Source: a virus. Taken from it: DNA of 51,428 nucleotides. A program made the position numbers and the translations under genes. The notes beneath the pieces were generated by a model. It was not told the DNA's origin, made no database searches, and saw nothing but the letters and a program-made list of their open reading frames with translations. Each line of letters begins with the position of its first letter. Position 1 is the first letter of the stretch. This document shows, piece by piece, positions 1-51,428 of the stretch. Location of the stretch: positions 1 to 51,428 of the IMG/VR virus record IMGVR_UViG_3300042473_000468; one strand, given 5' to 3'.

Positions 1-51
1 ACTATGTCAAGTTGGCTCGAATGTTCAGAAAAAATCAATGGACAACGATAA
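1..51 (+). CDS. 3' end of an upstream gene (partial)
   Basis: Frame 1 is open from the window edge to a TAA at 49-51 and encodes only about 16 residues. The stop forms a TAATG overlap with the ATG at 51, the same junction type used by many genes in this operon. That junction is the only support. No function can be read from so short a tail. Confidence 0.35.
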   Translation, partial: TMSSWLECSEKINGQR

Positions 52-857
52 TGACCAGAGGAATATTATTATTTGCAATTGATACTGAAACAAAATCATA
101 TACCACAATGGCAAAATATTGTGCACAAAAAATAAAAGAACATTTAAATTTGCCAGTTGCATTAGTAACCGATAAAGATATCAAAGACTCAATCTTTGAT
201 CATGTGATTAATATCAAGTCAGAAACTCCTCAATCTCGTGTTCAACAATCTACGGGTATAAAAGAACAATGGAATAATTTTGAAAGATATCAGGCATATA
301 ACTTAAGTCCGTTTGATCAAACCATTTTAATTGATACTGATTACATATGTCATAGTAACAAACTACTAAAATTGTTTGATATTAATCAATCATTTTTGTG
401 TCATAAACGAAGAATATATCTAGGTAGTCAAATCTATTCTGAGATAGAATATTTTGGAAAAGAATTAGAAATGTTCTGGGCAACGGTTATATATTTTGAT
501 AAAAGTAATGAGTCAAAATGTGTATTTGATATGATGAAAATGATTCAGAAAAATTATGATCATTACAGTAAGTTATATCGTTTTAGATCAAATCCATTTC
601 GTAATGATTTCGCATTAAGTATTGCGTTAAATACTGTATATGGGCATGCTATTCCAATCACTGTAGAAATTCCGTGGAGTTTAATAAATGTAGAATTCAA
701 TACACAAGTATTACTGAAAAGTTCACATAGTTGGGAATTAAAATTTAATAAACGAGTAAACAATAAAGTTGCTGACTACAGAATCACTACATATAATCAA
801 GACTTGCATATTTTAAATAAAGATTCTTTGTTTTCTGTTATTGAGAATGATAAATGA
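51..857 (+). CDS. glycosyltransferase-like protein (GT-A fold, DxD)
   Basis: A 268-residue protein. The ATG at 51 is chosen because it overlaps the preceding stop (TAATG); the frame also has an upstream ATG at 21. An N-terminal LLFAIDTET strand is followed near residues 92-99 by ILIDTDYI, which looks like the metal- and sugar-nucleotide-binding DxD of GT-A glycosyltransferases. Conserved aromatic and His residues follow. The gene is ATGA-coupled to a second protein of similar layout. I infer transfer of a sugar, possibly onto phage DNA, a phage protein or a host surface glycan; the acceptor cannot be told from sequence. The family is assigned from fold pattern only. Confidence 0.5.
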   Translation: MTRGILLFAIDTETKSYTTMAKYCAQKIKEHLNLPVALVTDKDIKDSIFDHVINIKSETPQSRVQQSTGIKEQWNNFERYQAYNLSPFDQTILIDTDYICHSNKLLKLFDINQSFLCHKRRIYLGSQIYSEIEYFGKELEMFWATVIYFDKSNESKCVFDMMKMIQKNYDHYSKLYRFRSNPFRNDFALSIALNTVYGHAIPITVEIPWSLINVEFNTQVLLKSSHSWELKFNKRVNNKVADYRITTYNQDLHILNKDSLFSVIENDK

Positions 858-1621
858 CACAGGGATATATCATTCAAGCAATTAATACCGACACTGTAGA
901 CTATCAAACATGTGCTCAAGTATTGGTTAAATCATTAAGGGCGGTGGGTGATATAAGACCTGTTACGATATTGACTGATATATCTAATGATAAAGTTAGT
1001 AGTGCAACATATGGACCATATGCAGATGATTGGCAAGTATATGAACAATCTCCATATGATGAAACGTTCAAATTAGAAGCAGATATGATAGTTACCAGAT
1101 CATTGGATAGTTGGTGGAATTCAATGAAAAATCGTGATTTGCATATTGCAACTGGATGTAGAGATTACAAACAACATGTATCTAAATCTAGGTATTATCG
1201 TCAAGTATTTGATAAAAATAATTTACCAGATGTATATAATGGAATAACTTATTTTAAAAAATCATTATTGTCAAAACAATTCTTTGACATTGTAAAACTA
1301 ATATTTGAAAATTGGCAAGAAATAAATAATAATTTATCATATTCAAGTGAGTTGACCTATGGAGATACTGATACAGTATATGCAATAGCGGCTAATATTA
1401 TTGGTATAGAACAATGTACAATACCTAACAGTTCAATTCAATTTGTTCATATGAAACAGAGAATACACAATGGGTTAATGGATGATTGGACTAAAGAAAT
1501 GATTTGGGAATTAATTGACTCGGACTTTAGAATAAACACTATTAGTCAATTATACCCAGTACATTATCATATTAAATCATTAGCATCAGATTTGGAATTG
1601 GCATATGACATCAAAATATAA
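854..1621 (+). CDS. glycosyltransferase-like protein, second copy
   Basis: A 255-residue protein starting at the ATGA junction with the previous gene. The N-terminus (IIQAINTDTVDYQTCA) and the KLEADMIVTRSLD segment at residues 73-85 match the layout of the upstream gene, with Glu-Ala-Asp in place of a perfect DxD. It is therefore probably a diverged paralogue of the same GT-A type. The C-terminus holds several His and Trp residues (VHMKQRIHNGLMDDW), as common in GT8-like enzymes. Substrate unknown. It overlaps the next gene by 17 bases, so the three are probably translated together. Confidence 0.45.
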   Translation: MTQGYIIQAINTDTVDYQTCAQVLVKSLRAVGDIRPVTILTDISNDKVSSATYGPYADDWQVYEQSPYDETFKLEADMIVTRSLDSWWNSMKNRDLHIATGCRDYKQHVSKSRYYRQVFDKNNLPDVYNGITYFKKSLLSKQFFDIVKLIFENWQEINNNLSYSSELTYGDTDTVYAIAANIIGIEQCTIPNSSIQFVHMKQRIHNGLMDDWTKEMIWELIDSDFRINTISQLYPVHYHIKSLASDLELAYDIKI

Positions 1622-1901
1622 ATTATATTATAATAAACAAGATGGAACACCAAAATACTACAGTATGGAAGATTTGGATGAAGATTACATTGATGTAGAT
1701 CAAAAAACTTTCGAGGCTAGTAGATATGACATCAAAGTAGTAGATGGTAAAATAAAGTCTTTATATGAGAATAGTATTTCCAAATATCAATTGATAACTG
1801 AGTCAACTGATACCTGTATAATGTGTGATTATGATGATATATCCATAATAGTGAATAATAGTTTATCATACAAATTATGGGACTACAAATTCACTAACTA
1901 A
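1605..1901 (+). CDS. hypothetical protein, 98 aa
   Basis: A small acidic, tyrosine-rich protein whose ATG lies 17 bases inside the upstream glycosyltransferase-like gene. No family recognised. The motif TSKYKLYYNKQDGTPKYYSMED and the repeated YDI segments suggest a small beta-rich fold. Its place between glycosyltransferase-like genes suggests a role in the same modification, but that is only context. Confidence 0.5.
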   Translation: MTSKYKLYYNKQDGTPKYYSMEDLDEDYIDVDQKTFEASRYDIKVVDGKIKSLYENSISKYQLITESTDTCIMCDYDDISIIVNNSLSYKLWDYKFTN

Positions 1902-1906
1902 ATATT
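1898..1906 (+). promoter_or_regulatory. late-promoter-like motif CTAAATATT
   Basis: CTAAATATT ends four bases before the ATG at 1911. CTAAATA/TATAAATA is the -10 element of T4-like late promoters. If used, the transcript would have almost no 5' leader. Confidence 0.4.
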
Positions 1907-1910
1907 CAGT

Positions 1911-2855
1911 ATGAATACTGAAAAAATTATAGAATATGTAGATGTTGCTGACTTAGATTGTATATATCTAAGTTATGATGAGCCGCAGAAAGAGCAATTT
2001 TGGGTAAAAATAAAGAACATGATACCATGGGCAAAACGAGTAGATGGCGTTTATGGTAGTGATGCTGCACATAAGGCTGCAGCCGAATTATCAGATACCG
2101 AGAGATTCATTCTAATAGATGGCGATAATATGCCAGATTCTAAATTTTTTGATTTAACATTAGAGATTACAGAACAAAACAAAAACGCTCAATTTCGTTG
2201 GAGAGCCAAGAATCATGTAAATGGATTGTACTACGGTAATGGTGGTATGAGTAGTTGGACAAGAACATTTGTTAATAGCATGAAAACTCACGAGAATACT
2301 GATGGTACAGATCAGACTAATATTGAGTTTTGTTTTGATCCACTTTATTGGCCAATGCATGATTGCTACAGTACTACTTATATCAATCATACTGCAAAAC
2401 AGGCATGGAGAGCGGGATTCAGAGAAGGTGTTAAGATGTGTACTAGACAGGGAGTAATACCATCTAGTAAACAAGAATTTTTAAAATGGGTATGGCCTAG
2501 TAACTTACGAAATTTAAGCATATGGCATACCATTGGACGTGATGTAGATAATGGTTTTTGGGCAATACATGGGGCCAGATGTGGCACACATTATCTTATG
2601 TTACAAGATTCATGGGATCATACTGACGTAAGAGATTTTAATAAGTTAGATGAGCTATGGGAAATACATAAAAATGATGGACCAGCGGAGTGTGTTGAAA
2701 TTGGTAAGCAATTAAACACACATTTGGGAACTAACATTGTAGAGTTTGATGAACAACAAAGTTTATTTTTCAAAGAATATATCAGTAAAAATTGGCACAA
2801 TATTGGTCCAATGATTACTGAAATGTCAGTAATTAGATCACAAGAAGGATGGTAA
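1911..2855 (+). CDS. glycosyltransferase-like protein related to the repeat protein at 15.4-18.3 kb
   Basis: A 314-residue protein. Residues 44-75 read VDGVYGSDAAHKAAAELS then RFILIDGDNMPD, a GT-A-like strand ending in DGD. The C-terminal half has AWRAGFREGVKM and a Trp/Gly-rich stretch (DNGFWAIHGARCGTHY). The same order of motifs recurs, in degenerate form, in the last 230 residues of the 949-residue protein encoded at 15410-18259. So the two ends of this operon share a domain. I infer a sugar-transfer or sugar-binding role; the DGD site is intact here but not in the larger relative. The start sits just after a late-promoter-like motif. Confidence 0.5.
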   Translation: MNTEKIIEYVDVADLDCIYLSYDEPQKEQFWVKIKNMIPWAKRVDGVYGSDAAHKAAAELSDTERFILIDGDNMPDSKFFDLTLEITEQNKNAQFRWRAKNHVNGLYYGNGGMSSWTRTFVNSMKTHENTDGTDQTNIEFCFDPLYWPMHDCYSTTYINHTAKQAWRAGFREGVKMCTRQGVIPSSKQEFLKWVWPSNLRNLSIWHTIGRDVDNGFWAIHGARCGTHYLMLQDSWDHTDVRDFNKLDELWEIHKNDGPAECVEIGKQLNTHLGTNIVEFDEQQSLFFKEYISKNWHNIGPMITEMSVIRSQEGW

Positions 2856-4273
2856 TGACTGATAAACAACCTATTAAATATGATAGAACCATTATAGAAA
2901 TTAAAAATAAAAGAGATATTATCAATCAAGTAAGTCCTACTTTTTGTTCGGCAAAATGGGTTCAAAGTACGATATTATTATATAATGGAGAAACACACAG
3001 TTGTCATCATCCAAGTCGTCATAAAATACAACTCAGTGACATTAAAGATAATCCAACTGGTATTCATAATACTCAAGTTAAACTTAAAGCTAGACAAGAA
3101 ATGTTAGATGGTATACAGACCAAAGAATGTGATTACTGTTGGAACATTGAAAATTTAGATAATAATTATATTAGTGATAGAATTTATAAATCAAGTTATT
3201 CTTGGGCCTGGCCTCATTTAGAAGAAATAAAGAAAAGCGGAATTGGAAAAAATATTGATCCTACATATATGGAAGTTGCATTTGAAAACACCTGTAATTT
3301 TAAATGCTTATATTGTAGTCCAGAAAGTAGTTCTAGATGGCAAGAAGAAGTTAGTCATCATGGTCCAATTTCAGTAACTGGATATAAACTTCATGACGTT
3401 GTTTGGCTTAAACAAAAAGGAAAATTGCCAATACATAGAGACAGTCCAAATCCATATATTGATGCATTTTGGGAATGGTGGCCAACTCTTTATCCTAAAC
3501 TTCATACATTTAGAATTACTGGTGGTGAACCATTACTTAGCAAACATACATGGGCTGTATTGGAATACATAAAAGAAAATCCAAGATCGGATCTGACACT
3601 GGCAATCAATACTAATATGAATGTTCCTGTTAATTTAATCAAAAAATTAATAGAATATATACAGATAATTGCCCCTCAAATTAAAGATTTTGATGTATAT
3701 ACTAGTATTGAAAGTACTGACAGTCAGGCAGAATATGCTCGTAGTGGAATGGTATACAATCAATTCAAAGACAATTGTGAATATTTTTTAAAAAACACAC
3801 CAAATAATTCTAGACTTCATATTATGACTACGGTTAATCTTATGAGTGCTCCAACATTTATTAATTTTTTAGAATTAATTCAAACATGGAGAGAAAAATA
3901 TTTTCTTAATCGGCATGATTTTAGAGTCAGAACTATGATCAGTTATTTACGTTGGCCTCAGTTTTTAAGTTTAAATTTATTATCTTTAAAAGATAAACAA
4001 AATTTTGCTAAAGAATGGATAAGTTTTGTTGAAGATTTTGTAATTACAGAAGAATATGAAAGTTTTCATACGTTTTATGTTGAAGAGTTAGATCAGATAA
4101 AAAGATTATGTGACTATATGATTACTTCTAAACCAGAAAGTCAGACTCATTATGATGATTTTCGTAGTTTTATCAATACGTGTGATCAGCGCAGAAATAC
4201 AAGTTTTATTAAAACTTTCCCTACATTGGAATATATGATGAACTCAAATTATTATGGGCAAACTAGTGAATAA
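2855..4273 (+). CDS. radical SAM protein with N-terminal twitch domain (copy 1)
   Basis: A 472-residue protein. The ATG at 2855 (TAATG overlap, AAGGA five bases upstream) is preferred over the ATG at 2849. The N-terminal 110 residues carry the twitch pattern FC..., SCHHP, ECDYCWN, expected to bind an auxiliary iron-sulfur cluster. The radical SAM core follows with CNFKCLYC at about residues 147-154 (the SAM-binding 4Fe-4S cluster) and RITGGEPLLSKH. Such enzymes cleave SAM to a 5'-deoxyadenosyl radical; twitch-type members usually act on peptides or small metabolites. The substrate is unknown. It is most similar to the next gene and is the first of eight radical SAM genes in one operon. Confidence 0.85.
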   Translation: MTDKQPIKYDRTIIEIKNKRDIINQVSPTFCSAKWVQSTILLYNGETHSCHHPSRHKIQLSDIKDNPTGIHNTQVKLKARQEMLDGIQTKECDYCWNIENLDNNYISDRIYKSSYSWAWPHLEEIKKSGIGKNIDPTYMEVAFENTCNFKCLYCSPESSSRWQEEVSHHGPISVTGYKLHDVVWLKQKGKLPIHRDSPNPYIDAFWEWWPTLYPKLHTFRITGGEPLLSKHTWAVLEYIKENPRSDLTLAINTNMNVPVNLIKKLIEYIQIIAPQIKDFDVYTSIESTDSQAEYARSGMVYNQFKDNCEYFLKNTPNNSRLHIMTTVNLMSAPTFINFLELIQTWREKYFLNRHDFRVRTMISYLRWPQFLSLNLLSLKDKQNFAKEWISFVEDFVITEEYESFHTFYVEELDQIKRLCDYMITSKPESQTHYDDFRSFINTCDQRRNTSFIKTFPTLEYMMNSNYYGQTSE

Positions 4274-5666
4274 ATCTAAAATTATTAATATTATTCCAAG
4301 AAAAAATATTCAGGCTAGTAGTGATATAAAAAGCTATGATCAGGCAAATGAAATTAGTCCGACTTTTTGTGCTGCAAAATGGTACATGACTACTATACAT
4401 TTGGCTCATGGTGAAACTCATAGTTGTTATCATCCATGGACTCACAAAATTCCACTTGAAGAATTAAAAAAAGATTCTGGTGCTATTCATAATACTGAAT
4501 ATAAAAAGAGTCAACGAAAATTGATGTTAAATGGAGAAAGACCTAAAGAATGTCAATACTGCTGGAACATGGAAGATTTGGGTCACATCAGTGACAGAAT
4601 TATCAGAAACGATGAGAAATGGACCAAGTATGATTTAGCAGATTTTAAAAATATGACAGGTGATGAAAATGTTTATCCTAGACACGTTGAACTTAGTTTT
4701 TCTACTACCTGCAATTTAAAATGTAGTTACTGTAATCCAGGAGTTAGTTCTAAGTGGTTAGAAGAAATTCAGAAGTATGGAGGATATAATACTAGTACAA
4801 AATTTAATAATTTTGGTCTAAAAGGACAAGCATTACCATATATCAAAGAGTCAGATGACAATCCGTATATTGACGCTTTTTGGGATTACTTACCTAAAAT
4901 GTATCCTCATGTTAAAGTTCTCAGAGTGACTGGCGGCGAGCCGCTAATGAGTAAGCATACTTTTAAATTACTTGACTATGTTAAAACTCATGAAAATAAA
5001 AATTTAGAAATGGTTGTCAACAGTAATTTATGTGTACCTGATTCACTCATTGATAAGATTTTAGAAGCGGCAATTGAGATAGAAAATGCTAATGTTATTC
5101 AAAATTTTAAATTATTTCTTAGTATTGATGCTACTGGTAAACAAGCAGAATATGGAAGAGATGGACTTGATTGGGAACAATTTAAAAGAAATGTTTACAA
5201 GTACTTAAACACTGTTGACAACTGTAGAATAGGTTTCACAGTAACTTTCAATATATTTTCAGTGCCTGATTTTCCTAATTTAATTAAATTTTTTCATGAG
5301 TTACGAAAAGAATTTCATCCTCAGGGCAAAATAGTTACATATGATAATCCATATCTGAGATATCCTCCACATCAATGTATTAACATACTTCCTAATGAGT
5401 TTGTAAAATATTTGAAAGAAACTGAATTATATATGGAACAACATAAAAATGTACCTTTCGGATTCACACAACTTGAAATAGATAAAGTTAAAAGATTGCA
5501 AGCATTTATGTTACATAAAGATGCATTGATAGATGATCAATTGAATATATATAGAAAAGATTTTGTTATTTTCGTAGACGAACATGATCGTCGTCGAGAT
5601 ACTAATTTTTTAAAAACATTTCCAGAGTATGAAGAATTTTATAAACTATGTCAAGGACTAACATGA
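4254..5666 (+). CDS. radical SAM protein with N-terminal twitch domain (copy 2)
   Basis: A 470-residue paralogue of the preceding gene, which it overlaps by 20 bases. It shares SPTFCAAKWYMTTIHLAHGETHSC and KECQYCWNMED in the twitch part, CNLKCSYC at about 153-160, RVTGGEPLMSKH, and the closing RRRDTNFLKTFP motif also seen in copy 1. The two form a distinct subgroup: the first twitch segment is followed by SC(H/Y)HP rather than the PCC of later copies. Clear tandem duplication, well diverged, with both active sites intact. Substrate not known. Confidence 0.85.
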   Translation: MGKLVNKSKIINIIPRKNIQASSDIKSYDQANEISPTFCAAKWYMTTIHLAHGETHSCYHPWTHKIPLEELKKDSGAIHNTEYKKSQRKLMLNGERPKECQYCWNMEDLGHISDRIIRNDEKWTKYDLADFKNMTGDENVYPRHVELSFSTTCNLKCSYCNPGVSSKWLEEIQKYGGYNTSTKFNNFGLKGQALPYIKESDDNPYIDAFWDYLPKMYPHVKVLRVTGGEPLMSKHTFKLLDYVKTHENKNLEMVVNSNLCVPDSLIDKILEAAIEIENANVIQNFKLFLSIDATGKQAEYGRDGLDWEQFKRNVYKYLNTVDNCRIGFTVTFNIFSVPDFPNLIKFFHELRKEFHPQGKIVTYDNPYLRYPPHQCINILPNEFVKYLKETELYMEQHKNVPFGFTQLEIDKVKRLQAFMLHKDALIDDQLNIYRKDFVIFVDEHDRRRDTNFLKTFPEYEEFYKLCQGLT

Positions 5667-6745
5667 AAGTTAAGTTAACATTAAGAAATCCATTAAATGA
5701 GTCAGAAACTCATGATGTATATATTATACCAAAAGATGCCCCAATTGGTAAAAAATGGATCGAAAAACTAACACACTGTCTGACAGAGAATCTTAAACTA
5801 GAGAAAAATTATTGTTGGGTAGGTTGGCCAGATGGATCTCGTGATTTAAAATATTTGACGAACAATCTTATGAAATTTATTAATGTGATTAATAATTATA
5901 ATGACAGTCCAAAATGTCTATGGACAGAAAAATATATTATAACAGAAGTATTCAATGAGTCAAATGTTATGACATCGGATTTTCAAGTGAATCATGATTT
6001 GTTTAATAAATTACATCATCATTTTGAAATACTTCAGGGTCAAGTTTGGAATATCAGTGATTGGTTTATAAATGCCGATAATGAAACTAGATATGCTATC
6101 AGACAATTAAACAATCATTGTCATGAAATGGAAATTTTAATCAAGCAGATTCGAGCAAAGAATGTATACCCAGATGGAATTAATCCATCAGCTATTATAG
6201 CATTTATAAATGGCCCAAGAGAATTGTTAGAGCCTGAAGATCATGATCATTTTACTCTTCAACGTGGCGCTGGTAGAGTGTTTCTAGGTTATTGTCAAAT
6301 TGGAAAGATTCATTGGGAAGCATATGTAGATGGAGATCAAGATATTCACGATTCTGGTATCAGTGGTTTACGATATGTTAGTGGGGAAATAACTATAGAT
6401 TTTGGTGCCGGAACTGATAATAGACTTCATCATCAAAATAATATTGACAAATATGCTAAATGGCTAGAATTGAATGGACTTTCAATCGACGATAAATATT
6501 TGGCTCATGGGTGGTTACATGTAGCAACGGTTGATTTAACTCCATATACGAACATGTCTCCTCTGGAAATTGAACAATATCTTAGTAAATATTTGGATAT
6601 TTTTAAAATATCAGTGATTGATGATAATGATGTTACTATAATTGAATCAATATATGATTATCATTGGAACAAAGTTGATTTTGAATCTTCACAGAAATCA
6701 GAATTATTCGAAACTTTTAAATCATTTTGTAAAAACACGGATTAA
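5663..6745 (+). CDS. conserved-looking hypothetical protein inside the radical SAM operon
   Basis: A 360-residue protein. The ATG at 5663 overlaps the previous stop (ATGA), so it is preferred over the ATG at 5648. It has no Cys-rich radical SAM motif. Features seen: WVGWPDGSRDLKYL near the start; a His/Glu-rich helical middle (LFNKLHHHFEILQGQVW, LNNHCHEMEILIKQIRA); and a later beta-rich part with INGPRELL, YCQIGKIHWEAYVDGD and GEITIDFGAGTD. I recognise no family. Being the only non-enzyme-like gene among eight radical SAM genes, it could be a partner, carrier or substrate of the array; that is inference from position. Confidence 0.6.
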   Translation: MKVKLTLRNPLNESETHDVYIIPKDAPIGKKWIEKLTHCLTENLKLEKNYCWVGWPDGSRDLKYLTNNLMKFINVINNYNDSPKCLWTEKYIITEVFNESNVMTSDFQVNHDLFNKLHHHFEILQGQVWNISDWFINADNETRYAIRQLNNHCHEMEILIKQIRAKNVYPDGINPSAIIAFINGPRELLEPEDHDHFTLQRGAGRVFLGYCQIGKIHWEAYVDGDQDIHDSGISGLRYVSGEITIDFGAGTDNRLHHQNNIDKYAKWLELNGLSIDDKYLAHGWLHVATVDLTPYTNMSPLEIEQYLSKYLDIFKISVIDDNDVTIIESIYDYHWNKVDFESSQKSELFETFKSFCKNTD

Positions 6746-6750
6746 TATAA

Positions 6751-7722
6751 ATGAAAGTAATCAAGATAGAAAGACAATTGGATTCAGTAAACAGAAAAAC
6801 ATTTTTTATATGTTGGACTCTGCATGATTTTTGTAATTATAGATGTAGTTATTGTCCACCAGGACTCAATGGTGGTAATAGACGACATATTACATTTGAA
6901 CATGTAAAAAAGTTATATACTAATTTAAAAAGTAAATTGAGTTCAGATACTAAAATAATTATTGCCTTTAGTGGTGGTGAACCAACATTACATCCAGAAT
7001 TCATAGAGATAGTTAAATATCTCAGAGAGAATGGATGTGAAGTAACTATGACTAGTAATAGTGGTCGTGGTTTAGAATGGTGGAAAGAAATAGAACCATA
7101 TCTTACTCATATGGTATTCAGTTATCATCCAGAATTTACTAAATTTGACAAGTTCTATGAAAAAGTTGAGTATCTAAGCCAACACTGTTGGATCAATGTT
7201 GATATCATGATGGATCCAGATCATTGGGACGAACTAATAGGATATGCAAATGAATTTAAAAAACTCAAGAGAAATGTAGGTGTAATTCATCTTCCAATTC
7301 AACAAAATTTTGGAACTACTAATGAAGGTCTACTATATTCTTATACTGAAGAGCAAAGACAATTTTTAGCAAATCCTCCTAATTTTTATGGATCTCATGA
7401 TATACCAAAACATAAACTAGCTCAAAGTGGTGGAAAAATTGGGCGTGGGCCAGCTACTGTAACATATGATGATCAAACAACTGAAAGACTTGATTATAAG
7501 ACTCTTATCGCTAAAGATTTAAATAAATTTAATGGTCTGACATGTAATATTGGCTTGGAAGGATTAATATTAGAATTTGAAGATGTTTATAGAGGTTACT
7601 GTCATGTGGGTGGTAAAATAGCAAATCTATTAGATGATGATTTTGATCTTCCTATTGATCCAGTGATTTGCAATAAGGAAAGATGTGCTTGTTCAGTTGA
7701 TATAGAAGTGAGTAAGTATTAA
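6751..7722 (+). CDS. radical SAM protein with C-terminal SPASM/twitch-like cysteines
   Basis: A 323-residue protein. CNYRCSYC begins at residue 28, so the core starts at the N-terminus with no upstream twitch domain. GGEPTLHPEF and a TSNSGRG strand follow. The C-terminus has GLTCNIGLEG, YRGYCHVGG and PVICNKERCACSVD, a cysteine pattern typical of SPASM/twitch auxiliary-cluster domains. This domain order is the reverse of its neighbours, so it belongs to a different radical SAM subfamily, closer to classical peptide-modifying or small-molecule enzymes. Substrate unknown. The gene ends in a TAATG overlap with the next one. Confidence 0.85.
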   Translation: MKVIKIERQLDSVNRKTFFICWTLHDFCNYRCSYCPPGLNGGNRRHITFEHVKKLYTNLKSKLSSDTKIIIAFSGGEPTLHPEFIEIVKYLRENGCEVTMTSNSGRGLEWWKEIEPYLTHMVFSYHPEFTKFDKFYEKVEYLSQHCWINVDIMMDPDHWDELIGYANEFKKLKRNVGVIHLPIQQNFGTTNEGLLYSYTEEQRQFLANPPNFYGSHDIPKHKLAQSGGKIGRGPATVTYDDQTTERLDYKTLIAKDLNKFNGLTCNIGLEGLILEFEDVYRGYCHVGGKIANLLDDDFDLPIDPVICNKERCACSVDIEVSKY

Positions 7723-8984
7723 TGAATTCTTCATTTTGTCCCAATCCATTTATATATCTGACTAATAGCACCGACAGTAAAATTAAATATTGTTGTCTGA
7801 TCAATGACGGAATAAAAGACAATGATGGAAAATTGTTCAGTAGTGACAGTGCAAATATGACTGAAGTATGGAACTGTAATGAACTTAACAATGTTCGTAA
7901 AAAAATGATCAATGATGTAAAATTACCACAGTGTCAAGTCTGTTATAAAGCGGAAGACAAGGGTGGTAGTAGTCTGAGATTGGATCTATTGTCATATTGG
8001 TATAATGGTCCAAAAAGACCAGAATTTCAGAAAATGTATGATGAATATCTCAGTGAAACAACCATGACTGGACCAGTCAGTGTTGAAGTTAGAACCGGTA
8101 GCATATGTAATCTAAAATGTCGTATGTGTTACCCATCATGTAGTATACTTATTGAAAAAGAGTATAACAAAATACAAAAAACTGAACCAGGATGGCATAA
8201 ATTAAGTTTTGGCTCAGGCAGTAGTACTGTAATACATGACAAGTATTTTTTAGAAACTATTAAAAATTTTGAAAACATTGAAGTATTAAGATTCAGTGGA
8301 GGAGAACCATTTTTAAATGAATCAACTAATCACTTGATATCCGAAGCAGCAAAATCTGGCCATAGTAAACATATTGATCTGTATGTCAATACTAATTTTA
8401 CTAAAATCACTGTACAATTGTTAGAAGATTTAAGTACATTTAAAACCGTTAACATTGATATTAGTTTAGATGGATATAAACAAGTTCATGAATATATTAG
8501 AAGTGGATTATCTTGGACTACTATTGAGGAAAATTTAATTAAATTACGTCCATATTTAAATGAAAATTTTTACTTGACCACTAATACTACTGTTCAAAAT
8601 CTAAATGTGTTATATTTAAAAGAAATTCTAGAATGGACTATATCTGAATTAAATATTACTCCAGTACTCTGTATGCTTAGTAATCCAAAATTTTTAGCAG
8701 TTAATAATATGCCAGATGAAATGAAAATTGAGGCTCTCAAACGGTTGAATGAATTGATGAACAGTGATTTGGTTAATAACTTTAAAAATAGTCATTGGCT
8801 CAAGGGCCGATTGACCAATATTATTGAGACTATTAATCTTAGTTCAGATGTTAATACATTTCAAGAATTTTTGTATTTTACCAAAGTTACTGATAAAGAA
8901 AGAAATCAAGATTTTCGTGTCAATATACCGGAAGTTGCCGAATATTATTTAAATTATTATAATCAAGAAGATATCAATGTCTAA
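7722..8984 (+). CDS. radical SAM protein with N-terminal twitch domain (copy 3)
   Basis: A 420-residue protein. The twitch domain shows FCPNPFIYL, KYCCLIND and LPQCQVCYKAED; the core shows CNLKCRMC at about 129-136 and RFSGGEPFLNES, then NTNFTK and ISLDGYKQVHEYIR strands. The pattern FC.xPFI ... CC ... CxxC is shared with copies at 8977, 11168 and 12417, so these four form one subgroup. Start by TAATG junction. It overlaps the next gene by 8 bases. All cluster-binding cysteines are present, so the enzyme should be active. Substrate unknown. Confidence 0.85.
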   Translation: MNSSFCPNPFIYLTNSTDSKIKYCCLINDGIKDNDGKLFSSDSANMTEVWNCNELNNVRKKMINDVKLPQCQVCYKAEDKGGSSLRLDLLSYWYNGPKRPEFQKMYDEYLSETTMTGPVSVEVRTGSICNLKCRMCYPSCSILIEKEYNKIQKTEPGWHKLSFGSGSSTVIHDKYFLETIKNFENIEVLRFSGGEPFLNESTNHLISEAAKSGHSKHIDLYVNTNFTKITVQLLEDLSTFKTVNIDISLDGYKQVHEYIRSGLSWTTIEENLIKLRPYLNENFYLTTNTTVQNLNVLYLKEILEWTISELNITPVLCMLSNPKFLAVNNMPDEMKIEALKRLNELMNSDLVNNFKNSHWLKGRLTNIIETINLSSDVNTFQEFLYFTKVTDKERNQDFRVNIPEVAEYYLNYYNQEDINV

Positions 8985-10260
8985 TAAAATAAAAAATTCT
9001 AGTTTCTGTGTTTTGCCATTCATTCATGTGGCTGCAGATCCTGGTGGGGAAATTAAACCATGCTGTCTGACAAGAAATAGAAATGTGGATGCAACTGGCA
9101 AGCCATATAATTTAGGGTATGATAAAATTGAAACATTTTTCAACAGCGATTATATGAAATCACTGAGAAAAGATATGATGACAGACGTTCGCCCAACTAC
9201 ATGTCAGACATGTTACGATGAAGAATCTTCTGGCGGTATTAGTCAGCGACAGACATATACTAAAGAATGGTTTGAAAAAGACCCAGAACTAACTCAAAAG
9301 ATACTAGACAGTGAATTACAAGATTATCAAATTGAACCAGATATTAAATATTTTGATTTGAGATTTGGCAATATGTGTAATCTAAAATGTAGAAGTTGTG
9401 GTCCTGTTAATAGTGTACAATTGTTAAAAGAGTCAAGAGAAATACAGATTAATAATCCGGAAATAAGAAAATATTTTTTGTTCAATGATAAAAAAGTTGA
9501 CAATATCAATGATTGGTATCAAACATCTGAATTTTGGGAAAATTTTGTATCTCAAGAAGACAACGTAGAACAACTATATTTTACTGGTGGTGAACCAACT
9601 ATTATTGAACAAAACTATGCAATATTGAATAGATTGGTTGAAACTGGACGATCACAGTCTGTGTCATTAATTTTTAGTACTAACATGACAAACATTCAAC
9701 CTAAGTTTTTGGATTTAATAAATCAGTTTAAGAGTGTGACATTTTTGGCAAGTTGTGAGGGATATGGTAATGTTCATGAGTATCTTAGATATCCAGCCAA
9801 GTGGTCGGTATTTGAAACCAACATTCGTAAATTGGCAAAAATGGATCCACATAGAATAACTATACATTGCACTCCAGTTGTTCAGTCGGTTAATCTCAGT
9901 CAGATCACTGAATTCTTTAAATGGATTGATTCAATAAATGAAGAATATGGATTTAATAGAGTAAACATTTTACCTATAGTATTAACATTTCCCACTCACT
10001 TGACGTTTGAAATTCTCCCATATGATATGAAACAACGAGCATTGATTAAACTTAACGAGTTTTTGAAAACATCTAGATCATCATTAAATCCTCATTTTGT
10101 GGGTAGAATTAATGTAATAGTTGACAAATGTAATAAAGACATGTATAATGAGACAGAACTTATAAAATTTAAAGAGTTTACACTGCTTCTGGATCAGCAT
10201 AGAGAACAGAGTTTAAACACTGTTAATCCGGAATTATATCAATTGATTTCAAAACTATGA
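8977..10260 (+). CDS. radical SAM protein with N-terminal twitch domain (copy 4)
   Basis: A 427-residue protein. The twitch part has FCVLPFIHVAADPGGEIKPC followed by a second Cys, then TTCQTCYDEE. The core has CNLKCRSC at about 134-141 and YFTGGEPTIIEQ, followed by FSTNMTN. It is the copy closest in its N-terminus to the truncated ninth copy at 13586 (both read FCVLPFIH). A cysteine-containing ASCEGYGNVHEYLR replaces the ISLDGY strand of its relatives. ATGA junction with the next gene. Substrate unknown. Confidence 0.85.
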   Translation: MSNKIKNSSFCVLPFIHVAADPGGEIKPCCLTRNRNVDATGKPYNLGYDKIETFFNSDYMKSLRKDMMTDVRPTTCQTCYDEESSGGISQRQTYTKEWFEKDPELTQKILDSELQDYQIEPDIKYFDLRFGNMCNLKCRSCGPVNSVQLLKESREIQINNPEIRKYFLFNDKKVDNINDWYQTSEFWENFVSQEDNVEQLYFTGGEPTIIEQNYAILNRLVETGRSQSVSLIFSTNMTNIQPKFLDLINQFKSVTFLASCEGYGNVHEYLRYPAKWSVFETNIRKLAKMDPHRITIHCTPVVQSVNLSQITEFFKWIDSINEEYGFNRVNILPIVLTFPTHLTFEILPYDMKQRALIKLNEFLKTSRSSLNPHFVGRINVIVDKCNKDMYNETELIKFKEFTLLLDQHREQSLNTVNPELYQLISKL

Positions 10261-11171
10261 ACAATTTAAATACATCAATAGAATTGGCATTAGATACAAA
10301 TTGTCAGGCAATGTGTATTCATTGCTCGCCATCATATAGTGATTTCTATAGAAATGAATCTGATTCTTTAACTCAAATTACTGATCATAGAGTAATCAAA
10401 GCATTTTATAGAACCAGAGCTAAAAATGCATTCACAGAAAAATCTGAAATTAAAAATTCTGTATATTGGGATAATTTTTGGCAAAATTTAACTCAATTGA
10501 CTGAGATTAGTTTGAATGGTGGTGAACCATTACAAAGTGAAAACACATTAAAATTAATAAAAGATTTAAGTAATCATGATCATGCCAGTAAGATAACATT
10601 AAAAATATTTACTAGTGGAATGTCAATTCCTGATTGGTTTTTTGAAATATTAGAAAAATTTAATCAGGTCATTATAACATTCAGCATTGATGCTACTGAA
10701 GAACAAGCCGAATATCTTAGATGGCCAATTAGATGGGAATCCGTAGTTGATAATGTAAAAAAATCAATGTCATATTCAAATGTTAAAATATATTTCGCTC
10801 TATCGGTTCATTCATTAAGCTTAAGTTGTTTTCCTGATATAATTAAGTGGATATTCAGTTTAAATTTAAACTTGGATTATAATCCTTTAACTTTTAAATA
10901 TGTTCATAGACCAACTTGGATGGATGTAAGATTTGTTGAACAACATACTAAAGAATATATAAATCAAATAATTTGGGACTTTATTGGCCAATGCAATCAA
11001 GATGACTGTCACAAATTATTAATTAATTCTCTCAAAGGATGTTTAGATTTTATGTGGCAACATAAAGATCAAAGACAAAATGTATTACTTCGTAATTTTA
11101 TTATTAGTATGGATAAAAAGCGTAATACTAATTTTGATATAGTTTTTCCCAAACTAAACAAGGTCATATGA
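10257..11171 (+). CDS. radical SAM protein lacking the twitch domain
   Basis: A 304-residue protein that begins directly with the radical SAM core: CQAMCIHC starts at residue 16. LNGGEPLQSENT and FSIDATEEQAEYLRWP follow, the latter like the twitch-bearing neighbours. It is about 115 residues shorter at the N-terminus than its relatives, and the start is fixed by the ATGA junction, so this is not a mis-called start. The first motif is CQAMC rather than CNLKC. It may be a derived copy that lost the auxiliary cluster domain, or may work together with a twitch-bearing neighbour. Confidence 0.8.
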   Translation: MNNLNTSIELALDTNCQAMCIHCSPSYSDFYRNESDSLTQITDHRVIKAFYRTRAKNAFTEKSEIKNSVYWDNFWQNLTQLTEISLNGGEPLQSENTLKLIKDLSNHDHASKITLKIFTSGMSIPDWFFEILEKFNQVIITFSIDATEEQAEYLRWPIRWESVVDNVKKSMSYSNVKIYFALSVHSLSLSCFPDIIKWIFSLNLNLDYNPLTFKYVHRPTWMDVRFVEQHTKEYINQIIWDFIGQCNQDDCHKLLINSLKGCLDFMWQHKDQRQNVLLRNFIISMDKKRNTNFDIVFPKLNKVI

Positions 11172-12424
11172 AATTTAATTTAAAAGAATCTAAAACTTTT
11201 TGTGTATACCCATTTATTCACATGGCAACGTTGACCAATGGCAATGTCACTCCATGTTGTATTGCCGCCGGAACATCTGATAATTTAAATTCAATGACTA
11301 TAAAGCAGGCATGGAACAGCAATGACATGAAAAGTATACGATTGGCAATGATGGCAGATCAGCCAGTTAAAAATTGTAAACAATGCTATTTCGATGAAGA
11401 GTATGGTATAGAAAGTCATAGACTTAAATCAAATAAGTTTTATTCATCTAAATACTCAGAAAAACTTGATTTAGCTTTAGAATCAGTAGATGAATTCGGA
11501 CATAGTAGTATTGATCCATTTACACTAGATATTAGAGCCGGAAATACATGTAATCTAAAATGTATAATGTGTCGTCCAAATGAAAGTTCTAAATGGTTGG
11601 CTGATAGTAAACTATTAAGTGAAATCAGTCAAAATCCATCACTGAAATCCATATGGACTAGTAACTCAATGATTGACATTGGTCAGTTTACGTGGGTTGA
11701 AAAACCAGAATTTTGGAAAGAATTTGAAATATTAGTTCCAGAACTACAAGAAATAATATTTGGCGGGGGCGAACCGTTCTTATCAAAAAGCATTAATAAT
11801 TTAATACAGTACATGGTAGATACTGGACATAGTGAACATATTAAAATTAGATTTCATACTAATGGAACTCAAATACCCACTTCGTTTTGGTCATTGATTC
11901 CAAAATTTAAAGAAATAGAATTGATGTTCTCTATAGATGGATATGATGATAAAAATTACTATGTCAGATATCCTGCTCAATGGTCTGAGATAGAACATAA
12001 TGTTAATCTTAGCATTGCTAGTGGTGCAAAAACAATGATCTTAACCAGTATACATGCTCTTAATGTTTTAGATTTAGTAGAATTATATCGCTGGTGGATG
12101 AAATTAGACTATAAAAATACTACTAGATATCCTATTGTTTTGGGAAGAGTATACAATCCAACATATTTAAATCCACAGATTCTTCCAAAAAATGTTAAGA
12201 ATAAAATTGAACAGAAAATACAGGAATTTTTACTTGAAGTCAATGACAAATTTCCTGAATATTATTTTACGTCACTGAAAAGCAATCTTAGTTGGATTTT
12301 AGAATCTTCTAATACTAATATTGAAGCCATTACTGAGTATGTGACACATTTAGATACAATTAGAAAAACTAACTTTTCAGAAACATTTCCAGAACTTAAT
12401 CAATTACTAATGAATAATGAATAA
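11168..12424 (+). CDS. radical SAM protein with N-terminal twitch domain (copy 5)
   Basis: A 418-residue protein, ATGA-coupled to the previous gene. Twitch part: FCVYPFIHMATLTNGNVTPC with a second Cys, then KNCKQCYFDEE. Core: CNLKCIMC at about 128-135, IFGGGEPFLSKS, RFHTNGTQ, FSIDGYDDKNYYVRYP. The C-terminal RKTNFSETFPELNQ motif is shared with copies 1, 2 and the 10257 gene. Full set of cluster ligands. Substrate unknown. Confidence 0.85.
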   Translation: MKFNLKESKTFCVYPFIHMATLTNGNVTPCCIAAGTSDNLNSMTIKQAWNSNDMKSIRLAMMADQPVKNCKQCYFDEEYGIESHRLKSNKFYSSKYSEKLDLALESVDEFGHSSIDPFTLDIRAGNTCNLKCIMCRPNESSKWLADSKLLSEISQNPSLKSIWTSNSMIDIGQFTWVEKPEFWKEFEILVPELQEIIFGGGEPFLSKSINNLIQYMVDTGHSEHIKIRFHTNGTQIPTSFWSLIPKFKEIELMFSIDGYDDKNYYVRYPAQWSEIEHNVNLSIASGAKTMILTSIHALNVLDLVELYRWWMKLDYKNTTRYPIVLGRVYNPTYLNPQILPKNVKNKIEQKIQEFLLEVNDKFPEYYFTSLKSNLSWILESSNTNIEAITEYVTHLDTIRKTNFSETFPELNQLLMNNE

Positions 12425-13589
12425 CAAATCATCTGATCTATTTTGTTACGCTCCTTGGACTCATTTATATGTTAATCCAGATAGTAGATTATTGCCATGT
12501 TGTTTGTATGAGGATAAGAATCATGAATTTTCAGTATTAAATAATACTCATTCAATTTTAGAATCAATGAATCATCCAAGAATGATTCAAATTAGATCGG
12601 AATTTATACAACATAAAATTCCTGCAGGCTGTTACAAATGTGAGTCTCAGATGAAAATGAATATGACTCCTTATAAACAAAAAATAAATAATATTGCTGA
12701 GTCTTCTGATAAACCAATTGAAATACTACAAGATGGAACAGTTGAACATTTTGAACCATTGTACTTGGATATAAGATTTGGAAATTTATGTAATTTAAAA
12801 TGTTTAACATGCAGTCCTACTTTTAGCAGTAGCATTGCGGTTGAATTCAATAAAATACATAATAGAAAAAATAAAACTCTACATAGATTAGATCATGAGA
12901 TTATAGACGAAATTTTTAATGATCTAGTTCAGGTTAAAGAAATATATTTGGCTGGTGGTGAACCACTGATAACTGAAGAAAACTATAATCTACTGAATAT
13001 CTTAATAGAACATGAATTAGATCCAAGTTTAACCTATAATACTAATTTGACAAACATTCAATATAGAGATAAGCAGTTGACTGATCTATGGAACAAATTT
13101 ACTAATATTACTGTAATTGTTAGTTTGGATGGTTATAAACATGTCAATGATTATATCAGATATGGATCTGATTATGATTCAGTTATTAATAATATTTTGA
13201 CAGTAAAGCAACAGACGCCACATGTCAAAATAAAAATAAATAGTGTGGCTAGTGTAATGAGTATGTTGTCTCTTCCTGACTTGGGACAGAATCTATTGTC
13301 AACACATATATGTTCCGCCAAAGATATTATGTATAGTATTGCTCATCAACCAGAAAATATGGATCCCACGGTTTTACCATTGGATAAAAAAAATCAGATT
13401 GTAGAACGATGGGAAAGTTATATACTATGGCTAACTGAAAACAATCATGATTATGATTATATAGATCGTTGTCGTGGGTTGATCAATTATATGATGAGTA
13501 AAGATAATTCCATAAAATTTGAACAGATAATTTATAAACTTCAAGAAACTGATCGATTCAGAAATTCTGATTATAAAACTATACTATGA
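12417..13589 (+). CDS. radical SAM protein with N-terminal twitch domain (copy 6)
   Basis: A 390-residue protein overlapping the previous gene by 8 bases. Twitch part: FCYAPWTHLYVNPDSRLLPC with a second Cys, then AGCYKCESQ. Core: CNLKCLTC at about 125-132, YLAGGEPLITEE, VSLDGYKHVNDYIRYG. It is the last intact radical SAM gene of the array. Its TGA is overlapped by the ATG of a truncated ninth copy. Substrate unknown. Confidence 0.85.
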   Translation: MNNKSSDLFCYAPWTHLYVNPDSRLLPCCLYEDKNHEFSVLNNTHSILESMNHPRMIQIRSEFIQHKIPAGCYKCESQMKMNMTPYKQKINNIAESSDKPIEILQDGTVEHFEPLYLDIRFGNLCNLKCLTCSPTFSSSIAVEFNKIHNRKNKTLHRLDHEIIDEIFNDLVQVKEIYLAGGEPLITEENYNLLNILIEHELDPSLTYNTNLTNIQYRDKQLTDLWNKFTNITVIVSLDGYKHVNDYIRYGSDYDSVINNILTVKQQTPHVKIKINSVASVMSMLSLPDLGQNLLSTHICSAKDIMYSIAHQPENMDPTVLPLDKKNQIVERWESYILWLTENNHDYDYIDRCRGLINYMMSKDNSIKFEQIIYKLQETDRFRNSDYKTIL

Positions 13590-13642
13590 ATTATAATGAC
13601 TTTTGTGTATTACCGTTCATTCATACTATTGATAGATTCTGA
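13586..13642 (+). pseudogene. remnant of a ninth twitch radical SAM gene (N-terminus only)
   Basis: An ATG that overlaps the preceding stop (ATGA) opens an 18-codon frame reading MNYNDFCVLPFIHTIDRF then TGA. FCVLPFIH is the exact start of the twitch domain in the intact gene at 8977. No radical SAM core follows; after about 50 bases a different small gene begins. This looks like the stub left by a deletion that removed the rest of a ninth copy and joined the array to the carbamoyltransferase genes. Confidence 0.65.
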
Positions 13643-13691
13643 TTCTCCAGAATGTATTTATATTAATAAATATATCACATGGAGTAATATT

Positions 13692-13790
13692 ATGTTTATA
13701 GTCAAATTTTTCAAACGTCTGATCAGAGAATATAGATTTAAAAAACGTCTAAAAGAATTACGTGAAAAAGATCCATTTATATACAAATGA
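13692..13790 (+). CDS. 32-residue basic protein next to the carbamoyltransferase
   Basis: The ATG at 13692 has GGAG seven bases upstream and is preferred over the longer frame from 13596, which runs through the radical SAM remnant. The peptide has a short hydrophobic start (MFIVKFF), a Lys/Arg-rich middle and ends KDPFIYK. From memory, small proteins ending in a DPFIY-type motif accompany carbamoyltransferase genes in bacteria; I cannot confirm this here. The ATGA overlap with the carbamoyltransferase gene suggests they act together. Confidence 0.55.
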   Translation: MFIVKFFKRLIREYRFKKRLKELREKDPFIYK

Positions 13791-14728
13791 TACATTGGGG
13801 AGTAAACGCATTAAACCACGGACATGGTATTGCCGTATTTAAAGATGATAAATTTATTGACAATTATGTTGGTCAACATGATCAAATATCAAGTTTAAAC
13901 ATTGATTTAGCACTTGAACACGGAACTCCTGACCGAATTTTTTGGTATGAAAATCCTTGGATAAAAAAGGCTCGGCAAATATATGCTGGTCAATATAATA
14001 GGGCATTTGATTTTAGTGTATTACCAAAAAATTATATGAATCTATATACATCAGCGCCTATTACGTATACTTCACATCATTCTAGTCATGCGGCGGCTGG
14101 ATATTATACAAGTCCATTTAGTAACTGTGCAATTGTGGTTCTTGATGCAATAGGAGAATTTGAATGTGCTACAATTTGGCAAGCTAAACACGGTGAATTA
14201 CATAAAGTATGGAGTCGCAATTATCCACATAGTTTAGGATTATTTTATAGTGCATTTACTAAGTTAGTGGGACATACACCAATCAAAGACGAATACTTAT
14301 TACAAAACATGGCAGAATTGGGAGATTCTACCAGATATTATAATCTCGTATTAACATATATGAATGGTCTGATTCATTCTCAGAAGAATCTTCATCGTGG
14401 TATATCTGATTGGCCTCACGAGATTAAAAATTTGCAAGATAAATGTGACATTGCTGCATCTGTTCAACAAGTATTTGAAATTCAAATTGAATCAGTTATG
14501 ATAAAAGCCAAACAGTTAACTGATGCAGATTCATTAGTTTACATGGGAGGTTGTGCTATGAACAGTAAAACGAATAAAGACATTGTAGAACCAATGTGGA
14601 AATATATATGGTCATTGCCGAATCCGGGTGATGAAAGTAGTGGTATTGGTTCAGTATTATATCATACTAAAAATCGTATACGTAATTATCAATGGAATTC
14701 AGTTAAACATATTACTATCAAACTTTAA
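13787..14728 (+). CDS. carbamoyltransferase, N-terminal (Kae1-like) domain only
   Basis: A 313-residue protein. It shows the NodU/TobZ-type carbamoyltransferase N-domain: GVNALNHGHGIAVF at the start, HHSSHAAAGYYTSPF at about residue 97, VVLDAIGEFE, GGCAMNSKTN and NPGDESSGIGS. Known enzymes of this family carbamoylate hydroxyls of sugars or natural products and have a second, YrdC-like C-terminal domain that makes carbamoyl-adenylate (total about 550-600 residues). That domain is absent: the gene stops right after the N-domain and a minus-strand gene follows within 6 bases. The missing step might come from a host YrdC/TsaC-type protein, or the protein may have changed function. Its place beside glycosyltransferase-like genes fits glycan decoration. 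Confidence 0.75.
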   Translation: MIHWGVNALNHGHGIAVFKDDKFIDNYVGQHDQISSLNIDLALEHGTPDRIFWYENPWIKKARQIYAGQYNRAFDFSVLPKNYMNLYTSAPITYTSHHSSHAAAGYYTSPFSNCAIVVLDAIGEFECATIWQAKHGELHKVWSRNYPHSLGLFYSAFTKLVGHTPIKDEYLLQNMAELGDSTRYYNLVLTYMNGLIHSQKNLHRGISDWPHEIKNLQDKCDIAASVQQVFEIQIESVMIKAKQLTDADSLVYMGGCAMNSKTNKDIVEPMWKYIWSLPNPGDESSGIGSVLYHTKNRIRNYQWNSVKHITIKL

Positions 14729-14733
14729 AACTT

Positions 14734-15363
14734 TTACTTACGCCAGATACTCATGTATCTGGTATATTGATCAGTATGAAATTGTCCTGAAAATAATGGA
14801 TTATATACATTGTTCATATTCTCAAAGTCATTTAAACTTTGACTACATCTAATATGTTCTGAACAATCAAAAAAGTTATTGCCTTGAACCACTATTAAAC
14901 TTCCTGGACAGATCATGTTAAACCAGTGATCATAAGTAAATTGATCTACATGTTCACTACTAGTATTGATTACTACATCACTGGTAATACCCCAATCATA
15001 ATCATATGATTTCATATCATTGGTAATAGCCTTGAATCTCCACTCATCCATTTCATATGGTTTATTGATCATATCTGCTATTGACTCACACCATGGATCC
15101 AGATCAATGCTACGAATCTTTTTAACTGGCAAATGTTGAAACATCATACTGGCCAATATTCCAATCCATCCTCCAAATATATATACATTACTTGGTTGAT
15201 TCATATATTGTTTTAATGTGTTTACTAACCAGGCTTTACTCTGAAGTTGTCCGGACCAAGTAGCGTCTAGAGCGCGAGTACGTTCGTCGTCTGGTAGATT
15301 TCTAATAGCATTAAACCAATATATCAAATCATTGGTATTGATGGTGAGTGATTGACTTGTCAT
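14734..15363 (-). CDS. SAM-dependent methyltransferase (class I)
   Basis: A 209-residue protein. VYIFGGWIGILASMM is a variant glycine-rich SAM-binding loop after the first strand, and IRSIDLDPWCESIAD is the acidic strand-2 end that binds the SAM ribose. A later DVVINTSSEHVDQFTYDHW and PGSLIVVQGNNFF fit the rest of the Rossmann fold. Methyl acceptor unknown; it may be a base, sugar or protein. It is the only minus-strand gene in the first 18 kb, wedged tail-to-tail with the carbamoyltransferase, and has a late-type promoter directly upstream. Confidence 0.65.
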   Translation of the reverse strand: MTSQSLTINTNDLIYWFNAIRNLPDDERTRALDATWSGQLQSKAWLVNTLKQYMNQPSNVYIFGGWIGILASMMFQHLPVKKIRSIDLDPWCESIADMINKPYEMDEWRFKAITNDMKSYDYDWGITSDVVINTSSEHVDQFTYDHWFNMICPGSLIVVQGNNFFDCSEHIRCSQSLNDFENMNNVYNPLFSGQFHTDQYTRYMSIWRK

Positions 15364-15367
15364 ATAT

Positions 15368-15376
15368 ATATTTATT
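15368..15376 (-). promoter_or_regulatory. late-promoter-like motif AATAAATAT (minus strand)
   Basis: On the minus strand AATAAATAT ends four bases before the methyltransferase ATG. It is divergent from the motif at 15399. Confidence 0.35.
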
Positions 15377-15398
15377 TTTGGTTACATGTATTATAAAG

Positions 15399-15406
15399 TA
15401 AATATT
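15399..15406 (+). promoter_or_regulatory. late-promoter-like motif TAAATATT
   Basis: TAAATATT ends three bases before the ATG at 15410 and helps pick that ATG over the one at 15386. Same spacing as other late-type motifs here. Confidence 0.35.
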
Positions 15407-15409
15407 AAC

Positions 15410-18259
15410 ATGGATAATAATGAGTTAGAACGTAGACGTAAATTGTGGGAACAAGGATTTTGGGAAATTCCAGATGATATAGACTGCGATAAATTTGATT
15501 TTAACTGGCGTCCATACCCGTATGATCGTCCATATGTTCACGAATTTGGAACTCAATGGCAACGCACGGGCGGGCCAAGATTTGTAGTTCCTGAATATGA
15601 AGGAATAAAATATCGTACTGAACAACAGTCCAAAAAGATACAAAGCAAAATAATTCCTAGTAACTTTAAAGTTCTAGTTGATGATAATATAGAATTTGAT
15701 TATAGTTGGCATCCAGATAATACAGAACCTCCATTTATTTGGGTATTTGGCAATCAACATTTAAGTTCATCTGAAATGCCAACTGTTGAATATCATGTTA
15801 CTGGAGCCACTGAAAGAAAATTTGTCACTGATGTTTCTGCCAGAATTATTGGAGATCCTCAGTGTTGGAGAGTATTAATTCCTGTTGATTCTACATTTGA
15901 CTTTAACTGGACTCCACATCCATATGATCCTCCATATATATATGTTTGGGGTAACAAATGGAATGATGCTACTATTGAGCCAACAGTTGAATATCATATG
16001 TCTGGAGCAACTGATCGTAAGTATATAACTGATTCAGTTGCCAATTTAGAACCTACTAAAGATAATTGGACTGTATCAAATCCAGAAGATAATAGTAGTT
16101 TTGATTTTAGTTGGAGACCAAATCCATTTAGTCCACCTCAAATCTATCAATGGGAAAATAATGGTCCAGTATATACTGTTCCAAATGCTACTGAAATTGT
16201 TTATATGACTAGAGAAGATTCTAATGACATTATTGCCAAATATTATGTTACAACTACATTAGAAGATTTGATCGAACAACATTCAACAGAAGTATTCTGG
16301 GCATTGAACCGTGATTTGAATTATGATAAGTTTGATTTCAATTGGAAACCAACATCAGATAACTTCAGACATATAAATGTATTTGGAACTTCATTGAGTA
16401 AAGATGTAGCCACATACTATATTAATGGACCAATTTGGAGTAAAGGATTCAGAGAACTTAACTATATAGACTATGAACTTGATATTGTTACTGATCTAGA
16501 TATGTTCTATGTCAATCGTGGAAATAATTCAGATCAGTTTGATCAATTGAAATTACAATTCCCACAACTACAAAAAACCAGATATGCCAGTAGCTGGATT
16601 GATACTATCAATCGTTGTATAAAGAAATCATCCACCAAACTTATATGGATATTAAGTAGTGAAGTAGACTATAGTGAGTTTCAGTTTGATTTTTATCCAA
16701 GTCATTGGCAACGCAACATGATTCATGTATTTGGTACTCAGTGGTCACATTGGGGAAATACATATATGATTAATACTGAATCATTTGAGACAGATACCAA
16801 ATATCTAAAACAGATAGAACATGTCAAGAATATTAATTTTGTTAGACGTAGACGAGCCAAGATATCACAATGTCTACATGACATTGTTTATATTGATTTT
16901 GGAAATAAATCTGATTCACTATATCAATTACAAGACAAATGTGATGGTCATCAAATAACAGTGTTGTCATATGATAATAGTTATATTGAGACATTGACCA
17001 AGTGGGTCAATAGTAAATCAGAATATGAAATCAAACAAGAACATTATGTTTGGGTTTGTTCTAGTTTGTGTGACTACGAGAATTTTGATTTTACTTGGGT
17101 AGGAGACCCATTTCAATTTAATCAAGTACATGTATTCTCAAGTAAATTTGAAAACTCAAGACAAAAGTTTGGTGATACATTCTTTATCAATATAAATGAG
17201 TTCAAGAAAGAAAGTGAAGACTTAACTTCGCTTGAAGCTTATAGTAAATCTGTAAATTACATTGGACATATAACAGTTCCCAGATTAAAACATCCTGTTA
17301 TTGAACATGATTATGATAGTCAAGCAGATGCTATTATGAAAATTTCTAATAGAAATTGGCCGTACTATGAATTAATTAATGGTAATTCTGCTTCTGAAAA
17401 TAAGCAAAATGTAGTTCCTAATATGTGGGATTCTCGTGATCATCAGATAATTATTACTAGTACGGGATCATCACGAATTTTTGTTCCTGATATATCAATT
17501 GATATAGTACAGTCTGAAGTATATGATTATCCAAACATAAAGATGTCTGAACAATTAGATGAATCCAAATCATTGGACATTGTATTCTTTAGTAATGGAG
17601 AGCCAAATGCTGATGAAAACTATGATCAAATACTGAAAATAGTATCAGATCAAAGTTTATCTAATAGAGTAGTCAGAGTTAAAGATGTAGTTGGACGAGT
17701 TGCCAGTCAACATGCCGCGGCCAATGTCAGTAATACTAGTTGGTATTTTTTAGTTAACGGTAAACTCAAAGTAAATCCAAAATTTGATTTTTCATGGCAA
17801 CCAGATAGATTACAGAGATCAAAACACTACATCTTCATGGCAACAAACCCAGTTAATCATTTAGAATACGGTCATCAGGCTATTGTAGCAAACAATAAAC
17901 GATTGACATTATTAACTGACGTTCGTGGTCTAGACTTTACAATGGATAGTGCACATGAAGTTGTAGATATGAATTCTGGAGTTGCTATTTATAATACTGA
18001 TAGTTGGACTACTTGGAGAACTGCATTTAGAGAATGTATTAAACTCAAACATTATAGTGTTGTCAATGACAATCAACAGAACTTGGATCGTTTGAATACT
18101 TGGTTAACTGTTGGTGATGGTAAAAATGGACAATGGAGTACTGGTGGGGCATATGATGCCATGGAGTACTATGAATCAGTTAATGGTGAATTGTCAGAAT
18201 TAATGAAATCTTATGATTGGGCAATGTTGAAAAAACTTTACGATAGTAAGTATAGTTAA
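15410..18259 (+). CDS. 949-residue repeat protein with degenerate glycosyltransferase-like C-terminal domain
   Basis: The ATG at 15410 is chosen for its spacing to a late-type promoter; an in-frame ATG lies at 15386. Eight copies of a motif like (F/Y)DF(N/S)Wx(P)...(P)xIxxFG(N/T)xW occur near residues 30, 93, 162, 230, 307, 422, 558 and 791, spaced about 65-80 residues at the N-terminal end and wider later. Between repeats lie EYHVTGATERKFVTD-like linkers. The last 230 residues (VKDVVGRVASQHAAANVS, WYFLVNGKL, TWRTAFRECIKL, GKNGQWSTGGAY) follow the motif order of the protein at 1911-2855, but the DGD there is replaced by VNG. It may be a scaffold or binding protein, or a glycosyltransferase whose active site lies elsewhere. 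No signal peptide or membrane segment. Function unknown. Confidence 0.6.
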   Translation: MDNNELERRRKLWEQGFWEIPDDIDCDKFDFNWRPYPYDRPYVHEFGTQWQRTGGPRFVVPEYEGIKYRTEQQSKKIQSKIIPSNFKVLVDDNIEFDYSWHPDNTEPPFIWVFGNQHLSSSEMPTVEYHVTGATERKFVTDVSARIIGDPQCWRVLIPVDSTFDFNWTPHPYDPPYIYVWGNKWNDATIEPTVEYHMSGATDRKYITDSVANLEPTKDNWTVSNPEDNSSFDFSWRPNPFSPPQIYQWENNGPVYTVPNATEIVYMTREDSNDIIAKYYVTTTLEDLIEQHSTEVFWALNRDLNYDKFDFNWKPTSDNFRHINVFGTSLSKDVATYYINGPIWSKGFRELNYIDYELDIVTDLDMFYVNRGNNSDQFDQLKLQFPQLQKTRYASSWIDTINRCIKKSSTKLIWILSSEVDYSEFQFDFYPSHWQRNMIHVFGTQWSHWGNTYMINTESFETDTKYLKQIEHVKNINFVRRRRAKISQCLHDIVYIDFGNKSDSLYQLQDKCDGHQITVLSYDNSYIETLTKWVNSKSEYEIKQEHYVWVCSSLCDYENFDFTWVGDPFQFNQVHVFSSKFENSRQKFGDTFFININEFKKESEDLTSLEAYSKSVNYIGHITVPRLKHPVIEHDYDSQADAIMKISNRNWPYYELINGNSASENKQNVVPNMWDSRDHQIIITSTGSSRIFVPDISIDIVQSEVYDYPNIKMSEQLDESKSLDIVFFSNGEPNADENYDQILKIVSDQSLSNRVVRVKDVVGRVASQHAAANVSNTSWYFLVNGKLKVNPKFDFSWQPDRLQRSKHYIFMATNPVNHLEYGHQAIVANNKRLTLLTDVRGLDFTMDSAHEVVDMNSGVAIYNTDSWTTWRTAFRECIKLKHYSVVNDNQQNLDRLNTWLTVGDGKNGQWSTGGAYDAMEYYESVNGELSELMKSYDWAMLKKLYDSKYS

Positions 18260-18262
18260 TTA

Positions 18263-18904
18263 TTAGAAATGAGGAACAACCCAAGGATCAACGATAACTG
18301 GAGTGCCATCATCTCTTTTCATAAAGTTTTGATCATGAAGATCCAAAACCCAATCCTTGGTATTTCCAATTTTATTTAACTTTTTAATAGTTTTATATAA
18401 TTTATCTACACCCGCGGGCCCAACTAATTTATCTAAATCTTCAAAGGCCATTTGAATATTTGAACCATATTCTACTGGTATTAATTTTATAAATGTTTCA
18501 AAATCACCGTTTTCTTCAACATCATCAGCCATACCCGCTAATAAATCACCAGTTCCCTGATCAAGTTGAAATAAGAATTCTTGACGTATTTGTAAATAAC
18601 GATGACCTTTAAATATGAAACTGTCATACCCATAAAATTTTGGTAAAAATGGATTGTCTTTATTTTTATCGCAAAACTTAGCCCATTTGAAAAACATCAG
18701 ATGATCTTCACTAAAACTATCACTATCTTTTTGTGTTCCAAATACTTTTAAAACCATATTAGTTCCTGGTTCTAAGTAGGCACTTTGATCAACACCCGCT
18801 TTCAAGAATTTATATCCTTTCTTTTCAAGAGCACGTCTAATACCAACGTCTGTTTGACTGTATTCTTCCAGTTCTTGTTCGGGTATAAATTCTTGATATT
18901 TCAT
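18263..18904 (-). CDS. kinase-like protein with capsid-targeting-type leader (copy A)
   Basis: A 213-residue protein. The first nine residues are MKYQEFIPE, like the T4 internal-protein leader with an IxE prohead-protease site. The body has a small kinase fold: Lys53 in VLKVFG (strand 3 Lys), DLHDQN with Asp188 and Asn193 (equivalent to the DLKPEN catalytic loop), and VDPW with Asp206 in place of DFG. All key residues are present, so it may phosphorylate a protein or small molecule, though the lobe is short. It is a paralogue of the gene at 19274-19921. It ends tail-to-tail with the repeat protein. I infer packaging in the virion and injection into the host. What it phosphorylates is unknown. 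Confidence 0.6.
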   Translation of the reverse strand: MKYQEFIPEQELEEYSQTDVGIRRALEKKGYKFLKAGVDQSAYLEPGTNMVLKVFGTQKDSDSFSEDHLMFFKWAKFCDKNKDNPFLPKFYGYDSFIFKGHRYLQIRQEFLFQLDQGTGDLLAGMADDVEENGDFETFIKLIPVEYGSNIQMAFEDLDKLVGPAGVDKLYKTIKKLNKIGNTKDWVLDLHDQNFMKRDDGTPVIVDPWVVPHF

Positions 18905-18905
18905 A

Positions 18906-19199
18906 TTAACCGTTTAAGATTGATGTTACTTTAGCGATTAAATCGGCGTTTGCCCATGTATCACGAATAGCATCATATTCATCATTTTCCCAAACAGTTA
19001 CGCCGCGAGTGGATGACCCACGAGTTTCAGTTTCTCCATTTGGACGTTCTTCGGTAATAAATGGTCCCAATTCAACTCTAACATGAACTTTACGATTTTC
19101 AATTTCTTCTTGAATTTCACGAATTCTAAACTCATTTGTTACTTGTCTTTCTGATAAAACTACTTCATTAGTTAATGATTGTGTACCTAAGATAGCCAT
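18906..19199 (-). CDS. hypothetical protein, 97 aa, between two kinase-like genes
   Basis: A small protein starting MAILGTQSLTNEVVLSERQ, with a Glu-rich helix (REIQEEIENRK) and then HVRVELGPFITEE. AAAAGGAAATAAAATG gives a good ribosome binding site. No family recognised. It lacks the leader found on both flanking proteins. It shares the late-type promoter at 19225 with the downstream kinase-like gene, which starts one base after its stop. Confidence 0.6.
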   Translation of the reverse strand: MAILGTQSLTNEVVLSERQVTNEFRIREIQEEIENRKVHVRVELGPFITEERPNGETETRGSSTRGVTVWENDEYDAIRDTWANADLIAKVTSILNG

Positions 19200-19224
19200 T
19201 TTATTTCCTTTTAAAAATGATACA

Positions 19225-19235
19225 AGTATTTATTC
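19225..19235 (-). promoter_or_regulatory. late-type promoter GAATAAATACT (minus strand)
   Basis: On the minus strand GAATAAATACT lies 25 bases before the 97-residue gene's ATG, leaving room for its AAAAGG ribosome binding site. The core matches T4 late promoters (TATAAATA). Confidence 0.5.
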
Positions 19236-19273
19236 AATTTTTTGTTAAAAAAGAAGTTTCATTTATTTTCATA

Positions 19274-19921
19274 TTATAGAGCCCATGGATCAAGAATAAC
19301 TGGTGTGCCATCTCGACGCATCATGATGTTGTCACCGTGAAGATCATAGGCCCAGTTTTTTTGATTCGCAATATTGGCAATATCTATCATTGTCTGATAG
19401 AACAATCTCAAGTCTTTGTCATCTATTTTCTCTTTTATTTGTTTCCATGATGCTCTGGTGTCAGCATAATTATTATTAGTGTACTTTTCGTCCATTGTCT
19501 CAAACGGAACTTTGCGTCTGGCCATCATGGCCATGGATTCTATTGTTCTTTTTTGATCTTTTTCCAAGTCATATAATCGTTCTTGACGAATCTGTAGATA
19601 GACTGAACTGCCCCAATGAAAACTTTCAATGCCTGAAAACTTTGGTAGAAATTTATTATCAGAATGCATATCGCAATACTTAGACCAATAATATGCCATC
19701 TTTTGATGTTCATTAAAATTGGTCTGTGGTTTGCCATTCTTTTTCACAACATCTGCCCCGTCTCCAGTTCCAAATATTTTGAGAATTTGTCCAGTTCCTG
19801 GTTCTAAGAATGCAATCGCATCATCTCCACGACCTTTCTGTTTATAACCTTTTTTCTTGAGAGCATCAATAATACCTGGATCTATGTGACTTTCTTCATT
19901 GATAATTTGATTGATTTTCAT
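19274..19921 (-). CDS. kinase-like protein with capsid-targeting-type leader (copy B)
   Basis: The ATG at 19921 is used (215 residues); an in-frame ATG lies six codons upstream, inside the promoter motif. Leader MKINQIINE ends in an IxE site at residue 9. The body matches copy A: DPGIIDALKKKGY, FLEPGTGQILKIFG (Lys48), DLHGDN (Asp193, Asn198) and ILDPW (Asp211), then stops almost at once. IRQERLYDLE after SSVYLQ corresponds to IRQEFLFQLD in copy A. The short body after the DPW motif means there is no full kinase C-lobe, as in aminoglycoside-kinase-like families. I infer a virion-packaged enzyme. Target unknown. Confidence 0.6.
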   Translation of the reverse strand: MKINQIINEESHIDPGIIDALKKKGYKQKGRGDDAIAFLEPGTGQILKIFGTGDGADVVKKNGKPQTNFNEHQKMAYYWSKYCDMHSDNKFLPKFSGIESFHWGSSVYLQIRQERLYDLEKDQKRTIESMAMMARRKVPFETMDEKYTNNNYADTRASWKQIKEKIDDKDLRLFYQTMIDIANIANQKNWAYDLHGDNIMMRRDGTPVILDPWAL

Positions 19922-19926
19922 GATAT

Positions 19927-19937
19927 AGTATTTATCC
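19927..19937 (-). promoter_or_regulatory. late-type promoter GGATAAATACT (minus strand)
   Basis: On the minus strand GGATAAATACT ends five bases before the kinase-like ATG at 19921, so the mRNA would be nearly leaderless. It lies next to a divergent sigma70-like promoter. Confidence 0.5.
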
Positions 19938-19945
19938 AAAATCTC

Positions 19946-19974
19946 TTGACTGTTATGTATAATTATGAGATAAT
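19946..19974 (+). promoter_or_regulatory. sigma70-like promoter TTGACT-17-GATAAT
   Basis: TTGACT, a 17-base spacer and GATAAT, six bases before the ATG at 19981. Likely an early promoter for the ATPase operon. Confidence 0.5.
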
Positions 19975-19980
19975 CATTAA

Positions 19981-20166
19981 ATGAGCGAAGAAAACATTTT
20001 TGATTTTACTGGTTTACCACCACCAAAAAAGAAAAAAGAAGTGGTTGATGATGTTAGAAATATCTTAATTCTAGAATTGCCAGGAACTAAAGATGGTGAA
20101 ATGAAACTTAAGAAGATATATGAAGAACTTACTGAAAGAGGATTCAAGTGCAAACTTATGAATTAA
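19981..20166 (+). CDS. hypothetical protein, 61 aa
   Basis: A small protein (MSEENIFDFTGLPPPKKKKE..., then a helix ELPGTKDGEMKLKKIYEELTERG). It overlaps the following ATPase gene by 19 bases, so the two are probably coupled. No family recognised. Confidence 0.5.
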   Translation: MSEENIFDFTGLPPPKKKKEVVDDVRNILILELPGTKDGEMKLKKIYEELTERGFKCKLMN

Positions 20167-21257
20167 CACTTAAATGTGATGCTCCAGAAGACTTTTACGT
20201 TATTAAAGCAGCCAATAGTGTTGACCTAGATGTAGAAAAGAAACTGACACATCATATCAAAATACGTGCTGATATTGAAAGTCAATATAATATTGGTCTG
20301 ATTATTGGTAATAGTGGATCAGGTAAAACCACATTAGCCAAACATATTTGGGGTGATAATTGTTTTGATACATTATTGAAACCGGATCAGGCTGTTATCA
20401 GTCAATTTGATGATAGTTATAGTTATGATGAACGCGTATCATTCTTAAGTGGAGTTGGTTTAGGATCACCAGTTACATGGATTGCACCAGCCAAAACTCT
20501 AAGTAATGGTCAACAAGCCAGGGCTGAATGTGCCTTACAAATGGCAAGATTAGATGGACAGTTTATTGTTATTGATGAATGGACTTCGGTAGTGGATCGT
20601 TCAGTGGCTAAAGCTATGTCACATAGTATTCAAAAACATGCTAGAAAAACAGGTAAACAAATAGTTTTATTGAGTTGTCATTATGATATCGTAGACTGGC
20701 TTAACCCAGATTGGATCATTGACTGTAATACTCAAGACTATATTGATCGGAGGTTACTTTGTCCAAGGCATACCAGATCCGAAGAGCTTGTTTTTGGGAT
20801 TAGACAGCTTACAGACTCAAAAAGTTGGAAAGTCTTTAGCAAATATCACTATCTAAGTGATAGTTTACCACCAGGAAAAACCTATATGTTTGGGTTGTTT
20901 CATGAAGATATTCAAATAGGATTTATTGCCTATAGTAATTATGTTATGTGGAAACAAGAACATAAAGATGCTGGTATACCAATGGTAATGCATGCCAATA
21001 GAATTGTAGTTCATCCTGATTATTGTGGATTTGGATTAGGTGGTAGAATGACTGATATTACCGCTGATTATATGAAACATGAATTAGGATTTGATGTTCA
21101 AATTAAGTTAAGTAGTGCTAGTATGGCTAATTTATTAAAGAGAAATGAACGATGGGAATTACGAGATGTCAGTAGAAACGTACACAACATATGGTCAGGA
21201 AAAGGTAGAAACGGAAGAATGGACGTTAAAACATACAGTTTTAAGTTTTTAGACTGA
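20148..21257 (+). CDS. ABC-type ATPase fused to a GNAT-like domain
   Basis: A 369-residue protein with a GTG start at 20148 preceded by GAGG. The N-terminal part is an ABC ATPase: Walker A GNSGSGKTT near residue 54, signature LSNGQ near 121, Walker B FIVIDEW, and switch His in LLSCHYD. No membrane segment, so it is not a transporter. From about residue 200 a second domain has YHYLSDSLPPG, FIAYSNYVMWKQ and HANRIVVHPDYCGFGLGGRM, a GNAT acyl-CoA-binding pattern. This architecture matches the orthologous group described as an ABC-type ATPase fused to a predicted acetyltransferase (COG2401). Function is not known; a link to nucleic-acid or protein modification is possible. Driven from the promoter at 19946. 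Confidence 0.7.
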   Translation: MQTYELTLKCDAPEDFYVIKAANSVDLDVEKKLTHHIKIRADIESQYNIGLIIGNSGSGKTTLAKHIWGDNCFDTLLKPDQAVISQFDDSYSYDERVSFLSGVGLGSPVTWIAPAKTLSNGQQARAECALQMARLDGQFIVIDEWTSVVDRSVAKAMSHSIQKHARKTGKQIVLLSCHYDIVDWLNPDWIIDCNTQDYIDRRLLCPRHTRSEELVFGIRQLTDSKSWKVFSKYHYLSDSLPPGKTYMFGLFHEDIQIGFIAYSNYVMWKQEHKDAGIPMVMHANRIVVHPDYCGFGLGGRMTDITADYMKHELGFDVQIKLSSASMANLLKRNERWELRDVSRNVHNIWSGKGRNGRMDVKTYSFKFLD

Positions 21258-21299
21258 AACAGATTGAAACAATTAAAGATATATCTAATCCGAATTTAG

Positions 21300-21328
21300 T
21301 TGACTATAAACATAAATAGTAGTATTAT
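21300..21328 (+). promoter_or_regulatory. sigma70-like promoter TTGACT-17-TATTAT
   Basis: TTGACT, 17-base spacer, TATTAT, followed by AAAGGAG and the ATG at 21356. Confidence 0.5.
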
Positions 21329-21355
21329 AGTTAAAAGTCGATCAAAGGAGATCGT

Positions 21356-21736
21356 ATGTTTATCAAATCAAAATTAGTATTATTGACCGTAAGTTTATTG
21401 TTATCATCCTCAGTATTAGCGGATGGACGTGGACGTAAACACCCACAGGATCATGGATATAATCGTGGTCATAATCATAATCATAATTATAATCATGGAT
21501 ATAATCGTGGTCATAATCATAATTACAATCGTGGGTATAATAATAATTGGATAGCTCCCGCACTTATTGGTGGAGCAATCGTGGGTTCCATGATTTATGG
21601 TGTCACGAGACCTGACCCAGTATATGTAGCGCCGGATCCTGTATACGTTAATCCTCAGATTCCTTACGGATACCATTACGAAACAATATTTGATGGTAAC
21701 TGTAATTGTTATAGACGAGTTTTAATTCAAGATTAA
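21356..21736 (+). CDS. exported His/Asn-rich repeat protein
   Basis: A 126-residue protein with a very good AAAGGAG site. A signal peptide (MFIKSKLVLLTVSLLLSSSVLA, cut after about residue 22) precedes GYNRGHNHNHN-type repeats at about 33-62, a glycine-rich hydrophobic segment (IAPALIGGAIVGSMIYGV) and a DPVYVAPDPVYV stretch, ending with CNCY. His/Asn repeats may bind metal. The hydrophobic segment may be a membrane span or glycine-zipper. It resembles small host periplasmic proteins, and the PVY motif recurs in the lipoprotein at 22789. Possible envelope-modifying or superinfection-exclusion role; inference only. Confidence 0.65.
   Translation: MFIKSKLVLLTVSLLLSSSVLADGRGRKHPQDHGYNRGHNHNHNYNHGYNRGHNHNYNRGYNNNWIAPALIGGAIVGSMIYGVTRPDPVYVAPDPVYVNPQIPYGYHYETIFDGNCNCYRRVLIQD
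21450..21523 (+). repeat. 32-bp direct repeat, two copies, inside the His/Asn-rich gene
   Basis: Bases 21450-21481 and 21492-21523 are identical (start ATCATGGATATAATCG), 42 bases apart. The period is a multiple of three, so copies keep the GYNRGHNHN frame. A likely site of copy-number change. Confidence 0.7.
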
Positions 21737-21781
21737 TAATGACTACTACAATTTTCAGACAGTATTTGGATACAGAACTAA

Positions 21782-21907
21782 ATGGATAAATTATTTCTCA
21801 TATTGATTATGATTCCGATAATTGGATACACATGTTATAAAATTATAACTTATGATTGGTCTAATCATAATGAAGATATTAAAAGTATGGGCGATGACAT
21901 ATTTTAA
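21782..21907 (+). CDS. 41-residue membrane protein
   Basis: ATG at 21782, stop at 21905-21907. MDKLFLILIMIPIIGYTCYKII is a single membrane span, followed by a polar tail (WSNHNEDIKSMGDDIF). No clear ribosome binding site. It lies just upstream of the tmRNA acceptor piece. Function unknown. Confidence 0.45.
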   Translation: MDKLFLILIMIPIIGYTCYKIITYDWSNHNEDIKSMGDDIF

Positions 21908-21921
21908 AGAATTGTTGTAAA

Positions 21922-22296
21922 CCCTGAGTAATCAGGACAGAAGTAAAGAGAAAAGTGTTCAAGACGCGGTTATCGTATACCGCCAGCTCCACCATAAAGG
22001 GATTACATGAATTACATTGACAATACTATAGTGCTTGAAAACGGCAGAACAGTACATTACACAAAAGATGTATCTAAAATGTCGCTTAAAGAAGCTAATA
22101 AAATGTTAGCCACTATTAGAAAGTCTCTTTATGATGGGGCTGAAAGGATTCGATTGGGCAACAAGTAACGGAATGGACAACTCGTCAGCGATAGACGTAA
22201 AAACTAAACAACCAATAAATGCTAACGATGAAAATTGGGCATTAGCCGCTTGAAAAAGTTGCTTAGGGTAGGAAATACCTCGTAACAGAAAATACC
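21922..22296 (+). ncRNA. ssrA: circularly permuted (two-piece) tmRNA, tag ANDENWALAA
   Basis: The acceptor piece comes first: a CCTGA/TCAGG hairpin at 21923-21936, then GACGCGG...CCGCCAGCTCCACCA ending at 21994. This closely matches the 3' end of bacterial tmRNA, with an encoded CCA; the T-loop seems eight bases rather than seven. After a 141-base intervening segment, the coding piece starts at 22136 with GGGGCTG, which pairs with CAGCTCC of the acceptor over 7 bp, including a G-U at the third pair (the alanine identity signal). GGATTCGATTGGG follows as the D-like loop. The tag frame GCT...GCT TGA at 22221-22253 encodes ANDENWALAA. A GTTGC/GTAAC hairpin lies 3' of the tag. tmRNA with SmpB rescues stalled ribosomes and tags proteins for degradation. 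Piece ends are approximate. Confidence 0.9.
22007..22168 (+). CDS. 53-residue ORF inside the tmRNA intervening segment
   Basis: The ATG at 22007 has AAAGGG five bases upstream. The frame (MNYIDNTIVLENGRTVHYTK..., then SLKEANKMLATIRKSL) ends at a TAA at 22166-22168. Its last 33 bases are the first bases of the mature tmRNA coding piece. The composition looks like a real small protein (amphipathic helix in the second half). Translation would conflict with tmRNA folding and processing, so use of the transcript as mRNA or as tmRNA precursor may be mutually exclusive. It could also be a chance frame. Function unknown. Confidence 0.5.
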   Translation: MNYIDNTIVLENGRTVHYTKDVSKMSLKEANKMLATIRKSLYDGAERIRLGNK

Positions 22297-22325
22297 AATA
22301 GGGACTTTCGGGTCCCTATTTTATT
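22297..22325 (+). terminator. rho-independent terminator after the tmRNA
   Basis: AATAGGGAC and GTCCCTATT pair over 9 bp around a TTTCGG loop, followed by TTATT. It closes the tmRNA transcript. Confidence 0.85.
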
Positions 22326-22329
22326 AACA

Positions 22330-22338
22330 CTAAATATC
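22330..22338 (+). promoter_or_regulatory. late-promoter-like motif CTAAATATC
   Basis: CTAAATATC lies directly after the tmRNA terminator and ends five bases before the ATG at 22344. Confidence 0.4.
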
Positions 22339-22343
22339 TAATC

Positions 22344-22598
22344 ATGGAAATAAAAACTTCTGCTGATTGGTGGGCAATTGAACAAGAATTAAAAACTCAA
22401 TTGAAGTCAATGAATTATAATAGTGATCTTTACAAGATGAAAGATAATATTACAGTTATGGTGGTTGAATTAAACAAAGCTGAAGTTACTGCCAGAAGAA
22501 TCAATAACTTTAAGTATTTGGAACCACAAATTTGTGAGATTAATCAAGCGATTAATAATCTAGAAAAATGGATCTTGATGTTGATCTTAAGCCAGTAA
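22344..22598 (+). CDS. hypothetical protein, 84 aa
   Basis: A small helical protein (MEIKTSADWWAIEQELKTQLKSM..., LNKAEVTARRINNF). It follows the tmRNA terminator and a late-type motif. No ribosome binding site is visible, which fits a leaderless start. No family recognised. Confidence 0.5.
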   Translation: MEIKTSADWWAIEQELKTQLKSMNYNSDLYKMKDNITVMVVELNKAEVTARRINNFKYLEPQICEINQAINNLEKWILMLILSQ

Positions 22599-22606
22599 TA
22601 AATACA
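22597..22606 (+). promoter_or_regulatory. late-type motif AATAAATACA
   Basis: AATAAATACA overlaps the end of the preceding gene and lies 16 bases before the ATG at 22623, with GGAG between. Confidence 0.4.
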
Positions 22607-22622
22607 TATGGAGAAAGACATC

Positions 22623-22775
22623 ATGGAAATGAAAACTTATTGGGCATTTGTAAAAGCTGGAACTGGGAACTTTATCAAAGTTACAATTCAGGCTGATACC
22701 CCATACAATGCCTTACAAATACTAAAAAACACCTACGGTGACAATTTACAAAGTGGGCCGGCTTTAGTCAATTAA
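22623..22775 (+). CDS. 50-residue hypothetical protein
   Basis: ATG at 22623 with GGAGAAAG nine to twelve bases upstream; TAA at 22773-22775. It reads MEMKTYWAFVKAGTGNFIKV, then a helix (NALQILKNTYGDN). Compact alpha/beta peptide; function unknown. Confidence 0.5.
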   Translation: MEMKTYWAFVKAGTGNFIKVTIQADTPYNALQILKNTYGDNLQSGPALVN

Positions 22776-22788
22776 TTGGATACTAATC

Positions 22789-23001
22789 ATGAAAAAAGTT
22801 GTATTGGCAGTTATATTTGGAATCATTACTCTATTATCAGGTTGCGTGGCATATGATCCATATTATCAGTCACGACCAGTATATTATCAACCACAACCAG
22901 TATATGTACCACGTCCAGTATATATACAACCACGTTGTACGTGGGTTACTCAATGGGACAGATATAATAGAACGTATAGAAACGTTAAAATTTGTCGTTA
23001 A
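22789..23001 (+). CDS. small lipoprotein with PVY repeats
   Basis: A 70-residue protein. MKKVVLAVIFGIITLLSGC is a lipoprotein signal with lipobox LSGC, so Cys19 should be lipidated. The mature part has four RPVYY/QPVYV-type repeats and ends CTWVTQWDRYNRTYRNVKIC. The PVY repeats echo those of the exported protein at 21356. Phage lipoproteins of this size can block superinfection at the envelope; that role is inferred only. Confidence 0.65.
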   Translation: MKKVVLAVIFGIITLLSGCVAYDPYYQSRPVYYQPQPVYVPRPVYIQPRCTWVTQWDRYNRTYRNVKICR

Positions 23002-23030
23002 AAGTGTTGTAAAATTACAACAAAAATCTC

Positions 23031-23059
23031 TTGACATTTAATCAATATTAGTATATAAT
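23031..23059 (+). promoter_or_regulatory. consensus sigma70 promoter TTGACA-17-TATAAT
   Basis: Perfect -35 and -10 hexamers with 17-base spacing, upstream of the 23-residue ORF. Confidence 0.8.
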
Positions 23060-23089
23060 TATCACATACACTGATAAAAGGAACTAAAA

Positions 23090-23161
23090 ATGTTAGAAAT
23101 CATCGTTTATCTCGCTATTTGTGCTGTAATTCAGATCGTTTTAATCAAACTTTTTTTCTAA
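23090..23161 (+). CDS. 23-residue membrane microprotein
   Basis: ATG at 23090 preceded by AAAAGGAACTAAAA, under a consensus promoter. The peptide MLEIIVYLAICAVIQIVLIK plus three residues is one hydrophobic span. Strong promoter and ribosome site make it more than a chance frame. It may act on a membrane protein or be a leader for regulation. Confidence 0.5.
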   Translation: MLEIIVYLAICAVIQIVLIKLFF

Positions 23162-23191
23162 AATACTGTTGTTTTAATACAACATTATAAT

Positions 23192-23220
23192 TTGACAATA
23201 AATCCATTATCTGATATAAT
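23192..23220 (+). promoter_or_regulatory. sigma70 promoter TTGACA-17-TATAAT with ATAAATC extension
   Basis: TTGACAATAAATC then TATAAT at 23215. The 13-base string TTGACAATAAATC recurs at 23646, 25328 and 26556. Confidence 0.8.
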
Positions 23221-23251
23221 ATACACATACACTGAGAAAACGGATACGAAA

Positions 23252-23623
23252 ATGAACGAATTCAAAAGCTGGGAAGAAATGTCAGAATTAGAACAACTCG
23301 CTTGCGAGTACTCTGATTTTTATAAGGACGCATACGGGTATCGCCCCCGTCTGGACACTTCCAGTTGGACTGTGGAAGAATTCGAAGTGGTATTTGAGGA
23401 ACTCGCCAAGGTTTGTAAGGCAAACGCACTTGCTCGTAAAGAAGAAGAATCTTACAAAGCTCGCAAGTTGGAGGCTCGTATTTCTGAATTACTCACCATG
23501 GGTGCCAAAGATCGTGCAATGGCTATTCGCTGGATCAGTGAGGCGGAAGATGCCGGCGGGGATATGGAATATCTCTGTTTTCTACTCGGCGTAGAATACG
23601 GTTATTTTAAAAATAACCAGTAG
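23252..23623 (+). CDS. hypothetical early protein, 123 aa
   Basis: The ATG at 23252 is the real start; the frame's earlier TTG lies inside the -35 box. The protein begins MNEFKSWEEMSELEQLACEY and is acidic and helical, with repeated Glu/Ala and Arg/Lys stretches (EEESYKARKLEARISELL), ending GVEYGYFKNNQ. No family recognised. Codon use here is richer in GC third bases than neighbours, which may mean recent arrival or strong expression. Confidence 0.65.
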   Translation: MNEFKSWEEMSELEQLACEYSDFYKDAYGYRPRLDTSSWTVEEFEVVFEELAKVCKANALARKEEESYKARKLEARISELLTMGAKDRAMAIRWISEAEDAGGDMEYLCFLLGVEYGYFKNNQ

Positions 23624-23645
23624 TTGTATTTTTACAACAAATTTG

Positions 23646-23674
23646 TTGACAATAAATCCCATTTCAGTTATAAT
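23646..23674 (+). promoter_or_regulatory. sigma70 promoter TTGACA-17-TATAAT with ATAAATC extension
   Basis: TTGACAATAAATC, 17-base spacer in all, TATAAT; upstream of the ATG at 23706. Confidence 0.8.
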
Positions 23675-23705
23675 TATTACACACACTCACAAAAAGGAAT
23701 TAAAA

Positions 23706-24032
23706 ATGAAAGAAGCCGTTAAGTTGTTACACTATGTGGATCCGGGTCATTCTTGGTTACGTGTCCCTCTGAAAATGCTCAAGAAATTGGGTATTGCCAA
23801 TAAGATTTCATCTTTCTCGTACCAACGTACTGAATATGTTTATCTTGAAGAAGATTCTGATATGACCGTGTTCATGAAAGCCATGGAAGCCAAGGGTCAA
23901 AAAGTTGTATTCGTTACTCGTCGCACTGATCGCGAATCACGTATTCGTAAGTATGGGCAGTATCAATCTGCTCAATCAGTAGTTGATAGCGTTACTCGCC
24001 GTTCGTTAGATGAATTGGTTTCGGAGGAATAA
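23706..24032 (+). CDS. small phage protein with HSWLRVP motif, 108 aa
   Basis: Start ATG 23706 with AAAAAGGAATT upstream. Motifs: YVDPGHSWLRVPLKMLKKLGIANKISSFSYQR and VYLEEDSDMTVFMKAME. I recall this pattern from many phage and plasmid small proteins without a known function. The C-terminus is basic then acidic (VTRRTDRESRIRKYG). Early expression from its own promoter. Confidence 0.65.
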   Translation: MKEAVKLLHYVDPGHSWLRVPLKMLKKLGIANKISSFSYQRTEYVYLEEDSDMTVFMKAMEAKGQKVVFVTRRTDRESRIRKYGQYQSAQSVVDSVTRRSLDELVSEE

Positions 24033-24034
24033 AA

Positions 24035-24223
24035 ATGTGTAAACCTAAATCACTCAAACGAATCACTCCAAAAATGTATGTGTTTTTAACTGCAAAATCT
24101 GGAACTATTTTTGAAGTGCCATATAAAATGGATATTCCTACTACTGCCTGTGCTAGTAGAGGGGTTAAACTTGTTCGTACTGATAGAAAAGCACTGAACA
24201 AAAGTTACGTTCTTGTATTATAA
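24035..24223 (+). CDS. hypothetical protein, 62 aa
   Basis: Two bases after the previous stop, with GGAGGA inside that gene's end as ribosome site. Basic protein MCKPKSLKRITPKMYVFLTAKSG, then EVPYKMDIPTTAC. No family recognised. Part of the same early transcript. Confidence 0.55.
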   Translation: MCKPKSLKRITPKMYVFLTAKSGTIFEVPYKMDIPTTACASRGVKLVRTDRKALNKSYVLVL

Positions 24224-24238
24224 TCGGGAGAATTGTCA

Positions 24239-24520
24239 ATGAGTAATACTACTCTGTCAGAAGTGGTCAGATCAATTATGTTTGGTGATTTGACCAATGA
24301 TGAATTGAATAATGTTGCACAGGCGATTAAATTTCGCCGTACTGAATTGGCCAAAACTACCAAGAATAGTTTAACTATTGGATCCAAAGTCAGCTTTGTT
24401 GATCGTGGTGGTAGAAAATATTTGGGTAATGTTACTGGCATCAAAGTCAAAAACGTTATCGTCAATACCACTCTTGGAATTTACCGAGTACCAGCTTCAA
24501 TGTTAACTGTAGAGGATTAA
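24239..24520 (+). CDS. small phage protein with KOW/SH3-like C-terminus, 93 aa
   Basis: ATG at 24239 after GGGAG; the upstream TTG is not needed. The N-terminal half is helical (FGDLTNDELNNVAQAIKFRRTEL), the second half a small beta domain (LTIGSKVSFVDRGGRKYLGNVTGIKVKNVIVNT) that resembles KOW/SH3 nucleic-acid-binding folds. Similar proteins occur in T4-like phages. Possible RNA or DNA binding; not proven. Confidence 0.6.
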   Translation: MSNTTLSEVVRSIMFGDLTNDELNNVAQAIKFRRTELAKTTKNSLTIGSKVSFVDRGGRKYLGNVTGIKVKNVIVNTTLGIYRVPASMLTVED

Positions 24521-24522
24521 TC

Positions 24523-24966
24523 ATGGGTTTAGATATGTATTTGACGGCAAAACGTTATTTGCCAGAATATAACAAAGAAGTTAAAGAAATGCGAGAATCA
24601 ATTACTGTCTCTATTGGTAGTCCATTTGGCACTGTTAATGAAGTGTCGGTGGAAGCTGGTTATTGGCGAAAAGCTAATGCCATTCATAAATGGTTTGTGA
24701 CTAATTGTCAAAACGGAATTGATGAATGTCAAGAAACTTATCTTACTCGTAAGAATATGGAATCATTGTTAGAAACGGTAAACACTGTGTTAGCCGATAA
24801 TAGTACTGCGGGCGAATTATTGCCTCCATCAGATGGATTCTTTTTCGGATCAACCGAAATTGATGAATATTATATTCAAGATTTAGAATATACAAAAGAA
24901 CTTTTAGAAAAGATTCTATCATCCGATCAAAAGGATTGGGATTTTTACTATCGTGCAAGTTGGTAA
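24523..24966 (+). CDS. MGLDMYL-type conserved phage protein, 147 aa
   Basis: Begins MGLDMYLTAKRYL and has VEAGYWRKANAIHKWFV, then LLPPSDGFFFGSTEIDEYY. This motif set is a family widespread in phages and some bacteria with no assigned function. Length and motif order look complete. It follows the previous gene by two bases, so co-expressed. Confidence 0.65.
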   Translation: MGLDMYLTAKRYLPEYNKEVKEMRESITVSIGSPFGTVNEVSVEAGYWRKANAIHKWFVTNCQNGIDECQETYLTRKNMESLLETVNTVLADNSTAGELLPPSDGFFFGSTEIDEYYIQDLEYTKELLEKILSSDQKDWDFYYRASW

Positions 24967-24987
24967 TTTAACTTAATAAGGAAATTT

Positions 24988-25218
24988 ATGAATTTAAAAG
25001 TAAAAGCGGGTTTAAAAACTCTAGCAGTATTCGGTGTTGCAATTGTATCTTCACTTGTGACTACATTGATTATTATGTATGTACCCCCAATGGTAATTGC
25101 CATGAGTTTATTGATTGTGGCACTAACTATTATATCTCATACAGTGTATAAGTATTTTCTTACAATTGGTGAAGTACAAGAAAAATTAAACACTCTAATT
25201 GGTAAATTGGAAAAATGA
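24988..25218 (+). CDS. small two-span membrane protein, 76 aa
   Basis: AAGGAAA precedes the ATG. Two hydrophobic spans (about 12-32 and 35-52) with a VPPM turn, then a short helical tail (IGEVQEKLNTLIGKLEK). Topology suggests a hairpin in the inner membrane. ATGA overlap with the next membrane peptide suggests a pair. Confidence 0.6.
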   Translation: MNLKVKAGLKTLAVFGVAIVSSLVTTLIIMYVPPMVIAMSLLIVALTIISHTVYKYFLTIGEVQEKLNTLIGKLEK

Positions 25219-25331
25219 AATCTCATCCGGCAAAACTCAGTTACGATATTGTTACTATAGTACTGATGTTTGTGGCTGAAAGTTTAATAATCGGACCTAT
25301 GATTTATTGTATTGTTCAGATTATTTCTTGA
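25215..25331 (+). CDS. 38-residue membrane peptide
   Basis: ATG at 25215 overlaps the previous TGA; the stop TGA lies within the TTGACA of the next promoter. YDIVTIVLMFVAESLIIGPM and the following residues form one span. Coupled with the preceding two-span protein. Function unknown. Confidence 0.5.
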   Translation: MKSHPAKLSYDIVTIVLMFVAESLIIGPMIYCIVQIIS

Positions 25332-25356
25332 CAATAAATCGATTATCGTCTATACT
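25328..25356 (+). promoter_or_regulatory. sigma70 promoter TTGACA-17-TATACT with ATAAATC extension
   Basis: TTGACAATAAATC and TATACT upstream of the MoxR-like gene; -35 overlaps the previous stop codon. Confidence 0.75.
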
Positions 25357-25391
25357 ATCTTTTCAATATTAATTTTAACGGAGTTTTCCAA

Positions 25392-26495
25392 ATGGCATCA
25401 AAACCAGAATCGTATACAGTAACCGCTGTACAGGCACGTAAAGCAATTTTACAATCATTTAAATCCAAACGCCCAACATTTATTTGGGGTCCACCAGGAA
25501 TTGGTAAATCAGAAATTGTAGAAGAAATCACTAAAGAACTTGGCGGACATTTGATTGATTTGCGTATGGCTCAAATGGAACCAACCGACATTCGTGGTAT
25601 TCCGTTTTATAACAAAGATTTAGGAAAAATGGATTGGGCACCTCCGATTGAATTGCCAGATGAAGAAATGGCTAGTAAATATAAACGTATTGTATTGTTT
25701 ATGGATGAAATGAATAGTGCCCCGCCAACGGTTCAAGCGGCAGCCTATCAATTGATTTTGAATCGCCGAATTGGTAAATATGTCTTGCCATCTAATGTTG
25801 ATCTGATTGCCGGTGGTAATCGTGAATCAGACAAGGGTGTTACTTATCGTATGCCAATGCCATTAGCCAATCGTTTCTTACATATTGAAATGCGGTCTGA
25901 CTTTAATACATGGCAAACATGGGCAGTTCTTAATGGTATTCATAAAGACGTTGTGTCATATTTGTCATTTGCCAAAAATGATTTGTACGATTTTGATGCA
26001 AAATCTTCTAGTCATGCATTTGCTACTCCTCGTAGTTGGGTATTTGTATCAGATATCTTGAAAGATTATGATGACAATAGTGATACTGATACATTATTTA
26101 CATTGGTTGCTGGTTGTGTAGGTGAGGGATTGGCCGCAAAATTTTCCGCTCATCGTAAAATTTCAGGTAAACTTCCAAATCCATCCGATATTTTGAATGG
26201 CATCGTAACAACATTAGATATTAAAGAAGTATCGGCTATGTATTCATTGACCATTAGTATGTGTTATGAAATGAAAGACATGATTGATAATAAACGAGTA
26301 TCGATCAAAGATTTCAATCCTATTTTTGATAATTTTCTGTCTTATATGATGACCAACTTTGAAACTGAATTGGTTATCTTGGGCGCCAAAATTGCTCTCA
26401 AGACATATAACTTGGATATGGATCCAACAAAACTCAAACATTTTGAGGAATTTCACAAGAAGTTTGGTAAATATGTATTGGATGCCGTTAAGTAA
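25392..26495 (+). CDS. MoxR-type AAA+ ATPase
   Basis: A 367-residue protein. Walker A GPPGIGKS near residues 34-41, Walker B IVLFMDEMN near 95-103, sensor-1 region DLIAGGNRESD, and arginine-finger candidates in PMPLANRFLH. MoxR ATPases act as chaperones that activate partner proteins bearing von Willebrand A domains. The next gene encodes just such a partner, so the two form a pair. GGAG precedes the ATG. Early promoter directly upstream, terminator directly downstream, and then a second promoter for the partner. Role in the phage life cycle unknown. Confidence 0.85.
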   Translation: MASKPESYTVTAVQARKAILQSFKSKRPTFIWGPPGIGKSEIVEEITKELGGHLIDLRMAQMEPTDIRGIPFYNKDLGKMDWAPPIELPDEEMASKYKRIVLFMDEMNSAPPTVQAAAYQLILNRRIGKYVLPSNVDLIAGGNRESDKGVTYRMPMPLANRFLHIEMRSDFNTWQTWAVLNGIHKDVVSYLSFAKNDLYDFDAKSSSHAFATPRSWVFVSDILKDYDDNSDTDTLFTLVAGCVGEGLAAKFSAHRKISGKLPNPSDILNGIVTTLDIKEVSAMYSLTISMCYEMKDMIDNKRVSIKDFNPIFDNFLSYMMTNFETELVILGAKIALKTYNLDMDPTKLKHFEEFHKKFGKYVLDAVK

Positions 26496-26522
26496 AATTT
26501 AAAATGGATGATGCCATTTAAG

Positions 26523-26551
26523 GGATAATGAATTTTCATTATCCTTTTTTT
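26523..26551 (+). terminator. rho-independent terminator after the MoxR gene
   Basis: GGATAATGAA and TTCATTATCC pair over 8-10 bp, followed by seven T. It separates the MoxR and VWA transcripts. Confidence 0.85.
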
Positions 26552-26555
26552 AAAC

Positions 26556-26584
26556 TTGACAATAAATCTATCATATGTTACAAT
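26556..26584 (+). promoter_or_regulatory. sigma70 promoter TTGACA-17-TACAAT with ATAAATC extension
   Basis: TTGACAATAAATC and TACAAT, four bases after the terminator's T-run; for the VWA gene at 26607. Confidence 0.75.
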
Positions 26585-26606
26585 ACAATATAAACTGGAG
26601 AATTTT

Positions 26607-27872
26607 ATGAGTGATGTAATTAATAAGTCCAAAAAGAAAAGTAAAAACAAAACTAATAAATTTGATAATCTTATTGGTGTTACAGATTCAAAAATTGATG
26701 ACCGTGCTCGTGATCTATTGATTACTGCTCGTGTTGGTTTGTTGATTCGTCATTCATTTTTTGGTAATTTGGCTACTCGTCTTAAATTAATAAATGCAGA
26801 TGAATGGTGTTCAACGGCAGCTACTGATGGACGTAATTTTTATTACAATAGTAAATTTATCTGTTTATTAAAACCAAAAGAAGTTGAATTTCTTGTTGGA
26901 CATGAAGTACTTCATGTTGTATATGATCATATGGGTCGGCGTGATAATCGTGATCCACAAATGTGGAACATTGCCAATGATTATGCAGTCAATGCCGATT
27001 TGAAACGTCATAAAGTTGGTGAATTTATTACCAGTGTTCCCTGTTTGTATGAAGCAAAATATGATGGTAAATATTCAGAATATATCTATGATGATTTAAT
27101 GAAAGATGTTACTAAGATTAATCTTGATGATCTTATTGACAAGATGTTAGATGAACATATGGATTCTGAAGATGATTCGGATGGTGAAGGTGAAGGTAAA
27201 GGACGTCCAAAGACAATGACTCAGGAAGAACGTGATGCTCTTCGTCAAGAAATTAAACAAAACATTATTAATGCCGCCAAAGGTGCTGAGGCCGGACAAT
27301 TACCAGCTGGCGTTAAACGATTATTGGATGATGTCACCAATCCAAAAATGCCATGGCGCGAATTAATTCAAACTAATTTAACATCATCTATTAAAACTGA
27401 TTATTCATTCTCTCGTCCTAATCGTCGCGGTTGGCACTTAGATGCTATTATGCCTGGAACAACTCCGGGTGAAGAAATTGATGTTGTTGTTGCTATTGAT
27501 ATGTCAGGTAGTATTAGTAATACACAAGCTCAAATGTTTCTCGGTGAAGTGTCGGGAATGATGCAAATGTTTGATGGTTTCAAAATTCATGTATTTTGTT
27601 TTGACACTAACATTTATAATCCTCAATCCTTTACTAGTGATAACTTGGATACTATGAGTGATTATGAACCTATGGGTGGTGGTGGAACTGACTTTACTGT
27701 AATTTTTGATTATCTTAAAGAACGTGGCGAAGATACCAAACGATTAATTGTATTTACTGATGGTATGCCATTTGGTTCGTGGGGTGATGAAGATTTTACA
27801 GACACAACTTGGATTATTCATGGCAATGACACTATCGTTCCTCCATTTGGGACACATGCATATTTTGATTGA
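26607..27872 (+). CDS. VWA-like protein with metallopeptidase-like N-terminal domain
   Basis: Start ATG 26607 (421 residues); the frame's earlier TTG lies inside the promoter. HEVLHVVYDHMGRR near residue 98 is an HExxH-type zinc motif, followed by NDYAVNADL, as in the putative metallopeptidase domain paired with DUF2201-type VWA proteins. The C-terminal part has VVVAIDMSGSIS (the metal-binding DxSxS of VWA domains) and GGGGTDF. An acidic linker (DSEDDSDGEGEGKG) lies between. Partner of the MoxR ATPase upstream. Such pairs remodel or mature target complexes. Confidence 0.8.
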   Translation: MSDVINKSKKKSKNKTNKFDNLIGVTDSKIDDRARDLLITARVGLLIRHSFFGNLATRLKLINADEWCSTAATDGRNFYYNSKFICLLKPKEVEFLVGHEVLHVVYDHMGRRDNRDPQMWNIANDYAVNADLKRHKVGEFITSVPCLYEAKYDGKYSEYIYDDLMKDVTKINLDDLIDKMLDEHMDSEDDSDGEGEGKGRPKTMTQEERDALRQEIKQNIINAAKGAEAGQLPAGVKRLLDDVTNPKMPWRELIQTNLTSSIKTDYSFSRPNRRGWHLDAIMPGTTPGEEIDVVVAIDMSGSISNTQAQMFLGEVSGMMQMFDGFKIHVFCFDTNIYNPQSFTSDNLDTMSDYEPMGGGGTDFTVIFDYLKERGEDTKRLIVFTDGMPFGSWGDEDFTDTTWIIHGNDTIVPPFGTHAYFD

Positions 27873-27873
27873 T

Positions 27874-27883
27874 TATAAATACT
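27874..27883 (+). promoter_or_regulatory. late promoter TATAAATACT
   Basis: A perfect T4 late -10 sequence TATAAATA followed by CT, six bases before the ATG at 27890. Predicts a leaderless mRNA. Confidence 0.6.
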
Positions 27884-27889
27884 ATTACT

Positions 27890-28723
27890 ATGATAGATTA
27901 TTCAACTCTTAATACTAAAGGATATCTTGTTATTTCCAATATTCTGAATATTGAAGATTTAGAATGGATACGAAATGATTATAAATCTATCAAACAGAGA
28001 TTTGAATCAGAAGGTGCCTCAAACAAAAACTACAAATTATTACTTGGAACTATTAAAGATAATTTATACAATCAATTAAAAGAACACTTGTATAACATTT
28101 CCAAATTAACCAATCTTAAAACTGATATGTTTTTTTCAAAACGTATTACGTATTTTGATTCATCGTTGATAAATTTTGACTGGCACATAGATCATGAAAC
28201 ATATTATAAGTATCAGCACACTAATAGTGTGCTGAATTTTTGGTTTCCGGTGGTTAAGTCAACGAGTACAACTAGCGGTCTTACAATTATACCTCATGAT
28301 GTTTTTCAAAGTCTTGCGCCAGATGTATTTGAAGAACGAATATTAAACAATGGGGCAAAAAGACTGCGAGTACAACAGAGAAAAACCGTATTGTACGACG
28401 ATGAAACTGGAGATGAGATCATATTAGATTTTGACATCAACGAATATGGTGTGACACCATCTGTTATGCCAGGTGATTTGCTATTACTAAAAGGAGACGT
28501 AATTCATCGTACTCAGAAATCAAGCGTAGACAGAGTGGCATTTAGTATCCGAGCAATTGACGGAGATGAGGTGTTAACAAAAGAGAAATTTTATAGCGGT
28601 TGCTCACGTAAAAAATTGATGATAAAAAATAATATCGGTGACTATACTGAGGTTGTTAACGCCTTTAATCAATATAATAGTATTACTATTAGAAGTTTGT
28701 TTAATTCTGATGTTATAAAATAA
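27890..28723 (+). CDS. PhyH-like 2-oxoglutarate/Fe(II) dioxygenase
   Basis: A 277-residue protein. ATG 27890 is chosen by spacing to the late promoter; a TTG-type start overlapping the previous stop codon is possible. Iron ligands: HxD in FDWHIDHE (about residue 99) and the distal His in GDVIHRTQ, with Arg in AFSIRAI for 2-oxoglutarate. SGLTIIPHDVF and GDLLLLKGD are typical of phytanoyl-CoA dioxygenase-like enzymes. It likely hydroxylates a metabolite, sugar or base. Its expression appears to be late, unlike the pair before it. Confidence 0.7.
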   Translation: MIDYSTLNTKGYLVISNILNIEDLEWIRNDYKSIKQRFESEGASNKNYKLLLGTIKDNLYNQLKEHLYNISKLTNLKTDMFFSKRITYFDSSLINFDWHIDHETYYKYQHTNSVLNFWFPVVKSTSTTSGLTIIPHDVFQSLAPDVFEERILNNGAKRLRVQQRKTVLYDDETGDEIILDFDINEYGVTPSVMPGDLLLLKGDVIHRTQKSSVDRVAFSIRAIDGDEVLTKEKFYSGCSRKKLMIKNNIGDYTEVVNAFNQYNSITIRSLFNSDVIK

Positions 28724-28748
28724 AAAAAATCGTCAACGTATCTCACTA

Positions 28749-28757
28749 CTAAATATT
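28749..28757 (+). promoter_or_regulatory. late-promoter-like motif CTAAATATT
   Basis: CTAAATATT upstream of the GTG at 28786, with TTAGGAGAG between. Confidence 0.4.
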
Positions 28758-28785
28758 ATTAATAACTCATTTTTAGGAGAGTATC

Positions 28786-29520
28786 GTGGCAAAATTTATC
28801 AAACACGTTGGAAAAATAGGGGATCGTAAAGTTGCTGTTGTTTTTAGACAAATTCCCGGTGAAGAACATATGGCTCTGGTCGTATATACGGAGTTACTTA
28901 ATCAAAATATTCATGACCCATTAATTTCATGTATTGACAGTGAATCTGCTCAACGAGAGGATAATCTTGCCGAGGCATTAAATAAGAATTATACTCGTGA
29001 TGGTAAAATTTTATTACAAGTTTTGCATCATGAAGGAATGATGAAAAAAGTTCAAACCGCTCAAGTCTTAATGACACCTGCTCCAAATCAAGCAATTAAA
29101 TTAAGTGAACTTAACAACATTTTAAATGAAATGTCCAAGGGTGAAGAGGCAGTTAAACGTTTACGTGAAATCGATGATAGTCGTGGATTACAAGATCCAA
29201 AAGATATTGCTCGTAGAATGCGCGACAGTACAAAACCAGCGGTAACTGCGACAAGTCCAGATGTATATGGTGATACAGATTTGGCTCAACAACGTCTTCA
29301 ACAGGCTCAAAAAATGGCCGCTGAAGCTCGTGGTTTATTGGCCGAAAGTGAAAGATTGGCACAAGAAGCATACGGTATGGATCCATCATTGAATCCAGTA
29401 CAACCAAAAGCTAAAAAGACTACTAAAAAGGCAACTGTTGAATTAACACCTCAACAAATCTTGGAATCCGCTACAGTTAAAAAGGCAGGACGCCCACGTA
29501 AGGCAACTGTAACAGGATAA
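28786..29520 (+). CDS. conserved T4-like phage protein, 244 aa
   Basis: GTG start with strong AGGAGAG. It begins MAKFIKHVGKIGDRKVAVVFRQIPGEEHMALVVY, contains KLSELNNILNEMSKGEEAVKRL, and has an Ala/Gln-rich helical part (AQQRLQQAQKMAAEARGLLAESERLAQEAYG), ending in a basic KKTTKKATVELTP...AGRPRK tail like an AT-hook. I recall relatives in marine T4-like phages, without a function. The AT-hook-like tail suggests DNA contact; this is inference. Confidence 0.6.
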   Translation: MAKFIKHVGKIGDRKVAVVFRQIPGEEHMALVVYTELLNQNIHDPLISCIDSESAQREDNLAEALNKNYTRDGKILLQVLHHEGMMKKVQTAQVLMTPAPNQAIKLSELNNILNEMSKGEEAVKRLREIDDSRGLQDPKDIARRMRDSTKPAVTATSPDVYGDTDLAQQRLQQAQKMAAEARGLLAESERLAQEAYGMDPSLNPVQPKAKKTTKKATVELTPQQILESATVKKAGRPRKATVTG

Positions 29521-29526
29521 TAATCA

Positions 29527-29826
29527 ATGTCGCCCGAAGTCTTCGCAAAGTGGGAACATATTGTAGACAGTGTTGAAAAAACAAAGATACCATTAGAGTT
29601 TATTAAAAAACTAGTTATCAAGTTGAACGGAAGACGCCAACGAACAATAAACATTAAATCTCTGTTCAATCAAGGTTTAGAAAGTGATGAGATTGAACAA
29701 GCTATTAGTCGTAAATTGGATGAATATGATGATGAAATGATTGGAATAGAATTTGTATTGGACATTGAAGGTATTGCAGAAATTGTTCAACCTGAAATTG
29801 ATGATCTATTAAAATCGGTCAAGTAA
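29527..29826 (+). CDS. hypothetical protein, 99 aa
   Basis: A helical protein (MSPEVFAKWEHIVDSVEKTKIPLEFIKKLVIKLNGRRQR), then an acidic second half. The Arg-rich GRRQRTIN segment may bind nucleic acid. Follows the previous gene by six bases. No family name recognised. Confidence 0.55.
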   Translation: MSPEVFAKWEHIVDSVEKTKIPLEFIKKLVIKLNGRRQRTINIKSLFNQGLESDEIEQAISRKLDEYDDEMIGIEFVLDIEGIAEIVQPEIDDLLKSVK

Positions 29827-29829
29827 AAG

Positions 29830-29858
29830 TTGACATATTGAAAACAGTATGTCATACT
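29830..29858 (+). promoter_or_regulatory. sigma70-like promoter TTGACA-17-CATACT
   Basis: TTGACA, 17-base spacer, CATACT; 19 bases before thyX. Confidence 0.5.
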
Positions 29859-29877
29859 CTAATTTTAGAGAACATTA

Positions 29878-30552
29878 ATGAAAGTAAAATTAATTAGTTA
29901 TTCACAACCAAGTCAAGAAGTCTTAGAAGAAGGCTTAAAAGACGCTCAAGACTTGGTTGCATTTTGCGCTAGAGTATCCAATCCAAGTAATCAAATGAAC
30001 ACTGAAACAAGTGAAAAGTTGATTAAGTATCTTATCAAACATAAACATTGGTCTCCAATGGAAATGGTTTCAGTATGTTTAGAAGTAGAAACCACTAGAG
30101 ATATTGGTCGTCAATTATTACGGCATCGTAGTTTTTCATTTCAAGAATTTTCACAACGTTATGCTGATCCAACAAAAGATTTAAGTTTTGTTGTTCGTGA
30201 AGCCAGACTTCAAGATACAAAAAATCGTCAAAATAGTATTGCACTAGATATGACTAACGATGATCAACGTCGCATTGCCTATCAATGGGAACAGGGTCAA
30301 TTAAATCTTACTAGACAAGCACAGGATTTATATGTCTGGGCAATATCAAAAGGTATTGCCAAAGAACAAGCACGTTCTGTGTTACCTGAAGGATTAACTA
30401 TGAGTAGATTGTATGTTAATGGTACTTTACGTAGTTGGATTCATTATATTGATGTTAGAGCCGATGAAAGCACACAACTTGAACATAGAGAAATTGCACT
30501 TGAATGTGCCAAAATTATTGCTAAAGTATTTCCATTAATATCTGATCTATGA
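29878..30552 (+). CDS. thyX: flavin-dependent thymidylate synthase ThyX
   Basis: A 224-residue protein. The ThyX signature RHRSFSFQEFSQRY at about residues 81-94 is intact (RHRx7S-type), and RADESTQLEHRE matches the C-terminal flavin/dUMP-binding segment. It makes dTMP from dUMP using FAD, NADPH and methylene-tetrahydrofolate, supplying DNA synthesis. Typical length. Own promoter upstream; ATGA overlap with the next gene. Confidence 0.93.
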   Translation: MKVKLISYSQPSQEVLEEGLKDAQDLVAFCARVSNPSNQMNTETSEKLIKYLIKHKHWSPMEMVSVCLEVETTRDIGRQLLRHRSFSFQEFSQRYADPTKDLSFVVREARLQDTKNRQNSIALDMTNDDQRRIAYQWEQGQLNLTRQAQDLYVWAISKGIAKEQARSVLPEGLTMSRLYVNGTLRSWIHYIDVRADESTQLEHREIALECAKIIAKVFPLISDL

Positions 30553-31514
30553 AAATATTAATAACTGGTGGGTGTGGATTTATTGGACATAATGTTGCTG
30601 CACAATTATCATCAAAAGGACATAATGTACGAATTGTTGATAACGAAACTGATTATGGAGTAATTTCATATGATGAAATTCAATACATTATGTCAGAGCG
30701 TAAAAAGAAAATCCCATCTTCTGTCATTACACATCTAATTGATATAGAAAGCGAAGTATTAAGATATGTATTTGATATGTTTCAACCAGATACTATTGTA
30801 CACTTAGCCAGTTTTCCTCGACAAAAAATAGTTAATAAAAATCCACAACAGGGTAGTAGAGTTATGTGTGAAGGACTACTTAACATTCTAGAACTATCAG
30901 TCAATCATCAAGTGTCAAAATTTGTTTATATCAGTAGTAGTATGATATACGGCAACTTTAATGACGATGTTAAAGAAGATGCCATTTGTGATCCCATGGG
31001 CCAATATGCCATAATGAAATACATGGGAGAAAAACTTGTTCAAGATTATAGTAGACGAAATCTACTAAATCATACTATTATTAGACCAAGTGCTGTATAT
31101 GGTGAATTAGATGTTGAAGATCGTGTAATTAGTAAGTTCATGTTAGCGGCTTTGAGAGATGAAACTCTTGAAGTTCGTGGAGAAAATGAACGATTGGATT
31201 TTACTTATGTTCAAGATGTAGTAGATGGAATTGTAGCCGCTACATTAAGTAACAATACTGAAAATAAAACATATAATATAACTAGAAGTAAATCAATATC
31301 TTTATTAGAGGCAGCAGAATTGATAGTTAAAATTGCTGGTAAAGGTACAGTAAATCTAATAGAACGAGATCATTCATTTCCAAGTCGTGGTTCATTAAAT
31401 ATTGATGCGGCTAAGAAAGATTTTGGATTTAATCCAGTGATTGATATTGATAATGGGTTTTCTTTGTATCATCACTGGATTACTAATAGTTCATATTGGA
31501 AAAATAATATATAA
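30549..31514 (+). CDS. NAD-dependent epimerase/dehydratase (extended SDR)
   Basis: A 321-residue protein. NAD-binding GGCGFIGHN at residues 7-15, a catalytic YAIMKYMGEK (YxxxK), ISSSMIYG serine strand and IIRPSAVYGELD. These are features of nucleotide-sugar epimerases/dehydratases such as GalE-like enzymes. It could feed sugar nucleotides to the glycosyltransferase-like genes at 1-3 kb. ATGA-coupled to thyX. Confidence 0.85.
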   Translation: MKILITGGCGFIGHNVAAQLSSKGHNVRIVDNETDYGVISYDEIQYIMSERKKKIPSSVITHLIDIESEVLRYVFDMFQPDTIVHLASFPRQKIVNKNPQQGSRVMCEGLLNILELSVNHQVSKFVYISSSMIYGNFNDDVKEDAICDPMGQYAIMKYMGEKLVQDYSRRNLLNHTIIRPSAVYGELDVEDRVISKFMLAALRDETLEVRGENERLDFTYVQDVVDGIVAATLSNNTENKTYNITRSKSISLLEAAELIVKIAGKGTVNLIERDHSFPSRGSLNIDAAKKDFGFNPVIDIDNGFSLYHHWITNSSYWKNNI

Positions 31515-32315
31515 TTATCTACATTTATCTCTTTTAGATTGAGTTAACTTACCAAAATCAACCTTCCATTCCCCACCAGCGGGTAATTCATTTGCATTTG
31601 ATGGAAAAAAGTAAACAACTCCAGATAATTTCATAATTTCTGAAACTGGGACACGAAATTTAGTTAAATCATTACCCAAGTTAGGATAAGGCGCTGTATG
31701 CGGGAATAACCATCCTGCTACGGATCCTGTGTTATTGTCAATTACTATTTTATAGTAGGCGTGTGGAACAATTACATTATTGCCAATTTTTTTATTGGTT
31801 GCATTATAAATTCCCCCAACATAGATAACAAATGGTCTATTATATTGAACGACCCATCCTCGAATACTAGTTTCCAACAATTTCCAAATACCACGATTTA
31901 ATGATCCTGCTTGTGGTATCATATTAGTCATTAAGAAACTTTCATATTCTACTTGTTGATCCCAACTTTGATCTCCATTTGGCACAGCATGACCCTTATC
32001 ATACCCAGTACTCACATAATCGTTTGGTGTAGCACCATTAGCAACACTTTTATCAGCGACAAAAGCATCGCTTCTGACCACACAACCAAGAGCATTTTGT
32101 GGATGTAAAGTATATGTAACATATTTTGGTAATTTTGATGTGGCATCATATCCAACAAAGTATCCTTGACGACAAATGGATTGAACCCCAGAAGTTTGTG
32201 GGAATCCATATGGTGTATGTGCAATACAGTTTTGAACTGGTTCTGGGACACGTTGATTCCATGCAAATACGTTAGTTGACATCAACATTGTTAATATGAT
32301 TAAATATTTTTTCAT
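31515..32315 (-). CDS. secreted DNA/RNA non-specific endonuclease (NUC1 type)
   Basis: A 266-residue protein. MKKYLIILTMLMSTNVFA is a signal peptide. The catalytic region reads STGYDKGHAVPNGDQSWD (DRGH variant, DKGH) and MTNMIPQAGSLNRGIWKLLE, with Asn in NRGxW for metal binding. Cysteines 28, 43, 77 and near the C-terminus may form disulfides in the periplasm. The enzyme should cut DNA or RNA outside the cytoplasm. Possible roles are scavenging nucleotides from debris or destroying DNA of superinfecting phages in the periplasm. It is minus-strand and abuts the epimerase stop. Confidence 0.85.
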   Translation of the reverse strand: MKKYLIILTMLMSTNVFAWNQRVPEPVQNCIAHTPYGFPQTSGVQSICRQGYFVGYDATSKLPKYVTYTLHPQNALGCVVRSDAFVADKSVANGATPNDYVSTGYDKGHAVPNGDQSWDQQVEYESFLMTNMIPQAGSLNRGIWKLLETSIRGWVVQYNRPFVIYVGGIYNATNKKIGNNVIVPHAYYKIVIDNNTGSVAGWLFPHTAPYPNLGNDLTKFRVPVSEIMKLSGVVYFFPSNANELPAGGEWKVDFGKLTQSKRDKCR

Positions 32316-32337
32316 AGATTTCTTCTTATTATTATGT

Positions 32338-32348
32338 CTTATTTATGG
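32338..32348 (-). promoter_or_regulatory. late-type promoter CCATAAATAAG (minus strand)
   Basis: On the minus strand CCATAAATAAG lies 22 bases before the nuclease ATG. It is divergent from the motif at 32359, ten bases away. Confidence 0.45.
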
Positions 32349-32358
32349 ATAGTATTAA

Positions 32359-32368
32359 GATAAATACT
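32359..32368 (+). promoter_or_regulatory. late-type promoter GATAAATACT
   Basis: GATAAATACT ends four bases before the ATG at 32373; same sequence as the minus-strand motif at 19927. Confidence 0.5.
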
Positions 32369-32372
32369 CTTT

Positions 32373-32807
32373 ATGAGATTAAATGAAATTGAACAATCAA
32401 AGAGTAAGATAGACGATCTTAAGAAATTTATTTCTTGGGCATGTGATCGTTTAGACATTGAAAATATGCCTACTGTCAAGTTTGGTACTGATTTATCTGA
32501 TGTAAAACAAAAAAGAACATTTGGAAGTACTAATAGTGATGGTCAAATATGGGTACATATTGTCAATAGAAACACGGCTGATACAATGCGAACATTATGT
32601 CATGAATTGATTCATCATAAACAATTTGAAATTGGTACGGCTTATGATGGAATGAATAAAGAACAAACACAATCAATTGAAGACGAGGCTAATGCTATCG
32701 CTGGACGAATGATGAGAGATTATGGTGCTGAACATGAAGAAATTTACGAATCTGTATCAATTTCTAAACATATACGTGATGCCATTAATGAAATAACAAT
32801 AAAATAA
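32373..32807 (+). CDS. small zinc metallopeptidase-like protein
   Basis: A 144-residue protein. HELIHHKQ at residues 77-84 is an HExxH zinc motif, followed by IEDEANAIAGRMMRDYG with the likely third ligand Glu. The start MRLNEIEQS is a looser version of the leader on nearby proteins (LNE could be a cut site). Such small peptidases are common in marine T4-like phages. It may be a virion or assembly protein; the target is unknown. Late-type promoter directly upstream, no ribosome site. Confidence 0.7.
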   Translation: MRLNEIEQSKSKIDDLKKFISWACDRLDIENMPTVKFGTDLSDVKQKRTFGSTNSDGQIWVHIVNRNTADTMRTLCHELIHHKQFEIGTAYDGMNKEQTQSIEDEANAIAGRMMRDYGAEHEEIYESVSISKHIRDAINEITIK

Positions 32808-32819
32808 CTGAGGTAAATC

Positions 32820-34565
32820 ATGACAATTCGTAGAGATGACAACAAATATACAAAATTATCTAAAGCTGAATATGATGGTCAGGCTAGAAATGGTGAGATT
32901 GTTATTGATTTAGATAATCATAGTGTATGGGTTGGTGATGAGAATGGATATTTATTACCTGTAGGTGGAGTAGGTAGTATTGGTGCTACTGGGCCAAAAG
33001 GATTTACTGGAAGTACTGGTGCTACTGGATTTACTGGAAGTACTGGTGCTACTGGAAGTGGTGCTACTGGAGTTACTGGTTCAACTGGGTTCATTGGATC
33101 AACTGGTGCTACTGGATTTACTGGATCAACTGGTGCTACTGGATTTACTGGATCAACAGGCGCAACTGGGTTTGATGGGGCCACTGGTGCTGGTGCTACT
33201 GGCGCTAGTGGTGCAACTGGTCTTCCTGGTGATCGTTTTTCAACTACTAGTAGTAATACACTTACAATATCAACTGGACTTCAGTCATTTACTGCCGGAA
33301 CTGGATTAGGTTATACACCCGCTCAAGATGTAATTATTGCATATGATTTGAGTAATCATATGATAGGTATGGTAGTATCGTATGATTATGTAACAGGCGC
33401 CATGATAGTAGATGTTAATAACATTGTTGGCGAAGGGTCTTATTCATTATGGACTATTAATCTTAATGGTGCTGTTGGTATTGCTGGCGCTACTGGGTTT
33501 ACTGGTGCTACTGGAAGTACTGGTGCTACTGGTTTCACAGGTTCAACTGGTTTCACAGGTTCAACTGGGTTTACCGGCGCTACTGGTGCTACTGGAAGTA
33601 CAGGTGCTACTGGAAGTACAGGTGCCACTGGATTTACTGGTTCCACTGGATTTACTGGTTCCACTGGATTTACTGGTTCCACTGGATTTACTGGCGCTAC
33701 TGGAAGTACGGGTGCTACTGGATTTATAGGAAGTACGGGTGCTACTGGATTTACTGGTGCTACTGGATCAACTGGTGCTACTGGATTTATAGGAAGTACG
33801 GGTGCTACTGGATTTATAGGAAGTACGGGTGCAGGCGCAACTGGTTCCACTGGTCTTACAGGGGCTACTGGTCCAGTCGTATTGGGTCTATATTATGGAT
33901 CGTTCTTCTCCGATTCTGATACTACGTTAGTAGATGCCATGAATACTAATAGCACTGCTCCTATAGTGGTGGTGAGTACAGCGGGATTCAGATCGGCAGG
34001 ATATCTTAACATAGAATCAGAACTTATAAGATATACTGGAATTGTAGGTAATACATTTACCGGAATTACTCGTGGAGTATCAAGCAGTACTAAAGCAGCA
34101 CATGATCCTGGTGCATCAATTGGATTTGCTCAAGATGGAGCCGCTGGAGTAGCAGAGATAGCGTTGATAGACATAACCCAATTAAGTAATGGAGTTACTT
34201 TAAATGATGCTACTGGACAAGTAACTATAGTAAATGCCGGTACTTATAATATCACTTTCAGTATACAAGCGGCTAACTTTGGAAATGCATATGATGACGT
34301 AGCAGTTTGGATTGCTGTTGATGGAGTTAACGTACCTCAAACTGCTAGCTATGCCACTATTTTTCTACCACATGCTGGTAAACCTGGAACCGTTATCATA
34401 ACCGTGACATTGTATTATGCATTCACTGCTGGTCAAGTATTAACTGTCAAGTGGTACACACGCCTTGGTACCAGTGCGTTAATCTCAATACCAAAAATTA
34501 GCACTACAGTACCAACATCACCAAGTATTATCTTGGCTGTCAGTCAAATAGCATTGGTTCCATAA
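32820..34565 (+). CDS. collagen-like fibre protein with C1q/TNF-like head
   Basis: A 581-residue protein. N-terminal [28 protein letters not shown] is an attachment-type segment. Residues about 55-137 and 222-345 are Gly-x-y collagen triplets ([13 protein letters not shown]). A small beta domain separates them; the C-terminal 230 residues form a likely trimeric jelly-roll ([35 protein letters not shown]). This layout is typical of phage fibres or capsid decoration fibres that bind surfaces or glycans. The GTG/GCT-rich repeats could vary in number. GAGG lies a few bases upstream of the ATG. Confidence 0.85.
33001..33220 (+). repeat. collagen-triplet coding repeats, block 1
   Basis: Tandem GGATTTACTGGATCAACTGG-like units, each encoding Gly-x-y triplets (GFTGSTGAT). 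In-frame with the fibre gene. Confidence 0.75.
33484..33858 (+). repeat. collagen-triplet coding repeats, block 2
   Basis: A longer block, with the 18-base unit GGATTTACTGGTTCCACT repeated in tandem near 33631-33684. Likely prone to copy-number change by slippage. Confidence 0.75.
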
Positions 34566-34605
34566 TTTTTGTCTAGTAATTTAATCAAGTTTTTATTTTG
34601 AGATA

Positions 34606-34615
34606 GATAAATACA
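34606..34615 (+). promoter_or_regulatory. late-type motif GATAAATACA
   Basis: GATAAATACA lies 20 bases before the ATG at 34636. Confidence 0.45.
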
Positions 34616-34635
34616 GTATTACTTGGATTATTACA

Positions 34636-36954
34636 ATGTCAAACATGAAGAAATTACTGGATATTATGAATGAAACCACTGTTAGTGGTTCAATTGCTGC
34701 AGGCCCAGCAGTTGGTCTTGGTACTCAACGTAGAGTTCAAGAAGAAGATTCAGATGATGGTACAAAAGCGCCAGATGCTCCCAAAGCTAAAGAGTTTGGA
34801 CTGTGGAAAAACAGTGTATTGGCTGGCGCTGAACAACGTGACAAGAAGAAATCTAAGAAAGTGGCAGAATCCAAAAGTGAAGAACGTAATGAAATGGATA
34901 CTCCAGCCGTACAGAGCGGATTAAAGAAAATGGCTGCTCGTCATAATAATGAAAACTGGACTAAAGAACAATTGGCAGATTTAGGTAGACGATTGGCTTC
35001 AGTTAAAACTACACGTAAAAATGGATATACTGAATTCAACGGTATTGATAAGGCTATTATACGTAGTAAAAAGGTCAATGAACTTGATTGTGGTTCTGGT
35101 CAACGTCAATTAAAATTAGCAGAAGAAAACATTTCAGAAGAACAATTGTTAGCCAAAGAATTGGCTCGTAGACTTGATTTGTTTATGAAAGGTTTAGATC
35201 GTGACCTAGGTAAGAAATCATCAGATCGTGGAATTCAATCAAAAACTGAACCAAGTACTGGTGCTATGAGAGAAGATAATAAAAGTATTGGCCCAGATAA
35301 AAATGATCCTTTTGAAAAAGGTTGGCGTGCTAGATACGATGATGCTAATCCATATTCTAAAGGTACTAAAGAATATAATGAGTGGCAACACGGTAAAGAT
35401 GAACGTGAAGCACAACCAAATCATTATGATGAAAGTGTTGAAGAAAGTACAGAACAACAATTAAGTGTACAACAACTAGCTACTATCAATGAGGGACTAG
35501 AAGATCCTAAAGATAATCCCTGCTGGAAAGGCTACAAGCCTGTGGGTACAAAGAAGAAGGCAGGCAAGACTGTACCTAATTGTGTTCCAAAAGAAGGTAT
35601 GAAGGAACGTCTAAAAGAATTCGCCCCTAGTGATGGAGACGGTGGCGATGACGGCGAATTTGATGAAGACATATTGCGTAAGTTGGCCTCACAATGGTTT
35701 AACGGTGACGAAGATCCCCGAGTAGAACAGTTATTGGCAGCAGCCGGTTGGGAAATTGGACAGGACGAAGGTTATGACGATGAGCCTGGAGTATTTGTTG
35801 TTATGTCTGGAGACGACGATGGTCGATCTTACATCAGTTGGAGCGCAGATGATTTGCGATCCGAGATGTCTGAGGAATCAGTGATTGGAATTGGATCCAA
35901 ACTTCCAAAGAGCGATATTGAAACTTTTGGAATACAAAAAGGACGACCATACAAAATCAATCCTCCTCAAGATTGGAAACCAGGCGACAGAAAACGTGCT
36001 GTTCAACAACTTATTCCCACTCAAGACAAGAAAGATCACATTCGTAGTCGATTGGGTAAACATGTAGATCCTGTATTGCCCGAGCAAGATGCGGCCCACA
36101 GCTATAAAGACACCGGGGGTACTTTTGTGGATCGTGTAGTTGGAGAGATACTGAACTATCAGTCGCTGAACAATGCAAATCCCAAATTTGCTGATCTTAG
36201 TTCTGCAGTAAAATCAAAACTAACATCTCTTGGAAAAGACAAGGAAAGTCAAATGTATCAGCAAGCACTCAAGCAATCTGCTGAATTATCAGGAAAAGAA
36301 GATGTCACAGAAGGCGAGTATCAAGGTCAATACTCTTCGAAAAAGACAGCAATTGAATACGCTAAAGAAAAAGTAAAATCATTTCGTGATTGGCTCGACG
36401 GCATTGAAATATGGTCTTTACCCAGTGGTAGATTTGATGTAGTTCATACTAGCAATTCAAACGGTCGCGAACATGTTATAAAGAATGGTGGTAAAAAATT
36501 AGGTACAATTTATCCAGAAAAACCATCATTTATAAAAAAGAAAGATGTGACAGAAAACAATTGGTCTCACGACCCTTGGAAAGACAAATATTTTGGGCCA
36601 ACCGCTGGTGCAATGAAGAAAATATTTAAAATAAAAATTCAAGATGAAGATTCTAATGTTAAAGCTTTTAATGTTAAAGCAGAAACAGAACAACAAGCCA
36701 AAGATATAATTGAAAAACATGTACCAGGTTCAAATATTCTATCTGTTAAGTTTGTTAAAAATCTAATGGCAGTTGAACAGATTAAAGAAACCTCTAACTA
36801 TGGTGATCTAGATGAAGTTGCTCCACCTGGCAAAGAAGATTGGATTAAATCAAACAAAGACAGATTCAAAAAAGAATATGGCGATAAAAAAGGAACAAAT
36901 ATTTTATACGCAACTGCCTGGGCAGACTACAATAAAAAACATGGGAAGAAATAA
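34636..36954 (+). CDS. 772-residue mosaic protein, probable virion/core protein
   Basis: Starts MSNMKKLLDIMNE; from Met4 the leader MKKLLDIMNE is like a T4 capsid-targeting sequence (MxE site). The body strings together modules: EFGLWKNSVLAG; DNPCWKGYKPVGTKKKAGKTVPNCVPKE at about 293-321; an acidic DGDGGDDGEFDED part with FVVMSGDDDGRSYISW; YSSKKTAIEYAKEKV; and KEDWIKSNKDRFKKEYGDKKGTNILYATAWADYNKKHG at the end. The WKGYKPVGTKKK and YG-KKG-ILYATAW modules recur in T4-like marine phages, often in head or scaffold-related proteins as far as I recall. I infer a structural or internal head protein. Exact role unknown. Late-type promoter upstream. Confidence 0.55.
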   Translation: MSNMKKLLDIMNETTVSGSIAAGPAVGLGTQRRVQEEDSDDGTKAPDAPKAKEFGLWKNSVLAGAEQRDKKKSKKVAESKSEERNEMDTPAVQSGLKKMAARHNNENWTKEQLADLGRRLASVKTTRKNGYTEFNGIDKAIIRSKKVNELDCGSGQRQLKLAEENISEEQLLAKELARRLDLFMKGLDRDLGKKSSDRGIQSKTEPSTGAMREDNKSIGPDKNDPFEKGWRARYDDANPYSKGTKEYNEWQHGKDEREAQPNHYDESVEESTEQQLSVQQLATINEGLEDPKDNPCWKGYKPVGTKKKAGKTVPNCVPKEGMKERLKEFAPSDGDGGDDGEFDEDILRKLASQWFNGDEDPRVEQLLAAAGWEIGQDEGYDDEPGVFVVMSGDDDGRSYISWSADDLRSEMSEESVIGIGSKLPKSDIETFGIQKGRPYKINPPQDWKPGDRKRAVQQLIPTQDKKDHIRSRLGKHVDPVLPEQDAAHSYKDTGGTFVDRVVGEILNYQSLNNANPKFADLSSAVKSKLTSLGKDKESQMYQQALKQSAELSGKEDVTEGEYQGQYSSKKTAIEYAKEKVKSFRDWLDGIEIWSLPSGRFDVVHTSNSNGREHVIKNGGKKLGTIYPEKPSFIKKKDVTENNWSHDPWKDKYFGPTAGAMKKIFKIKIQDEDSNVKAFNVKAETEQQAKDIIEKHVPGSNILSVKFVKNLMAVEQIKETSNYGDLDEVAPPGKEDWIKSNKDRFKKEYGDKKGTNILYATAWADYNKKHGKK

Positions 36955-37394
36955 TGTTATCTGACGATTTAAAAGTATTACTTGGAAGTACATTTGTATT
37001 ATATACAAAAATACATACCTTTCATTTTAATGTTGAAGGGCCAAGTTTCCCACAATATCATAAATTCTTAAAATCTTTCTATGAAGATACATATGAAACT
37101 ATTGATACTATTGGAGAATATATCAGATCATTAGATTCTTATACTCCAGTTAATTTGGCTAGAATGTTAGAGTTAAGCATCATTGAAGAACAGACTAAAA
37201 TTCCTCGTGCCGAACTCATGTTTGCTGAACTGCTAACCAATACTGAGCAAATGATTGAGTTAGTTAAGCAGATATTTGATGTTGCCACTGAGATGAAAGA
37301 ACAGGGCATTTCCAATTTCATGGCCGATTTACAAGATTTGTATTCTAAAAAACGTTGGATGATTAGTAGTATATTGAAAAAAGAAAGAGCATAA
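36954..37394 (+). CDS. Dps-like ferritin-family protein
   Basis: A 146-residue four-helix protein starting at a TAATG junction. THTFHFNVEGPSFPQYHKFLKSFYEDTYETIDTIGEYIRSL carries the Dps ferroxidase pattern (H-x-x-H/N-x-x-G-x-x-F-x-x-H, then E...D...E). Dps proteins form dodecamers that bind iron and protect DNA from oxidative damage. Complete by length. It has no leader of its own, though it lies between two leader-type genes. Confidence 0.8.
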   Translation: MLSDDLKVLLGSTFVLYTKIHTFHFNVEGPSFPQYHKFLKSFYEDTYETIDTIGEYIRSLDSYTPVNLARMLELSIIEEQTKIPRAELMFAELLTNTEQMIELVKQIFDVATEMKEQGISNFMADLQDLYSKKRWMISSILKKERA

Positions 37395-37395
37395 T

Positions 37396-38568
37396 ATGAG
37401 ATTTTATGAATTTTTAAAAGAAGCGAAACGAACGGGTGGCATTCAAATCATGTCATTAGATCAATTTGCTAATCAAGAAGAACAAAGTGAACTTGATGAG
37501 GCAGATTTATTAGGCGCTCCTACAACTGACTTTTCAGATCCAGAAATGCAAAAGTATCTACGAACAACTGTAGATAAAACAAAAACTGCTAGTCAACGTT
37601 ACAAAATGCCCTACGTACATCGTAGTTCGGCATTGAAATTTTATGATGAATCAGGAAAACAATTTGATCTAGACAAAATGAAAGGCATCATCAGTGAGCG
37701 TCCAAAACGTTTACTCAAACAGAATGAAAAGATGGAACACAGCAATGGTGAAAAAGAACAATTCTTCAACATTGGTTTTGCTGCTCTAACTGGATTGGCA
37801 TTAGATGAAAAGACAAATCAATTTAAGATTGTCAATACTTGCCCAGGTGCTGGTAGTTGTAAAGTAGATTGTTTCGCTCGTGGTGGTGGTAAGGTTCAGT
37901 TTGAAGGTCCATGGATCAGTGATGCTAGAATCTTAACATATTTGTTGAATGATCCAGAAGGATTCAAAAAACAATTGATCAGCGAGATTGACAAAGAAAA
38001 TAAAAAATATGCTAAACAGGGCGCCAAAGTTACTATTCGTTGGCATGATGCTGGTGATTTCTTTAGTCCAGAATATGTAGATTTGGCTGCTGATGTTGCC
38101 AAAACATTCCCAGATACTCAATTCTATGCCTATACTAAAATCGCTAAGGTTGCTCAAGGTGGATTACCAAGTAACTTTCATATTAACTGGAGTGAAGGCG
38201 CTCATACAAGTCAAGAGAAACAAATCAAATTTGCAGATCCTAAACTTCAAACGACCAAACATAGTAGAATTGTTCCATCTAAGTTGACTGATGGCACACC
38301 AATCTTCAATGATCTATTGAAGAAAGATGACGAAGGTAAGTTAGAGAAGACTGATGCTGGTGGTTGGATTGTCACTGATATGAACAAGTTGAAAGATCGT
38401 ATTGCAAATTTATACAAGATTGATAAAGATACTATTTTGGATTATGATGAGATGATGGCTAAACCAGAAGGTAAAGATAAAAAGTGGAATGTAATCATTG
38501 TTCCTGGACAGGGCGACATCAGTGCCAAGCGTAGTGATGTATTGGGAACATTGTTATTGAAACATTAA
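37396..38568 (+). CDS. Gp88-like cysteine protein with capsid-targeting-type leader
   Basis: A 390-residue protein. Leader MRFYEFLKE with an LKE site at residue 9. The core has NTCPGAGSCKVDCFARGGG at about 149-167, IRWHDAGDFFS and FYAYTK, which matches the phage 'gene product 88' family (possible metal or Fe-S protein of unknown function). An additional loop of about 70 residues precedes the core (KYLRTTVDKTKTASQRYKMPYVH). Ends VIIVPGQGDISAKRSDVLGTLLLKH. I infer packaging in the virion. Gene starts two bases after the Dps-like gene. Confidence 0.6.
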   Translation: MRFYEFLKEAKRTGGIQIMSLDQFANQEEQSELDEADLLGAPTTDFSDPEMQKYLRTTVDKTKTASQRYKMPYVHRSSALKFYDESGKQFDLDKMKGIISERPKRLLKQNEKMEHSNGEKEQFFNIGFAALTGLALDEKTNQFKIVNTCPGAGSCKVDCFARGGGKVQFEGPWISDARILTYLLNDPEGFKKQLISEIDKENKKYAKQGAKVTIRWHDAGDFFSPEYVDLAADVAKTFPDTQFYAYTKIAKVAQGGLPSNFHINWSEGAHTSQEKQIKFADPKLQTTKHSRIVPSKLTDGTPIFNDLLKKDDEGKLEKTDAGGWIVTDMNKLKDRIANLYKIDKDTILDYDEMMAKPEGKDKKWNVIIVPGQGDISAKRSDVLGTLLLKH

Positions 38569-38571
38569 AGA

Positions 38572-38625
38572 ACACCTACCATAGGACCGGTGTGGGCGGG
38601 TGCTGCCCTAGTTAGTGATTCGCTA
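38572..38625 (+). other. GC-rich intergenic segment with three potential hairpins
   Basis: Between two genes: ACACC/GGTGT, then GGGC/GCCC, then TAGTG/CGCTA with a 3-base loop. It is markedly richer in GC than its surroundings. Not followed by a T-run, so not a typical terminator. Could be a structured RNA or processing element. Function not known. Confidence 0.4.
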
Positions 38626-38659
38626 CCACAATACTATAAAGTGACCATTGGAAACTATT

Positions 38660-38836
38660 ATGAAAATCAACGAACTATTATCCGAAATGAAATCAGAATC
38701 TAACGAAGAAAAAGTTATTGATAATGAGTCAAAATATCTTACTGGTAAAGATAAAGTAGCCAAGATTAGTCCAGTATTGGGCGCCAAACCAAAAAAACAA
38801 AAAGCATTGATGAATAAGTTTTTCGGATCGGATTAA
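38660..38836 (+). CDS. 58-residue peptide with capsid-targeting-type leader
   Basis: The ATG at 38660 is used; the TTG at 38648 is not needed. Leader MKINELLSE ends in LSE at residue 9. The remainder is short and charged (SESNEEKVIDNESKYLTGKDKVAK, then PKKQKALMNKFFGSD), with a basic C-terminus. Its size and charge resemble T4 internal head proteins/peptides. Likely a virion internal peptide; its effect on the host is unknown. Confidence 0.55.
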   Translation: MKINELLSEMKSESNEEKVIDNESKYLTGKDKVAKISPVLGAKPKKQKALMNKFFGSD

Positions 38837-38838
38837 AT

Positions 38839-39315
38839 ATGGATGATCTTTTAAAAAAATTCAAAATTCAAAAGTTTGAAATGAATTTAAATCAAGATTT
38901 GGCTGATAATATTTTAGAGTTGAAAAAAACTTTAAAAGGTGTTACATTGAGTAATAAAGGTGGTTGGCAGGGTGTAATAGATAATAATACAAATGTTTCA
39001 TGGGTAGCACAAACAATAACTCAGATTGAAAAATCCACTAATCTTAAAACTTCAAGATTTTGGTTTAACGTAAATGGTCCAAAACATTATAATGATTGGC
39101 ATATTCATCATAGAAATAGATTGGTTTGTGTGGCATATGTGAAAGTTCCAGAAAATTCTGGAGATATTGAATTTAAATCTAACAACAACACAATCTTTTC
39201 AATAACTCCATATAACGGTCTTGTTTTGATATTTCCAGGAACATTAAATCATCGTGTATTGCCAAATGAATCAATGGACTACAGAATAAGTCTATCAACA
39301 AATTTATTATCATGA
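38839..39315 (+). CDS. putative 2-oxoglutarate/Fe(II) oxygenase, 158 aa
   Basis: WHIHHRNRLVCVAYVKVPENSGDIEF, then PYNGLVLIFPGTLNHRVLPNESMDYRISLSTN. This is the layout of the small putative 2OG-Fe(II) oxygenase family (ligands His in WHxH, His in LNHRV, Arg in YRISL). It starts two bases after the previous gene. It has no leader, unlike the genes on both sides. Substrate unknown. Confidence 0.65.
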   Translation: MDDLLKKFKIQKFEMNLNQDLADNILELKKTLKGVTLSNKGGWQGVIDNNTNVSWVAQTITQIEKSTNLKTSRFWFNVNGPKHYNDWHIHHRNRLVCVAYVKVPENSGDIEFKSNNNTIFSITPYNGLVLIFPGTLNHRVLPNESMDYRISLSTNLLS

Positions 39316-39326
39316 AAATTTAAATT

Positions 39327-39349
39327 AAGAGATAAATTAAAATGAGAGC
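39327..39349 (+). repeat. 23-bp repeat over the start of the ParB-like gene (copy 1)
   Basis: Identical to 39715-39737. Covers the upstream AAGAGATAAATTAAA and the first codons (ATGAGAGC). Confidence 0.7.
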
Positions 39350-39728
39350 ATATGAATTTCTAATTGAAAATGATATATCACTAAGTCAATTGTATTCTGA
39401 CAACTATCCAGATCATGATGAAATTTTTTGGAATTATGTTTCAAATTCAGATTTAAATATCAAATTTGAAGTGGAAAAACTCTCACCAATGAAACTAGAT
39501 ATTTTATTGTTGAGCCAATATCGTGTTGAACATATTGATGAAATTGTTGATATGTTAAAAGATGAACAAATTGAAATCATTAATGACTATAGATCATCAC
39601 CAAACTTATCTGATTCAATTATAGTAGTAGCAAACAATAGAATCATAGATGGTAATCATAGAGCATTAGCGGCAGCATTAAATAATGTATCAATTAAATA
39701 TATAGATTTGGATCAAGAGATAAATTAA
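39342..39728 (+). CDS. ParB-like (DGNHR) protein with capsid-targeting-type leader
   Basis: A 128-residue protein. Leader MRAYEFLIE with LIE at residue 9. The body ends with IIVVANNRIIDGNHRALAAALNN, the DGNHR motif of ParB/sulfiredoxin-like domains, which bind nucleotides and can act as nuclease, CTPase or kinase. It is short and single-domain. I infer that it is injected with the DNA. Substrate unknown. Its start region is duplicated in the next gene. Confidence 0.6.
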   Translation: MRAYEFLIENDISLSQLYSDNYPDHDEIFWNYVSNSDLNIKFEVEKLSPMKLDILLLSQYRVEHIDEIVDMLKDEQIEIINDYRSSPNLSDSIIVVANNRIIDGNHRALAAALNNVSIKYIDLDQEIN

Positions 39729-39737
39729 AATGAGAGC
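39715..39737 (+). repeat. 23-bp repeat over the start of the ADP-ribosyltransferase-like gene (copy 2)
   Basis: Second copy of 39327-39349. Includes the stop of the previous gene and ATGAGAGC of the next. Confidence 0.7.
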
Positions 39738-40443
39738 CAGTGAATTTCTTATAGAATCCGCTCAGAGTCTCAATAGACTAGACGATCCGCAATATTATAA
39801 ATCGTGTGTTGACAGTTGGACCAAATATTACGGTCACGAAGATCGCGCTCGTTCAGAACTTGATGATTATAAAAATGTTGTTGATGGTTTGATTCATCGT
39901 GGTGGTAAAGTATATCGAATAATATTTGCTGATAGTCCAGAAGAAATTAGAATGAACGATCTTGGCAGTCACTGGACAACTGAATCACATAACATTGACG
40001 ATTATCTAGATAGTCTTTGGTCTAATTATGGCAAAGGTAAAAAGAACTCATATGTTGTAGTAGCCACAGTTGGTCCAAATAATATCAGCAATGATGTGGT
40101 TGATATCTCTGGAAATCCAGAAGAAAAAGAAGTCAACATCAATGATACTAGTCGAGCAACTTATCAAGCATTTGAATACAAGGGCAAGCAAATAGGTCAA
40201 AGAGTTCGCGAGAATATGGATCATAGTAAAGATGATCAAGCCGTATCGCAATTGAAGGCGGCATTATTGGCTCAGAAAAATAAAATCAAATCAGTTAAAA
40301 ACGATAAAGATGATGTATATGATATCATTGATGATATGATGACTAGTATATCCAAATCACATGGTATCAGTGGACAAAAACTACATGACATGTGGACATC
40401 CAAATATAAAGAAATTCCAGATACTTGGATCATGCATCAGTAA
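39730..40443 (+). CDS. probable ADP-ribosyltransferase with capsid-targeting-type leader
   Basis: A 237-residue protein. Leader MRASEFLIE with LIE at residue 9. The body has GGKVYRIIFA (candidate NAD-binding Arg), GSHWTTES (candidate S/T-x-S strand) and GNPEEKEVNI, which carries an E-x-E pair, the catalytic motif of Arg-type ADP-ribosyltransferases. This R-S-E order is as in T4 Alt and ModA. T4 Alt is packaged in the head and injected. The two shared features make an Alt-like role likely. The C-terminal 70 residues are helical. Assignment is by motif only. Confidence 0.5.
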   Translation: MRASEFLIESAQSLNRLDDPQYYKSCVDSWTKYYGHEDRARSELDDYKNVVDGLIHRGGKVYRIIFADSPEEIRMNDLGSHWTTESHNIDDYLDSLWSNYGKGKKNSYVVVATVGPNNISNDVVDISGNPEEKEVNINDTSRATYQAFEYKGKQIGQRVRENMDHSKDDQAVSQLKAALLAQKNKIKSVKNDKDDVYDIIDDMMTSISKSHGISGQKLHDMWTSKYKEIPDTWIMHQ

Positions 40444-40458
40444 ATCTTCCAAAATGTA

Positions 40459-40486
40459 TTGACATATAGCGCAACTCCTGTATAAT
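40459..40486 (+). promoter_or_regulatory. sigma70 promoter TTGACA-16-TATAAT
   Basis: TTGACA, 16-base spacer, TATAAT upstream of the DsbA-like gene and DNA polymerase. Confidence 0.75.
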
Positions 40487-40510
40487 AAGTAGACTACTAA
40501 AGGAGTTACA

Positions 40511-40798
40511 ATGTCAGACACACAAGACAATCAAGAGCACGATACAACCATTTTCTCAAATGATCAAAAACTTAAACTCACTCAGTTGATCAACGAAGGG
40601 ATGCAGATAATGAATGAAGTTGAAACACTCAACAGTGGTTTATCAGATACTATCAAGGCAGTAGCTGAAGAAATGAATATCAAATCAACTGTGCTTAAAA
40701 AGGCAATCAGAACCGCACATAAAATGGAATTTGGTAAAACACAAAAGGAACAAGAATTACTAGAAAATATATTGGTAACAGTAGGTAAAACGCTTTAA
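40511..40798 (+). CDS. dsbA: DsbA-like dsDNA-binding protein
   Basis: A 95-residue helical protein: KLTQLINEGMQIMNEVETLNSGLSDTIKAVAEEMNIKSTVLKKAIRTAHKMEFG. This matches T4 DsbA, a double-stranded DNA-binding protein linked to late transcription. AAAGGAG precedes the ATG. TAATG overlap with the polymerase gene. Confidence 0.75.
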   Translation: MSDTQDNQEHDTTIFSNDQKLKLTQLINEGMQIMNEVETLNSGLSDTIKAVAEEMNIKSTVLKKAIRTAHKMEFGKTQKEQELLENILVTVGKTL

Positions 40799-43518
40799 TG
40801 TCATATGTAGATGCTATATTAGATAGAGACAAGGATATTATTCACGTTGTGGAACGTGATGCTGACGGTACTCGTCGTTATGATCAATATCCAACCAATT
40901 ACACTTTCTATTACTCCGATCCTAAAGGAAAATATCGTACTGTTTATGACGATACGGTAACTAGATTCTCTACTCGTAAGCGTAGTGAGTTTCAAAAAGA
41001 ACTCAAAATGCATAGTGGTAAGAAAATCTTTGAAAGTGATATCAATCCTATCTTTCGTATGTTAGCTGATAACTATCTTGGAAAAGATAGTCCACCACTT
41101 CATACTTGTTTTTTTGACATTGAAACGGATTTTGATCCGAAAAAAGGTTTTGCCCCAACCACTGATCCATTTAATCCAGTTACGGCAATTTCGTTATATC
41201 TAGATTGGTGTGATCAATTGGTTACCTTATGTATTCCACCAAAACATATGAGTTCAGAAATGGCCAAAGATATATCAAAAGATTTTGAAAATACTTTTGT
41301 ATTTGATAATGAAATTGATATGTTCAATATGTTTTTTGATTTGATAGAAGATTCAGATGTATTAACTGGTTGGAACTCAGCTGGGTATGATATACCATAC
41401 ATGGTTAATCGTGTTACTAGAGTTATGTCCAAGGATGATACTCGTAGATTTTGTTTATGGAATCAATTACCAAAACCAAGAACATATATCATGTTTGATC
41501 AAGAACAAGAGACATATGACTTGTTTGGACGAGTTCATATGGATTATCTTGAACTATATAAGAAATATAACTATGAAAGTCGTCATAGTTATAAACTTGA
41601 TTATATTGGTGAAATGGAAGTTGGTGAAAACAAAACTCAATATGAAGGTTCATTGGATCAATTATACAATAAAGATTGGCGTAAGTTTCTAGAATACAAT
41701 CGTCAAGATACAATGTTGTTGTTCAAGATTCACGACAAATTAAAATTCTTAAATCTCGCTAATGATATCGCTCATCAAAACGGCGTATTGATAGCAACTG
41801 CCATGGGTTCTGTGGCCATGATTGATCAAGCAGTGGTCAATGAAGCTCATTCTCGTGGTCTAATAGTTCCTGACAAAGTAAGGAGAAGTAATGATTTATC
41901 GGACGAACCAACGGCAGCTGGTGCCTATGTTGCTGTGCCTAAAAAAGGAATCCATGAATGGATCGCGGCGGTTGACATCAACTCGCTTTACCCGTCAGTC
42001 ATCCGTGCTCTTAACATGGCGCCAGAAACCATCGTTGGACAAATCAGACCACACATGACCGATAAGTATATCACTGATCGTATGACTGATAAAGTGATAA
42101 ACGGTAAGAAAGTTAAGGCAATGACTTTTGCTCAGGCATGGGACGGATTGTTTGGTACATTAGAATATACTGCTGTTATGAATCAAGAACGTGGCACTAT
42201 ATTAACCATTGATTGGGAACGTGGTAATAGTGAAGAAGCTAGTGCGGCAGAAATCTGGAAAATGATTTTTGATAGTAATCAACCATGGATGTTATCGGCC
42301 AATGGAACCATTTATACCTATGAAAAAGAAGGTGTGATTCCAGGTCTATTAACTAAATGGTATAGTGAACGTAAAGATATTCAAAAGCAATTGAAATCTG
42401 CCACTACAAAAGAAGATAGAGAATTCTTTGACAAACGACAGTTAGTTAGAAAAATTCTACTTAACTCTGCATATGGGGCTTTGTTAAATCCACATTCACG
42501 ATTTTATGATTTAAGATTAGGACAAAGTACTACGCTAAATGGACGTTGTATTGTTAGACATATGAGTGCCTATCTTAATGAAGCAATTGCTGGAGTATAT
42601 GATCATAACGGTGATGCAATTATTTACGGTGATACTGACTCATGTTATTTCAGTGCTTGGCCAATTCTAGGAAAAGATCCAGAGATGAGTAAGAATTGGA
42701 ACAAAGATGTAGCGGTAGAAATCTATGACAATCTTGGTGAGGCAGTTAATGCCAGTTTCCCTGAATTTATGGAACGATCATTTCATACTACACATAAGAA
42801 TGGTTCTATTATTGCCGCTGGTCGTGAATTAGTGGCTGATCGTGGAATCTTTATGAGTAAGAAACGTTATGCTGTAAACATCTATGATAAAGAAGGTAAA
42901 CGATTGGATGTTAATGGTGAAACTGGTAAGATCAAAGCCATGGGTTTGGATTTGAAACGAGCCGATACTCCAAAATATGTACAGGAATTTCTGTATGACA
43001 TTCTTAAAATGGTTCTTCTTGGCACTGATCGTGAAAAAGTTATTGCTGACATTCGTGAATTCAAACTTAAATTATCCAAGAATGAAAGTTGGACCAAGGG
43101 TAGACCAATGGGTGTTAAGAAGATTACTCATTACGAAGAAATGTTACGTAGAGAAAATGAAAGTCATGGTAAAAGAACTGCCAAGAAAGTCAGTCCACCA
43201 GGTCACGTTAATGCCAGTATCAATTGGAACTATTTACGAAAAATGAATGGTGATAACTATTCACAACAAATTGTAGATGGTATGAAAATTGTAGTATGTC
43301 AGTTAAAAGCCAATCCGCTTGGTATGACCAGTGTGGCTTATCCAACTGATGAATTACGATTGCCAGATTGGTTCAAAGAACTTCCATTTGATGATGAAGG
43401 TATGGAACGAAGTTTAGTAGATGAAAAGATTGAAAACATGATTGGTGTATTGGAATGGGATATTAGACAAGACACCAATATTAATTCAACATTTGGAACA
43501 TTGTTTTCATTTGAATAG
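40798..43518 (+). CDS. 43: family B DNA polymerase (T4 gp43-like)
   Basis: A 906-residue protein, close to T4 gp43 (898). Exonuclease domain: FFDIETDFDP near residue 107 (Exo I), WNSAGYDIPYMVNR (Exo II region), YNRQDTMLLFKI (Exo III). Polymerase domain: DINSLYPSVIRALN (motif A), KILLNSAYGALLNPHSRFYD (motif B), YGDTDSCYFS (motif C). All catalytic aspartates are present. The C-terminus ends NSTFGTLFSFE, like the clamp-binding tail of T4 gp43. Replicative enzyme of the phage. Confidence 0.97.
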   Translation: MSYVDAILDRDKDIIHVVERDADGTRRYDQYPTNYTFYYSDPKGKYRTVYDDTVTRFSTRKRSEFQKELKMHSGKKIFESDINPIFRMLADNYLGKDSPPLHTCFFDIETDFDPKKGFAPTTDPFNPVTAISLYLDWCDQLVTLCIPPKHMSSEMAKDISKDFENTFVFDNEIDMFNMFFDLIEDSDVLTGWNSAGYDIPYMVNRVTRVMSKDDTRRFCLWNQLPKPRTYIMFDQEQETYDLFGRVHMDYLELYKKYNYESRHSYKLDYIGEMEVGENKTQYEGSLDQLYNKDWRKFLEYNRQDTMLLFKIHDKLKFLNLANDIAHQNGVLIATAMGSVAMIDQAVVNEAHSRGLIVPDKVRRSNDLSDEPTAAGAYVAVPKKGIHEWIAAVDINSLYPSVIRALNMAPETIVGQIRPHMTDKYITDRMTDKVINGKKVKAMTFAQAWDGLFGTLEYTAVMNQERGTILTIDWERGNSEEASAAEIWKMIFDSNQPWMLSANGTIYTYEKEGVIPGLLTKWYSERKDIQKQLKSATTKEDREFFDKRQLVRKILLNSAYGALLNPHSRFYDLRLGQSTTLNGRCIVRHMSAYLNEAIAGVYDHNGDAIIYGDTDSCYFSAWPILGKDPEMSKNWNKDVAVEIYDNLGEAVNASFPEFMERSFHTTHKNGSIIAAGRELVADRGIFMSKKRYAVNIYDKEGKRLDVNGETGKIKAMGLDLKRADTPKYVQEFLYDILKMVLLGTDREKVIADIREFKLKLSKNESWTKGRPMGVKKITHYEEMLRRENESHGKRTAKKVSPPGHVNASINWNYLRKMNGDNYSQQIVDGMKIVVCQLKANPLGMTSVAYPTDELRLPDWFKELPFDDEGMERSLVDEKIENMIGVLEWDIRQDTNINSTFGTLFSFE

Positions 43519-43531
43519 TTGTCCAAATGAT

Positions 43532-43560
43532 TTGACAATCTATACAAAATACAGTATTAT
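43532..43560 (+). promoter_or_regulatory. sigma70-like promoter TTGACA-17-TATTAT
   Basis: TTGACA, 17-base spacer, TATTAT upstream of the sliding clamp; AAAAGG ribosome site follows. Confidence 0.65.
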
Positions 43561-43589
43561 TACACTAACGAGCAAATAAAAGGAAAAAA

Positions 43590-44321
43590 ATGAAGGATTA
43601 TCTAACAGATATTATTAGTCACACAAGTCAATTAGGTTTTATTAATCTTATTAAGATTACTGGAACTGATAAAGAAACCATTATTAATGCTATGGCTGAA
43701 GACAGAACAGTTATTGTTTCTGCAAAGTTTAAGAATCCACAATCGGATTTTAAAGGTATATTTGGTATGCCAAATCTTCCTAAACTCAAAACCATTCTTG
43801 GATTTGATGAATATAATGAAAATGCCACTATTGTCATGACACGTAAAATTCGTGATGGCGAAGATGTTCCAGAGGCAATTCACTTTGAAACCAGTACTGG
43901 AGATTTTGTCAATGACTATCGTTTGATGGGTAAGTCAGTTGTTGAAGATACAGTCAAGCCAGTTAAGTTTGCTGGTGCTGCTTGGAACGTAGAATTTGTT
44001 CCTAAAGTTGTAAACATTCTTCGTCTTAAGAAACAGTCAGGCGCTAATAGTGAACAAACTACATTTACTACCAAAACTGATGGTACTAATCTTAAAGTAT
44101 ATTTTGGTGATGTAAGTACACATAGTGCCAATTTTGTATTTGAAGAAAACATTGTTGGATCATTACAGCGTACATGGGCATGGCCAGTAACTCAAGTATT
44201 GGCTATTCTCGGTCTTGATGGTGACAAAAAGATGTATATCGGTGATGCTGGTGCTATGAAAATCACTGTTGATAGTGGTCTTGTTGAGTATGAATATTTA
44301 ATGCCAGCACAACAACCATAA
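43590..44321 (+). CDS. 45: DNA polymerase sliding clamp (T4 gp45-like)
   Basis: A 243-residue protein (T4 gp45 is 228). GFINLIKITGTD, FGMPNLPKLKTILGFDEY and AAWNVEFVPKVVNILRLKKQSG fit the gp45 fold, with TFTTKTDGTNLKVYFGD and EYEYLMPAQQP at the end. It forms a ring tethering the polymerase and, in T4, also activates late transcription. Placed directly after the polymerase. Own promoter. Confidence 0.85.
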   Translation: MKDYLTDIISHTSQLGFINLIKITGTDKETIINAMAEDRTVIVSAKFKNPQSDFKGIFGMPNLPKLKTILGFDEYNENATIVMTRKIRDGEDVPEAIHFETSTGDFVNDYRLMGKSVVEDTVKPVKFAGAAWNVEFVPKVVNILRLKKQSGANSEQTTFTTKTDGTNLKVYFGDVSTHSANFVFEENIVGSLQRTWAWPVTQVLAILGLDGDKKMYIGDAGAMKITVDSGLVEYEYLMPAQQP

Positions 44322-44334
44322 GTAAGGATTAATA

Positions 44335-44676
44335 ATGGATCCTCATCAGACAGCAATGGCCGAACGCAGAATTAAAAATTCATTTAATGCCACTAGGATA
44401 TTTTGGCTACCAGTTAATTTCAAAGAATATGAAATTAACATTGGGGTTCAAGTAACCAATGATACTGATTTATCCAATCTTGACAAATTAGAGTTGTCCA
44501 ATGTCATTGACAATATAGATGACAATGTGTTACAATCTAATTTGTTGGACCTAATAGTAGTTAGCAATTTACTTTATGATTATGTTGCTAGTTATTATAC
44601 CACACATGATATTCGTATTGATATCATGAATTTTAATCAACCGGTATTTACTACCATTTATCTTTTTAAACAATAG
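44335..44676 (+). CDS. hypothetical protein, 113 aa
   Basis: Starts MDPHQTAMAERRIKNSFNATRIFWLPVNF, followed by an acidic helical middle and DIRIDIMNFNQPVFTTIYLFK. It lies where T4-like phages place clamp-loader genes but shows no P-loop. No family recognised. Confidence 0.5.
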   Translation: MDPHQTAMAERRIKNSFNATRIFWLPVNFKEYEINIGVQVTNDTDLSNLDKLELSNVIDNIDDNVLQSNLLDLIVVSNLLYDYVASYYTTHDIRIDIMNFNQPVFTTIYLFKQ

Positions 44677-44685
44677 AGAAACATC

Positions 44686-44919
44686 ATGGCAAAACCACAA
44701 ATTCAATCTAATCCTCGTGTCAACCAAATTTTTGATGACTTGGAAAAGTTCAAAGATTTCTGTGTAGAATTCGGATATAAGTTTGATGAATCATGTCTTT
44801 ATAACATGCGAAATTATGCTTATCAACAGTATTCAAAGTTTTGTAGTCATAAAAACTTTAAGAATCAATGGACGGAAGATCAACGAAGATTTGCCCAACA
44901 AGAACAACGCTTTTCGTAA
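44686..44919 (+). CDS. small basic protein, 77 aa
   Basis: MAKPQIQSNPRVNQIFDDLEKFKDFCVEFGYKFDE, then YNMRNYAYQQYSKF. Similar small proteins occur in T4-like marine phages as far as I recall. No function. TAATG overlap with the following nucleotidyltransferase-like gene. Confidence 0.55.
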   Translation: MAKPQIQSNPRVNQIFDDLEKFKDFCVEFGYKFDESCLYNMRNYAYQQYSKFCSHKNFKNQWTEDQRRFAQQEQRFS

Positions 44920-45449
44920 TGTCTATTTCTTTGATAGAACAGAAGAACAATAAACTTAAAATTGGGTTTAATTGTTCTTCTTTTGACATGTTACATCCTG
45001 GACACATAACCATGCTTAAAATGGAAAAGCAGTTATGTGATTATCTTATAGTTGGACTTCAAGTTGATCCAACTATTGATCGCCCTGGCATCAAGAACAA
45101 ACCTGTTCAAAGTGTCTACGAACGTTATGTACAACTTCAAGGTTGTAAATATGTAGATGAAATTCTAGTATATGAAACTGAGTTTGATTTATTACAACTA
45201 CTTAAAACTCAAATGATTCATATTAGATTTTTAGGAGATGAATACAGATCACGAGACTTCACTGGAAAAGAATATTGTCTTAACAATGATATTGAGTTAT
45301 ATTATCATGTTCGTCAACATATATATTCTTCTACTGAATTACGTGAACGTGTGACCAGATTGGAAAATTTAAAGATCAAAGATAAATCTGTTAGTTTGCC
45401 GCAACATTCGTCAGATTTGATCAACTCGAAATTATTTGACAACAAATAA
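44919..45449 (+). CDS. cytidylyltransferase-like nucleotidyltransferase
   Basis: The ATG at 44919 (176 residues) follows from the TAATG junction; the frame starts earlier in the previous gene. GFNCSSFDMLHPGHITMLKMEKQ carries the HxGH motif, and SSTELRERV corresponds to the ISSTxxR motif of glycerol-3-phosphate or ethanolamine-phosphate cytidylyltransferase-like enzymes. These activate a phospho-sugar or phospho-alcohol with CTP. May feed glycan or teichoic-like precursors for the modification genes. Confidence 0.8.
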   Translation: MSISLIEQKNNKLKIGFNCSSFDMLHPGHITMLKMEKQLCDYLIVGLQVDPTIDRPGIKNKPVQSVYERYVQLQGCKYVDEILVYETEFDLLQLLKTQMIHIRFLGDEYRSRDFTGKEYCLNNDIELYYHVRQHIYSSTELRERVTRLENLKIKDKSVSLPQHSSDLINSKLFDNK

Positions 45450-45464
45450 CAATTAAGATATACT
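45436..45464 (+). promoter_or_regulatory. sigma70-like promoter TTGACA-17-TATACT
   Basis: TTGACA, 17-base spacer, TATACT, overlapping the end of the previous gene; for the 50-residue protein and uvdE. Confidence 0.65.
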
Positions 45465-45470
45465 CATATT

Positions 45471-45623
45471 ATGAAATCATTTATATCACTTATTTTACTC
45501 GTGGCTTGGTTAGGTGGAATTTATTTGGCCAAAGGTTTTTGGTCAGTATTTTTTGCCGTAATTTTTCCATTTTGGGGATATTATCTTGTCGTTGAACAAT
45601 TAATAATTAAATATCTATTATGA
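45471..45623 (+). CDS. 50-residue membrane protein
   Basis: ATG at 45471; ends at a TGA overlapped by the uvdE ATG. Two hydrophobic stretches (ISLILLVAWLGGIYLA and VFFAVIFPFWGYYLVV). Function unknown. Coupled to uvdE. Confidence 0.55.
   Translation: MKSFISLILLVAWLGGIYLAKGFWSVFFAVIFPFWGYYLVVEQLIIKYLL
45607..45615 (+). promoter_or_regulatory. late-promoter-like motif TTAAATATC (weak)
   Basis: TTAAATATC ends four bases before the uvdE ATG, matching the spacing of others. It lies within a coding region, so uncertain. Confidence 0.25.
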
Positions 45624-46636
45624 ACAAAATTGGATTTGCTTGTAAATGGATTGATACTCCAGATCAAGTCAATGGTATCAAACCTAAAGATGATGCTAAA
45701 AAGTATACAACTGGAACAACAACTGTAGCCTGGCTTAATCGTCAAACTCGTGACGTAGCAGAACAACGATTGTGGGACTTGATGATTCAAAACATCGAAT
45801 CCACTCGTAAACTTGTAGAAAAGGTAGGAAAATTAGATGAAAATCTTAGAATGGTACGACTCAGTAGCGATATACTTCCTGTATATACTGAGTCTAGCTG
45901 GTCGTGGTTTTATAGACAGCAATTCATACGAGATGCCGCCGCTAGAGGATTTGCGGAAATCGGAAATATTGCTCGCGAGATGGGTGTTAGGCTTAGTATG
46001 CATCCTGGTCAGTTTGTTGTTCTTGCTAGTATTGATGAGGGTATTGTTCAACGAAGTATAGAGGAGTTTGAATATCATGCAGACATGGCTAGATGGATGG
46101 GATATGGAAAAACTTTTCAAGATTTTAAAATTAATGTACATATCTCTGGTAAACGAGGACCAGAAGGTATTAGATTAGCATATAAACGCTTATCGCCAGA
46201 GGCAAGAAATTGCATCACAATCGAAAACGAAGAAAACTCATGGGGATTAGAAGATGTACTTACTATTAGAGATATCGTTCCTATTGTTGTTGATATCCAT
46301 CATCATTGGATACATTCGGGGGAATATATTCAATCTGAAGATGATCGTATATTACGGGTGTTGGATAGCTGGCGTGGTATCAGGCCTACTTGCCATTATT
46401 CTGTTAGTCGCGAAGATTGGTTAAAAGATCATTGTATTAATACGTTACCTAATCGTGATCGTTTAGTTGAGAGTAAAATCAACAAACAAAAATTACGTGC
46501 TCACAGTAATTTTTATTGGAATAATGCTGTGAATGATTGGGCATTGAGTCATTGGAAATGGGCTGATATTATGTGTGAGAGTAAAGGTAAAAACTTAGCT
46601 TCATTTGAATTATATAGGAGAATTAAAAATGAGTAA
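45620..46636 (+). CDS. uvsE: UV damage endonuclease UvdE
   Basis: A 338-residue protein. MHPGQFVVL at about 131-139, FKINVHISGKRG, ENEENSWGLEDVL and VVDIHHHWIHSGEY match UV damage endonuclease (TIM barrel with metal-binding His, Glu and Asp). The enzyme nicks DNA 5' of UV photoproducts and starts alternative excision repair. Useful for phages in sunlit water. Typical length. Confidence 0.92.
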   Translation: MNKIGFACKWIDTPDQVNGIKPKDDAKKYTTGTTTVAWLNRQTRDVAEQRLWDLMIQNIESTRKLVEKVGKLDENLRMVRLSSDILPVYTESSWSWFYRQQFIRDAAARGFAEIGNIAREMGVRLSMHPGQFVVLASIDEGIVQRSIEEFEYHADMARWMGYGKTFQDFKINVHISGKRGPEGIRLAYKRLSPEARNCITIENEENSWGLEDVLTIRDIVPIVVDIHHHWIHSGEYIQSEDDRILRVLDSWRGIRPTCHYSVSREDWLKDHCINTLPNRDRLVESKINKQKLRAHSNFYWNNAVNDWALSHWKWADIMCESKGKNLASFELYRRIKNE

Positions 46637-47288
46637 AATGGGTAAAATTATTAAGATTCCAAAATCTAAACTTATAACATTGTCTAATAAAATGTATGAT
46701 GACATTAACATTTTTAAACCTGACGAAATTATTATATGTTCTGAACTTAATACTACGGCAGAGATATATGAAAAACTGAGATCAATGAATACATCATCAT
46801 TTGCTTACATGTTTAACTATGCTCCATATAATAAATATCCAGATGAAGAAGGAAGTTATCTTGAATATGCTTTTTTAAAAGCTGGTGAAAGTAATGGATA
46901 TGTTAAGGGTGAAAGACTTGTTAGACAATTGCGTCATTTAGATGGTTGGAACGAGAAGAAACCCCCATATAGTTGTAATGGAGTTGATTTTAAAGGTGGA
47001 CTAGAACGATTAATTGCAGAACTTGATTATCCATTAGATATATTAAATAAAAATAATATTAATATTGGAATTTGGAGTATCAACGATGAATTTAGATGGT
47101 CTAATTTACTGACAGAAGAAGATGGTGAAAAAGCTATATGGATAGAGGGTGAACTATGTGATCAACATATTAAAATTTACGGTAAATTGCCACCATTGAA
47201 TATAAAAGATCCATCTAAGTGTAAGATTTATACTGATCCAAGAATGCCAAATCCGAATATTAGACCAGTACAATTTAAAGTTGGCTAA
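46629..47288 (+). CDS. hypothetical protein, 219 aa
   Basis: ATG at 46629 with TAGGAG before it, overlapping the uvdE stop by 8 bases. Motifs: MGKIIKIPKSKLITL, FAYMFNYAPYNKYPDEEGSYLEYAFLKAGES, RWSNLLTEEDGEKAIW and PPLNIKDPSKCKIYTDPRMPN. No family recognised. Confidence 0.55.
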   Translation: MSKMGKIIKIPKSKLITLSNKMYDDINIFKPDEIIICSELNTTAEIYEKLRSMNTSSFAYMFNYAPYNKYPDEEGSYLEYAFLKAGESNGYVKGERLVRQLRHLDGWNEKKPPYSCNGVDFKGGLERLIAELDYPLDILNKNNINIGIWSINDEFRWSNLLTEEDGEKAIWIEGELCDQHIKIYGKLPPLNIKDPSKCKIYTDPRMPNPNIRPVQFKVG

Positions 47289-47293
47289 AATAT

Positions 47294-47524
47294 ATGTCTG
47301 ATCTTCATTTACCAATTAGTCCATTCTTAGATAATGCTTCTAATTGGTATCTTAGTACTCATAGGAATCCTTATGATGATCATTCCGAACTTTATTCTAG
47401 ATATAAAGTTTGGATTAATGAACAAGGTGTTATATTACGAGATATGGATGAGAAAGTTAGAACATATCTTTATTTTAAAGATGAACAATCAATGTTGTTA
47501 TTTGCCCTACGTTGGGGAAATTAA
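47294..47524 (+). CDS. hypothetical protein, 76 aa
   Basis: MSDLHLPISPFLDNASNWYLS..., ending YFKDEQSMLLFALRWGN. The end is like that of other small phage proteins that finish with FALRWG. No function. Confidence 0.5.
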   Translation: MSDLHLPISPFLDNASNWYLSTHRNPYDDHSELYSRYKVWINEQGVILRDMDEKVRTYLYFKDEQSMLLFALRWGN

Positions 47525-47788
47525 TTGGATGAAATTGAATATTATAAATATACTATGCCACTAGATAATCTTTTTTTGATTGGCAATCATGCAATATATT
47601 CTAATGTTGTATTTAATAGAAAATTTGCTTGGTTTCCTCATCGTTGTAAATTAAGTAATAGAATTATATGGTTACAAATGGCACAATATGTAACTGAGAT
47701 GTGGATCTCAATACGAATAGATGGTCCAATATATGAAAATTATTGGCATCATGATCATGAACATTTAATCTGGCTATTAAAGAAATAG
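47525..47788 (+). CDS. hypothetical protein, 87 aa
   Basis: The frame starts with TTG directly after the previous stop; an ATG at 47555 is an alternative start. Trp-rich (FAWFPHRCKLSNRIIWLQMAQYVTEMW) and ending YWHHDHEHLIWLLKK. The His cluster may bind metal. No family recognised. Confidence 0.45.
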   Translation: MDEIEYYKYTMPLDNLFLIGNHAIYSNVVFNRKFAWFPHRCKLSNRIIWLQMAQYVTEMWISIRIDGPIYENYWHHDHEHLIWLLKK

Positions 47789-47795
47789 GAAAAAC

Positions 47796-48239
47796 ATGTT
47801 TGAATTATTAAAGAAATTATTTATTAACCAAGAACCAATTATAGAATCAAAACCTGAAGTGGTTAAAAATCCTCGCAAACCACGTAAATCTAAAGTTGTA
47901 CTTAGTGAAAAAGAACGAGCAACGGCCGCGGGTGAACCATATATCAGCGTACTTAAAATGGATATTGATCCAGAAAATATCAATAGCGGTAGTTTTGAAC
48001 TGGATTGGAATAGTAAATTTGCCGCTAATTTGGCACGTGCTGGATATCAACAAAAACCAGGCGAAAGTGAAGATGTAATCGTTGATCGTTGGTTTCAAAC
48101 TGTATGTAGAAATATAGCACTTGAAGTATATGAACAAAATATTGCAGATCCAATTAATCGTGAAACTGATCAATTAAAAGAAGAATTACGAAATATCCGC
48201 CGCACTGATATAGGTAACGGTCGTTCAGAAATCAGTTGA
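47796..48239 (+). CDS. conserved T4-like phage protein, 147 aa
   Basis: N-terminal basic region (NPRKPRKSKVVLSEKERATAAGEPYISVLKMDIDPENI), then GSFELDWNSKFAANLARAGYQ and VDRWFQTVCRNIALEVYEQ. I recall this motif set in T4-like marine phages. Function unknown. AATAGGAAAAAC precedes the ATG. Confidence 0.65.
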   Translation: MFELLKKLFINQEPIIESKPEVVKNPRKPRKSKVVLSEKERATAAGEPYISVLKMDIDPENINSGSFELDWNSKFAANLARAGYQQKPGESEDVIVDRWFQTVCRNIALEVYEQNIADPINRETDQLKEELRNIRRTDIGNGRSEIS

Positions 48240-48265
48240 TTTAGATCAATTCATCCATATTTCAT

Positions 48266-48294
48266 TGACATAAACGCTTAATAATAGTATAATA
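48266..48294 (+). promoter_or_regulatory. sigma70 promoter TTGACA-17-TATAAT
   Basis: Consensus hexamers with 17-base spacing upstream of the 5' nuclease gene. Confidence 0.8.
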
Positions 48295-48309
48295 TACGTA
48301 TATTATAAG

Positions 48310-48318
48310 CTAAATAAA
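48310..48318 (+). promoter_or_regulatory. late-promoter-like motif CTAAATAAA
   Basis: CTAAATAAA ends seven bases before the ATG at 48326, just after the sigma70-like promoter. It could give a second, late transcript. Confidence 0.35.
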
Positions 48319-48325
48319 GATCACA

Positions 48326-49357
48326 ATGAAATATATACTCATAGATACTGCCAATCTGTTTTTCAAAAGCCGTCATTTTGCTAGTAAACACAGTGACGAT
48401 TGGGAAAAGATTGGAATGGCATTACATCTTACTTTAAGTGGTGTTCAAAGTATTGTCAGACGTTTCATTGGTTCAGAACCATGTCATGTTATCTTTGCTC
48501 TTGAAGGTAGATCCTGGCGTAAAGATTTTTATCTGCCTTACAAAGCCAATCGTGCTGTCAAACGTGCGGCACTAACAGAAAAAGAAGTTGAACAGGATCA
48601 AATGTTCTGGGATACTTATGACACATTCACAAAATTTCTAGACGAAAAAACCAACGTATCAGTATTACGTTGTCCTACGGCAGAAGCAGATGATATCATT
48701 GCCAGATTTGTACAACTTCATACAGAAGATGAACATTTCATTATCAGTAGTGATGGTGATTTTGCTCAACTTATTGATTCAAATGTAAAACAATATAACA
48801 GTATGACTGGTCATTTGATTACACTTGAAGGATATTATGATGATCGTGGACGTGAAGTTAAAGATAAAAAAACAAAAGAACATAAAAAACTAGAAGCCCC
48901 ACAATATTTGTTGTTTGAAAAATGTATGCGTGGTGATACTAGTGATAATGTATTCAGTGCCTATCCTGGCATTAGAACTAAAGGCACCAAGAAAACAGTT
49001 GGATTGATTGACGCTTATCATGATCGTGAAAGCAAAGGATTCAATTGGAATAACGTAATGTTACAACGTTGGGTTGATCATAATGGTGTTGAACATAGAG
49101 TTTTGGATGATTATAATCGTAATGTTACATTGTGTGACTTAACAGCACAACCACAAGAAGTCAAGAATGCAGTAGATCAATGTATACATGAACAGATCAG
49201 AGTAGTTCCCAAAACAGGAGTTGGAATGAGTCTTATGAAGTTTGTTGCCAAATATGAACTAACAAAAATCAGCGAACAAGTTGAGCAATATGCCAAGTGG
49301 ATGAATGCAACTTATGATGGAAAACTTAAACTTATAGAAGAAAATAATGTGGTATGA
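48326..49357 (+). CDS. rnh: T4 RNase H-like 5'-3' nuclease
   Basis: A 343-residue FEN/5' nuclease-family protein. ILIDTANLFFKSRHF at the start, PYKANRA, CPTAEADDIIARF, IISSDGDFAQLI and RGDTSDNVFSAYPGI give the metal-binding acidic residues in order. It removes RNA primers and flaps during lagging-strand synthesis, as T4 RNase H does. Complete in length. Confidence 0.88.
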   Translation: MKYILIDTANLFFKSRHFASKHSDDWEKIGMALHLTLSGVQSIVRRFIGSEPCHVIFALEGRSWRKDFYLPYKANRAVKRAALTEKEVEQDQMFWDTYDTFTKFLDEKTNVSVLRCPTAEADDIIARFVQLHTEDEHFIISSDGDFAQLIDSNVKQYNSMTGHLITLEGYYDDRGREVKDKKTKEHKKLEAPQYLLFEKCMRGDTSDNVFSAYPGIRTKGTKKTVGLIDAYHDRESKGFNWNNVMLQRWVDHNGVEHRVLDDYNRNVTLCDLTAQPQEVKNAVDQCIHEQIRVVPKTGVGMSLMKFVAKYELTKISEQVEQYAKWMNATYDGKLKLIEENNVV

Positions 49358-49586
49358 ATTCCCAAAAATGTATAAATGTCCCAAATGTCATCATACAATG
49401 AATTATAGTTCATATGATGATTACAAAGAGACGCCGCTTACACAAAACAATAATCCAATTTGTCCTAAATGTTGGAATGATTTTATTCTAGGTATTGGGG
49501 CGGAAATGCGATGTATAGTTGATTTTGGTGTTGGTAGTGATTATGATAATACTCATGGAGATAAGAAATTAAATAATGAAATCTGA
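49347..49586 (+). CDS. small zinc-ribbon-like protein, 79 aa
   Basis: CPKCHH and PICPKCWNDF give two CxxC pairs, about 30 residues apart, typical of a zinc ribbon. It overlaps the nuclease gene by 11 bases. May bind nucleic acid or protein; function unknown. Confidence 0.6.
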   Translation: MWYEFPKMYKCPKCHHTMNYSSYDDYKETPLTQNNNPICPKCWNDFILGIGAEMRCIVDFGVGSDYDNTHGDKKLNNEI

Positions 49587-49782
49587 ATTTAAGAAAATAG
49601 CAGATGATTGTGAGTTGTACATTGAGCCACAAAGTCAAAGTAGAATGTTAGAAGTAGAATTCTTTGGCGAACAAGTGGCTAAGAAATGTTGCGAGATACT
49701 TGATGATAAACGTTTTGATAATGTTAGACCAAGTATGATAATTGATCAGGCAATGATTAAACAATTTTTTGAGATAAAATAA
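49576..49782 (+). CDS. hypothetical protein, 68 aa
   Basis: MKSEFKKIADDCELYIEPQSQSRMLEVEFFGEQVAKKCCE..., helical. Overlaps the previous gene by 11 bases and meets pcyX at TAATG. I recall similar proteins in T4-like phages. Function unknown. Confidence 0.5.
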   Translation: MKSEFKKIADDCELYIEPQSQSRMLEVEFFGEQVAKKCCEILDDKRFDNVRPSMIIDQAMIKQFFEIK

Positions 49783-50462
49783 TGAGTAATGTTTGGGATA
49801 CACTAATTAAAGTAGAACAATACTTTGAAAGTCAGTTTTATGCTACTGGTAGTATAATTGAAGAACCTGGAATGCATCGTTTTAATCAATCAGGTTGGAT
49901 CAATAAAGTTTGGGCAAGTAGCAGATATCGTAGAGCGCACATTGACGTTGTAGATGCCAGAGACACTAAAGGATTGTGGATGATGCATTGTTGTGTTTTC
50001 CCACATTTACATAATCCTGCTCCTATCTTTGGATTTGATGTAGTCGCAGGTAAAAATAAAATTACAGGATGTTTTCATGATTTTAGTCCAGCCGGAGATG
50101 CAGAACATCCGCTAATAGATTGGTTTGCAAACGAATCTGGCAAATTAGAATGGAATAAGCCACGTCCATTACCTGAGTGGGCACAACGTATATTTACTAA
50201 ACATATGATTGCCGCTGGTAATGTAAGTGATCCTATAGAATTAGAACAAATATTAGTTATGTCTAGAAAACATCTAGATCATTATCTGAATGTCATAGAT
50301 GAAACTAATAATACAGTAACTAGTACCAAAGATCATCAAAATTATTACGCACAAAATCAGAAACAAAACCCACATACACCTAAAGTAATGGTTAGTTTAG
50401 GGTTAAGTGAATCAGATGTAAAAGTTTTTGTACAGGATTGTTTGTTTCCAGAAATACTATAA
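49782..50462 (+). CDS. pcyX: ferredoxin-dependent bilin reductase (PcyX/PebS-like)
   Basis: A 226-residue protein. RAHIDVVDARDTKGLWMMHC, then FGFDVVAGKNKITGCFHDFS are the core strands of ferredoxin-dependent bilin reductases. The family includes phage PebS and PcyX, four-electron reductases that turn biliverdin into phycoerythrobilin. With the heme oxygenase next door, the phage could turn heme into a bilin. In non-cyanobacterial phages the PcyX type is known, so that name is preferred; PebS is not excluded. Length fits. Use of the product (a photoreceptor or a redox role) is unknown. Confidence 0.8.
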   Translation: MSNVWDTLIKVEQYFESQFYATGSIIEEPGMHRFNQSGWINKVWASSRYRRAHIDVVDARDTKGLWMMHCCVFPHLHNPAPIFGFDVVAGKNKITGCFHDFSPAGDAEHPLIDWFANESGKLEWNKPRPLPEWAQRIFTKHMIAAGNVSDPIELEQILVMSRKHLDHYLNVIDETNNTVTSTKDHQNYYAQNQKQNPHTPKVMVSLGLSESDVKVFVQDCLFPEIL

Positions 50463-50506
50463 TAAAGTATGGAAATTGATCACTAAAAAATTTTAAAGGT
50501 AAAACA

Positions 50507-51064
50507 ATGAGTATTTTAAGAGAACATACAAACGAAAAACATAGAGCGATAGAAAGTCATATATTTGTACAAATGATGATGAATGGTGAATTGTCTAAAG
50601 AACAACATGCCATGTATTTACAACAAATGTATCATGTTTATCGTGATATTGAATATTATGGTGAAATGGTTGGATTATTTCATGATATGCGTTCTATTAA
50701 AAGAACAGATGCCATTAAAGAAGATATTCATGAACTTGGATATAAAGTATTAAACTCTGATGAAATTTTTCCTAGTACACAAGCCTATCGTGAACATATT
50801 TTAAATTTGTACTATGGTAAAAAAGGTGATCAGATTTTAGCTCATATTTATGTAAGACATATGGGTGATTTATATGGTGGTAAACTTATTGCTAGAAAAG
50901 TACCAGGATCAGGAAAGGTCTATCAATTTGAGAATAGTCAAGAATTGATTAAGACATTAGATGCAAAACTAACTATGAATATTCTTGATGAAGCTTTGTT
51001 GGCATTTGATATGAATGGTCATATGTTTGATGATATGTTAAAAAAGGTAAATGAAACAAAATGA
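50507..51064 (+). CDS. ho1: heme oxygenase
   Basis: A 185-residue protein. LREHTNEKHRAIE near the N-terminus contains the axial His, and HIYVRHMGDLYGGKLIARKVPG is the distal-helix GDLYGG region typical of bacterial and phage heme oxygenases. It opens heme to biliverdin, iron and CO, giving the substrate of the upstream bilin reductase. AAAGGTAAAACA precedes the ATG. Shorter than cyanobacterial HO1 (about 240), as usual in phage versions. Confidence 0.88.
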   Translation: MSILREHTNEKHRAIESHIFVQMMMNGELSKEQHAMYLQQMYHVYRDIEYYGEMVGLFHDMRSIKRTDAIKEDIHELGYKVLNSDEIFPSTQAYREHILNLYYGKKGDQILAHIYVRHMGDLYGGKLIARKVPGSGKVYQFENSQELIKTLDAKLTMNILDEALLAFDMNGHMFDDMLKKVNETK

Positions 51065-51428
51065 TTACTTTAAAAGATTTTATGGAAACAGTTAACTACA
51101 AGATCAGTGAAGGTAGTGATTACTTGTGGAACTGTTATGGTGAAAATAGTTATCGTTTAGATAGTTGGAATGGTGAAAATGATGGATACAGTGCTAGTAT
51201 AGTATTTGATACAAAAACTCAAGTAGTTTACGAAACAACAGCATATGACTATCAGTTTAATCGTGCCTATCGTATGATCAATCCAGACTATATTAAGAAA
51301 CATAACAAAGAAGGAAAAAAATGTGGTGTTAACGTAAAACAAGCATGGGACGATGTTGATTATGTTGATCTAGACGTTGAAGAAGACTTTTTAGAAAAAT
51401 TGTTAGCTATTGTATCAGGAGAGGATTA
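51061..51428 (+). CDS. conserved phage protein, 122 residues to the window edge (partial)
   Basis: ATG at 51061 overlaps the heme oxygenase stop. MITLKDFMETVNYKISEGSDYLW, then LDSWNGENDGYSASIVFDTKTQVVYETTAYDY and AYRMINPDYIKKHNKE. I recall this pattern from T4-like cyanophage proteins of unknown function. Residue 9 is Glu after FM, a weak match to the leader motif. The gene continues past or stops at the window end (last two bases TA). Confidence 0.6.
   Translation, partial: MITLKDFMETVNYKISEGSDYLWNCYGENSYRLDSWNGENDGYSASIVFDTKTQVVYETTAYDYQFNRAYRMINPDYIKKHNKEGKKCGVNVKQAWDDVDYVDLDVEEDFLEKLLAIVSGED

What the first reader, a model, noticed from the sequence alone, without database searches (positions are those of the whole stretch)
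18263..40443. A family of proteins sharing only a nine-residue capsid-targeting-type leader: a candidate injected effector set
Seen: six proteins start M[RK]xx[EQ][FIL][LI]xE with Glu at residue 9 (MKYQEFIPE, MKINQIINE, MRFYEFLKE, MKINELLSE, MRAYEFLIE, MRASEFLIE). Their bodies are unrelated or belong to several families: two kinase-like, Gp88-like, a 58-residue peptide, ParB-like and ADP-ribosyltransferase-like. Looser versions start the metallopeptidase (MRLNEIE) and the 772-residue protein (MKKLLDIMNE). Known: T4 internal proteins and Alt carry a roughly ten-residue N-terminal capsid-targeting sequence that ends in a hydrophobic-x-Glu site cut by the gp21 protease, and are injected with the DNA. 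Inference: this phage packages a diverse effector set by the same route.
Basis: partly seen in the sequence, partly recalled or inferred. Interest (0 to 1): 0.92.

Follow-up and report, generated by a model that had tools for sequence, protein, structure and literature searches.

The report
Phage leader peptide for packaged effectors
Six mostly unrelated proteins of this large T4-related phage begin with the same nine-residue tag, which resembles the tag that phage T4 uses to load proteins into its head and inject them into bacteria, and relatives join such proteins into longer chains with the tag's cutting site at many of the joints.

Summary
In detail: M[RK]xx[EQ][FIL][LI]xE occurs six times in the window's six frames, each time at a gene start. 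The same phage carries a gp21-type prohead protease (PF03420) and gp23, on a contig that overlaps the window at 99.995%. In related phages residue 9 is Glu in 56 of 71 motif-type starts, against 28 of 288 internal sites. 194 leader proteins form 67 N-terminal families, among them kinase, GNAT, GH19 and Gp88-like.

New: the same modules also sit inside longer proteins, where [FILVM]xE lies exactly at the joint in 46 of 75 cases (Asp form 2; other offsets mean 1.8; non-leader control 9 of 808). Joints keep the residues that T4 needs for processing, not the targeting Phe. Two near-identical phages carry a long and a short form joined at that Glu. A cyanophage enzyme with such a leader was detected in virions.

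Best reading: leaders load effectors into the prohead; the protease removes them and splits chains. Packaging, cleavage and injection are untested for this phage.

The parts
18263..18904 (-). Leader protein 1: kinase-like, 213 aa; leader MKYQEFIPE at 18878-18904, predicted mature N-terminus QELEEYSQ
   Evidence: conserved DLHxxN and DP in alignment A1; model pLDDT 87, pTM 0.82, residues 1-14 below 50; Foldseek PDB rows shown are kinases or kinase-like, but with TM-scores of only 0.24-0.44 to the query; viral rows include named phage protein kinases with TM up to 0.64
19274..19921 (-). Leader protein 2: kinase-like paralogue, 215 aa; leader MKINQIINE at 19895-19921; GATAAATA about 15 nt upstream
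   Evidence: PHROG 15752 (protein kinase) E 2.1e-5; upstream word
37396..38568 (+). Leader protein 3: Gp88-like, 390 aa; leader MRFYEFLKE at 37396-37422
   Evidence: PF17338 E 1.7e-29; 13 of 18 distinct family N-termini listed have hydrophobic-x-Glu ending at residue 7-10
38660..38836 (+). Leader protein 4: 58 aa; leader MKINELLSE at 38660-38686; predicted mature peptide 49 aa, pI 9.5
39342..39728 (+). Leader protein 5: 128 aa, ParB-like by eye only; leader MRAYEFLIE at 39342-39368; short form of a 292-aa protein in L012
39730..40443 (+). Leader protein 6: 237 aa, N-terminal part ADP-ribosyltransferase-like by eye only, plus a C-terminal module shared with L006; leader MRASEFLIE at 39730-39756
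   Evidence: for the N-terminal part no relative found beyond near-identical phages
34645..36954 (+). Candidate chain protein, 769 aa from the second ATG (772 from 34636); N-terminus MKKLLDIMNE then TTVSGSIAAG; 20 [FILVM]xE sites in all, of which probably only some are cuts
   Evidence: site list; segments shared with multi-module proteins in L145, L006, L129 and others; no Pfam match; PHROGs of unknown function, best E 7.7e-8
32373..32807 (+). Metallopeptidase-like protein, 144 aa: member of a family in which most other members carry leaders; this copy (MRLNEIE) lacks hydrophobic-x-Glu
   Evidence: PF06114 E 3.3e-4, below its cut-off; family N-termini

Best explanation
The nine residues are a capsid-targeting propeptide of the T4 internal-protein type. 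Inferred steps: during head assembly the leader docks its protein on the prohead core; the gp21-type protease cuts after Glu9, the leader leaves and the body stays in the head; at infection the body enters the cell with the DNA and acts on host defence or host machinery before phage genes are expressed. In relatives several bodies are strung in one chain with hydrophobic-x-Glu at many joints, so the same protease would release them separately after one leader has carried the chain in. Shown here: the leader and its constraint, the modular bodies, the joint sites, and the protease in the same phage population. Not shown: packaging, cleavage, injection, function.
For: Leader at the starts of 6 of 68 window proteins and nowhere else in six frames. 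Residue 9 is Glu in 56 of 71 motif-type starts among 1,806 distinct called genes, Asp in 1; internal control Glu 28 and Asp 46 of 288. Codons vary at the fixed residues (GAA 46, GAG 10 at position 9), so the constraint is on protein. 67 N-terminal families among 194 leader proteins. PF03420 in the contig overlapping the window, in G005 and G008, and in 7 of 7 Glu-form contigs of 147 kb or more. gp23 has L-x-E just before its conserved body in 9 of 9 sequences printed, border by eye. Joints: 46 of 75 against a mean of 1.8 at 40 other offsets (maximum 9); Asp 2 of 75; L/I-x-E 31 of 75 against 0.85. Non-leader controls: 9 of 808 at the border against a mean of 12.95 elsewhere, or, counted from residue 1, 18 of 634 against 9.8 (maximum 39). 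Long and short forms in near-identical phages. T4 facts from passages of PMC9026906: gp21 cuts after L/I-x-E; in IPIII residues 4 and 7 matter for targeting, 8 and 10 for processing, Asp at 10 inhibits processing. T4-GC190 was detected in S-SM1 virions and the S-SM1 counterpart begins MKKFSAFLNE. In Sinorhizobium phage Phosso 2 of 2 and in Atu_ph07 1 of 2 loose-pattern matches are annotated gene starts.
Against: No proteomics of this phage is at hand. Mature window proteins range from pI 4.3 to 9.5, unlike the small basic T4 IPs. 29 of 75 joints lack the site, and 6 of 21 body families with internal copies show none. Starts and joints are not independent in descent. PF03420 was found in 0 of 17 Glu-form contigs of 64-129 kb, which may be fragments; of 8 Asp-form contigs none has it, but only 2 exceed 147 kb. 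In ten named phages the loose patterns gave 11 and 7 matches (reversed pattern 2 and 2), several of them chance-like; Syn9 had none, RaK2 one gene start of unknown role, and GAP32 one on the strand opposite to the annotated gene. The T4 late-promoter word TATAAATA is not enriched; GATAAATA precedes 23 of 223 leader genes against 162 of 2,964 others (p 0.007, one of nine words tried) but is the commonest 8-mer upstream of all gene sets. Some bodies have lysozyme or LysM domains, which also fits a tail location.
Confidence: 0.84

Rival explanations
1. The leader sends proteins to another virion part or phage structure (tail, baseplate, replication site) and the hydrophobic-x-Glu is cut by another protease or not at all.
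For: Leader proteins include GH19, LysM and phage lysozyme bodies, which also occur in tails; no packaging data.
Against: The hydrophobic-x-Glu matches gp21 sites in T4 and the gp23 site in these phages; the T4 leader is a head signal; gp21 is in the same phage.
Confidence: 0.08
2. Chains are not cut: joints are linkers, and only the N-terminal leader is removed. Multi-module proteins act whole, like polyvalent proteins.
For: 29 of 75 joints lack the site; polyvalent proteins are described as multi-domain injected proteins (PMC5512222 passages).
Against: The exact position, Glu over Asp, and the controls; a merely acidic linker would not peak at one offset.
Confidence: 0.25
3. The shared start is a recombination seam: a common 5' gene end lets cassettes be exchanged, and it has no delivery role.
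For: Exchange at the leader is seen between near-identical phages; neighbours 39342 and 39730 share a stretch of upstream DNA.
Against: Codons differ while residues 5, 6, 7 and 9 hold; joints keep the cut positions but not the rest of the leader; sister families with Glu at residue 8, 9 or 10 keep hydrophobic-x-Glu.
Confidence: 0.05
4. Delivered, but as head-filling or DNA-compacting proteins without effector function.
For: The 58-aa peptide is small and basic and some chain modules are short and rich in Lys and Cys by eye; IPIII of T4 also affects head assembly (PMC9026906 passage).
Against: Many bodies look like enzymes: GNAT, ART-PolyVal, kinase-like, GH19.
Confidence: 0.15

Closest known systems
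T4 internal proteins IPI-III and Alt with capsid targeting sequence (Tequatrovirus)
   Same: Short N-terminal leader ending L/I-x-Glu on unrelated bodies; gp21 protease present; accessory loci. PMC12373910 passages: Ip1-3 share only the leader, are injected and inhibit different GmrSD variants; at least 10 IPs are reported in related phages.
   Different: Nine residues, often MRAxEF, instead of MKTYQEFIAE; many bodies look like enzymes rather than small basic proteins; chains with sites at joints; distant, uncultured, large phages.
Polyvalent proteins (Iyer et al. 2017, PMC5512222)
   Same: Modules of disparate activity in one polypeptide, predicted to be injected; one leader protein of a relative matches ART-PolyVal PF18760.
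   Different: There processing is ascribed to their own metallopeptidase domains; here joints fit the prohead protease and modules also exist as single leader proteins. The passages I saw mention T4 Alt, but not a capsid leader or prohead-protease cutting of such proteins; I did not read the whole paper.
Propeptides of giant phages phiKZ, 201phi2-1 and SPN3US
   Same: Head proteins cut after Glu at a short motif by a gp21-related protease; ejected proteins (passages).
   Different: SPN3US propeptides are mostly over 100 residues, one is 20; S/A-x-E in phiKZ.
T4-GC190 cytidylyltransferase of cyanophages (P-SSM2, S-SM1)
   Same: Enzyme-like protein with a leader (MKSFSQFLTE, MKKFSAFLNE); T4-GC190 detected in S-SM1 virions.
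   Different: Ten-residue leader; a core gene of the cyanophages compared in that paper rather than a variable cassette.

Membership tests
T4-type internal (CTS) proteins | N-terminal leader of about 10 residues ending L/I-x-Glu | tested here: met
   6 of 6 window proteins have [LI]xE at residues 7-9
T4-type internal (CTS) proteins | Same leader on unrelated bodies | tested here: met
   67 N-terminal families among 194 leader proteins; in the window five families for six proteins (39342 and 39730 are linked only through a fused protein in L006)
T4-type internal (CTS) proteins | Phage encodes an S77 (gp21) prohead protease | tested here: met
   PF03420 E 4.0e-29 in G010, which overlaps window 1-20203 at 99.995%
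T4-type internal (CTS) proteins | Found in virions | not testable with these tools
   No proteome for this group at hand; a cyanophage enzyme with this kind of leader was found in virions (PMC3037559 passages)
T4-type internal (CTS) proteins | Cut after the leader Glu | not testable with these tools
   Only indirect: Glu over Asp, low confidence of residues 1-14 in the kinase model
T4-type internal (CTS) proteins | Injected and active against host defence | not testable with these tools
   PADLOC gave no useful match for the 10 proteins scanned
T4-type internal (CTS) proteins | Small and basic (T4 IPs; not Alt) | tested here: not met
   pI 4.3 to 9.5 and 5.5 to 42.9 kDa for the six predicted mature proteins; the 58-aa peptide alone fits well
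Polyvalent proteins | Two or more modules of disparate activity in one polypeptide | tested here: met
   In relatives, not in the window's six: for example L080 702-2519 (GNAT match plus a 39342-type module) and L242 1164-2540 (GH19 after other modules)
Polyvalent proteins | Domain families of that set (for example ART-PolyVal) | tested here: inconclusive
   PF18760 E 4.7e-14 in L124:8075-8461; none in the window's six

The most novel reading that the evidence does not exclude
A two-part code: a leader that both addresses and cuts, and joints that only cut, let T4-related large phages load chains of many effectors into one head and split them there with the capsid-maturation protease. Modules are shuffled between phages at these sites, so the leader and the joint site together can be used to read out injected effectors directly from metagenomes.
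Probability: 0.6. Interest if true: 0.86.

Novelty: new variant of a known kind. Interest (0 to 1): 0.78.

Why it matters
A leader that can be recognised from sequence gives a direct way to list proteins a phage probably injects, a class otherwise found mainly by virion proteomics. A 2026 review says that Tad1 is so far the only anti-defence protein described in jumbo phages (PMC13282480 passage). If joint cutting is real, the prohead protease is also a polyprotein processor for effectors. I saw no description of this in the listings and passages of eight searches on the theme; the library lacks most subscription journals and all bioRxiv preprints. The idea predicts exact new N-termini, so it can be tested in one mass-spectrometry run.

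Tried and rejected
Chance: rejected. Merely acidic linkers at joints: rejected by the offset profile and the non-leader controls. T4 late promoter TATAAATA as a marker: not enriched in this phage; GATAAATA is, modestly. Structure of 39730: single-sequence model too poor to use, and a scan for relatives of its N-terminal part found only near-identical phages. PDB sequence search with the kinase profile: 3 matches, E 0.27 to 0.83. PADLOC and NCBIfam scans of ten proteins each gave little of use. RaK2 and GAP32 hits of the loose DNA pattern were uninformative; in P-SSM2 and Atu_ph07 one 9-residue match each runs into a stop, and in HTVC008M the match lies inside an annotated gene. Repoila et al. 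1994 is not held.

Limits: gene calls outside the window come from a simple caller of my own (onward). The leader columns are biased, because most of the 194 leader proteins came from a DNA pattern that demanded ATG-AGR-GC and GAR-TTY; the set not chosen by that pattern is the 56. Rows dropped: duplicates by first 40 residues (2,334 to 1,806); bodies under 40 aa, internal matches and duplicates (Glu form 150 to 146 to 143, Asp form 54 to 39 to 24; the 143 include 22 or fewer matches that my caller did not place at a gene start); joints with alignments starting after body residue 4 (95 to 75; the looser set gives 49 of 95). For PF03420 I gave 24 Glu-form contigs, those of 64 kb or more among the 80 of 120 loci that were listed with lengths, and the 8 of 54 Asp-form contigs above 61 kb. 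The Asp-form set contains relatives of Glu-form families, for example L310.


Full report
WHAT IS THERE. The six N-termini exist as described. In the six-frame translation of the whole window the motif M[RK]xx[EQ][FIL][LI]xE is found six times and each time at the start of a gene. The six bodies are two homologous kinase-like proteins (18263 and 19274), a Gp88-like protein (37396; PF17338), a 58-residue basic peptide (38660), and two proteins for which no library match names a function (39342, 39730). The kinase reading is well supported: conserved DLHxxN and DP motifs, PHROG 15752 at E 2.1e-5 for 19274, an AlphaFold2 model from 11 sequences with pLDDT 87 and pTM 0.82 and the leader residues below 50, PDB rows that are kinases or kinase-like, though with TM-scores of only 0.24-0.44, and named phage kinases among the viral rows with TM up to 0.64.

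WHOSE PHAGE. The window is a 51,428-base virus record. Three other records are the same phage at more than 99.99% identity over the overlap: G001 (window 21087-51428), G010 (window 1-20203) and G009 (window 1-27883). G010 carries the prohead protease family PF03420 and the capsid protein family PF07068, in a block that I read by order and sequence as portal, gp68-like, gp67-like, gp21, gp22, gp23 (names other than gp21 and gp23 are by eye). The DNA polymerase is nearest, at under 50% identity, to cultured large phages such as Sinorhizobium phage Phosso and Agrobacterium phage Atu_ph07, so this is a T4-related but distant group. Three more leader proteins lie in G001 outside the window, at 51348, 52344 and 94801.

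IS THE LEADER CONSTRAINED. Among 1,806 distinct called genes from the window, eight further records, the polymerase loci and two Gp88 loci, 71 starts fit the leader up to residue 8; residue 9 is Glu in 56, Asn in 6, Asp in 1. At 288 internal sites of the same shape Glu is 28 and Asp 46. Codons at the fixed positions vary. The Asp form gave 54 matches in all, 28 at or near starts and 11 internal in frame. The 143 distinct Glu-form bodies fall into 54 clusters by N-terminal domain, the 24 Asp-form bodies into 15; the leader proteins of both sources together, 194, form 67 families. Among those scanned, matches include GNAT, GH19, LysM with lysozyme, ART-PolyVal, DUF6267, DUF6321, DUF5872 (below cut-off) and LRV repeats. 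The largest cluster, 64 of 143, holds small proteins without a Pfam match in the one scanned. Of the Glu-form contigs searched for PF03420, 7 of 7 at 147 kb or more have it and 0 of 17 at 64-129 kb; of eight Asp-form contigs none has it, but only two exceed 147 kb.

THE JOINTS. Many leader bodies also occur inside longer proteins. I took 194 leader proteins, aligned their first 100 body residues to 3,764 proteins, kept alignments that start within body residue 4 and at least 40 residues into the target, and asked where [FILVM]xE ends relative to the border. It ends exactly at the border in 46 of 75 distinct joints; the 40 other offsets average 1.8 with a maximum of 9. The Asp version is at the border in 2 of 75. 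With L/I only it is 31 of 75 against 0.85. Fifteen of 21 body families with internal copies show it. The same procedure on 2,717 genes without hydrophobic-x-Glu near the start gives 9 of 808 at the border against a mean of 12.95 elsewhere; counted from residue 1 it gives 18 of 634 against 9.8, maximum 39. Under the looser setting the leader count is 49 of 95. Joints have Leu, Val, Ile or Met three before the cut and Glu at it, but not the Phe of the leader. This resembles the split reported for T4 IPIII, where residues 4 and 7 matter for targeting and residues 8 and 10 for processing, with Asp at 10 inhibiting processing (PMC9026906, passages). That parallel is my inference.

A NATURAL EXPERIMENT. 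Contig L012 matches the window at 99.5% and 99.8% on the two sides of gene 39342, but its gene is 292 aa: leader, an extra domain, then KQLDE and the body. In the window the leader MRAYEFLIE runs straight into the same body. Between the matching stretches L012 has 495 bases where the window has 3; the ends lie in codon 7 of the leader and, in L012, one base before the codon of the joint Glu. In L006 and L007 the neighbouring genes are changed again, with a different 281-aa leader protein and a 373-aa fusion. The stretch between Gp88 and the DNA polymerase is therefore a place where leader modules are exchanged among close relatives.

SUPPORT FROM ELSEWHERE. In ten named phages two loose DNA patterns gave 11 and 7 matches against 2 and 2 for the reversed patterns. 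In T4 they are ipII, ipIII, gp61.1 and a start that reads MNEPQLLIE, which I take to be gp21. In P-SSM2 the ten-residue form hits three annotated gene starts, one of them T4-GC190, a cytidylyltransferase. Its S-SM1 counterpart begins MKKFSAFLNE, and T4-GC190 was detected in purified S-SM1 virions (PMC3037559, passages). That is direct evidence, outside T4, that an enzyme-like protein with this kind of leader is in the particle. Several other matches look like chance, and Syn9 has none. PMC12373910 (passages) reports that T4 Ip1-3 share only their leader, are injected and block different GmrSD enzymes; PMC9391042 (passages) that IPIII without its leader still restores infection when made in the host cell.

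WHAT SPEAKS AGAINST. No virion data for this group are at hand. The window's mature proteins are not all small and basic. The metallopeptidase in the window lacks the site. Nearly four in ten joints lack it. The promoter evidence is weak: GATAAATA precedes 8 of 34 genes of the structural contig, 23 of 223 leader genes and 162 of 2,964 others, p 0.007 uncorrected for the nine words tried, and it is the commonest upstream 8-mer in the other genes too. Counts are not corrected for shared descent.

VERDICT. As a kind it is known: T4 internal proteins, and polyvalent proteins for the multi-module side. New, as far as my searches show, are the breadth of bodies, the group of phages, and the joint sites that suggest chains split by the prohead protease.

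Noticed in passing
window 2849-12424: A run of adjacent genes with radical-SAM type cysteine motifs; the two tested match PF04055, the others are by eye.
   Followed up: partly
window 49782-51064: Ferredoxin-dependent bilin reductase (PF05996) next to heme oxygenase (PF01126): a bilin pathway in a phage whose host I did not determine.
   Followed up: partly
window 31515-32315: DNA/RNA non-specific endonuclease (PF01223, E 1.8e-38) with what looks by eye like a signal peptide, opposite strand to its neighbours.
   Followed up: no
window 20148-21257: Protein with weak ABC ATPase and GNAT matches in one chain, no leader.
   Followed up: no
G010 upstream regions: GATAAATA stands upstream of 8 of 34 genes of the structural contig, a possible variant of the T4 late promoter.
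   Followed up: partly
L167 467-631 (T4 gene 61.1): T4 gp61.1, 54 aa, starts MKTFKEFIKE, which fits the T4 leader; its virion status is not known to me.
   Followed up: no
L359 339-1313; L293 5813-6973: Proteins with a KWDG stretch; L293 matches DUF6267 and has the leader, while the S-SM1 protein next to the T4-GC190 counterpart looks similar by eye and has no leader in the listed ORF.
   Followed up: no
L205 5639-6064 and 63 others: The largest leader cluster (64 of 143) holds small proteins with a YRFGVAIA-like stretch, often two in one locus; no Pfam or NCBIfam match for the one scanned.
   Followed up: no
window 40174-40443; N-terminal parts of proteins in L037, L061, L079: A short module (DYDTIDxLM...HDLFVKKY-like) sits at the C-terminus of 39730 and near the N-terminus of peptidase chains.
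   Followed up: no
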